Shown piece by piece: positions 1 to 64,000 of a stretch of DNA of 64,000 nucleotides. The notes beneath the pieces were generated by a model. That model saw only the letters and a list, made by a program, of their open reading frames with translations, made no database searches and was not told where the DNA came from. The position numbers were made by a program, and so were the translations under genes. The stretch's first letter is position 1. Each line of letters begins with the position of its first letter. Origin of the DNA: Citrifermentans bremense (GTDB lineage: Bacteria > Desulfobacterota > Desulfuromonadia > Geobacterales > Geobacteraceae); the NCBI RefSeq assembly GCF_014218275.1, contig NZ_AP023213.1, positions 4,026,954-4,090,953 on the forward strand, in the 5' to 3' direction.

Positions 1-96
1 ACCATGATTGATGTATGGGTGGCGGACCTTATGGGCGATGGCAAAGCACAGAAGGCTATGAGTAGGAAATTCGGTTTGCAGCCGGTAGGGTCGTGA
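1..96 (+). CDS. C-terminal end of an unidentified protein (partial)
   Basis: An open frame enters from the left edge and stops with TGA at 94-96. Only about 31 residues are visible. The motif ADLMGDGKAQ has the spacing of a Ca-binding FG-GAP/VCBS-like loop (DxxGDGK), so the end of a beta-propeller-type repeat protein is possible. That is a guess from one short motif. A hairpin followed by a T-tract lies just downstream and fits the end of a transcription unit. Confidence 0.45.
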   Translation, partial: TMIDVWVADLMGDGKAQKAMSRKFGLQPVGS

Positions 97-104
97 TATG
101 GAGA

Positions 105-136
105 GGGTCTGTGTTGGGCACAGGTCCTTTTTTTTC
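105..136 (+). terminator. Rho-independent terminator after the partial gene
   Basis: A 9-bp stem (105-113 with 119-127, including two G-U pairs) with a 5-nt loop is followed by nine consecutive T. It lies 9 nt after the stop of the partial gene at the window start. Confidence 0.75.
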
Positions 137-197
137 TTTCATTTCATTTCGTGCTTAAAGGTTGTATAAGAGGTTGCACGGACGGATTAAGCATAAC

Positions 198-236
198 AAA
201 AGGGTTACAGCTAAAAGCCATAACCCTTTGTTTTTT
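198..236. terminator. Terminator-like hairpin beside tRNA-Ser
   Basis: The inverted repeat AAAAGGGTTA (198-207) / TAACCCTTTG (221-230) is followed by TTTTTT on the plus strand. Read on the minus strand it lies directly downstream of the tRNA-Ser gene with a shorter T-run. It may serve either strand. Confidence 0.6.
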
Positions 237-238
237 AA

Positions 239-326
239 TGGCGGAGAGATAGGGATTCGAACCCTAGGTACCTTTCGGTACACCTGATTTCGAGTCAGGC
301 ACCATCGACCACTCGGACATCTCTCC
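239..326 (-). tRNA. tRNA-Ser (anticodon CGA)
   Basis: The minus strand reads as a complete class II tRNA. The acceptor stem is GGAGAGA/TCTCTCC, the discriminator is G, and CCA is encoded at 239-241. The anticodon stem-loop carries the loop CTCGAAA, giving anticodon CGA, which reads UCG serine codons. The variable arm (TGTACCGAAAGGTACC) is long, as expected for serine. The T-loop is GGTTCGAATCC. Confidence 0.97.
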
Positions 327-422
327 GAATATTCCGCTTCCCGCTCTTTGCAGAGCGTCGAAAAGATATACCTTATTTTGATTTGAAATTCAAGCCCTGG
401 TTTTCCGCCTCCTGGCTCTCTA

Positions 423-683
423 TCAATAGGTGAGCCCTGCGTAAAAATCCTGCAGAAACTGACGCTGGGTCTTGGTCATGACTCCGCGCGTGTCTATCTC
501 TGACAATATGCGCCAAATGATTCCCAGTTCGCTGTAAACACGCAAGACCGCTGACAGCTTGTGCCGGGCAGATTCTTCCGTTGCTATGGTCGCTTGCAGC
601 AACTCTTCGGTATAGGCTGCAAGTCTCGTGATTTCGTGATGTGTTGCCATGACGGCAATAGGGGTTATTTCGTCTGTCTGCAT
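423..683 (-). CDS. Small helical hypothetical protein (86 aa)
   Basis: I do not recognise this protein. It is predicted to be soluble and largely alpha-helical, with no signal peptide or membrane segment. The start is supported by AAGAAGG about 7 nt upstream of the ATG. A longer frame over the same bases in another register looks like a shadow because its composition is arginine-rich and it lacks a ribosome site. It stands alone between tRNA-Ser and tadA on the same strand. Confidence 0.6.
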   Translation of the reverse strand: MQTDEITPIAVMATHHEITRLAAYTEELLQATIATEESARHKLSAVLRVYSELGIIWRILSEIDTRGVMTKTQRQFLQDFYAGLTY

Positions 684-747
684 AGGCGCCCTTCTTCAAG
701 CTAAAAAATTCTTCCGTCTTTCCTATTCGGCAGGGACAAAAGAATAT

Positions 748-1248
748 TTAAGGCTTTTCGAGGTTGGGCGAGGGGGTTTTTACGTTCTTTTTTTTGGCCC
801 TAAGTTCGGCAAAAAAGCGGGACAGCATGGATGAGGTTTCCTCCCCCCGCACGCCGGGGGTGAGAACGACGCTATGGTTCAGCCTCTTGTCGTCGGAAAG
901 GTCGTAGAGAGAGCCGGCGGCGCCTCCTTTGGGGTCGTAGCTCCCGAAAACGACCCGGTCCAGGCGGGAAAGGATGACAGCTCCCATGCACATGGTGCAG
1001 GGCTCCAGGGTCACGTATAAGGTCGCACCGGTGAGGCGCCAACTGGAAAGCTTCTTTGCAGCCTTGCGGATGGCGATCATCTCGGCGTGCGCCGCCGGGT
1101 CCTGCTTGCTCTCCCGAAGGTTGTGCCCGCGTGAGATCACGACGCCGTCCTTTACCACCACGGCGCCTATCGGGACCTCGCCTATCGCCTCGGCCCTTCT
1201 CGCCTGCGCTATTGCCTTTCCCATCCAGTAATGATCGTCTTTTTGCAT
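748..1248 (-). CDS. tadA: tRNA-specific adenosine deaminase TadA
   Basis: TadA converts the wobble adenosine of tRNA-Arg(ACG) to inosine in the cytoplasm. The cytidine-deaminase fold signature is complete: the zinc ligand and proton shuttle HAE (AAHAEMIAI), then PCTMC with the two zinc cysteines. The 166-aa length matches the family. I chose the ATG at 1248 because AAAGGA precedes it by 5 nt; an in-frame ATG at 1266 is less well supported. The Lys/Pro-rich C-terminal tail is not part of the conserved fold. Confidence 0.95.
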   Translation of the reverse strand: MQKDDHYWMGKAIAQARRAEAIGEVPIGAVVVKDGVVISRGHNLRESKQDPAAHAEMIAIRKAAKKLSSWRLTGATLYVTLEPCTMCMGAVILSRLDRVVFGSYDPKGGAAGSLYDLSDDKRLNHSVVLTPGVRGEETSSMLSRFFAELRAKKKNVKTPSPNLEKP

Positions 1249-1319
1249 CTTGTTCCTTTGCTGCATAGTAGCTCAATTCTAGCTGGACTTCTGCGAGGTT
1301 AGCGGCAGATCTCAGAGTC

Positions 1320-1396
1320 AAATCCCCCCTGCCCCCCTCCCGCCTTCGCGGACCGAAGCGCTACGGCGCGCAGAGCTGTCGCAAAGGGGGGAACGT
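1320..1396. repeat. C6/G6 intergenic hairpin element with a loop insertion
   Basis: The left arm (C-runs at 1323-1340) and right arm (GCAAAGGGGGGAACG, 1381-1395) match the compact element at 5770-5806. Here about 38 extra bases sit in the loop, and these contain their own small hairpin CTTCG-CGGAC-CGAAG. The element lies between nikR and tadA. No coding potential is seen. Confidence 0.7.
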
Positions 1397-1469
1397 AATT
1401 GCACCGTTCGCAGGGGGCGCGATAGCCGCGCCTTGGGAAAGTGCCATTGTTGGCGGAGATTCTTGCTCG

Positions 1470-1889
1470 TCAGTGCAGCCCTTCTCCGGTGGTGGTCATG
1501 ACCAGCTTGCCATGCTTCACTCCCTTGACACCTATCAGCTCGTCGGCAATCCTGCGCACGTCTCGCGCCTTGCCACGCACCACCAGCACTTCGAGACAGT
1601 TGTGGGCGTCGAGATGGACGTGCAGCGCGGATATGATCTGGTCGTGATACGCGTGCTGGTGCTCGGTCAGCTTGTCGGAAAGATCGCGGACGTGGTGGTT
1701 GTAGACGAGGGTCACGGTGCCGACCCCTTCCTTTTCCCCTTCCTCCCAGTCGAGCTCCACCTGAGCCGCTCGGATCAGGTCGCGGATCGCCTCGGAGCGG
1801 TTGGCGTAACCTTTCTGCTCGATGAGCCTGTCGAAGCTCTCCAGCAACTGGTCGTCCATGGAGATGCCAAACCTTACTGTCTCACCCAT
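1470..1889 (-). CDS. nikR: Nickel-responsive regulator NikR family
   Basis: This is a ribbon-helix-helix repressor with a C-terminal ACT-like nickel-binding domain, 139 aa as is typical. Residues 1-50 ([20 protein letters not shown]...) form the DNA-binding part. The nickel site [11 protein letters not shown] carries the expected two His and one Cys, and an upstream His cluster (EHQHAYHD) supplies the fourth ligand. The ATG at 1889 has GGAGAGG about 5 nt upstream; an open frame 26 codons longer lacks support. No nickel transporter gene lies nearby, so its targets are probably elsewhere. The larB/larC nickel-cofactor genes are 18 kb away. Confidence 0.93.
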
Positions 1890-1962
1890 ACATACCTCTC
1901 CTTCCCCAAAAGGTGCCCCACTATACGTGAAACAGCTTCCGGAGTCAAAAACCGTAAGGCGG

Positions 1963-2043
1963 AACACAGAGGTCTCGGAGGTACACGGAGGACACGGAGG
2001 TTTTGTTTTTCCTCTGTGACCCTCTGTGTCCTCTGTGGTGAAC
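1963..2043. repeat. CACAGAGG-word imperfect palindrome
   Basis: The left arm (1965-2000) is built from CACAGAGG, CTCGGAGG and CACGGAGG words. The right arm (2011-2042) is their complement (CCTCTGTG units). They are separated by a T-rich loop. Other copies of the same word family occur at 43305-43334 and 49731-49880. The element sits between nikR and the SDR gene. Confidence 0.8.
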
Positions 2044-2059
2044 GATTTGGGGTTTTATA

Positions 2060-2947
2060 CTAGGGCTTGAGGTAGCTGCGGATGCCAGGTTCGAGGCGGG
2101 TCGGTTGGAAGGTGAACACCCTGCGCCAGCCGCCGTCACAGATGTTACCTTGAACCAGCATGGTGATCTGGTCGGAGGTGACGGGGAAGAAGGGAAAGCC
2201 CTCGAAAAGCGGCACCACCATGCGCATCAGCGCCAGCGGATTCTTGATTTTAAGCACACGGCTCTTTCCCATAACCCGCCCTATGGTGTCGAGGAGCTCG
2301 TTGTAGCTCAACCGGTCGGTGCCGCAGAGCTCGAAGGTCTCGCCTATGGTCTCCGGCTTCTCCAGGGCCTCGGCGAAGCAGCGCGCCACGTCGTCCCCGG
2401 CTATGGGCTGCAGCTGGTATTCGCCGTCGCCTATGACCGGCATGGCCGGCAAGACCCTGAGGAGTCCGGCCAGCTGGTTGATGAAGTCGTCTTTCGGACC
2501 GAAGATGATGGAGGGACGGAAGATGGTGTAGTCGAGGCCGGAGGCGCGCACCGCCTCTTCCGCCTCGAACTTGCTTTGGAAATATCGTGCTTCGCTGTTG
2601 GCGCGGGTGCCGAGGGCGGACATCTGGAGGTGGCGCTTGACGCCGTTTTTCTCCGCAGCCTGGAGGATGTTGCGGGTGGCTTCGACGTGAAGCCGCTGAA
2701 AGGTGATGCCGCGCCCGGGGAATTCGCGGATGATGCCGATCAGGTTGATGGTGGCGTCGCATCCCTTGACGGCGTCGACCAGGCTCTCGGCAACGGTTGC
2801 GTCACCCTCGATCTCCTCTATGCCGGCGACCTTTTCGCCCGCCCCTTTGCGGTGCACCAAAAGCCGTATGCTGTGGCCGCGTTGAAGCAGGGCCTGTCTC
2901 ACGTGCCCCCCCACAAAGCCGGTTCCGCCGGCCAGAAATACTCTCAT
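2060..2947 (-). CDS. NDUFA9-like atypical SDR / NAD(P)-binding protein
   Basis: The N-terminal Rossmann motif GGTGFVGG is followed by an extended/atypical SDR fold of 295 aa. It resembles the complex I accessory subunit NDUFA9 (NmrA-like, atypical SDR5). Features include NLIGIIREF after the second strand, a YFQSKFEAEEAV segment in the position of the YxxxK pair, and FRPSIIFGP. The start has GGGAGGGG just upstream. The bacterial substrate is unknown. No NADH dehydrogenase genes lie nearby, so a complex I role cannot be inferred here. Confidence 0.85.
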   Translation of the reverse strand: MRVFLAGGTGFVGGHVRQALLQRGHSIRLLVHRKGAGEKVAGIEEIEGDATVAESLVDAVKGCDATINLIGIIREFPGRGITFQRLHVEATRNILQAAEKNGVKRHLQMSALGTRANSEARYFQSKFEAEEAVRASGLDYTIFRPSIIFGPKDDFINQLAGLLRVLPAMPVIGDGEYQLQPIAGDDVARCFAEALEKPETIGETFELCGTDRLSYNELLDTIGRVMGKSRVLKIKNPLALMRMVVPLFEGFPFFPVTSDQITMLVQGNICDGGWRRVFTFQPTRLEPGIRSYLKP

Positions 2948-3097
2948 AGCCCCTCCCTTTGAAGCCTTTTCCGCAGCCCCAAGTGTATCAAAAAGTTGTC
3001 CAAAACTCCATTGAGCGGCTTATCGTATACAAATACTTGTGCTCAAGTGCGTCTTGTGTTAAAAACCTTTCAAATCACACGCTAGAGGAGACGATCC

Positions 3098-3574
3098 ATG
3101 GCTGAACAGGGCGATGTTTGTTACACATTTGAAGCCGCTATAGATATGGCCACCAAAATGGAAGACGAGGGGTTCAGGGCTTACCTGTCCGCGCTTCGCA
3201 TAGTGAAGGACAAGGCAGCCCGCGAGATCTTCAAGGAAGCAGCGCTGGACGAACTTGAGCACAAACATCAGCTGGAAAAGACATTGATAGACGGCGAGAT
3301 GAAAGGGGGAGAGAGTCTGCACCAGCCGGTGCCGACCATGAACCTCGATTACGTGCTTGCCAAGCGCGAACTCCGCCCCGAATCCGACGCGCGCGAGGCG
3401 CTGGCCTACGCCATCCACCTGGAGAAAGGGTCGATCGACTTCTACCAGAGGATGTCCAAGGGGTGCGAAGGGGCTCCCATGTCGGCGCTCTTCAAGAAGA
3501 TGCTGGCTGACGAGTCGCGCCACCTGCAGGAGCTTGAGGACCTGTACGAGCGCCACTTCATGGCTGAGAACTAA
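3098..3574 (+). CDS. Ferritin-like (rubrerythrin-type) diiron protein
   Basis: The protein has 158 residues with the two-part glutamate/ExxH pattern of the rubrerythrin ferritin-like domain: a helix with MEDEGFRAYL, DELEHKHQLE, then LEKGSIDFYQRM and DESRHLQELEDLYE. There is no C-terminal rubredoxin CxxC module, so it is an erythrin-like protein rather than full rubrerythrin. Likely roles are peroxide reduction or iron handling in this anaerobe; the exact activity is inference. GAGGAGA lies before the ATG. It is monocistronic, followed by a strong terminator. Confidence 0.85.
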   Translation: MAEQGDVCYTFEAAIDMATKMEDEGFRAYLSALRIVKDKAAREIFKEAALDELEHKHQLEKTLIDGEMKGGESLHQPVPTMNLDYVLAKRELRPESDAREALAYAIHLEKGSIDFYQRMSKGCEGAPMSALFKKMLADESRHLQELEDLYERHFMAEN

Positions 3575-3602
3575 AAGTACTAAGCTGCTTACTTGAGGGA
3601 TG

Positions 3603-3638
3603 AAAAAACCCCTCCTCGTTGCCGGGGAGGGGTTTTTT
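3603..3638. terminator. Strong bidirectional terminator
   Basis: A perfect 13-bp stem (AAAAAACCCCTCC at 3603-3615 with GGAGGGGTTTTTT at 3626-3638) has a 10-nt loop. T-runs follow on both strands. It separates the converging ferritin-like gene and the FKBP gene. Confidence 0.9.
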
Positions 3639-3662
3639 GTGTCTAACGTGAACCGCCTGCCG

Positions 3663-4115
3663 CTAGAGGATTTCCACCAGCTTCAGCTCGAAGTTCAGGG
3701 GCTGGCCTGCCAGCGGGTGGTTGGCGTCGATGGAGATGGTTTCGTCGGTCACTTCGACCACCAGCACGCTGAACACCTGGCCGTCCTCCTGGGTCACCTC
3801 GAGCTGCTGCCCGACCTCAGGCTTCATGTCGGGGGGAAGATCGCCGCGGGGAACCACCGCAACCATCTCCTCGATCCTCTCGCCGTAGGCATCCGCAACC
3901 GGGATGTGTACGGTCTTGCTTTCGCCGACGGAGAGACCTTTTACCCCAGCCTCGAATCCAGGAATGACTTCCCCCTGTCCGATAGTGAACTCGATCGGGC
4001 CATGCCCGCAGCCGCAATCGTCCTCAGCGCATTCGGAGGAATCGAAAATGGAGCCGTCATCGAGCCTCCCTGTATAATGGACCTTTACGCGGTCCCCTTC
4101 TTTAGCCTGTGCCAT
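3663..4115 (-). CDS. SlyD-type FKBP peptidyl-prolyl isomerase
   Basis: This is a cytoplasmic FKBP-type prolyl isomerase/chaperone of 150 aa. The FKBP half (VKVHYTGRLDDGSIFDSS, then GQGEVIPGFEAGVKGL) is followed by the SlyD insert-in-flap domain and the hallmark end DANHPLAGQPLNFELKLVEI. The His-rich metal-binding tail of E. coli SlyD is absent. Instead, residues 29-39 form an acidic Cys/His insertion (CAEDDCGCGHG) inside the FKBP domain. GAGGTGG precedes the ATG. Confidence 0.92.
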   Translation of the reverse strand: MAQAKEGDRVKVHYTGRLDDGSIFDSSECAEDDCGCGHGPIEFTIGQGEVIPGFEAGVKGLSVGESKTVHIPVADAYGERIEEMVAVVPRGDLPPDMKPEVGQQLEVTQEDGQVFSVLVVEVTDETISIDANHPLAGQPLNFELKLVEIL

Positions 4116-4271
4116 AACGCCACCTCTTGATTATTTTGGACAACAAGTCATGAACGATAACAGACCGAAGGGCAATTATCCACACTAAATTTGCGGATAA
4201 ACCCGCGGATCTGTCCCTTCACGGCGAAAACGGGCCGTTTTTTAACGATTAGAGAACGTTAAGCATCACCT

Positions 4272-4307
4272 CCCCTGCAGCTCAAATTCCTTCACTTCCT
4301 GCAGGGG
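4272..4307. promoter_or_regulatory. Inverted repeat upstream of the NUDIX-rluA operon
   Basis: The repeat CCCCTGCAG (4272-4280) / CTGCAGGGG (4299-4307) has an 18-nt spacer and ends 27 nt before the NUDIX start. It could be an operator or a 5' leader hairpin. There is no T-run, so termination is unlikely. The function is not known. Confidence 0.35.
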
Positions 4308-4334
4308 AAATGGTATTTAACTTCGGGGGGTACT

Positions 4335-4856
4335 ATGGAGACAAAAAACAGGTCAGTGCTCTTCAACGGCTTGGTTGTGGGCATCGAACAGATGGACGTC
4401 TTGATCGGGGAGCAGGGGTGGTATACCTACCAGGTGGTGCGCCATCCGGGCGGGGCGGCGGTGTTGCCGCTGCACGCCGACGGCTCCGTGACGCTGATCA
4501 GGCAACTGCGCCCGGCGATAAACGACTTCCTGATGGAGATCCCCGCCGGCCGCCTCTCCAAGGGGGAGGACCCGGCGGCTTGCGCGACGCGCGAATTGAT
4601 CGAGGAGACCGGTTTGAGGGCCGACAAGTTCACCCCGCTCGGTATCCTGCATCCCTCGCCTGGGGTGTTCGACGAGGTGGTCCACCTCTATCTCGCCACA
4701 GGACTCGCAGAGGGGGAGGCGGAGCCTGAAGATTACGAGGATATCTCCAGCATCAGGATACCTCTCGCAAAGGCGCTGGAAATGGCGGCCGACGGGAGCA
4801 TCACTGACGGGAAGACGATAGCGGCGCTGCTGCGTGCGCAAAGGCATATTGGATGA
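4335..4856 (+). CDS. NUDIX hydrolase, ADP-ribose pyrophosphatase type
   Basis: The full NUDIX box Gx5Ex7REUxEExGU is present (GRLSKGEDPAACATRELIEE followed by TGL), about residues 76-98. A preceding RQLRPAINDFLMEIPAG segment is typical of ADP-ribose/nucleoside-diphosphate-sugar pyrophosphatases. The length is 173 aa. It is expected to cleave ADP-ribose to AMP and ribose-5-phosphate; the substrate is inferred from subfamily resemblance. The stop overlaps the rluA-family start by 4 nt, so the two are translationally coupled. Confidence 0.9.
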   Translation: METKNRSVLFNGLVVGIEQMDVLIGEQGWYTYQVVRHPGGAAVLPLHADGSVTLIRQLRPAINDFLMEIPAGRLSKGEDPAACATRELIEETGLRADKFTPLGILHPSPGVFDEVVHLYLATGLAEGEAEPEDYEDISSIRIPLAKALEMAADGSITDGKTIAALLRAQRHIG

Positions 4857-5746
4857 TACTGACAGCAAGGGTTGATGCAGAACTGGCAGGGACACGGCTG
4901 GACGATGCGGCGAAATCACTTTTTCCGCAGTATTCGAAGGGTGAGATCCGGCGCATCATCGACTGGGGGGGATGTTACCTCTCCCAGACGCTGGTGCGGG
5001 TAGCCTCGCGCACCGTGAAAGAGGGGGAAGAAATCGCCCTCGGCATCATGGAGGCTGAGCGCTGCATCGAGCTTGTCTATAAAAAGGAAGAGCTTCTCTA
5101 CGAGGACAAGGATTTCCTCGCAGTCTACAAGGCGGCAGGCTTCAACAGCCAGCGCACGCCGTACCAGCTGAAGGGGACGGTGGAGTACGCGGTGGAATGC
5201 TACATGAAGAGCATCGGGCTCAGGGATCCCTCGCGCGTGGTGCACAGGCTGGACCGCGGCACCAGCGGGGTGATGTTTTTCCCCAAGCACAAGCAGGCCG
5301 CGACCCTGATCTCCAACCTGCTCAAGGACGGGAAGGTGCAGAAGACCTACTGGGCGCTCGTTTCCGGTTCTCCGGACCAGCAGAACTGGAAGGTGGACGC
5401 GCCGCTTGGGAAGGTGAGCAAGTTCAAGTACGGTGTCGCCTTGAACGGGAAGCCTGCCAAGACGGTTTTCCGGGTAGTCGGCGAGGGGGCGGGGGTGGCC
5501 GCGGTCGAGGCGAAGCCCTTGACCGGGCGCACGCACCAGATCCGCGTGCACCTGGCCCACTCCGGATTCCCCATCATCGGTGACGAGGCCTACGGCGGCA
5601 TCCCTGCAGCAAGGATGATGCTGCACTGCCGCGGCATGCGCTTCACCAATGCGCGAGGGAAGGTGATCGAGGCGTTCGCCCCAATTGACGCAGAGTTCGA
5701 AGCGGCGGCAAGGGAAGGGATCTGGAAAGAGAGCGCGGAACCGTAG
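4853..5746 (+). CDS. RluA-family pseudouridine synthase
   Basis: This enzyme isomerises uridine to pseudouridine in rRNA or tRNA. The catalytic-loop motif HRLDRGTSGV contains the nucleophilic Asp. Downstream TGRTHQIRVHLAH and GDEAYGG are the conserved RluA-family motifs. An S4-like RNA-binding segment (TRLDDAAKSLFP...) occupies the N-terminus. The length is 297 aa. The target position cannot be assigned (RluA/C/D paralogues). A diverged copy of its last 20-25 codons lies downstream at 5821-5919. Confidence 0.92.
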   Translation: MILTARVDAELAGTRLDDAAKSLFPQYSKGEIRRIIDWGGCYLSQTLVRVASRTVKEGEEIALGIMEAERCIELVYKKEELLYEDKDFLAVYKAAGFNSQRTPYQLKGTVEYAVECYMKSIGLRDPSRVVHRLDRGTSGVMFFPKHKQAATLISNLLKDGKVQKTYWALVSGSPDQQNWKVDAPLGKVSKFKYGVALNGKPAKTVFRVVGEGAGVAAVEAKPLTGRTHQIRVHLAHSGFPIIGDEAYGGIPAARMMLHCRGMRFTNARGKVIEAFAPIDAEFEAAAREGIWKESAEP

Positions 5747-5769
5747 GGGAGAAATCCGCTTGCAAGGCA

Positions 5770-5806
5770 AATCCCCCCTGTCCCCCCTTCGCAAAGGGGG
5801 GAACGT
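5770..5806. repeat. Compact C6/G6 hairpin element
   Basis: The sequence TCCCCCCTTC-GCAAAGGGGGGA forms a strong hairpin, preceded by a second C6 run. It is the short form of the element at 1320-1396. It lies exactly between the rluA-family gene and the duplicated 3' fragment of that gene. Confidence 0.8.
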
Positions 5807-5820
5807 GAGTGCTCCTGCAG

Positions 5821-5919
5821 GACTTCGCCCCCATTGACTCCCTCTTCAGGGAGGCTGCATCTGAAGGGATCTGGGAGGAGAGCAGGATTGGTTCACATTT
5901 GAAGGAAGATCAACTATAG
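5821..5919 (+). pseudogene. Diverged duplicate of the 3' end of the RluA-family gene
   Basis: This stretch translates, without a start codon, to a 32-residue tail beginning DFAPIDSLFREAASEGIWEE and ends with TAG at 5917-5919. The true gene ends AFAPIDAEFEAAAREGIWKE. The two tails align over more than 20 residues, with clear nucleotide similarity. This is either a partial tandem duplication or the displaced original 3' end, with a C6/G6 repeat between the copies. The ribosome site of the next gene begins 1-2 nt after its stop. Confidence 0.75.
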
Positions 5920-5931
5920 CGGAGGTAGTGA

Positions 5932-6378
5932 ATGAAGAAGAAATTGCTCTTGTTATTGGTGCCGGCGGTTTTGATCATTGCCGGCGCGTTCGGGGTCTGG
6001 GCCAGCGAGAAGACCGCGACTCAGCCTGGGTGCAGCAAATGCGTGAAAGCCGAGAAAGCTCCGGCCCAAGTCCAGCCGGGTTGCGCGAAGTGCGCGAAAA
6101 CGAACGCTGCTGACGGGGAAGCCGCTGCGCCGTGCCCCAAATGCGCCAACTGCGCTAAGGCGGCGGACTGCCCGAAGACGCCGGATTGCCCGAATTGCCC
6201 GAAGGCGAACGGCGCCGATTTGAAAGCGGCACCGGGTTGCGCCAACTGCCCCAAGATGAAGGATGCAGCGGCAGTCCCCCCGGCTGGATGCGACAAGTGC
6301 GCGAAGCTGAAGCAGCCGGCGGAACAGCCTGCACAGAAGCCCTGCTGCAACAAGGGCAACAAGTACCAGCCGCTTTAA
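5932..6378 (+). CDS. Exported cysteine-rich CxxC-repeat protein
   Basis: The 148-aa protein starts with a clear signal peptide (MKKKLLLLLVPAVLIIAGAF, cut near WAS/EK). The mature part is low-complexity and rich in Ala, Pro, Lys and Cys. It has about eight CxxC-type units (GCSKC, GCAKC, PCPKCANC, DCPNCPK, GCANCPK, GCDKC) and ends with PCCNK. No CxxCH occurs, so it is not a c-type cytochrome. A periplasmic metal-binding or thiol-buffer role is plausible, but I do not recognise the family. GGAGG lies 7 nt before the ATG. Confidence 0.8.
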   Translation: MKKKLLLLLVPAVLIIAGAFGVWASEKTATQPGCSKCVKAEKAPAQVQPGCAKCAKTNAADGEAAAPCPKCANCAKAADCPKTPDCPNCPKANGADLKAAPGCANCPKMKDAAAVPPAGCDKCAKLKQPAEQPAQKPCCNKGNKYQPL

Positions 6379-6385
6379 CCAAGCT

Positions 6386-7066
6386 TCACGCCAGCGGCCA
6401 TTTGCTGGTGTGAGGATCAAACTCCGGCTCGGCAGCGGAGTCGGAACCGCCAACAAGGAGCGCCCGAACGGGCGCTCCGTCCCCGCCTTTCAGCTTCAGC
6501 GGCAGACAGATGAGCTGGTAGTGCCCCGCCTTGATCCCTTCCAGGTTCAACCCCTCGATCACAAGGATGCCGTCTTCCAGCAGCGTGCGGTGCACGTCCC
6601 CCTTGCCGTGGAACCCCTCGATGGAGAGATAGTCTATCCCCACGAGCCTTACCCCTGCATCGCGCAGGTACTGCGCGCCTTCCTTGCTGAGGGCTGCGTA
6701 CCCTTCGGAAAACTCTTTTTGCTGCCAGAGCTTCGAGTTGTCGGTCTTCAGCAGCAGCCGCTCTTCCCCTTCGATCCGGAATTTCTCCAGTTCCTGGCGC
6801 CCGATTTCCTTGGCCCCCAGGATCTCCAGCACCAGCGCCTTACCGATCACGGTTTCCAGCGCGATCTCGTCGACCGTGGTCCCGGCGTCGTCAAAATGAA
6901 AAGGGGCGTCCATGTGGGTGCCGCTGTGGCTTCCCATGCTGATGCGGGAGACGTTGGCGGAATCGCCTTGGGAGATGCGGCTGAAGGGTTCGATGTTGAT
7001 GCCGGGGTCGCCTGGGTAGATGGGGAGATCGCTGGAGAGGGAAACAGTAATGTCGTGGATTCGCAT
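6386..7066 (-). CDS. Cyclase-family metal-dependent hydrolase (kynurenine formamidase-like)
   Basis: The protein has 226 aa with the family signature HSGTHMDAPFHF (metal-binding HxxTHxDxPxHF pattern). LPIYPGDPGI is near the N-terminus and RLVGIDYLSIE is central. Members hydrolyse formamide or lactam-type bonds (KynB, isatin hydrolase). No tryptophan-degradation genes are adjacent, so the substrate is unknown. The ATG at 7066 is preceded by GGAGG at 5-nt spacing; the GTG at 7072 is less likely. It converges on the CxxC-protein gene with only 7 nt between stops. Confidence 0.88.
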   Translation of the reverse strand: MRIHDITVSLSSDLPIYPGDPGINIEPFSRISQGDSANVSRISMGSHSGTHMDAPFHFDDAGTTVDEIALETVIGKALVLEILGAKEIGRQELEKFRIEGEERLLLKTDNSKLWQQKEFSEGYAALSKEGAQYLRDAGVRLVGIDYLSIEGFHGKGDVHRTLLEDGILVIEGLNLEGIKAGHYQLICLPLKLKGGDGAPVRALLVGGSDSAAEPEFDPHTSKWPLA

Positions 7067-7081
7067 CGGCACCTCCGTCTG

Positions 7082-7258
7082 ACCAATTGACGATTGACAA
7101 TGGAAAGACTAGCTGATTATGCAACCCGCAAATTATAACAGGCCTTCGCGATGATGCTGCTACGGCCTGCAAGCACATTCGCGATAAAGCCGCTACTGTG
7201 TGCAGGCATACTTTCACATAACACCAATTGACGATTGACAATGGACAATTGACAACGG
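7082..7258. repeat. Compound repeat region: CAATTGAC words flanking a 33-bp tandem pair
   Basis: A 23-bp exact direct repeat (7082-7104 and 7223-7245) belongs to the CAATTGAC word family, extended at 7246-7254. Between the copies, two tandem 33-bp units (7143-7175 and 7176-7208) share about 25 of 33 positions and carry TTCGCGAT...GCTAC words, resembling REP-type sequences of other bacteria. This accounts for most of the 315-bp gap between the cyclase gene and hslO. No gene is seen here. Confidence 0.75.
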
Positions 7259-7381
7259 AAATCCAGGCAGCCAGAACAATCCGAAAAAAAAGGGGGGTGA
7301 CCGCATGCCTTTGTGACAGCGACCATCCCCTTGTTACTTGGAAAGTTCTGGCCTCCCTCAAGGGATAGACTATAACTTGAG

Positions 7382-8269
7382 CTACACTTCCTGCTTTTCT
7401 ATTTCGTTTAAGATCCGGTCGAGGTCGGACTCGTCGAAACGGTAACGCTCGCCACAGAACTCGCAGGTCACTTCGGTTCCGTGCTGCTCTTTCTTCATGG
7501 AGGTCAGCTCTTTGTTTCCCATGGAGAGAAGGACGCGCTCGATACGTTCGCGGCTGCAACTGCAGGCAAACCCTATGCTCCTCTTCTCCAGCACGTCGTA
7601 GGGTATCCCGGAAAGAAGCTGCTCCAGGATCTGTTCCGGCGTCCCCCCCTTGTGCAGCAGCTCGCTCAAAGGCGGCAGTTGTTCGATCCGCGTCATAAGC
7701 TCTTCGACCACCAGGGGATCGACCGGCGGCACGGCCTGGATCAGGAAACCTCCGGCTGCGGCGACGGTCCCATCCTGTTCGATGAACTCGGCGATCCCTA
7801 CGGCGGAAGGTATCTGCTCGCTTTCCACCAGATAGAGGGCCAGGTCCTCGGCGATGCCGCTGGTGTAGAGCTGCACGGTGCCGCGGTAAGGCTCTTTGAG
7901 CCCCAGGTCCTTGGCGACGGTGAGAAATCCGGCACGACCTAGCGCGTTGTTCACGTCCAGCGACCCGTCCGCCCGCAGCAGGTGGACCTTCGGGTCCCCG
8001 ACATAGCCGCGCACGCTGCCGTCGCTGTCTGCCTCGATGACGATCTTCTTGAGGGGGCCGTTCCCTTCGAAGCGCATCGCTACCCGCTGACCGGTCTTCA
8101 ACATGGCGCCCATGAGCGCGCCAGCGGTTATCCCTCTTCCCAGAGCCGCCGTGGCGGTGGGGAGGGTGTCGTGACGTTTGCATATCTCGCCGACGGTAGC
8201 GGCAGTGACACAGGCAAGGGCCCTTACGCTCCCGGATTTGGCTATCGCACGAACTAGATAATCGGTCAT
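7382..8269 (-). CDS. hslO: Redox-regulated chaperone Hsp33
   Basis: Hsp33 is a cytoplasmic holdase activated by oxidation and unfolding. The protein has 295 aa. The C-terminal zinc switch is intact: CSC (in [14 protein letters not shown]) and CEFC (in [12 protein letters not shown]), separated by about 30 residues. [14 protein letters not shown] and the N-terminal Hsp33 fold are present. The start ATG overlaps the stop of the upstream gene (ATGA), making it the third gene of an operon with the U32 protein and a hypothetical. Confidence 0.96.
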
Positions 8270-8820
8270 AGTACTACCCCCACCCTTCCTACTATTTCAC
8301 CCTTCCTGAGCCAGAGCTCCTTGAGGGTTATGTAATCCCAGATGCTGATCCCCTTCACCCGCTGCGCGAAGAGTTCCGCCAGCCGCGGCACCCGCGCGAG
8401 GTCGCAGATGATGAGATCCCCCGTGGCGGAGAGGAAAGGGATACGTTCCACCACCTTCCTGGTGAGCCAGTCGAAGTCTACCGGGGCGACGTGATCCAGC
8501 TTCAGAAAGGCGCACTTCCTGGCGCTGCTGAATTCCATCCCCTGGATGGAGAAGGTGGCGGAAAAAGCGATGGAGGGGAGCAGCCGCTTCTTCATCTTCC
8601 CGGCGATCTCGCCATAGCCGTCGAAGAGGGCGATGCTGAACTCCTGGATCTCGTCGTCGATCAGCTTGTTCAGGAACTCGCGCTGCAGGTACGCCTGGGT
8701 GATGCGGAACTCCCGCCGTACCAGGAGGTCCTTGAGACTTTGCTCCTGGACCAGCTCCATGAAGGCGGGATCGTTAAGCCTGTCGTTGATCCGCTCCTTG
8801 ATCTTGTCGAAGATCCCCAT
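8266..8820 (-). CDS. Conserved-looking hypothetical protein (184 aa)
   Basis: I do not recognise the family. The protein is soluble, with a helical N-terminal half ([17 protein letters not shown]...) and a mixed C-terminal half ending [11 protein letters not shown]. There is no signal peptide or transmembrane segment. It lies 2 nt after the U32 gene stop and overlaps the hslO start by 4 nt, so it is almost certainly co-translated. A link to protein or ribosome quality control is guilt by association only. Confidence 0.7.
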
Positions 8821-8822
8821 CT

Positions 8823-11195
8823 CTAGACCAGCCCGGCGCTGTAGTTGAACTCGGAGGCGGCATGGACCGCGACCCCTTTGCGGTACGCCTCCAGCGCCCT
8901 TTCACGCTCCTGCGGCTGCAAATGCGACAGGTCGAGGAGGAAGCTGCCGCAACCCATCTGGCGCAGCTCGCTTCTGTACTGGGTGAGCGCGAACGGGGTC
9001 TGGGCCGTAACCACGGTCAGGTGGTCCTTGACCTTCACCGAGTAGAGATCGCCGCGGTCGGAGGCAAGCGGCGCATCGCCTTTGATCTCCTTGATGGCTA
9101 TCTTGGAGGTGATCACCGGCACGGGCGCGTAGAGCAGGACTCCACGTTCTATCTTCAGGTCGCTCGCCAGAAGCTGCCCCATGTTGGCCCGGTCATCCTC
9201 TATATATAGCGTCGCACGCTTCACCCCCAGCTCCTGCCAGGACAAAAGCGCCTGGCTGTTCAGCGAAAAGAGCCGGTAGTCGGTGTTCAACTCGGCATCG
9301 GCACCCTTGAAGAGCTGGAACTGGGACAGGTTGGTGAGCTCGAAGCGCTTGAAGCCCCCCCGCATGATCGTCTCCACCGCGTCGCGGTAAAAGGGAAGTT
9401 CCGCCTCGAAGATGATGAAGGGGAGCTGCCAGATCACCTTGTCCTCACCACCTTTGAGCTTCCTGGCGAACCCCATGAACTGGTGCATGTTCGCCTTGGA
9501 GACCGGGAGGATGACCGTGTCTACCAGGTCGCGGTGCAGTTCGTGCCAGTCGCGTACCTGCTCGATCTTGACGGCAAGCTCCTCCTTCCCCCTGGACGGC
9601 GCGGGTTTCTGGCGGACCAGGGAGGCAAGCGCCTCTTCCCTGCCGCGGGCGCTTCTTTGCTTCAAAGCACCCAGCGACGCCTCCGCAAGCCAGGTGTAGA
9701 AGTTGCGCCGGATCTCCTTCAACCTGGGAGGGGGGATCATGATCGCCGGAAAATCGGGCGCCGAAAGTGAGGCGAGGGTGAACTGGGTGTCGCCGCATTT
9801 GGAGAACTGCGCCCGGAGCACGCCTTCCATGTCGCTGCTGCGGGAGGGCTCCAGCGTCCCCAGCTCGAACTGGGTGGCGAAGTTCTGCCCCAGCACCTCG
9901 GCATCTATATGCAGTGACTCATCCCGGTGCGACAGCTTGAGCCTGCAGGGGATGCTGTCACCCTTGGCACCCTCAAGCCTTTTGAAGCAGGCGTTCTCGC
10001 TCATGGTAAAGGCGGTTTCCGACGAGACCTTGAAGACCGAGTCCCCCAGCTTGAACGGGAAGGGGGACGGGGTGGAGACCAGGGTGTTCTCCTTCACGTT
10101 CATCACCTTCTTGCCGCCCAGGTAAAGCTCCTTGATGGTGAAGGCGCGCCCGGCCATGTCGGTCTTGGGCTGGACCCGGATACGGTCCCCCACGTGCAGG
10201 CGGTCACGGGTCTCGAAGCTGATACGGTTGCCGCGCATCTCGCGGATGTCGCCCAGGTAGCGGCCGGTCGCCCCCTTGATGGAGGGGGTGGAGATGTCGG
10301 TAGGGTTGTGCGAGGCAAGGAACCCCTTGGTCGGCACGCGGCCGAAGGAAAGCTTCAAGAGCGCCTTCGCCTCGGCGACGGCGGCTTCGTAGGACCCCTG
10401 CGGCGCGTCCAGCACCATGCGGTAGGCGCCGATGACGCTCGCCACGTACTCGGCGGATTTCATCCTACCCTCGATCTTCAGCGAGGCGACCCCCGCCTCG
10501 ATCAACTGGGGGATCATCTCGATACTGGAGAAGTCGTTGGTGGAGAGGTAGTACCCTTCCTTTCCCTTGTGCTTGTACTGGCGGCGGCAGGGCTGCGCGC
10601 AACGGCCGCGGTTGCCGCTGTGCCCCCCGAGGAAGGAGGAGAAATAGCACTGGCCGGAGAAGGAGAAGCAGAGCGCACCGTGGATGAAGCACTCGATCTC
10701 GGCTTTGCTGGAAGCGACGATGGACTTGATCTCGTCGATATGCAGCTCGCGGGCGAGCACCACCCGCTCGAACCCCAACTCCTCTAGCTGGCGTACCCCC
10801 AAAGAGTTGTGGATGGTCATCTGGGTGGAGGCGTGCAGCGGGATGCCGGGGAAGAATTCGCGGGCAAGGCGCGCCACCGCCATGTCCTGCAGGATGACCC
10901 CGTCGACACGCATCGCTTCCAGGGCGGCCAGGTTGTCGATCAGCAGGGGGAGTTCCGCTTCCTTCACCAGCGTGTTCAGGGTGACGTAGGTCTTCTTCCC
11001 GAGGCTGTGCGCGTAGGCGGTCATGCGCTCCATCTGCGCCAGGGTGAAGTTCTTGGCCTTAGCCCGCGCCGAGAAGTCGCGCAGGCCGGCATAGACCGCG
11101 TCGGCCCCCTTCTCCATGGCGGCGAAAAACGCCTCCAGGGAGCCCGCGGGAGAGAGAAGTTCAGGTTTATTAACGGTAATTTTTTTCTCGTTCAT
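8823..11195 (-). CDS. U32-family peptidase-like protein (RlhA type)
   Basis: The protein has 790 aa with the U32 signature around residues 165-250: ECFIHGALCFSFSGQCYFSS, then GNRGRCAQPCRRQY and LKIEGRMKS. The four cysteines fit the iron-sulphur site of RNA-hydroxylating U32 proteins (RlhA/TrhP). A long C-terminal extension (DUF3656-like region) makes it RlhA-sized rather than TrhP-sized. Its likely role is prephenate-dependent RNA hydroxylation; true protease activity is doubtful. I prefer the ATG at 11195 because AGGCGG precedes it by 6 nt; an in-frame ATG lies at 11201. Confidence 0.85.
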   Translation of the reverse strand: MNEKKITVNKPELLSPAGSLEAFFAAMEKGADAVYAGLRDFSARAKAKNFTLAQMERMTAYAHSLGKKTYVTLNTLVKEAELPLLIDNLAALEAMRVDGVILQDMAVARLAREFFPGIPLHASTQMTIHNSLGVRQLEELGFERVVLARELHIDEIKSIVASSKAEIECFIHGALCFSFSGQCYFSSFLGGHSGNRGRCAQPCRRQYKHKGKEGYYLSTNDFSSIEMIPQLIEAGVASLKIEGRMKSAEYVASVIGAYRMVLDAPQGSYEAAVAEAKALLKLSFGRVPTKGFLASHNPTDISTPSIKGATGRYLGDIREMRGNRISFETRDRLHVGDRIRVQPKTDMAGRAFTIKELYLGGKKVMNVKENTLVSTPSPFPFKLGDSVFKVSSETAFTMSENACFKRLEGAKGDSIPCRLKLSHRDESLHIDAEVLGQNFATQFELGTLEPSRSSDMEGVLRAQFSKCGDTQFTLASLSAPDFPAIMIPPPRLKEIRRNFYTWLAEASLGALKQRSARGREEALASLVRQKPAPSRGKEELAVKIEQVRDWHELHRDLVDTVILPVSKANMHQFMGFARKLKGGEDKVIWQLPFIIFEAELPFYRDAVETIMRGGFKRFELTNLSQFQLFKGADAELNTDYRLFSLNSQALLSWQELGVKRATLYIEDDRANMGQLLASDLKIERGVLLYAPVPVITSKIAIKEIKGDAPLASDRGDLYSVKVKDHLTVVTAQTPFALTQYRSELRQMGCGSFLLDLSHLQPQERERALEAYRKGVAVHAASEFNYSAGLV

Positions 11196-11260
11196 TGACA
11201 TCCGCCTAGAGTACCGGAAGGGTTGTGGCGGGTCAAGGAAGATGTCGGGAGAAGCCAGAA

Positions 11261-11336
11261 GCTAGGGGCTAGGGGCTAGGGGCTAGGGGCTAGGGGCTAG
11301 GGGCTGGGGGCTGGGGGCTGGGGGCTGGGGGCTGGA
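11261..11336. repeat. Heptanucleotide array (GGGGCTA)5(GGGGCTG)5
   Basis: After a leading partial unit there are five perfect GGGGCTA units (11265-11299) and five perfect GGGGCTG units (11300-11334). The G4 runs spaced by CTA/CTG on the plus strand are a textbook G-quadruplex-forming pattern. The array lies about 65 nt upstream of the U32 gene (minus strand), so the G-rich strand is the template strand of its leader. The copy number is probably variable. Confidence 0.95.
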
Positions 11337-11383
11337 GTTGGAGGTTGGCGAGAGGGCCGGCTAGCAACCGGGGCACTCTCTCG

Positions 11384-11884
11384 CTATTTCTGCTGGGCAG
11401 GGACGTAGCGGTACATCCTGCGCTTCTTCGAGTAGTCGGCGAGTGAGAGAAGGTCGGATTGACTGATGGTCCAGATATCCCCTTCCTTTTGCAGCTTGAT
11501 AGACTTGGTGAGGAATTGGGTGCCGGGGATGCTCCCCTCGAAGCCCAGGCGCGCACGGACGACTGCCTTTCGTTCCCCCTTCAGTGAGACTTCGGCCTCC
11601 TGCATTTTCTCCCAGCAGCAAGCGGGGCGGCGCGGGGCGTCGGAGAGCTTCCGTGCAAGCGTCTCTTCGCTCTCTTTCCCGCCGGAGGTGCGCCGGTAAA
11701 GCTCCTCGTAGCTGCCGTCGCGCCACAGGTCGAGGATCTTCTCGAAATCTCCCAGAACCTCGCGGGTGGACGCGGCGCTGCTTTGGGCTGCGCCTGCTGC
11801 GGTGGGCTTGCCCCTTTCCCTGGCGGCCAGCGAGAACAAAGGGAAGAGCAGCAGCAACAGGAAGAGCAGGGCGAATACGCGCAT
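11384..11884 (-). CDS. Secreted or periplasmic hypothetical protein (166 aa)
   Basis: A signal peptide is evident (MRVFALLFLLLLLFPLFSLA, cut near LAA/RE). The mature part contains a WRDGSYEELYRRTSGGKESE segment and ends YRYVPAQQK. The pattern of a small alpha/beta domain with VVRARLGFEG resembles NTF2-like or DUF4878-type folds, but I cannot assign it. GGAGG precedes the ATG at 11884; an upstream start 8 codons earlier is less likely. Confidence 0.7.
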   Translation of the reverse strand: MRVFALLFLLLLLFPLFSLAARERGKPTAAGAAQSSAASTREVLGDFEKILDLWRDGSYEELYRRTSGGKESEETLARKLSDAPRRPACCWEKMQEAEVSLKGERKAVVRARLGFEGSIPGTQFLTKSIKLQKEGDIWTISQSDLLSLADYSKKRRMYRYVPAQQK

Positions 11885-12026
11885 GGGGAGATCCTCCAAA
11901 GGAAACACCGGCTAATCATACCGTAACCGGTGTTTCCCGCCACAACGGGCAACTCCCCCTTCTCTCTTCCCAACCTGGAGTCGCGTAAGAACCCTTTTAA
12001 TCGACCGCACTCTCACATGACAAAAA

Positions 12027-12059
12027 TGTAATCTTCGTGCAATCTTCAGGCAACGCTTG
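12027..12059 (+). promoter_or_regulatory. Three 11-bp direct repeats (Pho-box-like) upstream of the LTA synthase gene
   Basis: The units TGTAATCTTCG, TGCAATCTTCA and GGCAACGCTTG follow each other with exact 11-bp spacing, preceded in phase by CATGACAAAAA. Eleven-base periodic direct repeats are typical of PhoB/OmpR-family binding sites. The block lies 54 nt before the start codon. Assignment to PhoB is inference. Confidence 0.4.
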
Positions 12060-12112
12060 CTCCTGTATGTTTTTGAACGCCCACGGGCAATACCCATCAG
12101 AGGTTACCAAAC

Positions 12113-14014
12113 ATGCCGCAGCGCCGACCGGGTCTCATCACCCTCGTCTCGATCACCTTTATAGCCGTCTCCACCGCAATCAGGCTGATGCTACTCGCCA
12201 TGACCCCCAAGGGGGCGGGGCTTGGCGCCGCGCTCCTTTTGAAGACGGCAGCCATGGGACTCTTCTTCGACCTGGTGACCCTTTCCTACGCGCTGCTGCC
12301 GGTCGCCCTCTACCTGATCCTGGTCCCGCGCCGAGTGGCAGGCCACCGTGCACACGTCTGGCTCTTGCGCCTGCTTTTCGCGACGTACCTGGGGGTGCTG
12401 GTCTTCGACGCCTGCTCCGAGTACCTCTTCTTCGACGAGTTCGGAACCCGCTTCAACTTCATCGCCGTCGACTACCTTGTCTACACCCAGGAGGTGATCG
12501 GGAACATCAAGGAGTCCTATCCCCTTGCCCCCATCTTCTCGGGGATCGCCATCGCGGCCCTTTCCGGAGCCTGGCTTTTGAGGAAGTACCTGGATCGTGG
12601 GATCCAGGTGACCTTCGCCGGGCCGTACCGCCGCGTGGGGGCCCTTTTGATCGTACCCGCGCTCCTTTCCTACTCCCTGGTGCACGTCTCCCTCTCCTCC
12701 ATCTCCTACAACAACTTCGCCAACGAGCTGGCGGGTAACGGCATCTACAACCTCTTTGCCGCCTTCATAAACAACGAGCTTTCCTTCACCAGGTTCTACC
12801 GGACCAAGCCGCAGGACCAGGTCAACAGCCGGCTGAGGACGCTGGTCGCCGAGCGCAACAACAGCTTCGTGAACCCGAGCTCCGAACGTTTCACCAGGGC
12901 GATCCGCGGCGAGGGGCCGGAAAAGCGCCTGAACCTGGTGGTGGTGGTCGAGGAGAGCCTTTCCGCCGAGTACCTTGGGAGCTTCGGCAACAAGGACAAC
13001 TTGACCCCCAACCTGGACCGGCTAGCGTCCCAGTCGCTTTTCTTTACCAACCTCTACGCCACCGGCACCCGTACCGTGCGGGGCCTGGAGGCGCTCACCC
13101 TTTCCATCCCCCCCCTCCCCGGAACCTCGATCGTGAAGCGCCCCAACAATTCAGGGTTCCGCTCCTGGGGCGAGGTATTGAACGCCAAGGGGTATGAATC
13201 GAAGTACATCTATGCCGGGCACGGCTACTTCGACAACATGAACGCCTTCTTCTCCGGCAACGGCTACTCCATCGTGGACCGCGCCGACTTCGCCAAGGAC
13301 GAGGTGACCTTCTCCAACATCTGGGGAGTCTGCGACGAGGACCTGTTCCGGAAAGTGATCAAGGAGGGGAGCAAGTCGTACGCGAAAGGCAAGCCGTTCT
13401 TCTCCATGGTGATGACCACCTCGAACCACCGTCCCTTCACCTACCCCACCGGCCGCATCGACATAGCACCGAAGACAGGTAGGAAGGGGGGGGTGAAGTA
13501 CGCCGACTACGCCATCGGGAGGCTCATCGCCGAGGCGAGCAGCCAGCCCTGGTTCAAGGACACGGTCTTTGTCATCGTCGCCGACCACTGCGCCGGGAGC
13601 GCGGGGAAAACGGACATCCCGGTCAAGAAGTACGAGATCCCGATGCTGGTCTACTCGCCGGCGCACGTGAAACCCGGGCGTGTGGAGAAGATGACGAGCC
13701 AGATCGACGTGGCCCCAACCGTGCTCGGGATGATGAACATGAGCTATAAGAGCGACTTCCTGGGGCGCGACGTCCTGAAGGATTCCGGGCAAGAGCCACG
13801 CGCCTTCATCTCCACTTACCAGAAGCTCGGCTACCTGACCGAGGACCAGCTGCTGGTGCTGGGTCCCCAGCAGTACGCGGCGCAGTACCAGGTGGACCGC
13901 AAAACCGGAGAGGCTAAGAAGGAGCCGGTAAGCGACAAGTTCCTGGGGGACATGCTGGCCTACTACCAGGGCGGGGACTACCTGTACCAGCACAGGCTGA
14001 ACCGGCTCCGTTAG
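12113..14014 (+). CDS. LTA synthase-family membrane sulfatase (phosphoglycerol transferase-like)
   Basis: The protein has 633 aa. About five N-terminal transmembrane helices (residues 7-190) are followed by an extracytoplasmic alkaline-phosphatase/sulfatase domain. The metal and nucleophile motifs are VVVEESLSAEYLGSFG (metal Glu), LYATGTRTVRGLEAL (catalytic Thr) and VIVADHCAGSAGK (Asp-His). In Gram-negatives such enzymes transfer phosphoglycerol or phosphoethanolamine to glycans or glucans; the acceptor here is unknown. GAGG lies before the ATG. The next gene starts immediately after its stop. Confidence 0.9.
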   Translation: MPQRRPGLITLVSITFIAVSTAIRLMLLAMTPKGAGLGAALLLKTAAMGLFFDLVTLSYALLPVALYLILVPRRVAGHRAHVWLLRLLFATYLGVLVFDACSEYLFFDEFGTRFNFIAVDYLVYTQEVIGNIKESYPLAPIFSGIAIAALSGAWLLRKYLDRGIQVTFAGPYRRVGALLIVPALLSYSLVHVSLSSISYNNFANELAGNGIYNLFAAFINNELSFTRFYRTKPQDQVNSRLRTLVAERNNSFVNPSSERFTRAIRGEGPEKRLNLVVVVEESLSAEYLGSFGNKDNLTPNLDRLASQSLFFTNLYATGTRTVRGLEALTLSIPPLPGTSIVKRPNNSGFRSWGEVLNAKGYESKYIYAGHGYFDNMNAFFSGNGYSIVDRADFAKDEVTFSNIWGVCDEDLFRKVIKEGSKSYAKGKPFFSMVMTTSNHRPFTYPTGRIDIAPKTGRKGGVKYADYAIGRLIAEASSQPWFKDTVFVIVADHCAGSAGKTDIPVKKYEIPMLVYSPAHVKPGRVEKMTSQIDVAPTVLGMMNMSYKSDFLGRDVLKDSGQEPRAFISTYQKLGYLTEDQLLVLGPQQYAAQYQVDRKTGEAKKEPVSDKFLGDMLAYYQGGDYLYQHRLNRLR

Positions 14015-14710
14015 ATGAAAGAGAAGCTGGACCGCAGGTTCTGGCTTACGCACCTGGTCCTGCCCGTGACCGTTTTCGCCGCTGCAGCGGCCGCGTGCGA
14101 ACTGACCGACGTGGACCTGATACTCGCGGACCGCTACTTCGACTTCGTACGGGGGGTGTGGCCGTTAAGGGACGCATGGTGGGCCGACTGGCTGATACAC
14201 CAAAGGGGAAGAGACCTGATCGCCTGTATCGGCGGGGGAGCGCTCGCCGGATGGCTGGCAAGCTGGTTCTACGGGCGGCTCAAGGCTAACCGCTGGTGCC
14301 TTTTCTACCTGGCGCTGGTGATAGGTCTCACGGCAGTGGCGGTGGCGGGGCTCAAGAAGGCGACCCACCGGAACTGCCCGTGGGACATCAACCGTTACGG
14401 CGGGAGCGCCCCCTACACGAGGCTCACGGAGCCGCCGCCTCAGGCGTGCGGCCCCGGCAACTGCTTCCCGGCCGGGCACGCCTCGGGGGGATTCTCACTC
14501 TTCGCCGGCTACTTCGCCTGGCGCGACCGGAAAAGGCGCCTGGCGAAAGCCTGGCTCGCCGCAGGGGTGCTACTCGGGAGCTTCTACGGCTGGGTGCAGA
14601 TGGTGCGCGGCGCCCACTTCCTGTCGCACAACGTCTGGAGCGCCATCATCTGCTGGCTGATGGCGCTCCTGGTCTACCTACCGATGAGGCGGGTGCTGGC
14701 GAGGGAGTAA
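14015..14710 (+). CDS. PAP2-family membrane phosphatase
   Basis: The 231-aa integral membrane protein has the three PAP2 motifs: KKATHRNCPWD, CFPAGHASGGF (PSGH motif with Ala), and RGAHFLSHNVWSA. It is expected to dephosphorylate lipid phosphates (undecaprenyl pyrophosphate, lipid A or phosphatidic acid) on the periplasmic face. Its start directly abuts the stop of the LTA synthase-like gene (TAG then ATG), so the pair is likely one envelope-modification operon. Confidence 0.9.
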   Translation: MKEKLDRRFWLTHLVLPVTVFAAAAAACELTDVDLILADRYFDFVRGVWPLRDAWWADWLIHQRGRDLIACIGGGALAGWLASWFYGRLKANRWCLFYLALVIGLTAVAVAGLKKATHRNCPWDINRYGGSAPYTRLTEPPPQACGPGNCFPAGHASGGFSLFAGYFAWRDRKRRLAKAWLAAGVLLGSFYGWVQMVRGAHFLSHNVWSAIICWLMALLVYLPMRRVLARE

Positions 14711-14760
14711 AAGCCGCGCCGCTGCAGGATAAAGCCCTCCCCCACGCCCCGCTACTCCCC

Positions 14761-16086
14761 TCACTGCTCCTCATGGTCGATTGCGGAACCCTTTTTCCCT
14801 GCGCCGTTGCCGCGCCGGGGGATCCTCTGGCCGTGGGGATCGACCTCGGGCTTGCCCAGCTTCTGGTCCAGGTATTCGACGGTCCCGGCGCCGTGGATGT
14901 GCTCCAGCCGGTGCGCAGTGGGATGCAGCGCCTCCTCCGGGGTTCCGATGGAGGCCAAATAGCTCTCCCAAATGCGATGGGCGCGCAAAACGTTCGCCGC
15001 CTGCTTCTCCCCCACCACGGTCAGCCGGTACCCCTGCGGCAGGGCCTCGATCAACCCCTCCGCCTCCATCTGTTTAACCGCCTTCCAGAGACTCCCCGGC
15101 TGCGGCACCTGCACGAACTGCTGCAGCACCTTGAGCGGTGTTTCCCCCTCCTGGCGCAGGATGGTGATCAGCACGTCCTCCACCACCTGCTGCGGGATCA
15201 TGTTGCGCAGGCGGCGCCAGCGGGCCAAAAGGCCGTAGCGCGGGGCCAGCACCAGCACAACCAGGAACTGCAGGGTGCAAAAGAGCATCACCGCCCCCCC
15301 ACCCGCCGAGTCGAGCCATACGCATAGATACAAGCCGCCGATCACGCTGGTGACGCCGAACAGGGAGGCTAACGCCATCATCTTGTCCAGCCGGTCGCTC
15401 AAAAGGTAGGCGGTCGCAGCCGGCGTGATCAAAAGCCCCACCACCAGGATCACCCCCACCATGCTCACCGCGCTCACCACCACCATGGATACGCACCCGG
15501 TCAGCGCGTAGTCCAAAAGCAGCACCGGGAGCCCCGTCGAGGCCGCCATGATCGGGTCGAAGCTCGCCAGCTGGAAGTGGCGGAAGAAGAGGACCAGGAT
15601 GGTGAGGACCGAGGCGGAGACGATGGCACTGGCCCAAAGGTCGGTGTCGGCGACCCCCAGGATGTCACCCATGATGAAGTGCATCAGGTCGATGTGGATG
15701 TACTGCCTGAAGATGGAAACCACCACGACACCCAGGGCGAAGACGCCGGTGTACATGATGCCGATGACGGTGTCCTCCTTGACCTGGGAGACCTTGGATA
15801 CCACCCCGATGAGGGCGACGGTGATGATGGCGGCGATGAGCGAGCCGAGCAGCATGGCGGGAGCGTAAGCCTCGACCCCGAAGAGAAGCTTCATGGCCAG
15901 GTAGCCGCCCGCCACCCCGGCGATCATGGCGTGGGAAAGCGCGTCCCCCAGAAACGCCATGCGCCTTAGCACCACGAGCGAACCGACGGCACCGGAAACG
16001 AGCGCGACCGCGCACCCCCCGATGAGGGCCTTCTGGAAATAGGTCTCGGTGAGCGGAGCCCAAAGCGCCTGGATGAGGAAGTTCAT
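14761..16086 (-). CDS. Metal ABC permease fused to a DtxR-like metal-sensing domain
   Basis: Residues 1-285 form a ZnuB/MntB-type permease with about eight membrane segments. Residues 300-355 look like a winged helix. Residues 360-422 match the metal-binding/dimerisation domain of DtxR/MntR regulators (VLRAHRIWESYL, then LHPTAHRLEHI, then DPHGQRIP). Putative metal ligands aligned to DtxR are His370, Glu374, His388, His392 (Cys in DtxR), Glu395 and His396. The same architecture is known in chlamydial YtgCR, where the repressor half is released. It is the last gene of the importer operon and overlaps the ATPase gene by 4 nt. Confidence 0.92.
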   Translation of the reverse strand: MNFLIQALWAPLTETYFQKALIGGCAVALVSGAVGSLVVLRRMAFLGDALSHAMIAGVAGGYLAMKLLFGVEAYAPAMLLGSLIAAIITVALIGVVSKVSQVKEDTVIGIMYTGVFALGVVVVSIFRQYIHIDLMHFIMGDILGVADTDLWASAIVSASVLTILVLFFRHFQLASFDPIMAASTGLPVLLLDYALTGCVSMVVVSAVSMVGVILVVGLLITPAATAYLLSDRLDKMMALASLFGVTSVIGGLYLCVWLDSAGGGAVMLFCTLQFLVVLVLAPRYGLLARWRRLRNMIPQQVVEDVLITILRQEGETPLKVLQQFVQVPQPGSLWKAVKQMEAEGLIEALPQGYRLTVVGEKQAANVLRAHRIWESYLASIGTPEEALHPTAHRLEHIHGAGTVEYLDQKLGKPEVDPHGQRIPRRGNGAGKKGSAIDHEEQ

Positions 16087-16850
16087 CGTCCCCCCTCCTT
16101 GGCCATCAGGTCGGTAAAGACCCTGAGGCGCCCCTCGTACACCTGGCTCAAAAGCTCCTCCTGCAGCACCGCGGCAGGTGGCCCGAAGGCGTAGAGCCGC
16201 TGCTTCAAGAGGACCAGGTTGTCGAAGTACTCGGCCGCTGTGGCAAGATCGTGGTGCACCACGACCAGGGTCTTTCCTGCAGCCTTCGCCCGCTCCAAAA
16301 CGTCGAGTATCGCCCGCTCGGTGGCGGCGTCCACCCCGGCGAAAGGCTCGTCTAAAAGGAGGATGTCGGATCCCTGCGCCAGCGCCCGCGCCAGGAACAC
16401 CCGCTGCTGCTGCCCCCCCGAGAGCTGCCCGATCTGGCGCTCCGCGAAATCTGACATGCGCACCATGGAGAGAGCCTCGAGAGCCGCCTCGCGATCGGCT
16501 GCGGAAGGCGAGCGGTACCAGGGGATGTGCTGGTAGCGCCCCATGAGCGCCACCTCCCGCACGGTAATTGGGAAATCCCAGTCCACGGCGCCGCGCTGCG
16601 GGACGTAGGCCACCTTCCCCTTCGCCTTCTGCACATCCTCGCCGCCGATCAGCACCTCCCCCACGTCCGGTTTCTCGAAGCCGAGGATCGCCTTGATCAG
16701 GGTGGATTTCCCCGACCCGTTGGGGCCGATGACCCCAACCAGCTGGTCCTTCTCGATCTTGACCGATACGTCGAGAAGCGCCGGGCGCGCGCCGTAGGAA
16801 ACCGTCAAGTGGCGCACCTCGATGGCGGGAGTCCCCTTACCGTTGTTCAT
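16083..16850 (-). CDS. Metal ABC transporter ATP-binding protein
   Basis: The 255-aa ATPase powers uptake of Mn, Fe or Zn. Walker A is GPNGSGKST, the signature is QLSGGQQQRVFLA, Walker B is ILLLDEPFAGVD, and the switch His lies in VVVHHDLATA. I chose the ATG at 16850 because GGGGAG precedes it; a GTG 6 codons upstream is possible. It overlaps the upstream hypothetical gene by 14 nt and the permease gene by 4 nt. Confidence 0.95.
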   Translation of the reverse strand: MNNGKGTPAIEVRHLTVSYGARPALLDVSVKIEKDQLVGVIGPNGSGKSTLIKAILGFEKPDVGEVLIGGEDVQKAKGKVAYVPQRGAVDWDFPITVREVALMGRYQHIPWYRSPSAADREAALEALSMVRMSDFAERQIGQLSGGQQQRVFLARALAQGSDILLLDEPFAGVDAATERAILDVLERAKAAGKTLVVVHHDLATAAEYFDNLVLLKQRLYAFGPPAAVLQEELLSQVYEGRLRVFTDLMAKEGGR

Positions 16851-17343
16851 GGCTCCCCTCCCCCGCACCCGTCAGTTCGAACGGGACGGTACCAGCCACC
16901 ACCGCCCCCTTCTCCCCCCAAAAGGTCTGGTCCGCGATCACCCGGCCCCCCTGAAGAATCCTCACCCGTAGCGCATGGTCCCGCGTCTCCCCCTGCGGCG
17001 GGACCGCCCTGACGTAGATCTCGTTATGCCCAAGGACCAGCCCCGGCACCGGCGTAAGCGATTTGGTGACCCCGGCGGGGAGCGAGCGGTCGCTTCGGTA
17101 GATCTCCCGGTCCGCGACGCGCACCAGGAGCGTCGCAGCCTGGTTCGCCCCCCCCTTGAGGGCGAAGGGGTCGGCCGCCGTGGGGAAGCTCGGGGTGAGC
17201 TCCAGCGTGTAGGCCTGGGCCGGCGCCTCGGTCAGTTTCTCCGGGACCGCCGGGGACGGCCTGTGCCGGTCGCGCTGGTAGCTGTAAAGGGAAAGCCCCC
17301 CGATCAGCACCAGCCAGATTGTCGCCACCAGTAAGAACCTCAT
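16837..17343 (-). CDS. Membrane-anchored hypothetical protein in the metal importer operon
   Basis: An N-terminal membrane anchor (MRFLLVATIWLVLIGGLSLY) is followed by about 145 periplasmic residues of beta-rich character. I do not recognise the family. There is no lipobox. It sits between the binding-protein gene and the ATPase gene, overlapping the latter, which suggests an accessory role in metal delivery. That is inference from position. Confidence 0.7.
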   Translation of the reverse strand: MRFLLVATIWLVLIGGLSLYSYQRDRHRPSPAVPEKLTEAPAQAYTLELTPSFPTAADPFALKGGANQAATLLVRVADREIYRSDRSLPAGVTKSLTPVPGLVLGHNEIYVRAVPPQGETRDHALRVRILQGGRVIADQTFWGEKGAVVAGTVPFELTGAGEGSHEQR

Positions 17344-17362
17344 GTTTTTCCCTTATCCCCCT

Positions 17363-18328
17363 CTACTTGAGCGCCTGGACGATCAGGAGGACGTTCTCCC
17401 GCATCATGCCTATATAGCTCTCACCCGCCGAGCCCGCCTTACCCATGGAATCGGAGTAGAGCTCGCCGCCTATGGCGACGCCGGTCTCCTGGGCGATCTC
17501 GCGGATCTGCTTCGGGTTGATGGTGGTTTCGACGAAGATGGCGCGGGCGCCGGAGCGGCGGATGGAGTCGACGACCTGCTGGTGCCGCTTGGGGGTCATC
17601 CCTCCCCCCACCTCGGCCCCGGTGGACCACCCTACCGGCGCAATGCTCTGGTAACGGTTGTTGGGGTTGAAACGGTAGTCCCGGCAGAAATAGTTGAAGG
17701 CGTCATGGGTGGTGACCAGGATGCGCCGCGAAGGGGGGATGCGCCCGGCCTGGTCCCTGATCCAGGCGTCCAAAACCCTCAACTGCTGCAGGTAAAGAGC
17801 GCCCCTCGCCTGGTATTCCGCGACATGCGCGGGGTCGAGCCGCCCCATTGCCTCGACGATGTTGTTGACGTATATGGCGGCATTTTGCACCGAGAACCAG
17901 GCGTGCGGGTCGGGGACCACCTGACCTTCCTTCCCCAACTGCAGCGGGGCCACACCCCGCGACGCGGTGACCAGCTCCTTCCCCGCATCGTGGGCCAGCG
18001 CCCCCATCCAGTTCTTCCCCTCCAGGTGCAGGCCGTTTTCCAGGCAGAGGCTTGCGCTCAATACCACCTGCACGTCGTTCGGCGTGGGCTGGTAGGTGTG
18101 CGGGTCGGCGCCGGGGGCCAATATGCTGCGGACCACCAGGCGGTCCCCTGCGATCTCGCGCGCGAAGTCGGCGATCTGGGTGGTGGAGGCGACCACGACC
18201 GGCTTCCCCGCGCCGAAGGCGGCTACAGGAAGGGTAAGGAGGATCATGAGGAACAGGATGATAAGGCGCAGCAAGTGAAACCTCCTGTCAAGGCGGTCCG
18301 GCAGAAAAAACATACCCCATTGAAACAT
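17363..18328 (-). CDS. Metal ABC transporter substrate-binding protein (ZnuA/TroA family)
   Basis: This cluster A-I periplasmic binding protein has about 321 aa. The metal-site motifs are GADPHTYQPTP (His), PDPHAWFSV (His), TTHDAFNYF, a Glu in FVETTINPKQI, and an Asp in ELYSDSMG. The His/His/Glu/Asp pattern and lack of a His-rich loop favour Mn or Fe over Zn, in line with the DtxR-like domain on the permease. The signal-peptide h-region is LLRLIILFLMILLTLPVAA. The start is uncertain: ATG 18328 is chosen, with ATG 18313 or TTG 18346 possible. Confidence 0.92.
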   Translation of the reverse strand: MFQWGMFFLPDRLDRRFHLLRLIILFLMILLTLPVAAFGAGKPVVVASTTQIADFAREIAGDRLVVRSILAPGADPHTYQPTPNDVQVVLSASLCLENGLHLEGKNWMGALAHDAGKELVTASRGVAPLQLGKEGQVVPDPHAWFSVQNAAIYVNNIVEAMGRLDPAHVAEYQARGALYLQQLRVLDAWIRDQAGRIPPSRRILVTTHDAFNYFCRDYRFNPNNRYQSIAPVGWSTGAEVGGGMTPKRHQQVVDSIRRSGARAIFVETTINPKQIREIAQETGVAIGGELYSDSMGKAGSAGESYIGMMRENVLLIVQALK

Positions 18329-18350
18329 CTCTTCATTAATTGTCAAACTG

Positions 18351-18392
18351 CACCCTCACTCCGACCCTCTCCCAGGGGGAGAGGGAGAATGG
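18351..18392. repeat. CCCTCTCCC/GGGAGAGGG hairpin element
   Basis: CCCTCTCCC (18365-18373) pairs with GGGAGAGGG just after it, preceded by a CCTCACTCCGA word. It lies between the SDR and importer genes, which are both on the minus strand. It could act as a weak terminator but lacks a T-run. Confidence 0.6.
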
Positions 18393-18407
18393 AGAGTTTA
18401 GGCGCCG

Positions 18408-19157
18408 TTATTCCAGGTAGATCATCTTACGGGTCATGCCGCCGTCGACCACGAAGTTCTGGCCGGTGATGAAGCCGGCCTTTTCCGAGGCGAGATAGAG
18501 CACCAGCTCCGCCACGTCCTCCGGGCGCCCCACCCGCCCCGCCGGGTGCTGCAGGTGATCCTCGGGGCGGAGGTCGCTTTCGTCGCCGGTGTTGATCCAA
18601 CCGGGGCTGACGCAGTTCACCCGCACCTTGGGCCCAAGGCTCATGGCGAGCGCGTGGGTCAAGGCCACCACTCCCCCCTTGCTGGCGGAGTAGGGCTCGG
18701 TCTCCGGCTCCGACTGCAGCGCGCGGGTGGAGGCGATGTTGACGATACTCCCCCCGCTCTCCTTGAGAGCCGCCGCGGCGTGCTTGCAGCAGAGAAAGAC
18801 GCCGGTCAGGTTGGCGCCGATGACCCGGTTCCACTCTTCCAGGCTCAGCTCCTCCAGGGGCCCGGCGTGCGCCCTGGCGCGCGCCGCGTTGTTGACCAGC
18901 AGGTCGAGCCTGCCAAAACGCTGCAGCGCCACAGCCACCATATCCTTTACTTCACCCTCGTCCGCCACGTCGGCCGGACAGCACAAAAGGCGCTCGGGTG
19001 CGGCAAGCCGGGCAAAGGTTTGGGCAAGCGCCTCCCGGTCGACGTCTGCCAGCACCACGGCATACCCCGCGGCGAGCGCCGCCTGCGCGATGCAGTTGCC
19101 GATTCCCCTTGCCGCTCCTGTCACGAGCGCCACCTTCTCTCTTTGCTTCTGTGTCAT
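18408..19157 (-). CDS. Short-chain dehydrogenase/reductase
   Basis: This is a classical SDR of 249 aa. The cofactor motif is TGAARGIG, followed by LLVNNAA, then the catalytic Ser in IVNIASTRA and YSASKGG, and ends with the usual DGGMTRKMIY. It resembles FabG/glucose-dehydrogenase-type oxidoreductases; the substrate is unknown. The ATG at 19157 with GGGGGAG upstream fits the family's N-terminus. The longer open frame (to 19280) would add a Cys/Arg-rich tail without homology. Confidence 0.9.
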   Translation of the reverse strand: MTQKQREKVALVTGAARGIGNCIAQAALAAGYAVVLADVDREALAQTFARLAAPERLLCCPADVADEGEVKDMVAVALQRFGRLDLLVNNAARARAHAGPLEELSLEEWNRVIGANLTGVFLCCKHAAAALKESGGSIVNIASTRALQSEPETEPYSASKGGVVALTHALAMSLGPKVRVNCVSPGWINTGDESDLRPEDHLQHPAGRVGRPEDVAELVLYLASEKAGFITGQNFVVDGGMTRKMIYLE

Positions 19158-19404
19158 CTCTCCCCCGTCTGTCAGCATCGCTTGGCCATCTGTCACACCG
19201 GCAGCAAAAAAGGTACAACACCGGGACGGGTAAGGCAACGCGCAACAGGTGCTGCAATCTAGCCGGCGCCGGGTCGACACCCCCCTTCAAAGAGCCCGCC
19301 TCTCCATGACATAAAGTTAAGCAAAAAGCTTTTTTTATTGCAGCGAAACGCTTTATTTGTGCTAGCCTTTGTATCTTTCAAAATACGGAGGCAGGATCCG
19401 GTTC

Positions 19405-20157
19405 ATGCAAAGCAAGCTGATAGAAAAGATACTCCAGGAGGTGGGCGAGGGATCTCTCGACGTCCAGACCGCCCTGGAAAGACTGAAGCACCTCCCCTTC
19501 GAGGACGTCGGGTGCGCGACGGTGGACCACCACCGCTCGCTGCGCCAGGGGTTCCCCGAGGTCATCTTCGGCCAAGGGAAAAACCTGGCCCAGATGCGCA
19601 CCATCATCACGGCACTCCTCGAAAAGGGGGGGAACGTGCTCGCCACCCGCGTCAGCGCCGCCAAAGGGGCGAGGCTCAAGGAGAGCGTCCCGCAGGCGGT
19701 CTACCACCCAGACGCACGGGCGCTGACCATCGAGCAGCACCCGGTGGAGATCCGCGGCAAGGGGAAGATCCTCGTGGTCAGCGCCGGGACCTCGGACATC
19801 CCGGTGGCGGCGGAGGCGGTCCTCACCGCGCGCCTGATGGGAAACGAGGTGGAGCATATATACGACGTGGGGGTGGCGGGTCTGCACCGGCTTTTGGCCC
19901 GGCGGGGCGCTCTCGCCGAGGCTGCGGTGATCGTCGTCGTCGCCGGCATGGAAGGAGCGCTCCCCTCGGTGGTCGGGGGGCTCGTGGACAAGCCGGTGAT
20001 AGCGGTCCCGACTTCCATAGGGTATGGCGCCTCCTTCGGCGGCGTCGCGGCGCTTTTGGGGATGCTCAACTCCTGCGCTGCGGGGGTCACCGTGGTCAAC
20101 ATAGACAACGGCTTCGGAGCGGCCTACGCCGCAAGCCTGATGAACAGGGTGCATTGA
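19405..20157 (+). CDS. larB: Nickel-pincer nucleotide biosynthesis carboxylase LarB
   Basis: LarB carboxylates and hydrolyses nicotinic acid adenine dinucleotide in the synthesis of the Ni-pincer cofactor of lactate racemase. The 250-aa protein has an N-terminal helical part and a C-terminal PurE-like domain (VVSAGTSDIPVAAEA, VVAGMEGALPSVVGG, GYGASFGG). The ATG at 19405 is chosen, although GGAGG lies 13 nt away; a TTG at 19369 would be upstream of it. It abuts larC. No larA or larE is in the window. Confidence 0.93.
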   Translation: MQSKLIEKILQEVGEGSLDVQTALERLKHLPFEDVGCATVDHHRSLRQGFPEVIFGQGKNLAQMRTIITALLEKGGNVLATRVSAAKGARLKESVPQAVYHPDARALTIEQHPVEIRGKGKILVVSAGTSDIPVAAEAVLTARLMGNEVEHIYDVGVAGLHRLLARRGALAEAAVIVVVAGMEGALPSVVGGLVDKPVIAVPTSIGYGASFGGVAALLGMLNSCAAGVTVVNIDNGFGAAYAASLMNRVH

Positions 20158-21315
20158 ATGAAAGTGGCTTATTTTGACTGTTTTGCGGGAATCGCCGGCG
20201 ACATGACCGTCGCGGCGCTGATCGAACTGGGTCTCCCGCTAGAGGTTTTGCGAAAGGAACTGGCGGGGCTTCCCCTTTCCGGCTACACGCTGGAAAGCTT
20301 GAAGGTGGAGCGGCACGGCGTGACAGGGACCTCGTTCAAGGTGACGCTCACCGAGGCGGACCAGCCGCACCGGCACTACAGCGGCATCGCGAAGATGATC
20401 GACGAGTCCGCCTTAGCCCCCAGGGTGAAGGAACTCGCGCAGCGGATCTTCAGAAGGCTCGCCCAGGCCGAGGCCGCCGTGCACGGCGTCCCCCTGGAGC
20501 GGGTACACTTCCACGAGGTGGGGGCGGTGGATTCCATCGTCGACATCGTGGGGACCGCGATCGGGCTCGACTACCTGGGGGTTGAAGCGATCTACGCCTC
20601 CGGGCTTCCCTACGGCAGGGGCTTCGTGCAGACGGCGCACGGCAGGCTCCCGGTCCCGGCACCCGCGACGGCGAAGCTGATGGAGGGGATACCCCTTACC
20701 GCCGACATCGGCGAGGGGGAGCGGGTCACCCCGACCGGCGCGGCAATCGTCGCGGCGCTAGCCGAGGGGTTCGGACCCCCGCCGGCCCTGACGCCGCTTG
20801 CCACCGGCTACGGCGCGGGTGAAAAGGACTTCCCAGAGCTCCCCAACCTGCTACGGGTGATACTGGGCGAGAAGCAAGGGGAAAAGGGTTGCCAGGAGGT
20901 GCTGGTCCTAGAGACCCACATCGACGACATGAACCCCGAGATCTTCGGCTTTCTCATGGAGAAGCTCCTGGAGGCGGGGGCGCTCGACGTCGCCTTTTCC
21001 CCCCTGCAGATGAAGAAGAACCGCCCCGCCACCCGCCTGACCGTGATAGCGGACCCAGACGACCTGAAAAAACTCTCGGCGATCGTCCTGTCGGAGTCGA
21101 CCGCCATCGGCCTGCGCTACTACCCAGCCAGCCGCGTAACCTCTGCGCGCCGGCTGGAGACGCGCTCCACGACGCTCGGCGAGGTCGCCGTGAAGGTGCT
21201 GGAAACCGGGCGCGTGACGCCGGAATACGACTCGTGCCGCAAGATCGCGCTGGATAAAGGGATCCCGCTGATCGAGGTCTACCGCACGGTAGAAAGGGAG
21301 TGCGGCAAGGCATGA
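20158..21315 (+). CDS. larC: Nickel insertase LarC
   Basis: LarC inserts nickel into the pincer cofactor using CTP. The 385-aa protein has the N-terminal signature YFDCFAGIAGDM and the VHFHEVGAVDSIVDIVG His/Glu segment, then METxIDDMNPE-type ETHIDDMNPEIFG in the C-terminal half. Both halves are in one reading frame, unlike lactobacilli where a frameshift joins them. It starts directly after the larB stop and overlaps pgpA by 4 nt. Confidence 0.95.
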   Translation: MKVAYFDCFAGIAGDMTVAALIELGLPLEVLRKELAGLPLSGYTLESLKVERHGVTGTSFKVTLTEADQPHRHYSGIAKMIDESALAPRVKELAQRIFRRLAQAEAAVHGVPLERVHFHEVGAVDSIVDIVGTAIGLDYLGVEAIYASGLPYGRGFVQTAHGRLPVPAPATAKLMEGIPLTADIGEGERVTPTGAAIVAALAEGFGPPPALTPLATGYGAGEKDFPELPNLLRVILGEKQGEKGCQEVLVLETHIDDMNPEIFGFLMEKLLEAGALDVAFSPLQMKKNRPATRLTVIADPDDLKKLSAIVLSESTAIGLRYYPASRVTSARRLETRSTTLGEVAVKVLETGRVTPEYDSCRKIALDKGIPLIEVYRTVERECGKA

Positions 21316-21761
21316 AGCGTTTCGTCATCATCTCCGCCACCTGGTTCGGCACCGGCTTTTCCCCGTTCGCCTCGGGGACCGTGGGTACGCTCGGGGCGAT
21401 CCCCTTCTTCCTCCTGCTGTCGCGCATGCCGCTTGCACTCTACCTCTTGACCGTCATCGCCTTCACCCTCTTCGCCTGCTGGAGCGCGGGGTTCGGCGAG
21501 GAACTCTGGGGCGAGCACGACTCCGGCAAGATAGTCATCGACGAGGTGGCCGGCTACCTGGTCACCATGACCGCCGTCCCCGCCACCTGGCAGGGGGTCT
21601 TGATCGGCTTTCTGGCTTTCCGCTTCTTCGACATCCTGAAGCCGCAGCCGGCGCGCTGGTTCGACCGGTCGCTGAAAAACGGCTACGGCGTGGTGCTCGA
21701 CGACGTCATGGCGGGGCTCTACGCCTGCGCCGCGACGCACCTGGCCCTGAGGTTCCTATGA
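21312..21761 (+). CDS. pgpA: Phosphatidylglycerophosphatase A
   Basis: This inner-membrane enzyme converts phosphatidylglycerol phosphate to phosphatidylglycerol. The 149-aa protein shows SPFASGTVGT, the acidic catalytic segment KIVIDEVAGYLVT, and FRFFDILKPQPARWFD, all typical of PgpA. The start overlaps the larC stop (ATGA) and the end overlaps the cinA start (ATGA). Confidence 0.95.
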   Translation: MKRFVIISATWFGTGFSPFASGTVGTLGAIPFFLLLSRMPLALYLLTVIAFTLFACWSAGFGEELWGEHDSGKIVIDEVAGYLVTMTAVPATWQGVLIGFLAFRFFDILKPQPARWFDRSLKNGYGVVLDDVMAGLYACAATHLALRFL

Positions 21762-23002
21762 GGGTGGCGGTTCTTTCCATAGGGGACGAGCTTCTTTCCG
21801 GCGAGGTGGTGGACACCAACGCGAGCCACATCGCGGACCGGCTCTTCCAGGCGGGGGGGCGGGTGGCGCGACACCTGACGGTCCCCGACGACGCGCAGGA
21901 GATCGAGGCCGCCCTCAAAGAGCTCGGGGAGCGCAGCGACGCGGTCATCGTCACCGGGGGCTTAGGCCCCACACCGGACGACCTCACCGCCGAGGCCGCG
22001 GCCAGGGCCGCAGGGACGGAACTGGAGTTGTCGCCGGAGGCGCTTCTCCACCTGGATCTTTTCGCGCAAAGGATCAGCGGGGGGCTGCACCCGTCCAACC
22101 GCAGGCAGGCGCTTTTACCCAAAGGGTGCGCGCTGATCCCGAACCCTCTGGGGACCGCCTGCGGCTTCGTGGTCCGCGTAGGCCGCGCAGACTGCTTCTT
22201 CATGCCCGGCGTCCCCTACGAGATGGAGCGTATGCTGGAGGACACGGTGCTCCCGAAACTGCGGGAGAGGTTGCCGGCAGGATGGCAGCGGGTGACCCTG
22301 AAGCTTTTCGGGATCGCCGAGGCCGCCATCGCGGAACTTCTGGAGGGGGCGATCCCCCCGGAGTCCCCGGTGCAGCTCGCCTACTGCGTCAAGTTCCCGG
22401 AGATCCACCTGATCCTGCGCGCCAAGGAATCCGACGCCTCCTTTTTGCAGCAGGCGGCAGGCGAATTGCGGCGGCGGCTCTCATCCTACCTCATCGCCGA
22501 GGACCGGGAGGGTATGGACGACCGGCTGGCGCTCTTGCTCAGGGAAAGCGGCCTCACCCTTTCGCTCGCCGAGTCCTGCACCGGAGGCATGATCGCCGCC
22601 CGCATCACCGCCATGGCGGGAAGCTCCGCCTATTTTCTCGAGGGAAACGTCACCTACAGCAACGAGGCGAAGAGCCGAATGCTGAAGGTCCCCGCAGCGC
22701 TGATAGCTGAGCATGGCGCCGTCAGCGCCGAGGTCGCCCGCGCCATGGCGGTCGGGGCGAGGGAGGCGGCGGGAACCGACCTGGCCTTATCGGTGACCGG
22801 CATCGCCGGCCCGGACGGCGGGAGCCCCGACAAGCCGGTCGGCACCGTCTACCTGGCGCTTGCCGACCAAGGCTCCTGCCGGGTAGAGCGCTTCAACTTC
22901 CAGGGCGATCGCGCCCGAGTCCGTTCCATCACCTGTTTTACCGCGCTCGATTGGCTGCGCCGCTACCTCCTCGCGCGGGAGACGACACCAGGCCGGGGTT
23001 AA
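21758..23002 (+). CDS. cinA: CinA-family protein (MoaB-like domain plus NMN deamidase)
   Basis: The 414-aa protein has an N-terminal MoaB/CinA domain (LSIGDELLSGEVVDTNA, VIVTGGLGPTPDDLT) and a C-terminal PncC-type nicotinamide-mononucleotide deamidase domain (LAESCTGGMIAARIT, AGPDGGSPDKPVGTVY). It recycles NMN and may cleave ADP-ribose. It is co-translated with pgpA, a common bacterial gene order. Confidence 0.95.
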   Translation: MRVAVLSIGDELLSGEVVDTNASHIADRLFQAGGRVARHLTVPDDAQEIEAALKELGERSDAVIVTGGLGPTPDDLTAEAAARAAGTELELSPEALLHLDLFAQRISGGLHPSNRRQALLPKGCALIPNPLGTACGFVVRVGRADCFFMPGVPYEMERMLEDTVLPKLRERLPAGWQRVTLKLFGIAEAAIAELLEGAIPPESPVQLAYCVKFPEIHLILRAKESDASFLQQAAGELRRRLSSYLIAEDREGMDDRLALLLRESGLTLSLAESCTGGMIAARITAMAGSSAYFLEGNVTYSNEAKSRMLKVPAALIAEHGAVSAEVARAMAVGAREAAGTDLALSVTGIAGPDGGSPDKPVGTVYLALADQGSCRVERFNFQGDRARVRSITCFTALDWLRRYLLARETTPGRG

Positions 23003-23075
23003 CCGGTCATAACAGGTCCTGATTAGCGACAATCTTCCGCCAGTCCCCTCTCCTCTGGGCCTGTGGCTGAAGATC

Positions 23076-25115
23076 ATGCCTAATCAGGTAAGAAGTTGCC
23101 GGTACAGGGGAATCACCTTGCACTTCGCGCCGTTTCTGCTCATAGCCATCTGCGAACTGACGCTGCTCTTCGTCGAGCGTCGCACCCCGGTGCCGGAATG
23201 GCTGCACCTCGGGGTTTCGGTCACCGTTGCCGCCGTGTTCCTTTTCCTCGCCGCGCGGGTCTGGAAGCGGCAGGAGCGGGTGCGGGAAGGGCTGCAGCGC
23301 GAACTCGAGGAGATGCGGCAGGAGGCGGTAAAAAGCGCACGCCGCTACAAGTGCCTTCTGGAAGGGGCGGGAAACGCCATCTTCATCTTCAGCGCCGACA
23401 CCGGCCTCTTGCGGGAGGAAAACCGGGTGGGGCGGGAGCTTTTGGGCTTCAGCAGGGAGGAGCTCGACTCGATCCAGGCGCGCGACCTGCTGCACCCCGA
23501 CGAGCAAGAGCGGTTCCGCAGCTTCCTGTACCAGGTGCGGCGCAACGGGCGCGGCGAGTTGGACGCGGTGCGGATCAGGAAGAAAAACGGCTCCTTCTTC
23601 CTGGCCGAGATCAACGCGAGGCTCATCGACCTGGGTGACGAGCAGGTGGCCCACTGCCTTTTGCGCGACATCACCAAGAAAAGGCGCACCGAAAAAGAGA
23701 TCTGGCAGAGAAACCGCGAACTCTCCATCCTGAACGACATCCTCACCGGCATGAACCATTCCTCGGACTTGGAGCAGGAGCAGCAAAGAACCCTGGTGGA
23801 GATCATGGAGCTTTTCGATGCGGGGGGGGGCACGATGCACCTGTACCGCTCCGACCAGGGAGCCGCAAGGCTTTGCGCCTGCAGCCATGTCTCTGCCGAA
23901 CTGGAGCAGCGCATCACGCAAAGCCTCATCCTGGACCCGGAGCGCTTCCTGAAGGTGAAAAGGGTGAAGGCGCAGCAGATGAAGGAGCTGGGGGCGGCAG
24001 CCGAAGGGTGGCAATGCGTCACCTCGGTCCCGATCAGCGCCCACGACCACCTGGTCGGCGTGATGCACCTCCTGCACCGGGAGCCCTGCCGCTACAGCGC
24101 CGAAGAGCTCCGCTTCCTGGAAAGCGTCGGCAAGCAGATGGGCACCATCATCGAGAAGGGGAGGCTCTTCGCCGAGCTGAACTGGAAAAGCGGGGAACTG
24201 CTCCGCTCGCACCGCCTTCTGGAGAAGAGCAGCCACAACCTCTCCATTTCCGAGATCCGGCTCAAGCAGAACCTCGCCCTGGTGGAACAGGCAAACCTGG
24301 AACAGAACCGGCTGGACCGGATGAAGAACCAGTTCCTGGGGATGGTCTCCCACGAGTTCAACACCCCGCTTACCAGCATCATCTCCGGCGTCGAACACCT
24401 TTTGCAAAACGGCTGGCAGGGCGAGGAGGAGGCGCGACCGGTGCTGGAGCTCGTGCGCGACGGAGGGCTTAGGCTCAAGGGACTGGTGGCGGACCTTTTG
24501 AAGCTGATCAAGGTAGAGGCGCGCCGGGGGGCGCTGGAGACCTCGGCGGTGCACCTGCGGCATTTCCTGGACGAGCTGTCAGCCCAACTGCAGCCGCAAC
24601 TTTCCGAGCGCGGGCAGTGCGTCACCCTGGCGGGGCTGGAAGAGCTCCCCTACTTCGACGCGGACCGCAACTACCTGGAGCGCGTATTCGGCGAGCTTTT
24701 GCAAAACGCCATCAGGTTCAGTCCGGAAAACGGGGAGATCCTGGTCACCGGGCGGGTGGTGGACCGGCCGGCGCTTCTGGAGCGCAAGGATACCCTGGAG
24801 CGCTTCAACCCTGAGTTCCTCAGGCGCTGCGGCGAGCGCTGCTACCTCGAGGTGGAGGTGCGCGACAGCGGCATCGGCATCCCGATCGAGGAGCAGCAGG
24901 GGATCTTCGGGATCTTCTACGAGGTGGGGGAGATCAAGCACCACTCAAGCGGCATGAGCCGCGAGGAGGGAAGAGGAGCGGGGCTCGGGCTTGCCATGGT
25001 GAAGGGGATGGTGGAGGCCCACGGAGGGATGGTGTGGGTGGAGAGTTCGGGGGGGAGCTCCTTCTTCCTGGTACTTCCCCTGGAGCAGGAGGCAATCCAG
25101 CCGGCGCTGTTCTAA
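23076..25115 (+). CDS. Membrane PAS-GAF sensor histidine kinase
   Basis: The 679-aa protein has two N-terminal hydrophobic segments (about 14-33 and 44-62) with little between them. A coiled linker, a PAS domain (about 85-205), a GAF-like domain (about 225-370), and HisKA (MVSHEFNTPLTS, with the phosphoacceptor His) follow. The HATPase domain has N-box LLQNAIRFSPENG, G1 VRDSGIGIP and G2 GAGLGLAMV. No response regulator gene is adjacent. The signal is unknown; the PAS domain shows no heme or flavin motif that I can identify. Confidence 0.9.
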   Translation: MPNQVRSCRYRGITLHFAPFLLIAICELTLLFVERRTPVPEWLHLGVSVTVAAVFLFLAARVWKRQERVREGLQRELEEMRQEAVKSARRYKCLLEGAGNAIFIFSADTGLLREENRVGRELLGFSREELDSIQARDLLHPDEQERFRSFLYQVRRNGRGELDAVRIRKKNGSFFLAEINARLIDLGDEQVAHCLLRDITKKRRTEKEIWQRNRELSILNDILTGMNHSSDLEQEQQRTLVEIMELFDAGGGTMHLYRSDQGAARLCACSHVSAELEQRITQSLILDPERFLKVKRVKAQQMKELGAAAEGWQCVTSVPISAHDHLVGVMHLLHREPCRYSAEELRFLESVGKQMGTIIEKGRLFAELNWKSGELLRSHRLLEKSSHNLSISEIRLKQNLALVEQANLEQNRLDRMKNQFLGMVSHEFNTPLTSIISGVEHLLQNGWQGEEEARPVLELVRDGGLRLKGLVADLLKLIKVEARRGALETSAVHLRHFLDELSAQLQPQLSERGQCVTLAGLEELPYFDADRNYLERVFGELLQNAIRFSPENGEILVTGRVVDRPALLERKDTLERFNPEFLRRCGERCYLEVEVRDSGIGIPIEEQQGIFGIFYEVGEIKHHSSGMSREEGRGAGLGLAMVKGMVEAHGGMVWVESSGGSSFFLVLPLEQEAIQPALF

Positions 25116-25125
25116 ACCAAACGGC

Positions 25126-25296
25126 TGAAAGGCCGTTCAAGGTTCAACGTTCGACGTTAAAGGCGAGCAACCATCCCGAAATGGGGCCGCAGCGGCACGG
25201 ATGATCTGACGACAGCCGCGGTCGAACCTTGAACGTTCGACGCGTTTTCTGACCTTGAACAGTTTTTCCAACGTTGAACCTTGAACGTTGAACGGT
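25126..25296. repeat. GTTCAACGTTGAACC-word palindromic region upstream of recA
   Basis: The left arm (25132-25158) carries GTTCAAGGTTCAACGTTCGACGTT words. The right part (25220-25295) repeats their complements three times (GAACCTTGAACGTTCGACG, CCTTGAAC, AACGTTGAACCTTGAACG). The two are separated by about 60 bp of unrelated sequence. It fills most of the gap before recA. No gene is seen here. Confidence 0.8.
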
Positions 25297-25404
25297 TTAT
25301 AAGCTTTTAGCCGTTGAAAACCCTCCGCTGGTTGTGCTATTGGTGATGGGATTTTTTACCGGACAACGACCTGCTTTTTTGCAGGCTACAGGAGATATAG
25401 AACG

Positions 25405-26421
<1,017 letters not shown>

Positions 26422-26424
26422 ACC

Positions 26425-27579
26425 ATGGAACTCAACGAGATCCTCGGCATAGCCATGAAGGCGAAGGGGTCGGACATCCACCTGAAGGCGGGGCTTCCCC
26501 CCATCGTCAGGATCGACGGCGCCTTGCGCGCCATCCCCAACGCCGACCGGCTCTCGTCGGAGGCGGTCAGAAACATGGCGTTCTCCATCATGAACGAGCG
26601 CCAGAAGCGGATCTTCGAGGAGAACTACGAGGTCGACCTCTCTCACGGGGTCCCGGGTCTCGGGCGCTTCCGCGTCAACGTCTTCGCCCAGCGCGGCACC
26701 GTCGCGCTCGTCCTGCGCGCCATCCCCATCGCCATCCCGACGCTGGAGACTCTTAACCTGCCGCCGGTCTTGAAAAAGCTCGCCCTGGAGCAGCGCGGCC
26801 TGATCCTCGTCACCGGGACCACGGGTAGCGGCAAGTCGACCACGCTCGCCTCCATCATCGACTACATCAACGAGCACCGGACCTGCAACATCATCACCAT
26901 CGAGGACCCGGTCGAGTACCTGCACAAGGACAAGAAGAGCCTGATCAGCCAGCGCGAGGTCGGCTTCGACACCCTGACCTTCGGCAAGGCGCTCACCTCG
27001 GCGCTCAGGCAGGACCCGGACGTGATCCTCGTGGGCGAGATGCGCGACTACGAGACCATCGAGACCGCGCTCACCGCCGCCGAGACAGGCCACCTCGTCC
27101 TCTCCACCCTGCACACCCTCGACGCAGCCGAAACCATCAACCGCGTCATCTCGGTTTTCCCCCCCTACCACCAGAGGCAGGTGAGGATGCAGCTCTCCGG
27201 GATCATCAAGGGGGTCATCTCCCAGAGGCTCGTGCCGCGTGCCGACGGCAAGGGGCGCGTCCCGGCGGTCGAGGTCATGATCGGCACCGCGCGCATCAGG
27301 GACTGCATCGACGACAAGGAGAAGACCAAGCAGATCCCCGACGCCATCGCGCAGGGGTTCACGAGCTACGGGATGCAGACCTTCGACCAGTCGCTGATGC
27401 AGCTTTTGACCAATAACCTGATCACCTACGAGGAGGCGCTCAGGCAGTCGAGCAACCCCGACGACTTCGCCCTCAAGGTCTCCGGCATCTCTTCCACCTC
27501 CGATTCCAACTGGGACGAGTTCACCAGCGAAGAAGAGCCCCCCGCAGAAGGCGGCGAGATGACCATCGAGAAGTACTAG
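26425..27579 (+). CDS. pilT: Type IV pilus retraction ATPase, PilT family
   Basis: This cytoplasmic hexameric ATPase depolymerises type IV pili. The 384-aa protein has Walker A TGTTGSGKST, the Asp box, Walker B PDVILVGEMRD, and the PilT-typical TGHLVLSTLHTLDAAETINR. It has an acidic C-terminal tail. Geobacter species carry several PilT paralogues, so this need not be the main motor. It is inserted between recA and recX with no room for its own promoter. Confidence 0.93.
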   Translation: MELNEILGIAMKAKGSDIHLKAGLPPIVRIDGALRAIPNADRLSSEAVRNMAFSIMNERQKRIFEENYEVDLSHGVPGLGRFRVNVFAQRGTVALVLRAIPIAIPTLETLNLPPVLKKLALEQRGLILVTGTTGSGKSTTLASIIDYINEHRTCNIITIEDPVEYLHKDKKSLISQREVGFDTLTFGKALTSALRQDPDVILVGEMRDYETIETALTAAETGHLVLSTLHTLDAAETINRVISVFPPYHQRQVRMQLSGIIKGVISQRLVPRADGKGRVPAVEVMIGTARIRDCIDDKEKTKQIPDAIAQGFTSYGMQTFDQSLMQLLTNNLITYEEALRQSSNPDDFALKVSGISSTSDSNWDEFTSEEEPPAEGGEMTIEKY

Positions 27580-28050
27580 GTGCAGCGGGGAAGCGCCTTC
27601 GACTGCTCCCTGAGGATCCTGACCCTGCGCGACCACGCCGAAGCGGAACTGCGCCGGAAGCTGGAGAGAAGGGGTTACCAGGAAGAAGAGGTCGAGGCGA
27701 GCGTCGTCCGCCTGAAGGAGCTCGGGTACCTGGACGACCTCCGTTTCGCCCGCAGCTATGCCGCGTCGCTGCTTAGAAACGGCAAGGGGTACGGGGTGAG
27801 GCTGAAGATGGAGCTTTCCCGGCGCGGGGTCGCTACGGCAATCGTGGACGAGGTGCTGGGGGAGCTGGCGCTCGAGTACGGCGAGTCCGAGTTGCTGGCC
27901 CAGGTGATGGAGCGCCGCTACGGCTCCTTCGATGCGAAGAGCGCGACGGACAAGGAAAAGCGCAAGGTAATCGGCTACCTGCAGCGGAAGGGGTTTTCGC
28001 TCGGAGCTATCTTCAGGCAACTCAACGCGCACGGCTGCTGCGACGATTGA
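27580..28050 (+). CDS. recX: RecA regulator RecX
   Basis: RecX modulates RecA filaments. The 156-aa helical-repeat protein has LRDHAEAELRRKLERRGY, LKELGYLDDLRFARSYA and GVRLKMELSRRGV. It probably starts at the GTG that directly follows the pilT stop codon. It lies in the same transcription unit as recA and pilT. Confidence 0.92.
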   Translation: MQRGSAFDCSLRILTLRDHAEAELRRKLERRGYQEEEVEASVVRLKELGYLDDLRFARSYAASLLRNGKGYGVRLKMELSRRGVATAIVDEVLGELALEYGESELLAQVMERRYGSFDAKSATDKEKRKVIGYLQRKGFSLGAIFRQLNAHGCCDD

Positions 28051-28064
28051 AGGCGAAAGGCGTT

Positions 28065-28169
28065 TAACAGGGATAAAAGGGATGAAGGGGATAATACGCA
28101 CGACGAAATGACAAAGAGGTGACTACAATCTTTTTGATTTTATCCCCTGTATCCCCTCAATCCCTGTTA
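28065..28169. repeat. AACAGGGAT-word hairpin upstream of alaS
   Basis: Two 30-nt arms (28065-28094 and 28140-28169) are inverted copies matching at 25 of 30 positions, with a 45-nt loop. Each arm is three slightly different CAGGGATAA/GGGGATAA words. A single arm of the same family is found in the glnE coding tail at 49237-49266. Confidence 0.9.
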
Positions 28170-28220
28170 CCAGATTTTAGTTTCAGATTGATCTTCATTT
28201 CATTTTTTTGAGGTTTTTTT

Positions 28221-30848
28221 ATGACAGGCAAAGAGATCCGGGCGCAGTTCTTCAACTATTTTCAGAGAAACGGGCACGCCCTGGTGGAGAGCTCGAACCT
28301 CATCCCGCGCAACGACCCTACCCTTCTTTTCACCAACGCCGGCATGAACCAGTTCAAGGACGTCTTCCTCGGCATGGAGAAAAGGGATTACCTGAGGGCG
28401 GTCTCCTCGCAGAAATGCGTGCGCGCAGGCGGCAAGCACAACGACCTCGAGAACGTGGGGCGCACCGCCAGGCATCACACCTTCTTCGAGATGCTCGGTA
28501 ACTTCTCCTTCGGCGACTACTTCAAGAAAGAAGCGATCGCCTTTGCCTGGGCATTCCTGACGAAAGAGCTCGGCCTCTCCAAGGACCGCCTCTACGTCAC
28601 CGTCTACACCGACGACGACGAGGCGGCCGACATCTGGCACAACCAGGAAGGGGTGCCGCGCGAGCGCATCTACCGCTTCGGCGAGAAGGACAACTTCTGG
28701 TCCATGGGCGACACCGGCCCCTGCGGCCCCTGCACCGAGATCTTCTGGGACAACGGCCCGGGAACCGGCTGCGGCAGTCCCGACTGCGCCGTAGGGTGCG
28801 ACTGCGACCGCTACATGGAGATCTGGAACAACGTCTTCATGCAGTTCAACCGGAGCAAGGACGGGGTCCTAACCCCGCTCCCCAAACCCTCCGTCGACAC
28901 CGGCATGGGCCTTGAGCGCATCTCCGCCGTAATGCAGGGGGTAACCTCCAACTACGACACGGATCTCCTGCAGGGGATCATCCGCCACATCGAGAAGGTC
29001 TCCGGGAAGAAGTACCGCGACGACGAGAAGGACGACGTCTCCATGCGCGTCATCGCCGACCACGCCCGCGCCGTCACCTTCCTGATCTGCGACGGCGTCC
29101 TCCCCAGTAACGAAGGGCGCGGCTACGTGCTTCGGCGCATCATGCGCCGCGCCGCCCGTCACGCGAAGATGCTGGGGATCGCCGAGCCGGTTCTTTACCG
29201 CGTGGTCGACGCGGTCAACATGATGATGGGCGACGCCTACCCGGAGCTTCTGGAGCGCGAGCAGTACGTGAAGAAGGTGATCCTCGCCGAGGAGGAGCGC
29301 TTCATCGAGACGCTCGACCGCGGTCTCGCCATCCTGAACGAAGAAACCGCGGCGCTGAAGGCAAAGGGTGAGAAGGTCATCTCCGGCGAGGTCATCTTCA
29401 AGCTCTACGACACCTTCGGCTTCCCGGTCGATCTCACCGCCGACATCGTCGAGTCCGAAGGGTTCACCCTCGACGAGGACGGCTTCGCCCTCTGCATGGA
29501 GAAGCAGCGCGTGAAAGCGAGGGAGAACTGGAAGGGGTCGGGCGAAACGGGGCTGGCCGACATCTACAAGGAACTGCACGGCACCGGCGTCAGCACCGAC
29601 TTTTTGGGCTACAGCGAGCAGACCGCCTTCTCCACCATCAGCGCCATCGTCAAAGGGGGCGTCCTGGTCGAAGAGGCCAACACCGGCGACGAGGTCGAGA
29701 TCGTCACCGCGGCGACCCCTTTCTACGGCGAGTCGGGCGGACAGGCAGGCGACACCGGCACCATCTCCACCGGCTCCGGCCACGTCGAGGTGACCGGCTC
29801 CACCCGCCCCTTCACCGACCTGATCGTGCACCGCGGCAAGGTGGTATCCGGCGCCATCAGGACCGGCGACGCGGTGGACCTGAAGATCTCGGTCGCCAAC
29901 CGCGCCGCGACGGCCCGTAACCACACGGCGACCCACCTGCTGCAGGCGGCGCTCAGGGAGGTACTGGGCGATCACGTGAAGCAGGCTGGCTCCCTGGTGA
30001 CCCCGGACAGGCTCCGCTTCGACTTCACCCACTTCACCCCGATGACCGCCGAGGAGATCCGCAGGGTCGAGATCCTGGTGAACGGCCACATCATGGGGAA
30101 CTCCCCGGTCGAGGCCCGCGAGATGCCGGCGGCGGACGCGCTTGCCGCGGGAGCCACCGCGCTCTTCGGCGAGAAGTACGGCGACGTGGTCCGCGTGGTC
30201 AAGGTGGGAGAGGTCTCAAGTGAGCTCTGCGGAGGCACCCACGTACACGGCGCCGGCGAAATCGGCTTCTTCAAGATCATCTCCGAGGCGGGCATCGCCG
30301 CCGGGGTCAGGAGGATCGAGGCACAGACCGGCAGCGGCGCTCTCGCCGTGGTGCACGGGATGGAGGACGAGCAGCGCGGGATCGCCACCCTCTTGAAGGC
30401 CGAAGGGGGGACAGTCCTCGACAAGGTCGAGAAACTGGTGGCCGGCCAGCGCGAGCTGCAAAAGGAGCTGGAAACCTTGCAGGCGCGCCTGAACGCCTCC
30501 AAGTCGGCCGACCTGATCCAGCAGGTGCGCGAGCAAAACGGCGTCAAGATCCTCTCGGTGAAGGTGGACGGGGACGCGAAGGGATTGCGGGAGCTCTCCG
30601 ACACGCTGAAGCAGCGGATCGGCTCCGGAATCATCGTCCTTGGAACCAGCGACGCGGTGAAGGCCAACATCCTGGTGGCGGTCACCTCCGACCTCTCGGC
30701 GCGCTGGAAGGCTGGGGACATCATCAAGGCGATCGCACCGATAGTCGGCGGCAACGGCGGCGGGAAGCCCGAGCTGGCGCAGGCGGGGGGCTCGAAGCCC
30801 GAGCACCTGGCCGAGGCGCTCGAGGCGGTTTACCAGATAGTCGGGTAA
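28221..30848 (+). CDS. alaS: Alanine-tRNA ligase
   Basis: The 875-aa enzyme has the class II catalytic core (residues 1-240; [18 protein letters not shown], then the motif 2 region [13 protein letters not shown]). The editing domain follows, with [11 protein letters not shown] and the zinc ligands in [17 protein letters not shown]. The C-terminal C-Ala domain ([12 protein letters not shown]) is complete. GAGG lies about 9 nt upstream of the ATG. Confidence 0.98.
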
Positions 30849-30889
30849 AAAAATCCCCCCTCCTGACCTCCCCCCTCCGGGGGGAGGAA
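30849..30889 (+). repeat. C6/G6 hairpin element after alaS
   Basis: CCTCCCCCC (30867-30875) pairs with GGGGGGAGG (30879-30887) across a 3-nt loop, preceded by a second C6 run. It belongs to the C6/G6 family seen at 1320, 5770 and 39158. It may act as a terminator between alaS and the kinase gene, although the downstream tract is A/T-mixed. Confidence 0.75.
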
Positions 30890-30922
30890 TATTTATAAAA
30901 CAAGACCATCCGGGACAAACCG

Positions 30923-32062
30923 ATGCTGCAACTGACCCCAAACCCGAACCAGACGCTCCAGCAGGAGATCGAGAAGAAAACCGTACTCATCGTAGACGAC
31001 GAGGCGGTGATCCGCGACCTCTGCAAAAGGGTGCTGCACGACTACGACGTCGTGGAGGCGGGGGATGGGGCGGAGGCGCTGGACATCTTCCTTCGGGGTG
31101 GGATCGACGTCATCTTGACCGACGTGATGATGCCCCTCATGGACGGGATCGAGCTCCTGAAGAACCTTAAGGAGCGGGAGCCGACCGTGGTGGTGATCAT
31201 CATGACCGGCTTCGCCGACAAGGAGCTGATCCTGAAGGCGCTAAAGGCGGACGCGGACGACTTCATCACCAAGCCGCTCAACCTCTTGCAGCTCAAAAGC
31301 GCCGTGGACAAGGCGCTGGTCAAGAAGGCCCTCAAGGAGGAGATCGCGGACCTGCGGAACGTGGACCGCTTCAAGACGCTCTTTCTCTCCATGATCTCCC
31401 ACAAGTTCCGCACCCCCATCACCTCAATCTCGCTCTTCCTGCAAAACCTCGCCTCCGGCGTGATAGACACGCGCGACGAAGGGGCCAGGGAGCACATAGG
31501 GCTCGTTTACAACGAGGCCTGCTACCTCGGCAACCTGGTGAGCGAGCTCCTCGCCTTTTCCTCCTTCATGACCGGCAACAGCGGTCTGCACCTGGAACCT
31601 TGCGACCTGAAGGACCTGATCCCCTCGGCGCTCGCCGATTGCAAGGAATGCCCGGCAAAGCCGGGGGTCGCCTCGCACAGCGACCTGGAGGACGTGCCCG
31701 AATTGATGCTCGACCGGGAGAAGATCTCCTTCGCGCTGCAGCAGGTGATCGACAACGCCGTCAAGTTCTCCAGGGAAACTGGGCTTGTCTGCGTCACCCT
31801 GAGAAACCTGGCCGACAGCTGCCAGATCTCGGTGGAGGACAACGGGATAGGCATTCCCAAGGAACAGCTCCCCAAGCTGTTCGAGAAGTTCTACCAGGTG
31901 GACGCCGACCGTACCGGGCAGGTGCGCGGCTTCGGCCTCGGCCTTTTCTACGCCCGCGAGTTCGTCAGGATGCACGGCGGCAGCATCAGCATCGAAAGCG
32001 AGGAGAACGTAGGCACCCGAGTTCTCATAAGCATCCCCCACACTACCAGTCAAAGCCCCTGA
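30923..32062 (+). CDS. Receiver-histidine kinase (inverted hybrid) protein
   Basis: The 379-aa cytoplasmic protein has an N-terminal receiver domain (phosphoacceptor Asp67 in LTDVMMPLMDGIELL, Lys in FITKPLNLLQL). It is followed by HisKA (SMISHKFRTPITS) and HATPase (DNAVKFSRETG, EDNGIGIPKEQLPKLF, GFGLGLFYAREF). The phosphorylated receiver probably controls the kinase output. No partner is adjacent. Confidence 0.9.
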   Translation: MLQLTPNPNQTLQQEIEKKTVLIVDDEAVIRDLCKRVLHDYDVVEAGDGAEALDIFLRGGIDVILTDVMMPLMDGIELLKNLKEREPTVVVIIMTGFADKELILKALKADADDFITKPLNLLQLKSAVDKALVKKALKEEIADLRNVDRFKTLFLSMISHKFRTPITSISLFLQNLASGVIDTRDEGAREHIGLVYNEACYLGNLVSELLAFSSFMTGNSGLHLEPCDLKDLIPSALADCKECPAKPGVASHSDLEDVPELMLDREKISFALQQVIDNAVKFSRETGLVCVTLRNLADSCQISVEDNGIGIPKEQLPKLFEKFYQVDADRTGQVRGFGLGLFYAREFVRMHGGSISIESEENVGTRVLISIPHTTSQSP

Positions 32063-32103
32063 AGATCATAGTTTTGCCGCGTTCAGGCAAACCCTCTTTG
32101 AAG

Positions 32104-32131
32104 TTGATTATTTCCCCCTATCTGCTATATT
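32104..32131 (+). promoter_or_regulatory. Sigma70-like promoter for the arg genes
   Basis: TTGATT (32104-32109) and TATATT (32126-32131) are separated by 16 nt, and transcription would start near 32138, about 35 nt before the argB start codon. No ArgR box could be identified with confidence. Confidence 0.5.
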
Positions 32132-32172
32132 AACGTCTTTCTAAGCGGCTATAAACTATGAAAGAGGCACCA

Positions 32173-33051
32173 ATGCAGCAACTCATAGAAAAGGCGAGCA
32201 CACTCATGGAGGCGCTCCCTTATATCAGACGTTTCTCCGGCAAGACCATCGTCATCAAGTACGGCGGCCACGCGATGGCCGATGAAAAGCTCAGGAAGTC
32301 TTTCGCACTCGACGTCATCCTGCTCAAATACATTGGCATCAACACCGTGGTAGTGCACGGCGGCGGCCCGCAGATAAACGAGACCCTGAAGCGCTACGGC
32401 ATAGTCTCCGAGTTCGTGAAAGGGATGCGCGTCACCGACGCCGAGACCATGGGGGTCGTGGAGATGGTCCTGACCGGGCAGGTCAACCGCGAGGTGGTGG
32501 GATACATCAACCAGAACGGCGGCCGCGCGGCCGGGCTCTCCGGCAAGGACGGCGACCTCTTGATCTGCGAGAAGCTCTTGCAGGAAGTAAAGCGCGAAGA
32601 CGGCGGCACCGAGAAGGTCGACATCGGCTTCGTCGGCGACGTGGTCGAGGTGAACCCGGCCATACTACAGGCACTGGAAAAGGGGGGCTTCATACCGGTC
32701 ATAGCGCCGGTAGGAGTAGGTCGAACCGGGGAGAGCTACAACATCAACGCCGACGTCGTGGCCGGCAAGGTCGCGGCTGCCTTGAACGCCGAGAAACTGA
32801 TCCTTTTGACCGACGTCTCCGGGGTGAAGAGCAAGGAGGGGGCGCTCCTCTCCAGCATCCCGCTTGCCGAGGTCCCGGCCCTCATCGACAACGGCACCGT
32901 CACCGGCGGGATGATCCCCAAGGTCACCTGCTGCACCGACGCCCTTGCCGCCGGGGTCAAGAAGGCCCACATCGTGGACGGCCGGATCGAGCACGCGATC
33001 CTGCTGGAGATCTTCACCAACGTCGGGATCGGGACGGAAATACAGGCTTAA
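32173..33051 (+). CDS. argB: Acetylglutamate kinase
   Basis: ArgB catalyses the second step of ornithine synthesis, phosphorylating N-acetylglutamate. The 292-aa protein has [31 protein letters not shown] and [12 protein letters not shown]. The ATG at 32173 is preferred because AAAGAGGC ends 4 nt before it; the ATG at 32158 lacks a ribosome site. It is the first gene of the arginine cluster. Confidence 0.97.
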
Positions 33052-33061
33052 CTGCAAACTG

Positions 33062-33179
33062 CAGGGGCTAGGGGCTGGAAAAATCTGGGGTTAGGGGCTA
33101 GGGACTGGGGGCTAAAAAACCCCTCTTGGTTTCGCTAGCCCCTAGTCCCTGTTCCCTAGTCCCTGCCTTTGCCCCTGCC
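33062..33179. repeat. GGGGCTAG-word palindrome between argB and argD
   Basis: The left arm (33062-33119) is G-rich with GGGGCTA, GGGGCTGG and GGGACTGGGG words. The right arm (33120-33179) is its C-rich complement (CTAGCCCCTAGTCCCTG...). The words are the same as in the heptamer array at 11261-11336, but here they form a hairpin instead of a pure tandem array. Confidence 0.85.
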
Positions 33180-33193
33180 TTCAAGGAGTTGCT

Positions 33194-34387
33194 ATGAATT
33201 CAGCAGCATGGATGGAAAAAGCTGACAAATATATCATGAAGACCTACGGCCGCTACCCGCTTGTCCCGGTGAAGGGTGAGGGGTGCTACCTGTGGGACGC
33301 GGACGGCAAGAAGTACCTCGACTTCCTCGCAGGCGTCGCGGTCAACAACCTCGGCCACTGCCACCCGAAGGTGACGGCGGCGCTCGCCAAGCAGGCGGCC
33401 GAGCTGATCCACTGCTCGAACTACTACCACATCCCGCAGCAGATCGAGCTGGCCGAGCTTCTTTGCGGGCTCTCCTTCGCGGACAAGGCGTTTTTCTGCA
33501 ACTCGGGCGCCGAGGCGAACGAGGCTGCCATCAAGCTGGCCAGGAAGTACAGCCGCGAGAATTACGGCGTCGACCGCTACGAGATCATCACCGCCATCTC
33601 CTCCTTCCACGGCCGCACCATGGCGACCGTCTCGGCGACCGGGCAGGAGAAGGTGCAGAAGTTCTTCGACCCCCTCTTGCACGGGTTCCGTCACGTGCCG
33701 TTCAACGACGCGAAGGCGCTCAAGGAGGCCATAGGCCCCTGCACCTGCGCCATCATGCTGGAGCCGATCCAGGGCGAGGGGGGCGTGGTGGTCCCCGACG
33801 CCGCCTACTTCCAGCAGGTGCGCCAGATCTGCGACGAGAACAACCTGATCCTCATCTTCGACGAGGTGCAGGTGGGGATGGGCAGGACCGGTAAGATGTT
33901 CGCCCACGAGCACTTCGGCGTCACCCCCGACATCATGACGCTCGCCAAGGCACTCGCCGGCGGCGCCCCCATCGGGACCATGCTCGCCACTGAGAAGCTG
34001 GCGGCCTCCTTCACCCCCGGCACCCACGGTTCCACCTTCGGCGGGAACCCGCTGGTCACATCCGCAGCGGTCGCCACCATCCGGGCCATTATGGAAGAAG
34101 GGGTCCTGAACCACTGCGAAGAGATCGGCGAGTACCTGATGGGCGAACTGGAGGCGCTGCAGCACAAGTTCCCGGAGATCATCACCGACGTGCGGGGCAT
34201 CGGCCTCATGATCGGGGTGGAGTTGGCCATCCCCGGCGGCGACATCGTTAAGACCGCCCTCTCCCGCGGGCTCCTCTTGAACTGCGCCCAGGAGAAGGTG
34301 CTCCGTTTCGTGCCCCCCCTGATCGTAGGGAAGAAGGAAGTGGACGAGATGCTCGCCACCCTGACGGGGATTCTGCAGGAACTGTAA
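33194..34387 (+). CDS. argD: Acetylornithine aminotransferase
   Basis: This PLP enzyme of class III aminotransferases has 397 aa. FFCNSGAEANEAAIKLARKY, the PLP-pocket Asp in LIFDEVQVGMGRTG, and the Schiff-base Lys in MTLAKALAGGAPIG are present. It converts N-acetylglutamate semialdehyde to N-acetylornithine. AAGGAG lies before the ATG. Confidence 0.97.
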   Translation: MNSAAWMEKADKYIMKTYGRYPLVPVKGEGCYLWDADGKKYLDFLAGVAVNNLGHCHPKVTAALAKQAAELIHCSNYYHIPQQIELAELLCGLSFADKAFFCNSGAEANEAAIKLARKYSRENYGVDRYEIITAISSFHGRTMATVSATGQEKVQKFFDPLLHGFRHVPFNDAKALKEAIGPCTCAIMLEPIQGEGGVVVPDAAYFQQVRQICDENNLILIFDEVQVGMGRTGKMFAHEHFGVTPDIMTLAKALAGGAPIGTMLATEKLAASFTPGTHGSTFGGNPLVTSAAVATIRAIMEEGVLNHCEEIGEYLMGELEALQHKFPEIITDVRGIGLMIGVELAIPGGDIVKTALSRGLLLNCAQEKVLRFVPPLIVGKKEVDEMLATLTGILQEL

Positions 34388-34390
34388 TGA

Positions 34391-34411
34391 GGTGCCGGCG
34401 AGGCCGGCACC
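34391..34411. repeat. GGTGCCGGC/GCCGGCACC hairpin between argD and argF
   Basis: A perfect 9-bp stem (34391-34399 with 34403-34411) has a 3-nt loop. No T-run follows, so it is more likely an mRNA-processing or stabilising hairpin than a terminator. Confidence 0.6.
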
Positions 34412-34438
34412 ATTAAAACGAGAAACGAGACCACACCA

Positions 34439-35350
34439 ATGAAAAGAGACTTCCTCGCGCTGAGCCAGTTCTCGAAGGCCGAACTGGACGCGATCTTCCT
34501 TTTGACCAAAGAGCTCAAGGAAAAGCAAAAAAAGGGCGAAGAGCATCACCTTTTGAAAGGCAAGTCGCTCGCCATGATCTTCGAGAAGTCCTCCACCCGC
34601 ACCAGGCTCTCCTTTGAGATCGGGATGTACCAGCTGGGAGGGCACCCGCTCTTCATCTCCAGCAAGGACTCCCAGATGGGGCGCGGCGAGCCGATCAAGG
34701 ACACCGCCCGCGTCATGGCCCGCTACTGCGACGGCGTCATGATCCGCACCTTCGCCCAGGAAACGGTGGAGGAGTTCGCCAAGTACGCCTCCGTCCCGAT
34801 CATCAACGGGCTCACCGACCTGCACCACCCCTGCCAGATCATGGCCGACATTTTCACCGTGATCGAGCACAAGGGGGGGTACCAGGGGCTCAAGTTCGCC
34901 TGGATCGGCGACGGCAACAACATGGCCAACAGCTGGATCGAGGCCGCAGCCATCTTCGGCTTCGACCTGACCCTCGCCTGCCCGGAAGGGTACGACCCGA
35001 ACCCGCAGGTGCTGGAGTGGGCGCAAAAGCATGCAAGTTCCAAGATCGTCGTCACCCGCGACCCCAAGGAAGCGGCGAAGGACGCGGACGTCTTGAACAC
35101 CGACGTCTGGGCCAGCATGGGACAGGAAGAGGAGCAGAAGATCCGGGAGAAGGCGTTCGTGGGTTTCCAGCTGAACGAGGAGCTCCTGGACTTGGCCCGC
35201 GGGAACGCCATGGTGCTGCACTGCCTGCCCGCCCACCGCGGCGAGGAGATCACCGACGAAGTCATCGAAGGCCCCCATTCCGCCGTCTGGGACGAGGCGG
35301 AGAACCGGCTGCACGTGCAAAAGGCCATCATGGCCATCTTGATGAAGTAG
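34439..35350 (+). CDS. argF: Ornithine carbamoyltransferase
   Basis: ArgF transfers the carbamoyl group to ornithine to give citrulline. The 303-aa protein has the carbamoyl-phosphate site KSSTRTRLSFE, the DLHHPCQIMAD segment, and the ornithine-binding HCLPAHRGEEI. It is downstream of argD and upstream of the MNT/HepT insert. Confidence 0.97.
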   Translation: MKRDFLALSQFSKAELDAIFLLTKELKEKQKKGEEHHLLKGKSLAMIFEKSSTRTRLSFEIGMYQLGGHPLFISSKDSQMGRGEPIKDTARVMARYCDGVMIRTFAQETVEEFAKYASVPIINGLTDLHHPCQIMADIFTVIEHKGGYQGLKFAWIGDGNNMANSWIEAAAIFGFDLTLACPEGYDPNPQVLEWAQKHASSKIVVTRDPKEAAKDADVLNTDVWASMGQEEEQKIREKAFVGFQLNEELLDLARGNAMVLHCLPAHRGEEITDEVIEGPHSAVWDEAENRLHVQKAIMAILMK

Positions 35351-35375
35351 TTTCAAAGCTGAAGGAGGCTTTGAG

Positions 35376-35672
35376 ATGAAACCGCTTGCAGAGATAAAAG
35401 AGATCATCCGGGATCATAAGGCGGAACTCGCAGAGGAGTTTAACGTCGCGGAGATCGGCGTGTTCGGCTCGGTGGTAAGGGGCGAGGCACGCGAGGACAG
35501 CGACGTGGACGTACTCGTTGACTTCAGCCGTCCGGTCGGGCTCATGAAGTTCATGAGGTTGGAATACCACCTCGAAGAGCTCTTCGGCGGCACCAAGGTC
35601 GATCTCGTCTCCCGGAAAGCTCTCAAGCCGTATATTGGCCAAGCGATACTGCAAGAAGTCCAGTATGTCTAG
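35376..35672 (+). CDS. MNT-domain nucleotidyltransferase (MntA-type antitoxin)
   Basis: The 98-aa minimal nucleotidyltransferase has the GSx10DxD motif intact ([20 protein letters not shown]). Such proteins neutralise HepT RNase toxins by adding AMP groups to them. Its last 8 nt overlap the hepT start (ATGTCTAG). The pair interrupts argF-argG. The antitoxin appears intact while the toxin is frameshifted. Confidence 0.92.
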
Positions 35673-36022
35673 CGCGAGGGATATCAGAGACTATCTGGTT
35701 GACATGAGCGACGCTATGCAGAGCATCCGAGAGTTCACTCAGGACATGAGCTACGAGGAGTTTTGCAGCGACAAGAAGACTATCTACGCAGTAACCCGTG
35801 CGTTCGAGATCTTAGGTGAAGCTGCGAAGCACATAGATGAAGATACCCGGTGCAGATATCCTGATGTCCCTTGGCGCATGATCGCGGGAATGCGGGACAA
35901 GCTGATCCATGAATATCGGTATAGCTTTAGACATAGTCTGGAACTCCGTACAGGAAGATTTACCTGACTTGCAAAGGGACCTGCTACCTGTCCTCGAAGA
36001 GCTAGTACAAAACAAAGCATAA
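35665..36022 (+). pseudogene. HepT-family toxin, frameshifted
   Basis: The frame opens at 35665 and carries the HEPN catalytic motif RDKLIHEY (Rx4-6H), but then reads into [10 protein letters not shown] and stops at 35967 (100 aa). Shifting frame just after HEY restores a normal HepT C-terminus ([19 protein letters not shown] onward) ending at TAA 36020-36022. A 2-nt loss or 1-nt gain near 35912 explains this. The truncated product keeps the active-site residues, so partial activity cannot be excluded. The restored stop is 9 nt before argG. Confidence 0.85.
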
Positions 36023-36031
36023 GGAGAACCC

Positions 36032-37252
36032 ATGGCAAAGAAAGAAGTGAAAAAGATCGTTCTCGCCTACTCGGGCGGGCTTGACACCTCCATCATCCTC
36101 AAATGGCTCAAAAACGAGTACGGCTGCGAGGTGGTTACCTTCTCCGCAGACCTGGGACAGGGGGACGAGCTGGAGCCGGTCCGCGAGAAGGCATTCAAGA
36201 CGGGCGCCGACAAGGTGTACATCGACGACTTGCGCGAGGAGTTCGTGCGCGACTTCGTGTTCCCGATGTTCCGCGCCAACGCGATCTACGAGGGGTCCTA
36301 CCTCCTCGGCACTTCCATCGCGCGCCCGCTGATCGCGAAACGCCAGATGGAAATCGCCAAGATCGAGGGTTGCGACGCGGTCTCCCACGGCGCCACCGGC
36401 AAGGGGAACGACCAGGTCCGCTTCGAACTCGCCTACTACCACTTCAACCCCGGCATCACCGTCGTGGCACCTTGGAGGGAGTGGAAGCTCAACTCCCGCC
36501 AGGCGCTGATCAACTACGCGAAAAGAAACGACATCCCGATCCCGATCACCAAGAAGCGCCCCTGGTCTTCCGACAGGAACCTTCTGCACATCTCCTTCGA
36601 GGGCGGCATCCTTGAGGATACCTGGCTGGAACCCCCCGAGAACATGTTCGTGCTGACCAAGGCTCCGGAGAAGGCGCCGAACAAGCCGCAGTACATCGAG
36701 ATCGAGTTCGAGAAGGGTAACGCGGTGGCAGTCGACGGCGTGCGCATGTCCCCGGCTGAGCTTCTGGCTCACCTGAACACCATCGGCGGCGAGCACGGCA
36801 TCGGCCGCGTCGACCTCCTGGAGAACCGCTCGGTCGGCATGAAGTCCCGCGGCGTGTACGAGACCCCGGGCGGCACCATCCTGCGCGAAGCGCACATGGC
36901 GGTCGAGCAGATCACCATGGACCGCGAGGTCATGCATCTGAGGGATTCCCTGATCCCGCGCTACGCCGAGATGATCTACAACGGCTACTGGTTCTCGCCG
37001 GAGCGCGAGATGATGCAGTGCCTGATCGACAACTCCCAGCAGACGGTGAACGGTGTGGCAAGGCTCAAGCTCTACAAGGGTCATTGCCGCACCGTGGGCA
37101 GGAAGTCCGAGAGCGACTCGCTCTTCAACCTCGACTTCGCTACTTTCGAGAAGGACCAGGTCTACAACCAGGCGGACGCCGAGGGCTTCATCAAGCTGAA
37201 CTCCCTGAGGCTCAGGATCCGTTCGCTCATGCTGGCCAACAAGAAAAAGTAA
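36032..37252 (+). CDS. argG: Argininosuccinate synthase
   Basis: ArgG condenses citrulline and aspartate with ATP. The 406-aa protein has the N-type ATP pyrophosphatase motif [23 protein letters not shown], and the tetramerisation C-terminal helix. AAGGAG precedes the ATG and overlaps the end of the hepT remnant. Confidence 0.98.
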
Positions 37253-37277
37253 GGCAACTGGCAGTTAAGGAGGGTCC

Positions 37278-37306
37278 ATAGGGGCACGAAAGTTTCGTGC
37301 CCCTAT
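37278..37306. repeat. GGGGCACGAA hairpin between argG and the NUDIX gene
   Basis: A perfect 13-bp inverted repeat (37278-37290 with 37294-37306) has a 3-nt loop. It begins 3 nt after a perfect Shine-Dalgarno (AAGGAGGG, 37267-37274) and ends 10 nt before the NUDIX ATG. There is no T-run. Confidence 0.8.
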
Positions 37307-37316
37307 CTCGCTTTAT

Positions 37317-37769
37317 ATGGAGCAAAACGGATTCAAGACGAGCCATATCGTCACCTCGGTGGTAGCGGTCATCATCGACGCCGACGACCGGGTGCTCCTC
37401 ACCAAGCGCAACGTCCCGCCGTTCCAGGGGGAATGGGTGATGCCTGGCGGGAAGATCGACCTCGGGGAGCCGATCGTCGCCGCGCTCAAGCGCGAGGTGT
37501 GGGAGGAAGTGGGCCTGGAGGTGGAGGTGGGGGAGCTGATCGACGTCTTCGAGCACGTGACGCCCGGCGAGGACAACTATCACTTCATCATCATCTATTA
37601 CCGCTGCACCCCGCTTTACTGCGACGTGAAGCACAACCGGGACGAGGTGGCCGAGGCGCGCTGGGTAACCTGCGAGGAACTGGCGGAGTACAAAATCCCC
37701 GCCGGCGCCAGGTTCATTCTCGGAAAGACCTTTAAGATCACTTGTCAATTGACGCCCAAAGGCAATTGA
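37317..37769 (+). CDS. NUDIX hydrolase (MutT-like)
   Basis: The 150-aa protein has a complete NUDIX box (GGKIDLGEPIVAALKREVWE followed by EVGL). The substrate is not predictable. The ATG lacks an immediate ribosome site; the only strong one lies on the far side of a hairpin. The last 8 codons (CQLTPKGN) are read from a CAATTGACG repeat, so the repeat has replaced or extended the native C-terminus. Confidence 0.85.
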   Translation: MEQNGFKTSHIVTSVVAVIIDADDRVLLTKRNVPPFQGEWVMPGGKIDLGEPIVAALKREVWEEVGLEVEVGELIDVFEHVTPGEDNYHFIIIYYRCTPLYCDVKHNRDEVAEARWVTCEELAEYKIPAGARFILGKTFKITCQLTPKGN

Positions 37770-37985
37770 CGCCTAAAAGCAATTGACAATGTACAATTGA
37801 CGATTGACAACTGAAAGCCAATTACCGGCTACATTTGTCACTTGTCCATTCTCAACCGCTTGCAGTTCTTTGTCATTAGTCGGCAATGTTCAGGTTGACC
37901 ATTGTCAATTGTTAATCGTCAACTGTACATTGGTTTTAAGCTGCTGTTCGTTGTCAATTGTCAATTGTCAATCGTCAACTGGTTT
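37743..37985. repeat. Large CAATTGAC-word palindromic region
   Basis: The left part (37744-37820) carries at least five CAATTGAC-type words. The right part (37896-37982) carries their complements (GTCAATTGTTAATCGTCAAC, TGTCAATTGTCAATTGTCAA). About 75 nt lie between. It matches the words at 7082-7258. It overlaps the 3' end of the NUDIX gene and reaches to within about 15 nt of the next start codon. Confidence 0.88.
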
Positions 37986-37996
37986 ACGGGGTTAAA

Positions 37997-39139
37997 GTGG
38001 TCAAGATCATCGAGAAACATGTCCAGCTCGATTTCCCCCTGGGTCATCACCTGCACTGTCTCATCGCCCAGATCCCGAACCGGCTGAGGCGCCGGGACCA
38101 CCTCTTCACGCTGGAGAAACCCGAAGAACAGTGGCGCATGGTGCAAAGCGTGCTCGACCTGGTGGCGGCGGGCGACGGCAACCTGAAGCGGCTGCACTTT
38201 CTCATGTTCCCGGAGATCTCGGTGCCGCTGTCGCGCTTCGATGAGATGCTCTCGACCATCGAGCACCGGTTCCGCCCCAACACGGTGACCATGTTCGGCC
38301 TGGAACAGGTGACCCTGGAACAGTACCGCAGCTTGCTGATCCGATTTCACGCGGACAACGCCGAGGCTCTGGAATGCGTGGAGCATGACGTCGATTCGGG
38401 CGACATTCTTGGCATGCCGGTCAACTGGTGCTGCGTCGCCGTCAAGGAGTCGAGCGGCAACCTCAGGGTCTTCCTCGAAGCGAAGACCCACCCCTTCCGG
38501 GGCGAGGAGTTCCTGGACAAGGACCACGACCTGTACCGCGGGCGCCATTTCTACCTCTTCAGGGGGGAACCGGCCTGCTTCAACTTCATGACCATCATCT
38601 GCCTCGATTACCTGTACCGCGACCTCTACTCGTCGAACATCAAGCAGATCATCGATCACTCGAACCGGCTCTTCTTCACCTTGAGGCAGTCCCTGGACGC
38701 CCTATTCGTGATCCAGTGCAACCCTAAACCGGAGCACCGCTCCTATCGCGAGGTCCTCTCTGGCTTTTACGGCGAATACCTGGAGGACACGCCGGGGGTG
38801 CGCGAAACGGTGACCGTCTTCGGCAACTGTTCCGACGAAAGCGAGATCCAGGGCGTGCGCTGCGCCCCCTGCTACGGGATCTCCTTCGTCGCCATCAGTT
38901 CACGGCACAAGATGCTCCCCTACCAGGAGCGGGAATTCTCCAGCGACGACTTCGACGGCGCGCCGGTCTGCCGCCTGCGCTTCGGGTCGGGAACAAGGCT
39001 CTTCTATTTCAACCTCCCCTTGCACCACGAGCTGGACCCCCGCACCTCCAGGGTTCCCCTCAAGGTGCACTCGGTGATGCGCTGGACCGATGAGGGGTGG
39101 GCCAAGGTGGGGGACGGCGAGGGGCGTACCTCGCAGTAG
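37997..39139 (+). CDS. Divergent nitrilase-fold hypothetical protein
   Basis: The protein has 380 aa counted from a GTG preceded by ACGGGG; a frame upstream of this start is only repeat sequence. I recognise the order and context of the carbon-nitrogen hydrolase triad: Glu73 (LMFPEISVP), Lys163 (LEAKTHPF) and Cys202 (TIICLDYLYRD), with typical beta-strand contexts. Overall similarity to known nitrilases is low. The substrate is unknown. It sits between argG and argH in the same direction. Confidence 0.65.
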   Translation: MVKIIEKHVQLDFPLGHHLHCLIAQIPNRLRRRDHLFTLEKPEEQWRMVQSVLDLVAAGDGNLKRLHFLMFPEISVPLSRFDEMLSTIEHRFRPNTVTMFGLEQVTLEQYRSLLIRFHADNAEALECVEHDVDSGDILGMPVNWCCVAVKESSGNLRVFLEAKTHPFRGEEFLDKDHDLYRGRHFYLFRGEPACFNFMTIICLDYLYRDLYSSNIKQIIDHSNRLFFTLRQSLDALFVIQCNPKPEHRSYREVLSGFYGEYLEDTPGVRETVTVFGNCSDESEIQGVRCAPCYGISFVAISSRHKMLPYQEREFSSDDFDGAPVCRLRFGSGTRLFYFNLPLHHELDPRTSRVPLKVHSVMRWTDEGWAKVGDGEGRTSQ

Positions 39140-39157
39140 CATATTTTACATGACGCA

Positions 39158-39186
39158 TCCCCCCTTCCCTTTGCGGGAGGGGGGAG
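39158..39186. repeat. C6/G6 hairpin element upstream of argH
   Basis: CCCCCCTTCCC (39159-39169) pairs with GGGAGGGGGG with one bulge across the loop TTTGC. It is a member of the C6/G6 family. It ends about 30 nt before the argH start codon. Confidence 0.75.
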
Positions 39187-39214
39187 CGATTCAAATCCAG
39201 CAGGAGAGTTAAAC

Positions 39215-40591
39215 ATGTCCAAAGACAAGCTGTGGGGCGGGCGCTTCACCCAACCCACCGACAAGTTCGTAGAAGAATTCACCGCCTCCATCAACTTCGA
39301 CAAGCGCCTGTACCACCAGGACATCCGCGGCTCCATCGCCCACGCAACGATGCTGGGGCAGCAGGGGATCATCCCGGTAGCCGACGTCGAGAACATCGTC
39401 TCGGGTCTCAAGGCGATCCTGGAGCAGATCGAGGCGGGCGAGTTCGACTTCTCGGTCTCTTTGGAAGATATCCACATGAACATCGAGGCACGGCTCTCCG
39501 AGAAGATCGGCGACGCCGGCAAGAGGCTCCACACCGGCCGCTCCAGAAACGACCAGGTCGCGCTCGACATCAGGCTCTACCTGCGGGACGAGTTGGTGGA
39601 AATCTCTGCGTACATCGACCTCCTGATAGATTCGATCATCCACCAGGCGGAGGAGAACTTAGGCGTGATCATGCCGGGATTCACCCACCTGCAGACCGCC
39701 CAGCCGATCCTCTTCTCGCACCACATGATGGCCTACCACGAGATGCTCAAGCGGGACAAGGCGCGCATGGAGGACTGCCTGAAGAGGACCAACGTGCTTC
39801 CCCTGGGCGCGGGTGCCTTGGCCGGGACCACATTCCCCATCGACCGCGAATTCGTGGCGGAGCTTCTCGACTTCGCCGAGGTAACCCGCAACTCGCTCGA
39901 CTCGGTCTCGGACCGCGACTTCGCCATGGAGTTCTGCGCCGCCTCCGCGATCCTCATGGTGCACCTCTCCCGCTTCTCCGAGGAACTGATCCTCTGGTCC
40001 ACCAGCGAATTCAAGTTCGTGGAGCTCTCCGACTCCTTCTGCACCGGCTCTTCCATCATGCCGCAGAAGAAGAACCCGGACGTCCCGGAACTGGTGCGCG
40101 GTAAGACCGGCCGCGTCAACGGCAACCTCATTGCCCTGTTGACCCTGATGAAATCGCTTCCGCTTGCCTACAACAAGGACATGCAGGAGGACAAGGAGCC
40201 GCTTTTCGACACCATCGACACGGTGAAAGGGTGCCTCAAGGTCTTCGCCGACATGGTGCGCGAGATGAAGATCAACCCGGAGCGGATGAAGACCGCCGCA
40301 GCCGCGGGATTCTCCACCGCGACCGACGTGGCCGACTACCTGGTGCGCAAGGGAATCCCCTTCCGCGACGCCCACGAGATCGTGGGGAAAGCGGTGCGCT
40401 ACTGCATCGAGAACGAGATGGATATCCCCGAGCTCTCGCTTGCCGAGTGGCAGCTCTTCTCCGGGCGCATCGAGGAGGACATCTTCGAATCGATCACCCT
40501 GGAGGCCTCGGTCAACGCCCGCCGCGCGACCGGCGGCACCGCGCTGGAGCGGGTGCGCGCAGAGATCGCCCGGGCCAGGGAAGGCAGGTAA
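39215..40591 (+). CDS. argH: Argininosuccinate lyase
   Basis: ArgH completes arginine synthesis, releasing fumarate. The 458-aa protein has the fumarase/aspartase signature [12 protein letters not shown], the [11 protein letters not shown] segment and [15 protein letters not shown] lies before the ATG. The lipoprotein gene begins 3 nt after its stop. Confidence 0.98.
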
Positions 40592-40594
40592 CCG

Positions 40595-41365
40595 GTGGGG
40601 ACCTTTAGGGGAATCCGCTGCTGCTTGATCCTGGCAACTGGGCTGGCGCTTCTTTCCGGCTGCGGCAAGAAGGGGGCGCTGGTGCCGCCTGAAGCGCTGG
40701 CTCCGGCGCCGGTCACCAACCTGGCGCTGGCCCAGAAGGACGGGCGGTTCCAGGTCAGATGGTCTGCGCCTTCCAGGCAGGAAGCAGGCGCGTCGCTGAA
40801 GGACCTCGCTGGCTTTCTCCTGTTCCGCCGCATCGTGCTCCCGCCCAACGAGGACTGCGAGGAGTGCCCGACCGCCTACGGGGAGCCGGTGAAGATAGAG
40901 ATCGAGTACCCGAAGGGTGCCAGGCGCTCCGGGAACTTCTGGATTTACGACGATCGGGACCTGACTACCGGGAAGCTGTACCAGTACAAGCTCCGCTCCT
41001 TCACGGCCGCGGGCGTTCAGAGCAAGGATTCGAACCGCGTGCGCCGCACCGCTGCCATCCCGCCGCTCCCCCCGGTGCTGGAGGCCGCATCCTCCGCAGA
41101 AGCGGTGACCCTCAGCTTCGTGGGGCTCCCCCCGGAGCAGGGTACGCCCGCAGGGTACAACATCTACCGCAGCAAGAAGGGGGAGGAGTTCCCCCTTTTC
41201 CCGCTCAACGCGACGCCGATAACCGCCAACAGCTACGTGGACCATCTCCCGCAATTCGACGTCCCCTTCAGCTATGTAGTCACCAGCGTCTCCACCGTAG
41301 AGGGAGAGAGCGTCGAGAGCGCGCCGTCGAACGTCGCGGAAGGGGCACTGACACTTCCCGAATAA
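40595..41365 (+). CDS. Lipoprotein with an LptM-like N-terminus and FN3-like region
   Basis: The signal sequence ends in the lipobox LLSGC. The residues right after it (GKKGALVPPE) resemble the CGxKGPL motif of LptM/YifL-type lipoproteins. The rest of the 256-aa protein looks like two fibronectin-III-like modules (VTNLALAQKDGRFQVRWSAP; then PAGYNIYRSKKGEEFP). A CEECP pair lies between them. The start is a GTG 3 nt after argH. The function is unknown; envelope location is likely. Confidence 0.8.
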   Translation: MGTFRGIRCCLILATGLALLSGCGKKGALVPPEALAPAPVTNLALAQKDGRFQVRWSAPSRQEAGASLKDLAGFLLFRRIVLPPNEDCEECPTAYGEPVKIEIEYPKGARRSGNFWIYDDRDLTTGKLYQYKLRSFTAAGVQSKDSNRVRRTAAIPPLPPVLEAASSAEAVTLSFVGLPPEQGTPAGYNIYRSKKGEEFPLFPLNATPITANSYVDHLPQFDVPFSYVVTSVSTVEGESVESAPSNVAEGALTLPE

Positions 41366-41429
41366 CCCCGTCTCCTTGCCTTTTTAAGAGGTTCATGATA
41401 ATAACCGGGGGCACGCATTAACCTTTTCC

Positions 41430-41450
41430 GGCGCCGTCTGGGCGCCTTTT
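41430..41450 (+). terminator. Short GGCGCC hairpin with T4 before gatC
   Basis: GGCGCC (41430-41435) and GGCGCC (41441-41446) pair across a 5-nt loop and are followed by four T. This is a weak terminator or attenuator candidate directly before the gatC ribosome site. Confidence 0.4.
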
Positions 41451-41459
41451 GGAGCGGTC

Positions 41460-41747
41460 ATGAAGATCACTAGAGAACAGGTGGAGCACGTGGCGCGGCT
41501 TGCCCGGCTGGAGCTTTCCGAGGCCGAACTGGACACCTTCACCGGACAGATGGACTCGATACTTTCCTACGTGGAGAAGTTGAACGCGCTGGACACCGAG
41601 GGGATCGTGCCGACCTCGCACGCGGTCCCGATGGAGAACGCCTTCAGGGCGGACGAGCCTACCGGCTCGATCGGCGTCGAAGCGGCCCTGGCCAACGCCC
41701 CGCTGCGCGCCCAGAGCTTCTTCAGGGTTCCCAAGGTCATCGAGTAG
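41460..41747 (+). CDS. gatC: Asp/Glu-tRNA amidotransferase subunit C
   Basis: GatC tethers GatA and GatB in the transamidosome. The 95-aa protein has [14 protein letters not shown] at its N-terminus and ends [14 protein letters not shown], as is typical. GGAG precedes the ATG. Confidence 0.96.
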
Positions 41748-41757
41748 AGGTAGTCTT

Positions 41758-41791
41758 GGTCCGACAGGTCGGACTGGTCGGACTGGTCCGA
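41758..41791. repeat. TCGGACTGG-word repeat between gatC and gatA
   Basis: Three GGTCSGAC/TCGGACTGG-type words are packed into 34 nt, with short self-complementarity (TCCGA/TCGGA). The element lies in the 80-nt gap between two genes whose products form one complex. Confidence 0.6.
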
Positions 41792-41827
41792 AAGCACCAC
41801 AAAAATGTGCAACACCGGAGTTTTGCA

Positions 41828-43285
41828 ATGGAAATTTTCGACCTTACCATACACGAGCTGCATGAGAAGCTGAAGGCGAAGGAGGTCTCCTCGGTCGAGG
41901 CGACCCGCGCCATGCTGGACAGGATCGAGGCGGTGGACAGCCAGGTTAACGCCTACATCACGGTGACCCCGGAGCAGGCGCTGGTAGAGGCGGAGGAAGC
42001 CGACCGCCGCATCGCCGCGGGCGATATCGCGTCCTTGACCGGCATCCCGGTCGGCCTCAAGGACATCTTTGTCACCAAGGGTATCCGCACCACCTGCGGC
42101 TCGCGCATCCTGGAAAACTTCGTCCCCCCCTACGACGGCACGGCTGTCGCGAAGCTCAAGGAGCAGGGCGCCGTCATCGTCGGCAAGCTGAACCAGGACG
42201 AGTTCGCCATGGGCTCCTCCAACGAGTCGAGCTACTTCGGCCCCTGCAGGAACCCGTGGGACCTTTCCTGCACGCCGGGCGGCTCCTCGGGGGGCTCCGC
42301 AGCCGCAATCGCCGCGCGCACCGCTACCGCGACGCTTGGCACCGATACCGGCGGCTCCATCCGCCAGCCCGCCTCGCACTGCGGCTGCGTTGGCCTCAAG
42401 CCTACCTACGGCAGGGTCTCCCGCTATGGCGTCATAGCGTACGCCTCCTCTCTGGACCAGGTAGGCCCGCTCACCCGCGACGTGACCGACTCGGCGCTTC
42501 TTTTGGGGGCGGTGGCAGGATACGACCCGATGGATTCCACCTCGGTCAACACCCCGGTCCCCGACTACGTCGCCGGACTCGGGAGCGGCGTCAAAGGGAT
42601 GAAGATCGGCCTTCCCAAGCAGTACTTCATCGAGGGTCTCGACCCGGACGTGAAGCGCGCCATGGACGAGGCGATCGCCCTCTACAAGAGCCTCGGCGCA
42701 GAGATCAGGGAGGTGAGCCTCCCCAACACCGAGTACGCCGTCGCCACCTACTACATCATCGCGACCGCCGAGGCGAGCGCAAACCTTGCCCGCTACGACG
42801 GCGTCCGCTTCGGGCACCGGGCCGAGAACGCCAGAGGCCTGGCCCAGATGTACGCCAAGAGCCGCGCCGAAGGGTTCGGGTCCGAGGTGAAGCGCCGCAT
42901 CATGCTGGGGACCTACGCCCTTTCCTCCGGCTACTACGACGCCTACTACGTCAAGGCGCAGAAGGTGCGCACCCTGATCCAGCAGGACTTCCTGAACGCC
43001 TTCAAGGAAGTCGACGTGCTCCTGACCCCGATCGCCCCCACCCCGGCCTTCAAGATCGCGGAAAAGCTCGAAGACCCGCTGCAGATGTACCTCTCCGACA
43101 TCTTCACCATCCCGGTGAACCTGGCCGGCACCTGCGGCATCTCCGTTCCCGCCGGGTTCAGCGCCGCCGGTCTCCCCATCGGGCTGCAGCTGGTTGGTAA
43201 ACCCTTCGGCGAGCAGGATATCCTCACCGCCGCGTACTCCTTCGAAAAGGAGACGCAGTGGCACTTGAAGAAGGCACCGCTGTAA
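41828..43285 (+). CDS. gatA: Asp/Glu-tRNA amidotransferase subunit A
   Basis: The 485-aa amidase subunit releases ammonia from glutamine. The Ser-cisSer-Lys triad is present: Lys in VGLKDIF, the cis-Ser in [11 protein letters not shown] and the nucleophile Ser in [12 protein letters not shown]. The ATG at 41828 with GGAG 10 nt upstream fits the family's N-terminus; the frame upstream is repeat sequence. Confidence 0.97.
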
Positions 43286-43304
43286 ATCCTCAATAAAAGG
43301 CACT

Positions 43305-43334
43305 CACCACAGAGGACACAGAGGTACACAGAGG
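43305..43334. repeat. Single-arm CACAGAGG repeat between gatA and gatB
   Basis: Three tandem CACAGAGG words with 2-nt variations are present. Only one arm exists here; no complementary arm lies within the 143-nt gatA-gatB gap. Confidence 0.75.
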
Positions 43335-43428
43335 AAAAGCTGAACAGAGAAGGCCGAACCTCGAAACTCCCCGCGTCCTTCCTGGCACATGCTTTTAATA
43401 GTTTTCGACTGCTTTGATCGGAGCGAAC

Positions 43429-44868
43429 ATGAAATATCAGGTCGTCATCGGGCTAGAGGTCCATACCCAGCTCACCACCAATACCAAGATCTTCTGCGGC
43501 TGCTCGACCCGCTTCGGCGCGGAGCCCAACTCCCAGACCTGCCCGGTCTGCCTCGGCTTCCCCGGCGCTCTTCCGGTTTTGAACCAGCAGGTGGTGGAAT
43601 ACGCCATCCGCGCCGGGCTCGCCACCAACTGCTCCATTACCCAAAGGAACGTCTTCGCCCGGAAGAACTACTTCTACCCGGACCTCCCCAAGGGTTACCA
43701 GATCAGCCAGTTCGACCTCCCCATCTGCCAGCACGGTCACCTGGACATCGAGGTGGAGGGGGAGACGAAGCGGATCGGGATAACCCGCATCCACATGGAG
43801 GAAGACGCCGGGAAGCTGGTGCACGCCGACATCCCCGGGGTGGACGACTCCTGTGTCGACCTGAACCGCGCCTGCACCCCGCTTCTGGAGATCGTCTCGG
43901 AACCTGACATGCGCTCCCCGGACGAGGCGATAGCCTACCTGAAGAAGCTGCACCAGATCGTCATGTACCTGGGGATCTGCGACGGGAACCTGGAGGAAGG
44001 GAGCTTCCGCTGCGACGCCAACGTCTCGCTGATGCCGGTCGGATCCACCGTCTTCGGCACCCGCGCGGAGCTTAAGAACATCAACTCCTTCAAGTTCATC
44101 AAGCAGGCGATCGAGTACGAGATCGAGCGCCAGGCCGAGATCCTCGACGACGGCGGCAAGGTGGTCCAGGAAACCCGCCTCTTCGACCCGAACACCGGCA
44201 CCACCCGCTCCATGCGCGGCAAGGAAGAGGCGCACGACTACCGCTACTTCCCGGACCCGGATCTCGTCCCGGTGATCATCTCGGACGACTGGATCGAGAA
44301 GGTGCGCGGCGGGCTCCCCGAGCTTCCCGAGGCGAAGCGCGCCCGCTTCATGTCGGATTTGGGGCTCCCCGAGTACGACGCCGAGGTACTGGTGGCAAGC
44401 CGGGAGCTGGCGCAGTACTTCGAGGACGCCTTCGCCCTTTTCCCGCAGGCGAAGACCGTCTCCAACTGGGTCATGGGTGAGGTCACCCGCGCCTTGAACG
44501 ACGACAACAACCGCTCCATCGCCGAGTGCCCGGTCACCTCGGCCCTCCTGGCCGACCTCCTGAAGCTCATGGAGAAGGGAACCATCTCCGGGAAGATCGC
44601 GAAGACCGTCTTCGACGAGATGTACAAGACCGGCAATGCGCCGGAGAAGATCGTCGAGGAGAAGGGGCTGGTGCAGGTCTCCGACACCGGGGCCATCGAG
44701 GCGATGATCGACGAGGTGCTGGAGAAGAACCCCGGGCAGGTGGCCGAGTACCGGGGAGGCAAGGAGACCCTTTTCGGCTTCTTCGTGGGGCAGGTGATGC
44801 GCGCCTCCAAAGGGAAGGCGAACCCCGCCGTCGTCAACGAGATGCTGCTCAAGAAGTTGCAGGGGTAA
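43429..44868 (+). CDS. gatB: Asp/Glu-tRNA amidotransferase subunit B
   Basis: The 479-aa kinase-like subunit activates Glu-tRNA(Gln) and Asp-tRNA(Asn) for amidation. [18 protein letters not shown] with zinc cysteines, CPVCLGFPG, and the C-terminal YqeY-like tail ([13 protein letters not shown]) are all present. The ATG at 43429 is preceded by GGAG at 5 nt. Confidence 0.97.
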
Positions 44869-44877
44869 AAAACAAGT

Positions 44878-45005
44878 CAAAGGCGTCGCACGCGGATCAG
44901 GCGGATGTTGCGGAAAAAGCACGGATAACCCATAAAGACTTTTTTTGGTTTGATCCGATTTTATCCGCGCCTTTTCCGTCAAATCCGTGTGCAAAAGCCT
45001 TTGGA
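44878..45005. repeat. GCGGAT-word hairpin between gatB and mtnA
   Basis: The left arm (44878-44931) and right arm (44948-45005) are imperfect complements: AAAGGCGTCGCACGCGGAT against ATCCGTGTGCAAAAGCCTTT at the base, and GGATAACC against GGTTTGATCC near the tip. A T7 run lies in the loop. It fills most of the 155-nt gap. Confidence 0.85.
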
Positions 45006-45023
45006 CTCTTTTCGAGGTAGACG

Positions 45024-46060
<1,037 letters not shown>

Positions 46061-46064
<4 letters not shown>

Positions 46065-49000
46065 GCCGCCGCTCGGATCTGGCCGGGGCGCTCCTCGCCG
46101 CGCTGTCGCAGCGCCAGGGGGGAGAGCTCGCGCAACTGCTCGAACAGGGGGGCTACAGCTACGGCGCCCGCTCCGTCGAGAACCTGCGCCTCTTGTCCGA
46201 AGTCCTCCCCGGCGAGCGGCTGATCGAGGTCGCCATCGCCGCCCTGTCGACCCCCCTTCCCGACATGGCCTTGAACGGCCTGGAGCGCATCAGCACCGCT
46301 GTCCCAAAGGAAACCCTCCTGGAGCTTTGCTCCCGCCGGGCGCTCCTCACCCAGTTGATGAACATCTGTGGTTCCTCCCCCTTCCTCACCAACCTCATCT
46401 GCCGCGACCCCTCCGCTCTGAAGCGGCTTTTTCTCGACCGCGAGATCATGCGCAGCCGCTCCGAGTCGGAGATGCTCGACACGTTGCGCAGCCGCGTCCC
46501 CGAAGGAACGGGGTACGCCGACCTCTTCGCGCACCTGCGCCGCTTCAAGTATGCCGAGATGCTGCGCATCGCGGCCCGCGACCTGAACGGGCTCTCCCCG
46601 CTGGAGGAGGTGACCGGAGAGCTCGCCTCCCTTGCCGCGGTCACGCTGCAACTCGCCTATGAGGCGGCCCTTGCCGAACTGGTCCGGGATCACGGCAAGC
46701 CGATGCAGACCACCCCCGAGGGCGAGGTCGAGGCCGAGTTCACCATCATCGGCATGGGGAAGCTCGGCGGACGGGAACTAAACTTCTCCTCCGACATCGA
46801 CCTGATCTACTTCTACTCCTCCGACAAGGGGGAGAGCACCGGCATTCCCGACGGCAGGGGGGGCTTCAAGGGAAAGCTCTCCCTGCACTCCTTCTTCGTC
46901 AAGCTCGCCGAGATGGTGAGCCGCGCCATCTCGCAGGTGACCGAGGACGGCTTCGTCTTCCGGGTCGACATGGGGCTGCGCCCTGACGGCAAAGCCGGCG
47001 ACCTGGCGACCTCGATGCGCTCGGCGGAGGTGTACTACGAGTCATGGGGGCAGTCCTGGGAGCGCGCCGCCATGATGAAGGCGCGCCCGGTGGCTGGATC
47101 CATCGAACTCGGGCAGGCGATACTCGCCGCCCTCACCCCCTTCATCTACCGCCGCTACCTCGACTACAACCTGATCGAAGACATGATGGCGATGAAGAAG
47201 AAGATCGACGCCTCGCTGGCAAGGAGCCAGGAGGGGGAGGTCAACATTAAGCTCGGACGCGGCGGCATCCGCGAGATCGAGTTCTTTATCCAGGCGCTGC
47301 AGCTGGTTTATGCCGGGAAAAATCCGAGCCTGCGCGTGAAGAACTCCCTTGCCGCTCTGCAGACACTCAGGCAGTCCCGCATCATCAAGGAGGCGGACTG
47401 CGTCGCCCTCTCCGACGCCTACCGCTTCCTGCGCACGGTCGAGCACCGGATACAGGTGGTCCAGGAGCGCCAGACCCACGCCCTGCCCAGAAAGGAAGAG
47501 GAATTCGTGGCGCTCGCCAGGCGCTGCGGCTACCTGCGAAAGGACGGGCTGCTCCGCTTCAAGGAGACCCTGGAGCTGCACCGGCATGCCGTCTCCGCCA
47601 TCTACGGCGACCTCTTCCTCTCCCGCGACGAAAAGATCAAGGAGGAGGTGCACCCCGAGGTGCACTACTTCTTCGATCACAACGCGGACCCCGACCTGAT
47701 CAAGGACATGCTGGAGGAGCGGCGCTTCGAGAACCCGGACGTCGCCTACGACAACCTCCTGGTGCTGCGCGACGGCCCGGCCAAGGTGAACCTCACCAGC
47801 CAGGGGCGCCGCACGCTGGAGAAGATCGCCCCGCTCTTTTTGCAGGAGGTATTCGCGGCGCCCGACCCGGACCTCGCCCTCGCCAACCTGGAGCGCTTCC
47901 TTGCCTCCACGAGGACCCGGGCCTCGATCTACGCGCTTCTTGCAGAAAACCGCGACATACTGAAGCTCCTCACCTCGCTGTTCGGGATGTCGGAGTTCCT
48001 TTCCAAGATCTTCATCGGGCACCCGGAACTGTTGGACAGCATGACCACGCGGGGCTACGCCTACCTGCAGAAGGAGCGCGCCGCCATGGCCCACGAGCTG
48101 GATCTGTTCCTGACCCAGGCGGACGATTTCGAGGAGCAGCTCGACGCCATGAGGAGCTACCGGCACGAGGAGTTCCTGCGTATCGGCATGAACGACATCC
48201 ACGGCAAGATGAAGCAGCCCGAGGTGGCACGGCAACTGACGGACCTGGCCGACGTCTGCCTGGCCGCGGCATGCTGCCTTGCCACCGGCGAGCTCGCCCG
48301 CTTCGGGCGCCCGATGGTGAAGGACGAGGACGGCTCCGAGCGCGAGGCGGCTTTCGCCGTCGTGGCCATGGGGAAACTCGGGGGCTTCGAGCTCAACTAC
48401 CACTCCGACCTCGACATCATCTACATCTACGAGGGGCAGGGTTACACCGATGGGGAGAAGAGCATCACCAACCGCGAGTACTTCTCCAAGCTGGGGCAGA
48501 AGATCATACTGGTGCTCACCAGCCAGACCCGCGAGGGGTACGCCTACAAGATAGACACCCGGCTGCGCCCGTCCGGCAACGCGGGGCCGCTGGTCACGTC
48601 GCTGGAGGCGTTCCAGGGGTACCACGAGGCCGAGGCGCAGATCTGGGAGCGCCAGGCGCTGACCAAGGCACGGGTGACCTACGGCGACCCTGAGCTCAAG
48701 CGTAAGATCGAGGGGATCATCGAGAATACCGTGTACGGCGCCGGCGCCGACGACACGGTCCGCAGCGAGATCCACCGGCTGCGCATGCGCATGGAGAACG
48801 AGCTCGCCAAGGAGACCAGCGGGAGCTACAACATCAAGACCGGCCGCGGCGGGATGGTGGACGTCGAGTTCATCATCCAGTTCCTGCAGCTGAAGCACGG
48901 GCACGAGCACCTGGAGATCCGCAGCACCAGCACCTTGCGCGCCATGAATGCGATGCAAGAGCTGGGGATACTTCCCGACAGCGACTACCACGCCCTCTTC

Positions 49001-49294
49001 GACGGCTACAAGTTCCTGCGCCGCCTGGAGAACCGCCTGCGGATCATCCATGACTACTCGATGAACGACCTGGGGGGGCCGCTCAAGTACCTGAACAAGC
49101 TGGCCAGGAGGCTCGGCTACGACCCGATGCTGAAAAACCCGGGGGAGGCGCTCATGGCCGACTACGAGCGCGTGACAGGCGCGGTCAGGGACGTGTACGA
49201 GAGGATCCTCGGTGGCGTGGAAAGCCCAAAAGCGGCTAACAGGGATGAAGGGGATGCAGGGGATAAGGCCGAACCGCAAAGCCCGAACATCTGA
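46061..49294 (+). CDS. glnE: Bifunctional glutamine synthetase adenylyltransferase/deadenylase
   Basis: GlnE adjusts glutamine synthetase activity in response to PII. The 1077-aa protein has two nucleotidyltransferase domains: [20 protein letters not shown] (deadenylase half) and [20 protein letters not shown] (adenylylase half). Each is followed by a helical GlnD-like domain. The conserved part ends near VYERILGG. The following tail ([15 protein letters not shown]...) is encoded by an intergenic-type repeat arm at 49237-49266. Confidence 0.96.
49237..49266. repeat. AACAGGGAT repeat arm inside the glnE coding tail
   Basis: This 30-nt unit matches the left arm of the alaS-upstream hairpin (28065-28094) at 27 of 30 positions. 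It is read in frame as about ten residues of the GlnE C-terminus. No second arm is present. Confidence 0.85.
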
Positions 49295-49310
49295 CTATTC
49301 TGGAGGACCG

Positions 49311-49712
49311 ATGGAAGTACGGATTTATTACGAGGACACCGATGCGGGTGGGGTGGTGTACCACTCCAACTACATAAGCTACATGGAGCGCGCGAGGACT
49401 GAATTCCTGAGAAAGCACGGCCTGTCGGTTAGGGAGATGCACGACATGGGGATCATCTTCCCGGTGGTGTCGATAGAGGCTAACTTCCGGGCGCCGGCAC
49501 GGCTCGACGACCTCCTGGAAGTGCGGACACAGATCGCGGCGCTGAAGAACAGCTCCTTCACCGCCGCGCAGCAGGTGGTGAGAAAAGATGACGGGAAGCT
49601 CCTGGTCGAGGCGAAGGTGACGCTTGCCTGTGTCAACCCGGAGATGAAGCCCAGGCGCCTGCCGCAGGAGATCCGCGACCTCTTCAGCTCGCTGATGAAT
49701 GAAACCCCTTAA
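49311..49712 (+). CDS. ybgC: YbgC-type acyl-CoA thioesterase
   Basis: This hotdog-fold thioesterase has 133 aa, with YYEDTDAGGVVYHSNYISYMERARTEFLR carrying the conserved Asp and His/Tyr of the family. GGAGG precedes the ATG at 49311 by 6 nt. In many bacteria ybgC precedes tol-pal genes; none follows here. Confidence 0.93.
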   Translation: MEVRIYYEDTDAGGVVYHSNYISYMERARTEFLRKHGLSVREMHDMGIIFPVVSIEANFRAPARLDDLLEVRTQIAALKNSSFTAAQQVVRKDDGKLLVEAKVTLACVNPEMKPRRLPQEIRDLFSSLMNETP

Positions 49713-49730
49713 AACCAAAAACAAAGCATT

Positions 49731-49880
49731 ACCACAGAGGTCACAGAGGTTCACTGGGGAAAACAAAAAAGAGGAAAAGCAAAAACCGGAAGGCTTTTTG
49801 GGTTTAAACCCTAGAGCCTTCCGGTTTTGTTTTTTCCTCTGTGAGATCCCCTGTGCCCTCTGTGACCTCTGTGGCGAAGA
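49731..49880. repeat. 150-nt CACAGAGG-family hairpin between ybgC and lspA
   Basis: This is a nearly symmetric palindrome centred on GGTTTAAACC (49801-49810). The outer arms are CCACAGAGGTCACAGAGG and its complement. The inner stem is CCGGAAGGCT/AGCCTTCCGG, with A-rich/T-rich stretches between. The genes on either side converge on it, so it may also end transcription from both directions. Confidence 0.92.
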
Positions 49881-49894
49881 TCTTGTCTTTGACT

Positions 49895-50389
49895 TTAGTC
49901 CTGCTTCTGCGCCTTTTCCCTTCTCTCTTCCAGCACCATCTCGATGGCCAGCAGGAAGACGCCGACGCAGATGGCGGAGTCGGCCACGTTGAAGGCGGGC
50001 CAGTGATGCCCCTTCCAGTAGACGTCGAGAAAGTCGATCACCTCGCCGAGCCTCACCCTGTCGATCAGGTTCCCCAGCGCGCCGGAGAAGATGAGCGAAA
50101 GGGAGACCGCACTCCCCTTCTGGTCGTCCCGCAGGCGGCTTAGCACCACGAGGATGACCAGGACCGCGACGGCCGAGACCAGCAGGAAGAAGGGAAGCCG
50201 CCAGGCGGAATTCGCCAGGATGCCGAAGGCCGCCCCTTTGTTGCGCAGGTAGGTGATGCTGAAGAACCCGTCGATAACGGGTATCGAATCGTGCAACCGC
50301 ATGGTCTTGTCGATGTAGACCTTGGTCAACTGGTCCAGGACCAGCACCAGCGTCGATACCGCCAGCAATATGATGTATTTCGCTTTCAT
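49895..50389 (-). CDS. lspA: Lipoprotein signal peptidase II
   Basis: This inner-membrane aspartyl protease removes lipoprotein signal peptides. The 164-aa protein has four membrane segments and both catalytic Asp motifs: GNLIDRVRLGEVIDF and FNVADSAICVGV, plus NKGAAFGIL. The ATG at 50389 gives the canonical length. It is 32 nt downstream of ileS, a common pairing. Confidence 0.96.
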   Translation of the reverse strand: MKAKYIILLAVSTLVLVLDQLTKVYIDKTMRLHDSIPVIDGFFSITYLRNKGAAFGILANSAWRLPFFLLVSAVAVLVILVVLSRLRDDQKGSAVSLSLIFSGALGNLIDRVRLGEVIDFLDVYWKGHHWPAFNVADSAICVGVFLLAIEMVLEERREKAQKQD

Positions 50390-50421
50390 AGAGTCCTTAG
50401 AAGTTCTGTCTGAAAAACGCT

Positions 50422-53199
50422 CTATTTCACCGCGGCGAGGCACTTCGGGCAGAGGGTCGGGTGCTCGCTGTCCTGACCTATCTGCTCGTCGTAGCACCAG
50501 CAGCGCTCGCACTTCTCGCCCGGAGCGGCGGTGACGCCGACCTCCAGCCCTTCGACCCCTTCGGCCTTATACACCTCGCCGCCGACCTCAGCGGCAAGCT
50601 CCGCCTTGGAGACGATGAAGATCTGCGCCAGCTCCCCTTCGAATTCCTTCAGAAGGGCCTCGGTGTCGCCGCTGGCCTTGAGGGCGACGGCGGCATCGAG
50701 CGAATGGCCGATCACCTTCTTGACGCGGGCCAGTTCCAGCGCCTTGGAGACCTCGGCGCGTACCTTGATCATCTTCTCCCAACGCTGGGCCAGCGCCTCG
50801 TCCTTGACCTCGGGTGTCAGCGCAGGGAACTGCGCCAGGTGCACGCTCGACTCGCGCGTGCCGGGCATCTCGGCCCATACCTCTTCGGCGGTGAAGGAGA
50901 GTACCGGCGCCACGATGCGCACCAGGGCGTCCAGGATCAGGTACATCACGGTCTGGCCGCTTCTTCTGGCCTGCGAGCTGCCCTTGCTGGTGTAGACCCT
51001 GTCCTTCAGGATGTCGAGGTAGAAGGCGCTCATCTCGACGGTGCAGAAGCCGTTCACCGCGTGGTAGAGGATGTGGAACTCGCTCTCCTTGTAGGAGGCG
51101 AGGACTTTTTCCTTCAGAAGCTCCAGCTGGTGCATGGCCCAGCGGTCGAGCTCCGGCATGTCGGCGTACGCCACGAGGTCCGTATCGGGGTTGAAGTCGT
51201 GGATGTTCCCCAGGATGTAGCGGCAGGTGTTCCTGATGCGGCGGTAGCTCTCGGAGAGACGGGTCAGAATCTCCTGGGAGATGCGCAGGTCGTCGCGGTA
51301 GTCCTGCGCCGCAACCCAGAGCCTCAGCACGTCGGCGCCGAACTTCTTGATCACGTCCTCCGGGGCGACGACGTTGCCCACGGACTTGCTCATCTTCCGG
51401 CCGGCGCCGTCCATGACGAAGCCGTGGGTCAGCACGTTCTTGTAGGGGGCGCGGCCGCGGGTCCCGACGCTCGCCAGAAGCGAGGAGTGGAACCAGCCGC
51501 GGTGCTGGTCGCTTCCCTCGAGGTACATGTCTGCCGGTGAGGAAAGGTTCTCGCGCAATTCCAGGACGGCGGCGTGGGAAACGCCGGAGTCGAACCAGAC
51601 GTCGAGGATGTCGGTTTCCTTGTCGAACTCGCTCTTGCCGCAGGAGGGGCAGCAGGTCCCTTCCGGGAGGAACTTCGCCGCTTCCCAGTCGTACCAGATG
51701 TCGGAGGTGTGCTCGGCGAAGAGGTCGGCGACCTTGTGCATGATCTTGCCGTCGGCGAGGACGTTGCCGCAGCTCTTGCAGTAGAAGGCGGTGATGGGGA
51801 CCCCCCAGGAGCGCTGCCTGGAGACGCACCAGTCGGGACGGTTCTCGATCATTCCGTAGATGCGCTCGCGCCCCCACTTGGGGATCCAGTTCACGCTGTT
51901 GATCGCCTCCAGCGCTTGGCCGCGCAGGTCGTTTCTCTCCATGGAGATGAACCACTGCTCGGTGGCTCTGAAGATGATCGGCTTCTTGCAGCGCCAGCAG
52001 TGCGGGTAGCTGTGGGAGATCTCCTTTTGCCCCAGGAGTGCCCCGACCTCGATCAGCTTCTCGATCACGTTCTTGTTGGCGTCGAAAACGAACTGGCCGC
52101 CGAAGAACTGGATGTTCTCGTAGAAACGGCCGCGGTTGTCGACCGGGTTGTAGATGTCGAGCCCTTCCTTGAGCCCCAGCTCGTAGTCTTCCTGACCGTG
52201 GCCGGGGGCGGTGTGGACGCAGCCGGTACCGGCTTCGAGCGTCACGTGCTCGCCCAGGAGGATGACGGAATCCTGCTCGTAGAACGGGTGGCGGGCGAGC
52301 CGCTTCTCAAGCACCTTGGACGGGAACTTCGCCAGCACCTCGCCCTCGGCGTCGATCTCCTTCAGGAAGCTCTCTTTCAGGCCGTCCGCCACTATGACGA
52401 CGTCGCCGCTTTGAAGCTGAAGCGCCACGTAGTCAAGGTCCGGGTGGATGGCGATGGCGAGGTTCGCCGGGAGCGTCCAGGGGGTGGTGGTCCAGATCAC
52501 CATGGAGGCCTTCTTGCCGGCAAGCTCGGGGACAACGCTACCCAGCTCCTCCTTGAGCGGGAACTTCACGAACACGGAGGGGGACTTGTGGTCGGCGTAC
52601 TCGACCTCGGCCTCGGCGAGCGCCGTGCCGCAGGAGGAGCACCAGTGCACCGGCTTCTTACCCTTGTAGAGGCCGCCGTTCTCGGCAAAGCGCGCCAACT
52701 CGCGGGCGATGGCCCCCTCGTAGCTCGCGTTCATGGTCAGGTACGGGTTCTCCCACTCGCCGAAAATCCCCAGGCGCTCGAACTCGGCGCGCTGGATGGC
52801 GACGAACTTGGCCGCGTACTCGCGGCAGAGCTTGCGCATCTCGAGCTTGGAAATCTCGTGCTTCTTGCTCCCCAGGTTCTTCTCCACCTGCAGCTCGATC
52901 GGAAGCCCGTGGCAGTCCCACCCCGGGACGTAGGGGGCGCCGAACCCTTCCATCCTCTTGCTCTTGAGGACGATGTCCTTGAGGATCTTGTTCAAGGCGT
53001 GGCCGATGTGGATGTGGCCGTTGGCGTAGGGAGGTCCGTCGTGCAGGACGTAGCGCGGCTTCGACTTGCCCGCCTCTTCGATCTTCTTGTCTATCTCCAC
53101 CTGCTCCCAATGCTTGAGCATCTCCGGCTCGCGCTGGGGAAGATTCCCCTTCATGGGGAAGTTGGTTTGGGGCAGGTTCAATGTATCTTTGTAGTCCAT
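50422..53199 (-). CDS. ileS: Isoleucine-tRNA ligase
   Basis: The 925-aa class I synthetase has HIGH in [12 protein letters not shown], the CP1 editing domain ([16 protein letters not shown]), KMSKS in [10 protein letters not shown], and the C-terminal zinc motif CERCWCY...CPKC. All are typical of the bacterial type. No T-box leader is seen upstream. Confidence 0.98.
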
Positions 53200-53447
53200 G
53201 TAACGGCCTCCGCACTGTCAGTTAAAGCCTTGAGAGAAACGACATAAACTACAAGCTATGCCGCTGAATGTCAAGGGTAAACGGGGATTTCCGGCACTTT
53301 CACAGGGTTGAAGAGGCGGCTTGAGAGGGCGGTTTTCATGCGAAGGTGGCAAACGGCGCCGGAATGGTGTATAAAGCGTTGGCGCCGGGAGAGTTGGCAC
53401 TGCTTTTCCCCCGCGGCGCCGGCGTCTCACTGTCTCAAGGGAGTTCT
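53200..53447. other. Divergent intergenic region between ileS and kup
   Basis: These 248 bp must hold promoters for both ileS (minus) and kup (plus). Repeated GGCGCC blocks near 53356, 53388 and 53417 could form alternative hairpins in the kup leader. I could not identify a known riboswitch or a confident promoter. Confidence 0.4.
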
Positions 53448-55268
53448 ATGATCCACAAAACTCAGGATTCATTCTGGGGCGGCATCGTCAAGGCACTGGG
53501 GCTTGTCTTCGGTGACATAGGCACGAGCCCCATATACACCCTCACCGTCGTTTTCACCCTGACCAAGCCGACCCACGCCAACGTCTACGGCATCCTCTGC
53601 CTTGTCTTTTGGACCATGACCATCCTGGTGACGGCGGAGTACGCCTGGCTCGCCATGAGCCTCGGCAAGAAGGGGCAAGGGGGCGAGATAGTCCTGAGGG
53701 AGATCATCATAAAGCTCTTCAAACAGGGGCGGGTGCTGGCCTTCGCGGGATTCCTCTCCTTCCTCGGCGTCTCGCTGCTTCTGGGGGACGGGGTCATCAC
53801 CCCCGCCATATCCATCCTCTCCGCCGTCGAGGGCCTTCTGCTGATACCTGGGCTGGAGGCGACGAGGCAGGGGGTTTTGGTCGCCATCGCGGCCCTGATC
53901 GCCTTCACGCTCTTCTTCTTCCAGTCGCGCGGCACCGACAAGATGGCCGGGGTCTTCGGTCCGGTCATGATCCTGTACTTCGGCTCGCTCCTCGTCTCTG
54001 GGCTCGTCTCCATCTCGGGCACCCCCGGCATCGTCGCCGCGATCAACCCGATGTATGCCATCGACTTCTTCCGCGAAAACGGCATCGCGGGCTACTTCGT
54101 TCTTTCCGAAGTTATCCTTTGCTCCACCGGCGGCGAGGCGCTCTACGCCGACATGGGGCACCTGGGGAAGAAGCCGATCATCCGGGCCTGGTACTTCGTC
54201 TTCGCGGCGCTTTACCTGAACTACCTGGGCCAGGGGGCCTTCCTGCTCAAGCACCCGGACGCGAAGAACATCCTCTTCGGCATGATCCAGGAGCAGTCAA
54301 GCCTGCTCTACATCCCGTTCCTGCTGCTCACCATCATGGCCACCATCATCGCGTCGCAATCCATCATCAGCGGCGTCTTCTCCATCGTCTACCAGGGAAT
54401 CACCACCCGGCTCATGCCGCTATTCAAGGTCGACTACACCTCGAAGCACATCCAGTCCCAGATCTACATAGGCGTCGTCAACTGGACCCTCATGTGCGCG
54501 GTCATCTTCGTCATGTTCTTCTTCCAGAGATCGGTGAACCTCGCCGCCGCCTACGGCATGGCGGTCACCGGCTCGATGACCATTACGGCGCTGATGATGA
54601 TCATGGTCTTCTCGAAGACCACGAAGAAATGGAAGGTCCCCATCGTCGCCGTCATCGCCGTCATCGACCTGATCTACTTCACCTCCACCTTCCCGAAGTT
54701 CGTGCACGGGGCCTACTGGTCCATCGCCCTCGCCTCGGTGCCGTTCATCACCATACAGGTCTGGACCAAGGGGCAGCGGCAGCTCTACCGCGCGCTGCGC
54801 CCGCTGGATCTGGAAACCTTCATGCTCTCCTATGAGCAGATCTACGGCAAGAGCAAGAACATCCCGGGGACCGCACTCTTCTTCCTCAAGGCGCTCGACG
54901 TCATCCCTCCCTACATCGTCCATTGCATGATTCGCTCTAACATCATCTACGAGCGCAACATACTGATCTCGATCGTGCGGACCGACGAGCCGTTCGGCAA
55001 CATCGCACGGCACAAGAAGGACGTGGGGGCGGGGCTGGAGTACTTCCAGATCAGCGCCGGCTACATGGAGGTGCTCGACATCGAGAAACAGTTGAAGGAG
55101 CACGGAATCCAGGAGAAGGTGATCTTCTACGGCATCGAGGACATCGAGACCAAGAACCCGGTCTGGAAGCTGTTCGCCCTGATGAAGAAGCTGACCCCGA
55201 ACTTCGTGCAGTTCAACAAGCTTCCTGCCACCAAGCTGCAGGGGGTCATGACCCGGGTGGAGATGTAA
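53448..55268 (+). CDS. kup: Kup-family potassium uptake protein
   Basis: This proton-coupled K+ importer has 606 aa and about 12 membrane segments in the first 430 residues. The signature near the N-terminus is LVFGDIGTSPIYTLTVVF, with GVITPAISILSAVEGL and GGEALYADMGHLGK further on. A cytoplasmic C-terminal domain follows. AAGGGAG precedes the ATG at 53448; an upstream in-frame ATG lacks homology. Confidence 0.95.
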   Translation: MIHKTQDSFWGGIVKALGLVFGDIGTSPIYTLTVVFTLTKPTHANVYGILCLVFWTMTILVTAEYAWLAMSLGKKGQGGEIVLREIIIKLFKQGRVLAFAGFLSFLGVSLLLGDGVITPAISILSAVEGLLLIPGLEATRQGVLVAIAALIAFTLFFFQSRGTDKMAGVFGPVMILYFGSLLVSGLVSISGTPGIVAAINPMYAIDFFRENGIAGYFVLSEVILCSTGGEALYADMGHLGKKPIIRAWYFVFAALYLNYLGQGAFLLKHPDAKNILFGMIQEQSSLLYIPFLLLTIMATIIASQSIISGVFSIVYQGITTRLMPLFKVDYTSKHIQSQIYIGVVNWTLMCAVIFVMFFFQRSVNLAAAYGMAVTGSMTITALMMIMVFSKTTKKWKVPIVAVIAVIDLIYFTSTFPKFVHGAYWSIALASVPFITIQVWTKGQRQLYRALRPLDLETFMLSYEQIYGKSKNIPGTALFFLKALDVIPPYIVHCMIRSNIIYERNILISIVRTDEPFGNIARHKKDVGAGLEYFQISAGYMEVLDIEKQLKEHGIQEKVIFYGIEDIETKNPVWKLFALMKKLTPNFVQFNKLPATKLQGVMTRVEM

Positions 55269-55306
55269 TAAGGGAAGGGTTTGCGAATAGTGACAGGAGC
55301 AAAAAA

Positions 55307-55340
55307 GAAAGGCCGCATCGTCAAACCGATGCGGCCTTTC
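55307..55340 (+). terminator. Terminator after kup
   Basis: A perfect 14-bp stem, GAAAGGCCGCATCG (55307-55320) with CGATGCGGCCTTTC (55327-55340), has a 6-nt loop. A-rich sequence precedes it and a weak T-tract follows. Confidence 0.8.
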
Positions 55341-55430
55341 TTGATTCTGTGGCAAGGTCGAGGCGGATCGCACTCCCACCCCGTTTATTCGAAGGAGGCA
55401 AGGCGCGACCTACCGGCCGTAGCGACGTAC

Positions 55431-55769
55431 CTAGTAATCGTCCAGTATTTTCCCCCAGGCGTCCTTCATGGTAATCCTGTTGGCGGCGTTGATACCGAGG
55501 ACCTCCTCGTTGATTTTCTCCGCTTCCTCATCAGACAGCCCCACCTTGGGGCGGACGCCCATCCAATGTGTCGCCGACCCGGAAGGGGACTCCAGCGGGC
55601 GCGGCAAAGGCGGGCCGGGCTTGTACTTCCTGTCGACGAAGATGGCGGCTTCGTACTGCCTGCCGTGCTTTACCAGGCATATCTCCAGTAAAGCCCCAGT
55701 GTTCTGCAGGACCCTGTCTATTATCACTTCCTGAACTTCCATATCCGCCGGCATCTCCGAGTAACTCAT
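55431..55769 (-). CDS. Hypothetical protein (112 aa)
   Basis: I do not recognise the family. It is soluble, with an N-terminal beta-rich half (VQEVIIDRVLQNTGALLEIC, YEAAIFVDRKYKPGPPLPR) and a helical acidic C-terminus (LSDEEAEKINEEVL). GGAG lies 6 nt before the ATG at 55769. It is alone, between the kup terminator and the EEP gene. Confidence 0.65.
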   Translation of the reverse strand: MSYSEMPADMEVQEVIIDRVLQNTGALLEICLVKHGRQYEAAIFVDRKYKPGPPLPRPLESPSGSATHWMGVRPKVGLSDEEAEKINEEVLGINAANRITMKDAWGKILDDY

Positions 55770-55881
55770 GGCTGTCTCCATTATTCGTCCCAGGGGACGG
55801 TTGTGCTTTATAGGTTTCTCTTCGGACCGGACTTCCCAGACTTTAGGATTTTTCGCCGGGTGTTGTCCAACTGGCCTATAC

Positions 55882-56640
55882 CTAAGGGGTAACTGCCAGG
55901 CGCAGCCTGACCACCAGCGGCAGGTGATCGGAAGCGACGCCGGTGAGCCTCGTGCGAGGGATCAATTCATCTTCCACCACGAGGTCGGGCGAGACGAAAA
56001 CGTGGTCGAAGCGCACCATCGGAAGCTTGCTCGGGAAGGTGAACTGGTTGTGCCCGAACTTGAGCTTTTCCTGTTCGTCCATGAGCGCGTTCTTGAGCCG
56101 CTTGTGGATGGTGGAGCTCGGCAGCGTGTTGAAGTCCCCGCAAAGGACCACCGGCGGACGGCAGTCTGGGTGCGAAAGCCACTCGGGCCCGGTCAGCACC
56201 CTTACCTGGTAATTCCGCTCCCTGTGAGTCAATCCCAGGTGTGCGTTCACCACCTGCAGCTTCTGGCCGAAAAGGTCTATCTCGACCCAGATCACCCCCC
56301 GCGGCACCACGGTCCGGTACCTGTTCTGGGGATGCAGCCCGCCGGCCTGGACCAGCCGCATCGGAAACCGGCTCAACACCACCTTCCCCCAGCGTTCCCG
56401 TTCCAGGAAATAATGCCGCTCCCCTGTGGTCAGGAGGGCGAGTTCATGGACCAGGTCCTGACAGGGGCCGCCCACCTCCGGCCGCACCCTCGCGCCCGGG
56501 AGCTCCTGCAGGCAGACGATGTCGGGCCCGCAGCTGTGAATGACCTCGGCTATGCGTGAGGCTGAGGAGCACCGGTCGTTGCCGATCAGCCGGTGCACGT
56601 TGTAGGTCATGATTGTGAAGGAGCGGTCTTGGTCGGACAT
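55882..56640 (-). CDS. Endonuclease/exonuclease/phosphatase-family hydrolase
   Basis: This is an EEP-fold enzyme of about 252 aa. TYNVHRLIGND, DIVCLQELPG (metal Glu), VVNAHLG, VLCGDFNTLP and the final SDHLPLVV (catalytic Asp-His) are in order. It is related to the PLD-associated EEP proteins and sphingomyelinase-like hydrolases; the substrate is unknown. The start is ambiguous between ATG 56640 and GTG 56670, neither with an ideal ribosome site. Confidence 0.88.
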   Translation of the reverse strand: MSDQDRSFTIMTYNVHRLIGNDRCSSASRIAEVIHSCGPDIVCLQELPGARVRPEVGGPCQDLVHELALLTTGERHYFLERERWGKVVLSRFPMRLVQAGGLHPQNRYRTVVPRGVIWVEIDLFGQKLQVVNAHLGLTHRERNYQVRVLTGPEWLSHPDCRPPVVLCGDFNTLPSSTIHKRLKNALMDEQEKLKFGHNQFTFPSKLPMVRFDHVFVSPDLVVEDELIPRTRLTGVASDHLPLVVRLRLAVTP

Positions 56641-56945
56641 GGCGCACCCCGCGTCCTTGGCTGCTTCCACTCTCCCTTTGGACGACGCAGAAGATTATAC
56701 AAGGTTTTTCCATGCTGTCCGCTGCGGACGCGCCTTTGCTGCAGAAGGGACGGGACCCTGCCGAAATGCCCGATGCGCGGCATATGCTGGGCTGAAGGCG
56801 CGGCCCCCTTCGCTGCAGGGTTCTTGACTTGGCCCGCGGGAAGATTAACTTTGAACTGGCCGGCCTGTTGAGAGGGCGCAAGGGCGAGAACTGACGCCCC
56901 ATTGCTACCCCGCCGCACCCTGGGCGGACGGAAAAGGAGATGAAG
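56641..56945. other. Divergent intergenic region, no gene seen
   Basis: About 300 bp lie between the EEP hydrolase (minus) and the hydrolase-OsmC gene (plus). A TTGACT at 56823 could be a -35 element, but no good -10 follows at proper spacing. No RNA gene, repeat family or ORF with a ribosome site is visible. Confidence 0.4.
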
Positions 56946-58178
56946 ATGAACACGAAGAAAGTGAGCTTTCCCAATTCACGCGGAGAGCAGTTGGCCGCAC
57001 GGCTTGAGATGCCAGAAGACGAGCAGCCGATCGCATATGCCATCTTCGCCCACTGCTTCACCTGCACCAAGAACCTGAAGGCCGTGGTCAACATCGCCCG
57101 CGCCATGAGCAGCAAGCGGATCGCCGTGCTCCGCTTCGACTTCACCGGCCTGGGCGAGAGCGAGGGGGACTTCTCCCGGAGCACCTTTTCCTCCGATGTA
57201 AGCGACCTGGTCTCGGCGGCGCGCTTTCTGGAACGGGAGTACGCCGCGCCGAGCATACTGGTCGGGCACTCGTTGGGGGGAGCGGCGGTACTCGCTGCGG
57301 CGGGCGAGATCCCTTCGGCGCTAGCCATCGCCACCATAGCGGCCCCCTTCACCCCGGCGCACCTGCGGGAGTTGCTGGGTGAAAGCGCGCAGCAGATCGA
57401 ACAGGAGGGGGAAGCGACGGTGCACCTGGGAGGAAATGACTTCACCATCAGGAAGAGCCTCCTCGACGATCTGGAGGCGCACAGGCCGGAGGAGTTCCTG
57501 GACCGTCTAAAGGCGGCGCTACTGGTGTTGCATTCCCCCGCAGACAGGATTGTCGGGATCGACAACGCATCCAGGATCTTCGAGGCGGCGCAATTCCCCA
57601 AGAGCTTCATCTCTCTGGGGGAGGCGGACCACCTCCTCACCGATCCCGCCGACTCCCGCTATGCCGGCGAAGTCATCGCCACCTGGGCCTCGCGCTATCT
57701 CCCCCGCATGGAAAGCGCACAGGCGTTGCAGCGCCGCGAGCCTGCCGACAACCGGCTCACCGCCCGCACCGGCGCACAAGGTTTCCGTACCGACATATTC
57801 GCCAACGGCTTCAGCATGGTGGCGGACGAACCTCTGCAGTACGGCGGCAGCAACGAGGGTCCCTCCCCCTATGAGTACGTGATGGCGGGGCTCGGCGCCT
57901 GCACCACCATGACCCTGCAGATGTACGCCCGACAGAAAGGGTGGCCCTTGCGGGACGCACTGGCACGCCTGTCCCACCACAAGATCCACGCCGAGGATTG
58001 CCGGGACTGCGAAACCAGGGAGGGACGCATCGACATGTTCCACCGCGAGATCGAGGTCTTCGGGGAACTGGATTCCGCTCAAAGGCAAAGGCTTTTGGAG
58101 ATCGCCGAGAAATGCCCGGTGCATCGCACGCTTTCCGGGGAGATCCGCATCGAGACCAGCTTGCGGTGGGACGATTAA
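56946..58178 (+). CDS. Alpha/beta hydrolase-OsmC fusion protein
   Basis: The protein has 410 aa. Residues 1-255 form an alpha/beta hydrolase with the nucleophile elbow GHSLGGAAVL and an Asp/His pair (SPADRIV, EADHLL). Residues 265-410 form an OsmC/Ohr-type peroxidase domain with the two redox Cys in GLGACTTMTLQMYA and EKCPVHRTLSG. This fusion is widespread. It may act on organic peroxides or acyl substrates. AAGGAG favours the ATG at 56946; an ATG two codons earlier sits directly on the ribosome site. Confidence 0.93.
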   Translation: MNTKKVSFPNSRGEQLAARLEMPEDEQPIAYAIFAHCFTCTKNLKAVVNIARAMSSKRIAVLRFDFTGLGESEGDFSRSTFSSDVSDLVSAARFLEREYAAPSILVGHSLGGAAVLAAAGEIPSALAIATIAAPFTPAHLRELLGESAQQIEQEGEATVHLGGNDFTIRKSLLDDLEAHRPEEFLDRLKAALLVLHSPADRIVGIDNASRIFEAAQFPKSFISLGEADHLLTDPADSRYAGEVIATWASRYLPRMESAQALQRREPADNRLTARTGAQGFRTDIFANGFSMVADEPLQYGGSNEGPSPYEYVMAGLGACTTMTLQMYARQKGWPLRDALARLSHHKIHAEDCRDCETREGRIDMFHREIEVFGELDSAQRQRLLEIAEKCPVHRTLSGEIRIETSLRWDD

Positions 58179-58222
58179 GAAGTCCCGGCCCTCCTCACGG
58201 CTGCGCGCACCCGAAACGAGAA

Positions 58223-58249
58223 GCGGGCCTGGGGTTTACCCTGGCCCGC
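58223..58249. terminator. Hairpin between the OsmC-fusion gene and the feo operon
   Basis: GCGGGCC (58223-58229) pairs with GGCCCGC (58243-58249), and partial pairing continues inward. It lies between two converging transcription units. T-tracts on both sides are short, so termination strength is uncertain. Confidence 0.6.
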
Positions 58250-58267
58250 CGTCGTTTCAGCGTAAGA

Positions 58268-58393
58268 TTACTTCTTGCAGCAGCTCCCGCCTTCGCACCC
58301 GCAGCACCCCTTCTTCTTCCAGAGATTCAGATACAGGATGTAAAGAGCGCCGGTGATGATGACGGCTGCGATGATGATATCCGCCACTCCCAT
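58268..58393 (-). CDS. FeoB-associated Cys-rich membrane protein (41 aa)
   Basis: The small protein has one membrane helix (MGVADIIIAAVIITGALYIL) followed by a cytoplasmic KKKGCCGCEGGSCCKK tail. This matches the FeoB-associated Cys-rich family that often ends feo operons. It starts one base after the feoB stop codon, and AGGAGG inside the feoB end serves as ribosome site. It may deliver iron to, or sense redox state for, FeoB. Confidence 0.9.
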   Translation of the reverse strand: MGVADIIIAAVIITGALYILYLNLWKKKGCCGCEGGSCCKK

Positions 58394-58394
58394 G

Positions 58395-60620
58395 TCAGCC
58401 TCCTATTCCCAGGAAGCTCCCCCCCTGGTAGATGATTAGCGCAGCCGTCCAGGCCAGCGCCGTCTGGTAAACGAGCCCCACCGCCGCCCATTTCCAGGTG
58501 CCAAACTCCTGGCGCATCGCGACTATGGCGATCATGCACGGCATGTAGAGCAGGACGAACGCCATGAACGCGTAGGAGGAAAGCGGCGTGAAGGCGCCGT
58601 GGATCGCCTGCTTTAAGGCCGACTGGTCCTCCTCCTTCTCCTGGTCGCCCGGGAGATAGAGAAGCGTCGTCACCGCCGTCTTGCAGGCCTGGCCGAAGGA
58701 GACCGCTATCTCCTTGAGATCCTCCTGCAGCGTCGGGACTTCCTTCTTCTCGTCATGCTTCGGCGAATAGATCTCTCCCATGGTGCCCACCACGATCTCC
58801 TTGGCGATGACGCCGGTGATGAGCGACGACGCCGCTTCCCAGGTGCCAAAGCCTACCGGCGCAAAGACAGGGGCTATCACCGCTCCCGCCTGCCCGAGGT
58901 AGGAATCCCTCTTGTGCTCCACCCCCCAGGGGAGGTTCAAAAGGAACCAGACCAGCACCGAGACGGCAAAGATGTAGGTGCCGGCCTTGAACAGGAAGTG
59001 CTTCCCCTTCTCCCAGGTGTGCACGCAGAGGCTGCTGAAAGAGGGCATACGGTAAGGGGGGAGCTCCATGATGAACATGGGGGCCTCGCCGCGGAACAGG
59101 GTCCTCTTGAAGACGAGCCCCATCAGCACCGCGAGCAGCATCCCCATCACGTAAAGGGACCAGATGACGGTGCTGGAGTTGTCGGGAAAAAAGACCGCCA
59201 CGAAGAGCACGTACACCGGAAGTCTCGCGCCGCAGGACATGAGCGGCACCAGCAGTGCGGTCAGCACCTTGTCCTTGGGGTTTTCCAGCGTGCGGGTGGC
59301 GTAGATCCCCGGGACGTTGCAGCCAAAGCCGAGCAGCATGGGGATGAACGACTTGCCGTGCAGGCCGATGGAGTGCATGGTGCGGTCCATGACGAAGGCG
59401 GCCCGTGCCATGTAGCCGCTACCTTCCAGGAAGGTGATGAAAAACATCATGGCGAAGATGACCGGGACGAACACCAGCACCGACCCCACGCCGGCTATCA
59501 CCCCGTCGTTGACCAGCGAGACGGTCCAATCCGGCGCTCCCAGCGGGAGCAAGAGCGCAGACGCCCAACGCTTGAAGGGCCCTTCGGTCATGGCGCCGAT
59601 CCACTCCCCGAAGGGGGCCGACAGATCGAAGGTCAGCTTGAACAGAAGCCACATGGCGACGAGGAAGATGGGGATTCCCAGGAAGCGGTTCAACACTATG
59701 CGGTCTATCTTCTCGGTCAGCTCCGTCTGGCGCAACTCCGGCTTTTGCAGCACCTCGCGTGTGAGCCCGGAGGCGAGCGAATAGCGGGCGTCGGCCATGA
59801 TCGACTCCATATCGTCGCCGTGCGCCTTTTTCAGGTGCTGCAGCGCCTGGTCCAGGAAGTCGACGCGGTCGATTTTCATCTGCTCCAGGACGTGGCTGTC
59901 CTCCTCCATCAGTTTCAGCAATAGCCAGCGCTGCGGGTAGCGCCCCAAAAGGGGCCAGTGGCTGTGGCGCATGATCTCTCCGACCTGTTCCGCAGCCGCC
60001 TCGATGTCTTCTCCGTAGCTAAGCTTCCTGGGCGCGTGCCCAGCCAGATCGTCCGCCGCGACCAGCACCGACCGGAACAGCTCGTCGAGGCCGGTCCTCC
60101 TTGTGGCCGAGGTGGGGACAACGGCGACGCCGAGCATCTTCCCGATCCCTTCGACATCGATCCGGTACCCTTTGGCCTGCGCCTCGTCGTAGATATTGAG
60201 CGCCATCACCACCGGGATACCCAGCTCCAAAAGCTGCACGGTGAGGTAGAGGTTGCGCTCGAGGTTGGTCGCGTCGACCACGTTGATGATCAGGTCCGGG
60301 CGCTCGCTGACCAGGTAGTCGCGCGCCACGATCTCTTCCTGCGTGTAGGGGGAAAGCGAATAGGTGCCGGGAAGATCGACCAGCTTGATCTTCCTGCCGG
60401 CGTACTCGAGCTGGGCCTCCTTTTTCTCGACGGTGACCCCCGCCCAGTTCCCGACATGGAGCCTGGTGCCGGCGATGGCATTGATGAGGGTGGACTTACC
60501 GGAGTTGGGATTTCCCGCAACTGCGACCGTGATGACGCGATCCTGCGCCGGTTGCTGCGCGCCGGCGAGGCTTCCCTCCGCGTCCTCCAGGCTATCCTTG
60601 CCTTTCAATTGCGTGCTCAC
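58395..60620 (-). CDS. feoB: Ferrous iron transporter FeoB
   Basis: The 741-aa inner-membrane Fe2+ importer has an N-terminal G domain with G1 GNPNSGKST, G3 DLPGTYSLSP, G4 NIYD and a SATRRTG G5 loop. Two Gate domains follow (SCGARLPVYVLF and the later GVIAKEIVVG segment). The start is a GTG overlapping the feoA stop (GTGA). Confidence 0.97.
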   Translation of the reverse strand: MSTQLKGKDSLEDAEGSLAGAQQPAQDRVITVAVAGNPNSGKSTLINAIAGTRLHVGNWAGVTVEKKEAQLEYAGRKIKLVDLPGTYSLSPYTQEEIVARDYLVSERPDLIINVVDATNLERNLYLTVQLLELGIPVVMALNIYDEAQAKGYRIDVEGIGKMLGVAVVPTSATRRTGLDELFRSVLVAADDLAGHAPRKLSYGEDIEAAAEQVGEIMRHSHWPLLGRYPQRWLLLKLMEEDSHVLEQMKIDRVDFLDQALQHLKKAHGDDMESIMADARYSLASGLTREVLQKPELRQTELTEKIDRIVLNRFLGIPIFLVAMWLLFKLTFDLSAPFGEWIGAMTEGPFKRWASALLLPLGAPDWTVSLVNDGVIAGVGSVLVFVPVIFAMMFFITFLEGSGYMARAAFVMDRTMHSIGLHGKSFIPMLLGFGCNVPGIYATRTLENPKDKVLTALLVPLMSCGARLPVYVLFVAVFFPDNSSTVIWSLYVMGMLLAVLMGLVFKRTLFRGEAPMFIMELPPYRMPSFSSLCVHTWEKGKHFLFKAGTYIFAVSVLVWFLLNLPWGVEHKRDSYLGQAGAVIAPVFAPVGFGTWEAASSLITGVIAKEIVVGTMGEIYSPKHDEKKEVPTLQEDLKEIAVSFGQACKTAVTTLLYLPGDQEKEEDQSALKQAIHGAFTPLSSYAFMAFVLLYMPCMIAIVAMRQEFGTWKWAAVGLVYQTALAWTAALIIYQGGSFLGIGG

Positions 60621-60844
60621 CCTGCCACCTCCACAGCGATCCCTTCAGCCTCCTTCTTGCGCAGCGACAGGCTGTAACTCTTTATGCTTACCTCTATCGG
60701 GTCCCCCATCGGGGCCACTTTCAGCACCTTCACCTCTTCACCCACCAGCACCCCCATGTCCATGAGGCGCCGCTTCAGGGGGCCGATCGACCCGATAGCG
60801 GTGATCTTCCCCTTTTCCCCCGGCTTCAGCTTTGCCAGATTCAT
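60617..60844 (-). CDS. feoA: FeoA-domain protein (second copy)
   Basis: The 75-aa SH3-like FeoA protein has LMDMGVLVGEEVKVLKVAPMGDPIEV, the classical FeoA motif. FeoA supports FeoB-mediated iron uptake. GGAGG precedes the ATG at 60844. It is directly coupled to feoB downstream and lies 2 nt after the upstream feoA-like gene. Confidence 0.94.
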   Translation of the reverse strand: MNLAKLKPGEKGKITAIGSIGPLKRRLMDMGVLVGEEVKVLKVAPMGDPIEVSIKSYSLSLRKKEAEGIAVEVAG

Positions 60845-60846
60845 CA

Positions 60847-61098
60847 CTACCTCCTCACCATGATTTTCATTGCCATGCGCCGGGCGATGGCGATTCTCGA
60901 TTCATCCACCCTGAGCAGGACCGTGGCACCGCCGTTTTTCAGCATCTCCACGCTCCTTCCCACCCGGATCCCCATGTCCTCGACCCGGACCACCGTCTTT
61001 TCCAGCTCACCGCGCGCGGCGGAGGTTTCCGCCTTGCCCAAAAGGATTTCCACTATCTCGCCGCTTTCACCTGCACCCAGGATTCCGAGTGGTATCAT
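60847..61098 (-). CDS. feoA: FeoA-domain protein (first copy)
   Basis: The 83-aa FeoA-like protein has VEDMGIRVGRSVEMLKNGGATVLLRVDESRIAIARRMAMKI. Two different FeoA proteins before one FeoB is a recurring arrangement in this bacterial group. It is the first gene of the feo operon, 22 nt downstream of a Fur-box-like site. Confidence 0.92.
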   Translation of the reverse strand: MIPLGILGAGESGEIVEILLGKAETSAARGELEKTVVRVEDMGIRVGRSVEMLKNGGATVLLRVDESRIAIARRMAMKIMVRR

Positions 61099-61120
61099 GA
61101 GAACCTCCCTGCTTCAATTT

Positions 61121-61135
61121 TAATATTCATTTTCA
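61121..61135 (-). promoter_or_regulatory. Fur-box-like site upstream of the feo operon
   Basis: The minus strand reads TGAAAATGAATATTA, which fits the pattern TGAnAnTnAnTnTCA with one mismatch at the next-to-last base. It lies 22 nt before the first feoA start codon, in an A/T-rich promoter region. Confidence 0.6.
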
Positions 61136-61144
61136 CCCAAAGGT

Positions 61145-61172
61145 CAAAAAGACAGGCAGGGAGTTCCCTGCC
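61145..61172 (-). terminator. Terminator after the porin gene
   Basis: On the minus strand GGCAGGGA pairs with TCCCTGCC (61155-61172), followed by TGTCTTTTT. It begins about 9 nt after the porin stop codon and precedes the feo promoter. Confidence 0.85.
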
Positions 61173-61180
61173 CTATCCGA

Positions 61181-62611
61181 TCAGAAGCTGATACGGGTGC
61201 GCAGCGCCAGGGCCAGGACGTCGTCGCTGCCGCGCAGTCCTGCCGGGTGGACTAGGTACTGCGCCACCGGAGCGATCTCGATCTGGTCGTTCACTTTGAA
61301 CCTGTAGTAGACCTCGGTCAGTTTCTCCTGGGAATCGGCGACTGAACCGTGAGCCTTGATCTGGCCGTAGGCTACGCCGAGGACGTCGTCCTTTCTTGAA
61401 GGGATCAGCCCGGCGTACTGTCCGCCTGCGCTCCAGGCCTGCTGAACCTCGTATACGTCCTTGTCGCGCTGCCCGTAGCGGGCGAAGAGGGTCAGCTTAT
61501 CGGTCAGTTGCTGGTCGACGCTCACCCCGAAGTTCCAGGCGTTTTTCTGCTCCAGCTCGCCTGCCAGGGCGCCGTCCAAGGCTGCGTAAATGCGGTAGTT
61601 CCCCTCCAGTTCCCCGCTCTTCACCTTGTAGTCTAGCTCCGCGATGCCGAAGCCGTGGCTGAAGATGTCGGCGGAATCGGAGCTATCCTCGCTGTCGGCG
61701 TCGCCGCTGCCATAGCCAAGGCCGACGACGAGGGAATCGGTCAGCTTTGCCGCCACCCTCGCGCCGGGGCCGTTGGCTGGGAACGGCAGCACCGCGGAGT
61801 GGACGAAGGCACCGGCCAGGAACTGCCCCGTCTCGTCGTTGGCGACCGCGTTGGAGTCGAAGTAGTTGGAAAGGTCGATCTTGCCGGCGGTAAGCAACAT
61901 GCGATCGTCGAGTGCGGAGTGTTCGACCCACGCCTCGCGGAACCTGACCCGGTCGCCGGTGGATCCCGCCAGGCCGTTCAGCCCCGAGAAGGAGTTGATC
62001 CCTGCGGTGGTGTCGAGGCCGTCGCCCCCGGTCGCCTCGAGGTCGAGGACGGCGATGGTGTTCTCCCCCACCTTGAAGTTGAAGACCAGATCGGCGCGTC
62101 CCACCGTGTCCGCGTGGTTTTTCGGGCTGTGGCCGACGGTCCCCTGGAGCACCCCAACCATCCCGCCGCTTAGGGAGATGTTCTTGGTGAGAGCGGTGAA
62201 CCTGGTGCCCAGGTCCTGGTAGCGGGACTGGAAGGTCCTGGTGCCCACCAAAAGCATCTCGGCGCGCAGCTCTTCCTTCAGGTCGGCGAGCAGCAGCAGG
62301 TCTTCCCTGTCGACGGCATCGACTCCCTCCTTCACCGCTTTTTCAGCCATTTTTTCCGTCAGAAGCTGCACTGCAAGCGCCACATCCATCCTGCTGCAGT
62401 CATGCTGCTTTCCCTCCAGGAACTCCGGCGGGAACAGTCCTTCAACCTTGTACTTCGCTCCGAGCCGCACGATCTCCTGGCAGGCCTTGTGCTTCAGTTC
62501 CACCCTCTCGGGAACGACCAGATCAGGATGCAGGGCAAACGCTGTCCCGGAAGAAAGCAGAATGCTCCCCAACAGTAAAGTAATTGCTACGGAAATCTTC
62601 TTGAAACCCAT
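61181..62611 (-). CDS. Outer-membrane porin, putative iron-uptake type
   Basis: The protein has 476 aa. A signal peptide (cut after GTAFA) is followed by a helical N-terminal region (about 30-140) with LVVPERVELKHKACQEIV and a coiled-coil-like stretch. Beta-barrel strands follow, ending in the C-terminal aromatic LALALRTRISF, as outer-membrane proteins require. The overall plan resembles OprB-type porins with an SLH-like N-terminus. Its neighbours (feo, fur) and a Fur-box-like site upstream suggest an iron link; the substrate is inference. Confidence 0.85.
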   Translation of the reverse strand: MGFKKISVAITLLLGSILLSSGTAFALHPDLVVPERVELKHKACQEIVRLGAKYKVEGLFPPEFLEGKQHDCSRMDVALAVQLLTEKMAEKAVKEGVDAVDREDLLLLADLKEELRAEMLLVGTRTFQSRYQDLGTRFTALTKNISLSGGMVGVLQGTVGHSPKNHADTVGRADLVFNFKVGENTIAVLDLEATGGDGLDTTAGINSFSGLNGLAGSTGDRVRFREAWVEHSALDDRMLLTAGKIDLSNYFDSNAVANDETGQFLAGAFVHSAVLPFPANGPGARVAAKLTDSLVVGLGYGSGDADSEDSSDSADIFSHGFGIAELDYKVKSGELEGNYRIYAALDGALAGELEQKNAWNFGVSVDQQLTDKLTLFARYGQRDKDVYEVQQAWSAGGQYAGLIPSRKDDVLGVAYGQIKAHGSVADSQEKLTEVYYRFKVNDQIEIAPVAQYLVHPAGLRGSDDVLALALRTRISF

Positions 62612-62758
62612 CTGGTCCCCCTCTTAGCTAATGCGGTTACCATTTCTCATTCGGAGCGGTTGCTCTCAGCTAGACACTCTTTAACGAAATAGTTGTTCTT
62701 CTTAGTCCCACAGATGTGAACCGGGGGCACGTCTCATATCGGCCAGCAGAGCTAAAAC

Positions 62759-62773
62759 TGAAAGTTAGTTTCA
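62759..62773. promoter_or_regulatory. Fur-box-like site upstream of the porin gene
   Basis: TGAAAGTTAGTTTCA fits TGAnAnTnAnTnTCA exactly and has the inverted ends TGAAA/TTTCA. It lies 148 nt upstream of the porin start. A T-rich tract on the minus strand lies between. Confidence 0.65.
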
Positions 62774-62867
62774 TTCATTTGAGAAAAAAAACAGTCATCC
62801 CTTTAGCAGCAGATAACACCGAGGTCGAACTAAAGGTACTATCGCCGCAGATTTATTTCGGTTTTTA

Positions 62868-63323
62868 TCAGTGAGTGCGAGAATTGCGCCCCTGACAGTG
62901 CCGGCAAAGCCCCTTGAGTTCGATCTTGAAACTCTCGACCATGAAACCGAGGCTGTGAGCACGTTTTAGCTGCTCTTTCTCAACAAGACCGTTTTCGAAC
63001 TCCGTGACGCCGCCGCAGTCGCTGCAGACAAGATAATCGCGACGTTCACCCTGCCGGGCCAACCGGTAACGGGTGATACCGTCGCCCAGGTTGATCTCCC
63101 GGACCAAGCCCGACTCGGCAAGAAGCCTCAAGGCGCGATAGACGGTGGCATGACCGATGTAGGGATGCTTCGCCCGCAGCAACAGGTAAAGCTCGTCGAC
63201 GTGGGTGTGCCGGTCCAGTTCGACCATCGCGTCGACCACCAGGTTGCGCTGCAAAGTCGTCTTCAGATTTTTTCTGGAGAGGAAATGGTTGAACTGTTCC
63301 TTCACCTGCTGCTTCATTTGCAT
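62868..63323 (-). CDS. fur: Fur-family metal-dependent regulator
   Basis: The 151-aa regulator has a winged-helix N-terminus (RKNLKTTLQRNLVVDAM, then HATVYRALRLLAESGLV), a hinge, and a dimerisation domain with two zinc CxxC motifs (VCSDCGG and LCRHCQG). The common HHD before the first CxxC is replaced by RRD, so one regulatory metal ligand may differ. A Fur-type sensor of iron is likely from the neighbours; Zur or PerR function is not excluded. The start may be this Met or the one two residues later. Confidence 0.9.
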   Translation of the reverse strand: MQMKQQVKEQFNHFLSRKNLKTTLQRNLVVDAMVELDRHTHVDELYLLLRAKHPYIGHATVYRALRLLAESGLVREINLGDGITRYRLARQGERRDYLVCSDCGGVTEFENGLVEKEQLKRAHSLGFMVESFKIELKGLCRHCQGRNSRTH

Positions 63324-63372
63324 AACGCTCGCTCTTCTGGATCAGAGTGGTACTGCTGTCGCATAAAAAGAA

Positions 63373-63387
63373 TGAATGTCAGTTTCA
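63373..63387. promoter_or_regulatory. Fur-box-like site upstream of the fur-like gene
   Basis: TGAATGTCAGTTTCA fits TGAnAnTnAnTnTCA with one mismatch at position 5. It is 49 nt upstream of the start codon, consistent with autoregulation. Confidence 0.5.
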
Positions 63388-63608
63388 CCATTTCAACAAA
63401 TCTATTCCCTGGCAGATCTCACACAACATAGCGAGCAGCCGTGGCACTTGATGTTACAGAGAACCTCTTGAATTTTTGAGAATTTCTACGATGACAAGAG
63501 AGGCTATTGGTTTTGAAAATTGAATTCGTTTATAGAGGAGGTTTTGTGAGTTGTCAACCTTTTTTATTGGCATGCAGTGCGCCCGCTTGCCAGTTTTGGA
63601 AACCGCCG

Positions 63609-64000
63609 CTACAGAAGTATGACCTTATCCGGATAAGTTGCGCAAAGGAGTTCCAGTTTTCCTCCTGGAGAGGCATGGGCTATGACTGCCTGGTCGGCAA
63701 GATCCATCATCATCCTGTTGCGCTGATAGCATTTGGATTCACAGGGGTGGGTCACGCTTTCGGCGTAGCGTGAAATCACCAGCAGGCGCCCCGCGGAGAT
63801 GTGTCTCTCCCATTCGGGATCGATCCTCCGAAGCCCCTGCGCCATGGCGACGATGATCGGCTGCGACCCCAGCAGCAGTCGACAAAGCACCTCCTTCTCC
63901 AGCGGCGAATGGTAGCCGGAGATGACGCACCTTCCCTGTTCCCGCTGCTCGTCGGCCCACCGACGCGCCTTCGCCGCGACCCCGTCGGGAACCTTCCGGG
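63609..64000 (-). CDS. Short DprA/Rossmann-like DNA-processing family protein (partial)
   Basis: The frame runs off the right edge, so the N-terminus is missing; about 130 C-terminal residues are visible. CVISGYHSPLEKEVL, IIVAMAQGL, AGRLLVISRY and AYASPGGKLE-like AHASPGGKLELL are motifs of the short DprA/SMF-related Rossmann proteins. The role in DNA recombination is family inference only. Confidence 0.75.
   Translation of the reverse strand, partial: RKVPDGVAAKARRWADEQREQGRCVISGYHSPLEKEVLCRLLLGSQPIIVAMAQGLRRIDPEWERHISAGRLLVISRYAESVTHPCESKCYQRNRMMMDLADQAVIAHASPGGKLELLCATYPDKVILL

What the first reader, a model, noticed from the sequence alone, without database searches (positions are those of the whole stretch)
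1320..49880. At least ten families of word-built intergenic repeats, most of them palindromic
The gaps at 1320, 1963, 5770, 7082, 11261, 18351, 25126, 28065, 30849, 33062, 34391, 37278, 37743, 39158, 41758, 43305, 44878 and 49731 hold repeats each built from one short word (7-12 nt) and, in most cases, its complement, forming hairpins from 30 to about 240 nt. The words differ between families but the architecture is shared. They lie only between genes or at gene ends, often inside operons (gatC-gatA, gatA-gatB, argB-argD, argD-argF), and carry no transposase gene. This suggests a common mechanism that generates or spreads them independently of sequence, for example template switching or a REP-type transposase acting in trans. 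The function is unknown.
Basis: partly seen in the sequence, partly recalled or inferred. Interest (0 to 1): 0.75.

Follow-up and report, generated by a model that had tools for sequence, protein, structure and literature searches.

The report
Word-armed mobile elements between genes
The short repeated-word hairpins between genes look like the leftover, gene-less copies of small mobile elements found across many bacterial phyla, whose complete copies carry one tiny gene (a nuclease-like or a four-helix-bundle protein) between two arms of the same word.

Summary
The repeats are real, but mixed. Ten of the 18 listed gaps carry word arrays; five are G/C-run hairpins, two simple hairpins, one unsure. 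In the same genome the same words flank small genes: a GxxExxY protein (PF13366, PD-(D/E)XK nuclease fold) between 8-10-nt words, or a four-helix-bundle/S23 protein (PF05635) between 6-7-nt words. Inverted arms flank 98 of 112 distinct GxxExxY and 45 of 53 S23 proteins examined, against 7 of 110 real-gene controls, and recur in other phyla. Word and protein lineage go together, even between phyla (0 of 2000 permutations). At one orthologous site a coding CACAGAGG element in two species is a bare word-pair hairpin in the window's genome; at another, protein and word were exchanged together. Best reading: gene-less relatives of intervening-sequence-like mobile elements. Movement by the encoded protein is inferred, not shown. 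A Y1/REP enzyme is not supported by what I tested. The library searches I made (open papers, mostly listings) showed no link between these genes and such repeats.

The parts
1963..2044 (.). CACAGAGG-word hairpin, both arms, no gene (GxxExxY class)
   Evidence: z -5.7; same word as coding elements at site C
7083..7260 (+). two direct copies of CAATTGACGATTGACAATGG words (S23 class), not inverted
   Evidence: cognate coding element L324
11261..11333 (+). direct GGGGCTA/GGGGCTG heptamer array, one arm only (S23 class)
   Evidence: cognate coding element L322
25120..25315 (.). GTTCAAC-word element, both arms (S23 class)
   Evidence: coding kin L323, L353
28065..28169 (.). AACAGGGATAAAAGGGAT-word hairpin, both arms (GxxExxY class)
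   Evidence: coding kin in relatives L381, L412, L508, L511, L513, L519, L522, L524
33062..33172 (.).
37743..37995 (.). CAATTGAC-word element, several arms in both orientations (S23 class)
   Evidence: coding kin L324
43305..43334 (+). single CACAGAGG arm in the gatA-gatB gap (GxxExxY class); other words in sister species
44888..44992 (.). GCGGAT/ATCCGCG-word hairpin after gatB, both arms (GxxExxY class)
   Evidence: coding element L321 in the same genome
49731..49876 (.). CACAGAGG-word hairpin with a second inner palindrome (GxxExxY class)
   Evidence: (z -12.6)
41758..41791 (+). GGTCGGACT short array before gatA, kin unsure
   Evidence: similar arrays beside larger four-helix-bundle-like genes L325, L326
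1320..1392 (.). G/C-run hairpin (AATCCCCCC...GGGGGGAA), not part of the word elements
5770..5803 (.). G/C-run hairpin, not part of the word elements
18351..18385 (.). CCCTCTCCC hairpin, not part of the word elements
30849..30887 (.). G/C-run hairpin, not part of the word elements
39158..39186 (.). G/C-run hairpin, not part of the word elements
34391..34411 (.). simple palindrome GGTGCCGGCGAGGCCGGCACC, shared with the two nearest relatives
37278..37306 (.). simple hairpin at a gene end, present in all 18 genomes in which the gap was extracted; terminator-like

Best explanation
The word-built repeats are gene-less or decayed members of two related classes of small mobile elements. A complete element is one short gene between two inverted arms; each arm is a degenerate array of one word. 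Class 1 (words of about 7 nt plus a 1-3 nt spacer) carries a GxxExxY protein with a PD-(D/E)XK nuclease fold. Class 2 (6-7 nt words) carries a four-helix-bundle S23 protein of the family found in 23S rRNA intervening sequences and distantly like Avd of diversity-generating retroelements. Each word lineage tends to travel with its own protein lineage across phyla. Shown here: the gene-plus-arms anatomy, the word/protein coupling, one orthologous site where a coding element elsewhere is a bare word-pair hairpin here, and exchange of a whole element at one site. Inferred: the encoded protein recognises its word hairpin as DNA or RNA; the class 1 nuclease cuts there, and repair copies another word-armed copy into the gap, spreading arms with or without the gene (homing-like); hairpin arms are tolerated between genes because the stem ends up as an RNase III-type substrate in the mRNA, as in rRNA intervening sequences; arms vary through slippage; loss of the gene leaves the hairpins seen in the window.
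For: Own genome: its one GxxExxY gene lies between GCGGAT word hairpins; its three S23 genes over the Pfam cut-off lie between GGGGCTA, GTTCAAA/GTTCTAA and CAATTGAC words, the words of window gaps 44878, 11261/33062, 25126 and 7082/37743. Inverted flanks (score >=13.5) at 111 of 125 GxxExxY and 51 of 59 S23 locus hits, i.e. 98 of 112 and 45 of 53 distinct proteins. Controls: 3 of 146 mechanical ORFs in relatives, 4 of 199 in other phyla, 7 of 110 real genes in the repeat-rich arg-gat region. Other phyla: 44 of 52 distinct GxxExxY, 24 of 28 scored S23. Coupling: Mantel r 0.44 (85 GxxExxY) and 0.59 (40 S23), 0 of 2000 permutations each; between phyla only, permuting within phylum, r 0.43, 0 of 2000; tree, 33 label changes against a shuffled mean of 51.2, 0 of 200 as low. 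Site C: coding in G014 and G007, word-pair hairpin in G000; site B: protein subfamily and word exchanged together. Same gap, different words in sister genomes. GxxExxY model: pLDDT 94.7, nearest solved folds Cas4, LHK-Exo, lambda exonuclease; D68, E78, K80, Q92 invariant in 10 of 10. Within the genus, 9 genomes in which I saw a CGCAAAG-type GxxExxY have a median of 115 CGCAAAG word sites, the other 10 a median of 12.5 (p 0.0019; grouping made by hand; counts; test).
Against: No movement, binding or cutting was observed. No target-site duplication was seen, and the boundaries of empty sites are not sharp. The CACAGAGG word count does not follow presence of its gene (p 0.14): this genome has 35 CACAGAGG sites but its only GxxExxY is of the GCGGAT kind. 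A class-wide word skeleton is not secure once one element per distinct word is kept (2 of 40 nulls as high for GxxExxY, 18 of 40 for S23). On the tree the CACGGAG, CACGAAA, CGCAGAT and CACGAAT labels taken singly are not clustered at all, and 47 of 82 inner branches are unresolved. Half of the nearest protein pairs do not share a word by my score (42 of 85 and 21 of 40 do; random 12% and 6.5%). 14 of 112 GxxExxY and 8 of 53 S23 proteins lack clear arms. Coupling could come from simple co-inheritance in one element without recognition. Site C does not tell whether the gene was lost in G000 or gained elsewhere. No solved structure matches the GxxExxY model at E 0.001 or below, nor its sequence (best E 0.071).
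Confidence: 0.7

Rival explanations
1. The small genes are passengers: word hairpins arise and spread by some other route, and GxxExxY/S23 genes happen to land in these tolerant sites.
For: All copies in the window lack a gene; the S23 and GxxExxY proteins have no proven mobility role; in one IVS study the S23 protein appears not to be made in vivo (PMC4990558, abstract and passages).
Against: Arms flank 143 of 165 distinct proteins of both families against 7 of 110 real-gene controls; protein lineage predicts word across phyla; protein and word exchanged together at site B.
Confidence: 0.15
2. REP/RAYT-like spread: a Y1 (TnpA-REP) transposase moves the word hairpins in trans.
For: Three Y1_Tnp genes exist in the genome; hairpins at gene ends resemble REPs in position.
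Against: The flanks of the three Y1 genes carry GGGGTCAG...TTGAATT ends and no window word arrays by eye. Two other gene families carry the words instead. Y1 genes of the other genomes were not examined.
Confidence: 0.04
3. Local origin: slippage builds word arrays and template switching at forks makes the inverted arm; no mobility.
For: Arm copy number varies; a tandem duplication occurs in one sister gap (G003).
Against: The same words occur in many phyla and up to 127 times in one genome, and tend to stay with a protein lineage. Slippage may still shape arm length.
Confidence: 0.05
4. Functional regulatory sites (for example IHF/HU or other global regulator sites), kept by selection.
For: Proposed for multicopy sequences of G. 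metallireducens (PMC2700814, passages).
Against: The same gap in sister species holds different words or nothing; conserved regulation would hardly tolerate this. Coding copies exist.
Confidence: 0.06

Closest known systems
23S rRNA intervening sequences (IVS) with an S23 ORF
   Same: Small element, inverted complementary ends forming a long stem, one ORF of the four-helix-bundle S23 family, scattered distribution, mobility suspected but unproven (PMC4990558, abstract and passages).
   Different: Here the elements lie between protein genes, arms are arrays of a repeated word, the window's copies have no gene, and a second class carries GxxExxY instead of S23.
Multicopy nucleotide sequences of Geobacter bemidjiensis and G. 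metallireducens
   Same: Same bacterial group; palindromic and 6-42-nt direct-repeat families in 12% of intergenic regions of G. bemidjiensis; heptanucleotide elements in G. metallireducens (PMC2996986, PMC2700814, passages).
   Different: In the passages I read they are listed and read as regulators or left open; no gene partner named.
REP/BIME with RAYT (TnpA-REP)
   Same: Short palindromes between genes, at gene ends, high copy.
   Different: No Y1 partner found for these words in the own genome; word arrays rather than one fixed hairpin; partners are PD-(D/E)XK or four-helix-bundle proteins.
MITEs
   Same: Short inverted-repeat elements without a gene, related to coding elements.
   Different: No target-site duplication seen; no classical transposase; ends are degenerate word arrays.
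Diversity-generating retroelement Avd protein
   Same: Resembles the S23 family in sequence and structure (PMC10053308, passages); weak Avd model hit for L322 (20.8 bits).
   Different: Far below the Avd cut-off of 80 bits; reverse transcriptase neighbours were not searched for.

Membership tests
23S rRNA IVS elements | ORF of the S23/four-helix-bundle family | tested here: met
   PF05635 and TIGR02436 hits for L322-L324; solved structures 2gsc and 2rld match L322. Class 2 only; class 1 has GxxExxY instead
23S rRNA IVS elements | complementary ends forming a long stem | tested here: met
   inverted flanks at 45 of 53 distinct S23 proteins in relatives and 24 of 28 scored in other phyla
23S rRNA IVS elements | location inside 23S rRNA | tested here: not met
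   window copies lie between protein genes; no Rfam match in the 11 S23 loci searched, mostly weak-armed ones; the other S23 loci were not searched for rRNA
23S rRNA IVS elements | excision from the transcript by RNase III | not testable with these tools
   needs RNA experiments; strong stems predicted for the two-armed stretches folded
REP/RAYT | Y1 transposase gene flanked by the same repeats | tested here: not met
   3 Y1 genes in the own genome, flanks without window word arrays by eye; not tested in other genomes
REP/RAYT | GTAG/CGTC-type tetranucleotide at the end of a 20-40 nt palindrome | not tested
   known only from the title and start of the abstract in a search listing (PMC3733652)
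MITE | terminal inverted repeats shared with a coding element | tested here: met
   same words in coding and gene-less copies
MITE | target-site duplication | tested here: inconclusive
   none seen by eye at site C or in the arg-gat gaps; no strain-level empty sites were at hand
PD-(D/E)XK nucleases (GxxExxY) | fold and D...ExK active site | tested here: met
   (Foldseek probability 1.00 to Cas4, but E 2.8e-3)
PD-(D/E)XK nucleases (GxxExxY) | nuclease activity | not testable with these tools
DGR Avd | equivalog-level Avd score | tested here: not met
   20.8 bits against a cut-off of 80 for L322; no hit listed for L323, L324
DGR Avd | reverse transcriptase next to Avd | not tested
   no search for a reverse transcriptase was made

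The most novel reading that the evidence does not exclude
A pan-bacterial class of transposable element not yet described: hairpin arms written in a short word that serves as the address, each word read by its own small protein (a GxxExxY PD-(D/E)XK nuclease or an S23 four-helix bundle), with gene-less copies moved in trans and 23S rRNA intervening sequences as one special case. Many 'unexplained intergenic repeats' of bacteria would then be one phenomenon.
Probability: 0.45. Interest if true: 0.92.

Novelty: new variant of a known kind. Interest (0 to 1): 0.8.

Why it matters
It gives families of intergenic repeats, noted in Geobacter genomes in 2009-2010 and present in many phyla, a gene partner and a testable mechanism. 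It offers a first role for two widespread protein families without a known one (GxxExxY; four-helix-bundle S23), links rRNA intervening sequences to ordinary intergenic repeats, and suggests a matched word/protein code in very small mobile DNA.

Tried and rejected
Y1/REP transposase as the mover: 3 genes, different ends. Class-wide word skeleton: looked strong on 97 GxxExxY and 45 S23 elements (9.5 bits against null max 6.29; 6.0 against 4.79) but mostly lost when one element per distinct word was kept, so not claimed. Strict period test for GxxExxY arms failed because the spacer varies (1 of 111 armed loci passed; S23: 18 of 51, 13 of them at 7). S23 inside rRNA: no Rfam match in 11 loci. Cognate-gene dosage holds for CGCAAAG, not for CACAGAG; G003 was counted as lacking a CGCAAAG-type gene although one of its GxxExxY genes has that word on one side. 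Six of the 18 gaps (1320, 1963, 5770, 7082, 11261, 18351) could not be compared between species: their anchors did not pair in the stretches fetched. Orthologous sites for four coding elements were not found in the stretches I guessed; one of them (L401) was placed later as part of site B. 'In ORF' flags are not usable: the greedy ORF caller picks long antisense frames in this GC-rich DNA. The same caller made the mechanical controls, so (real genes) is the better control. Same-class preference of sites (15 of 21 family pairs; 6 of 252 label assignments as high) rests on word lists made after looking, and is only suggestive.

Selection and rows dropped: in relatives, 134 PF13366 and 148 PF05635 matches were listed (sums, fragments and weak ones included); I fetched mainly the best-scoring ones, giving 60 distinct GxxExxY and 53 S23 proteins in the arm counts; the 18 GxxExxY loci came later and are not in those counts (16 of these 18 reach 13.5 in a like test). 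Hits under 80% model coverage or with flanks under 60 nt were dropped (187 to 184 hits); identical proteins merged, proteins without arms and those 80% alike or more left out of the coupling tests (85 and 40 kept); 2 of 30 S23 loci of other phyla unscored. Of the 11 CACAGAGG stretches in which a GxxExxY gene was found, 10 were scored and 9 have CACAGAGG arms.

Full report
What is there. The window is bases 4,026,954-4,090,953 of a 4,458,493-base single-contig genome. Its genus includes a genome whose length matches Geobacter bemidjiensis as I recall it (G014, 4,615,150) and one with a contig of the same length as a Geomonas silvestris record (G015, 407,537), so it is a Geomonas/Citrifermentans-type bacterium by inference. 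Of the 18 listed gaps, ten carry word arrays (1963, 7082, 11261, 25126, 28065, 33062, 37743, 43305, 44878, 49731). Five carry G/C-run hairpins, two simple hairpins, and one (41758) a short array of unsure kin. Seven of the ten are two-armed; 7082 and 11261 are direct only and 43305 has one arm. The words are above chance; five two-armed stretches and part of a sixth were folded and fold strongly, one-armed 43305 and 11261 do not.

Same gap, different words. I fetched the arg-gat region from 20 relatives and upstream parts from 9 of them; 12 of the 18 gaps could be compared. In the gatA-gatB gap, 21 genomes including the own one hold CACAGAG words (4), TCTGAGAA words (9), G/C-run hairpins (5) or none called (3). 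In the gap after gatB (20 genomes): GCGGAT (4), CGCAAAG (6), GGGATAAA (2), GGGGCTA (1), CACAGAG (1), G/C-run (1), none called (5). In argB-argD (19): GTTCAAC (7), GTTCTAC (6), GGGGCTA (3), G/C-run (1), none called (2) (word lists made after looking; sequences). The pair G001/G011, 95.6% alike over this region, differs by a whole CACAGAG element in gatA-gatB (166 against 27 nt). The hairpin at 37278 is there in all 18 genomes in which the gap was extracted, so not every listed gap behaves this way.

Words across bacteria. In the 80 stretches printed it often sits in a hairpin with reversed words, by eye, and sometimes with another word family nested inside (L138, L092).

The gene partner. Eleven of the 120 stretches hold a GxxExxY gene. 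In the window's own genome the single GxxExxY gene (PF13366) lies between GCGGAT word hairpins, and the three four-helix-bundle S23 genes over the cut-off (PF05635) lie between GGGGCTA, GTTCAAA/GTTCTAA and CAATTGAC words. Relatives carry these genes widely: S23 in 49 of 58, GxxExxY in 50 of 58 genomes. Scoring the inverted match between the two flanks of the genes fetched gave arms at 111 of 125 GxxExxY and 51 of 59 S23 locus hits; counting distinct proteins, 98 of 112 and 45 of 53. A first version on the 30 and 32 best loci gave 27 of 30 and 22 of 32 above the 99th percentile of its controls. Among other phyla, 44 of 52 distinct GxxExxY and 24 of 28 scored S23 have arms. Controls reached the same score in 3 of 146 and 4 of 199 mechanical ORFs and 7 of 110 real genes of the repeat-rich arg-gat region.

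Word and protein go together. Pairs of GxxExxY proteins 60-80% alike share a word in 52% of cases, those under 40% in under 1%. Mantel r is 0.44 (GxxExxY, 85 proteins) and 0.59 (S23, 40 proteins), 0 of 2000 permutations each. Restricted to pairs from different phyla and permuted within phylum, r is 0.43, 0 of 2000. On a quick tree of 85 proteins the word labels together need 33 changes against a shuffled mean of 51.2, and phylum labels 36; CACAGAG, CGCAAAG, CRCGGAT, TCTGAG and GGGATAA are clustered, CACGGAG, CACGAAA, CGCAGAT and CACGAAT are not, and many forks are unresolved. Such coupling shows that word and protein form one inherited unit; it does not by itself prove recognition.

Orthologous sites. 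Site C: G014 and G007 carry a GxxExxY gene between CACAGAGG arms; the window's genome has at that place only CACCACAGAGG-CTA-CCTCTGTGGT, a bare word pair. Site B: G007, G012 and G014 have a GxxExxY gene with CGCAAAG words; G003 has, between the same two genes, a GxxExxY of another clade with GGGATAA words. Site A: G000, G006 and G003 have the gene with GCGGAT words (decayed arms in G003, score 12.5); G014 has a GTCTGAC mini-array. At two S23 sites (L408/L417 and L414/L415) the alignments run through the element in both genomes, so these copies have stayed.

The proteins. NCBI's models name GxxExxY and 'four helix bundle protein'. The GxxExxY model (pLDDT 94.7) resembles Cas4, LHK-Exo and lambda exonuclease (no match reaches E 0.001), with D68, E78, K80 and Q92 invariant in 10 of 10. 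S23 is the family of 23S rRNA intervening sequences (PMC4990558, abstract and passages) and resembles the Avd protein of diversity-generating retroelements (PMC10053308, passages); the Avd score of L322 is far under its cut-off.

Mechanism. Shown: anatomy, coupling, turnover, coding and gene-less forms at one site. Inferred: the protein reads its word hairpin; the nuclease class cuts, and repair from another word-armed copy spreads the arms with or without the gene; arms stay harmless in transcripts as RNase III-type stems, as in rRNA intervening sequences. Against: no target duplication, no observed movement, CACAGAGG copy number does not follow its gene, no secure class-wide word skeleton.

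Known or new. Aklujkar and colleagues listed multicopy palindromic and short direct-repeat sequences in 12% of G. bemidjiensis intergenic regions and left their meaning open (PMC2996986, passages), and read some in G. metallireducens as regulator sites (PMC2700814, passages). In the open library the term GxxExxY occurs in 2 papers, one checked by passage and unrelated, the other seen in the listing only; PF13366/PDDEXK_3/TIGR04256 in 1, listing only; the word strings in 3 papers with unrelated titles, listing only. A search pairing S23 and GxxExxY terms found 0 papers. Two searches on S23/four-helix-bundle elements between genes showed nothing on this in the rows listed (12 of 372 and 20 of 21 papers, none opened but PMC10053308), and one on 23S intervening sequences listed 12 of 31, of which I opened one. 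Subscription papers are not covered, so absence in print is not shown.

Noticed in passing
L009-L011 (own genome C1:1403148-1405255 and 1545867): Three Y1_Tnp genes with ends GGGGTCAGGTC or GGGGCAGAGGGGTCAGAG ... TTGAATT, two of them near each other with partial duplicated pieces between; a CCCTCTCCC-type hairpin lies near the one in L009.
   Followed up: partly
window 1320, 5770, 18351, 30849, 39158 and sister gaps: G/C-run hairpins (AATCCCCCC...GGGGGGAA; CCCTCTCCC) occupy the same gaps as word elements in sister species; their partner gene is unknown.
   Followed up: no
sister gaps at 28065, 30849, 49731 (G002, G003, G005, G010, G012): A GGGGACTGGCTCCG...GGTGCCTGTCCCC palindrome family, absent from the window's own copies of these gaps.
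   Followed up: no
L325, L326 (own genome): Larger genes with a weak S23-type match beside or running into GGTCCACTGG and TGACCTGTC arrays, possible kin of the 41758 array.
   Followed up: no
G010:C10:40919-42535 and G002:C3:39901-41570: S23 and GxxExxY genes next to each other, as if elements pile up at one place.
   Followed up: no
L138, L092: In Bacteroides records one word element is nested inside another of a different word.
   Followed up: no
G003 gap after gatB: The GCGGAT element core is duplicated in tandem; the gap is 117 nt longer than in G002.
   Followed up: no
   Followed up: partly
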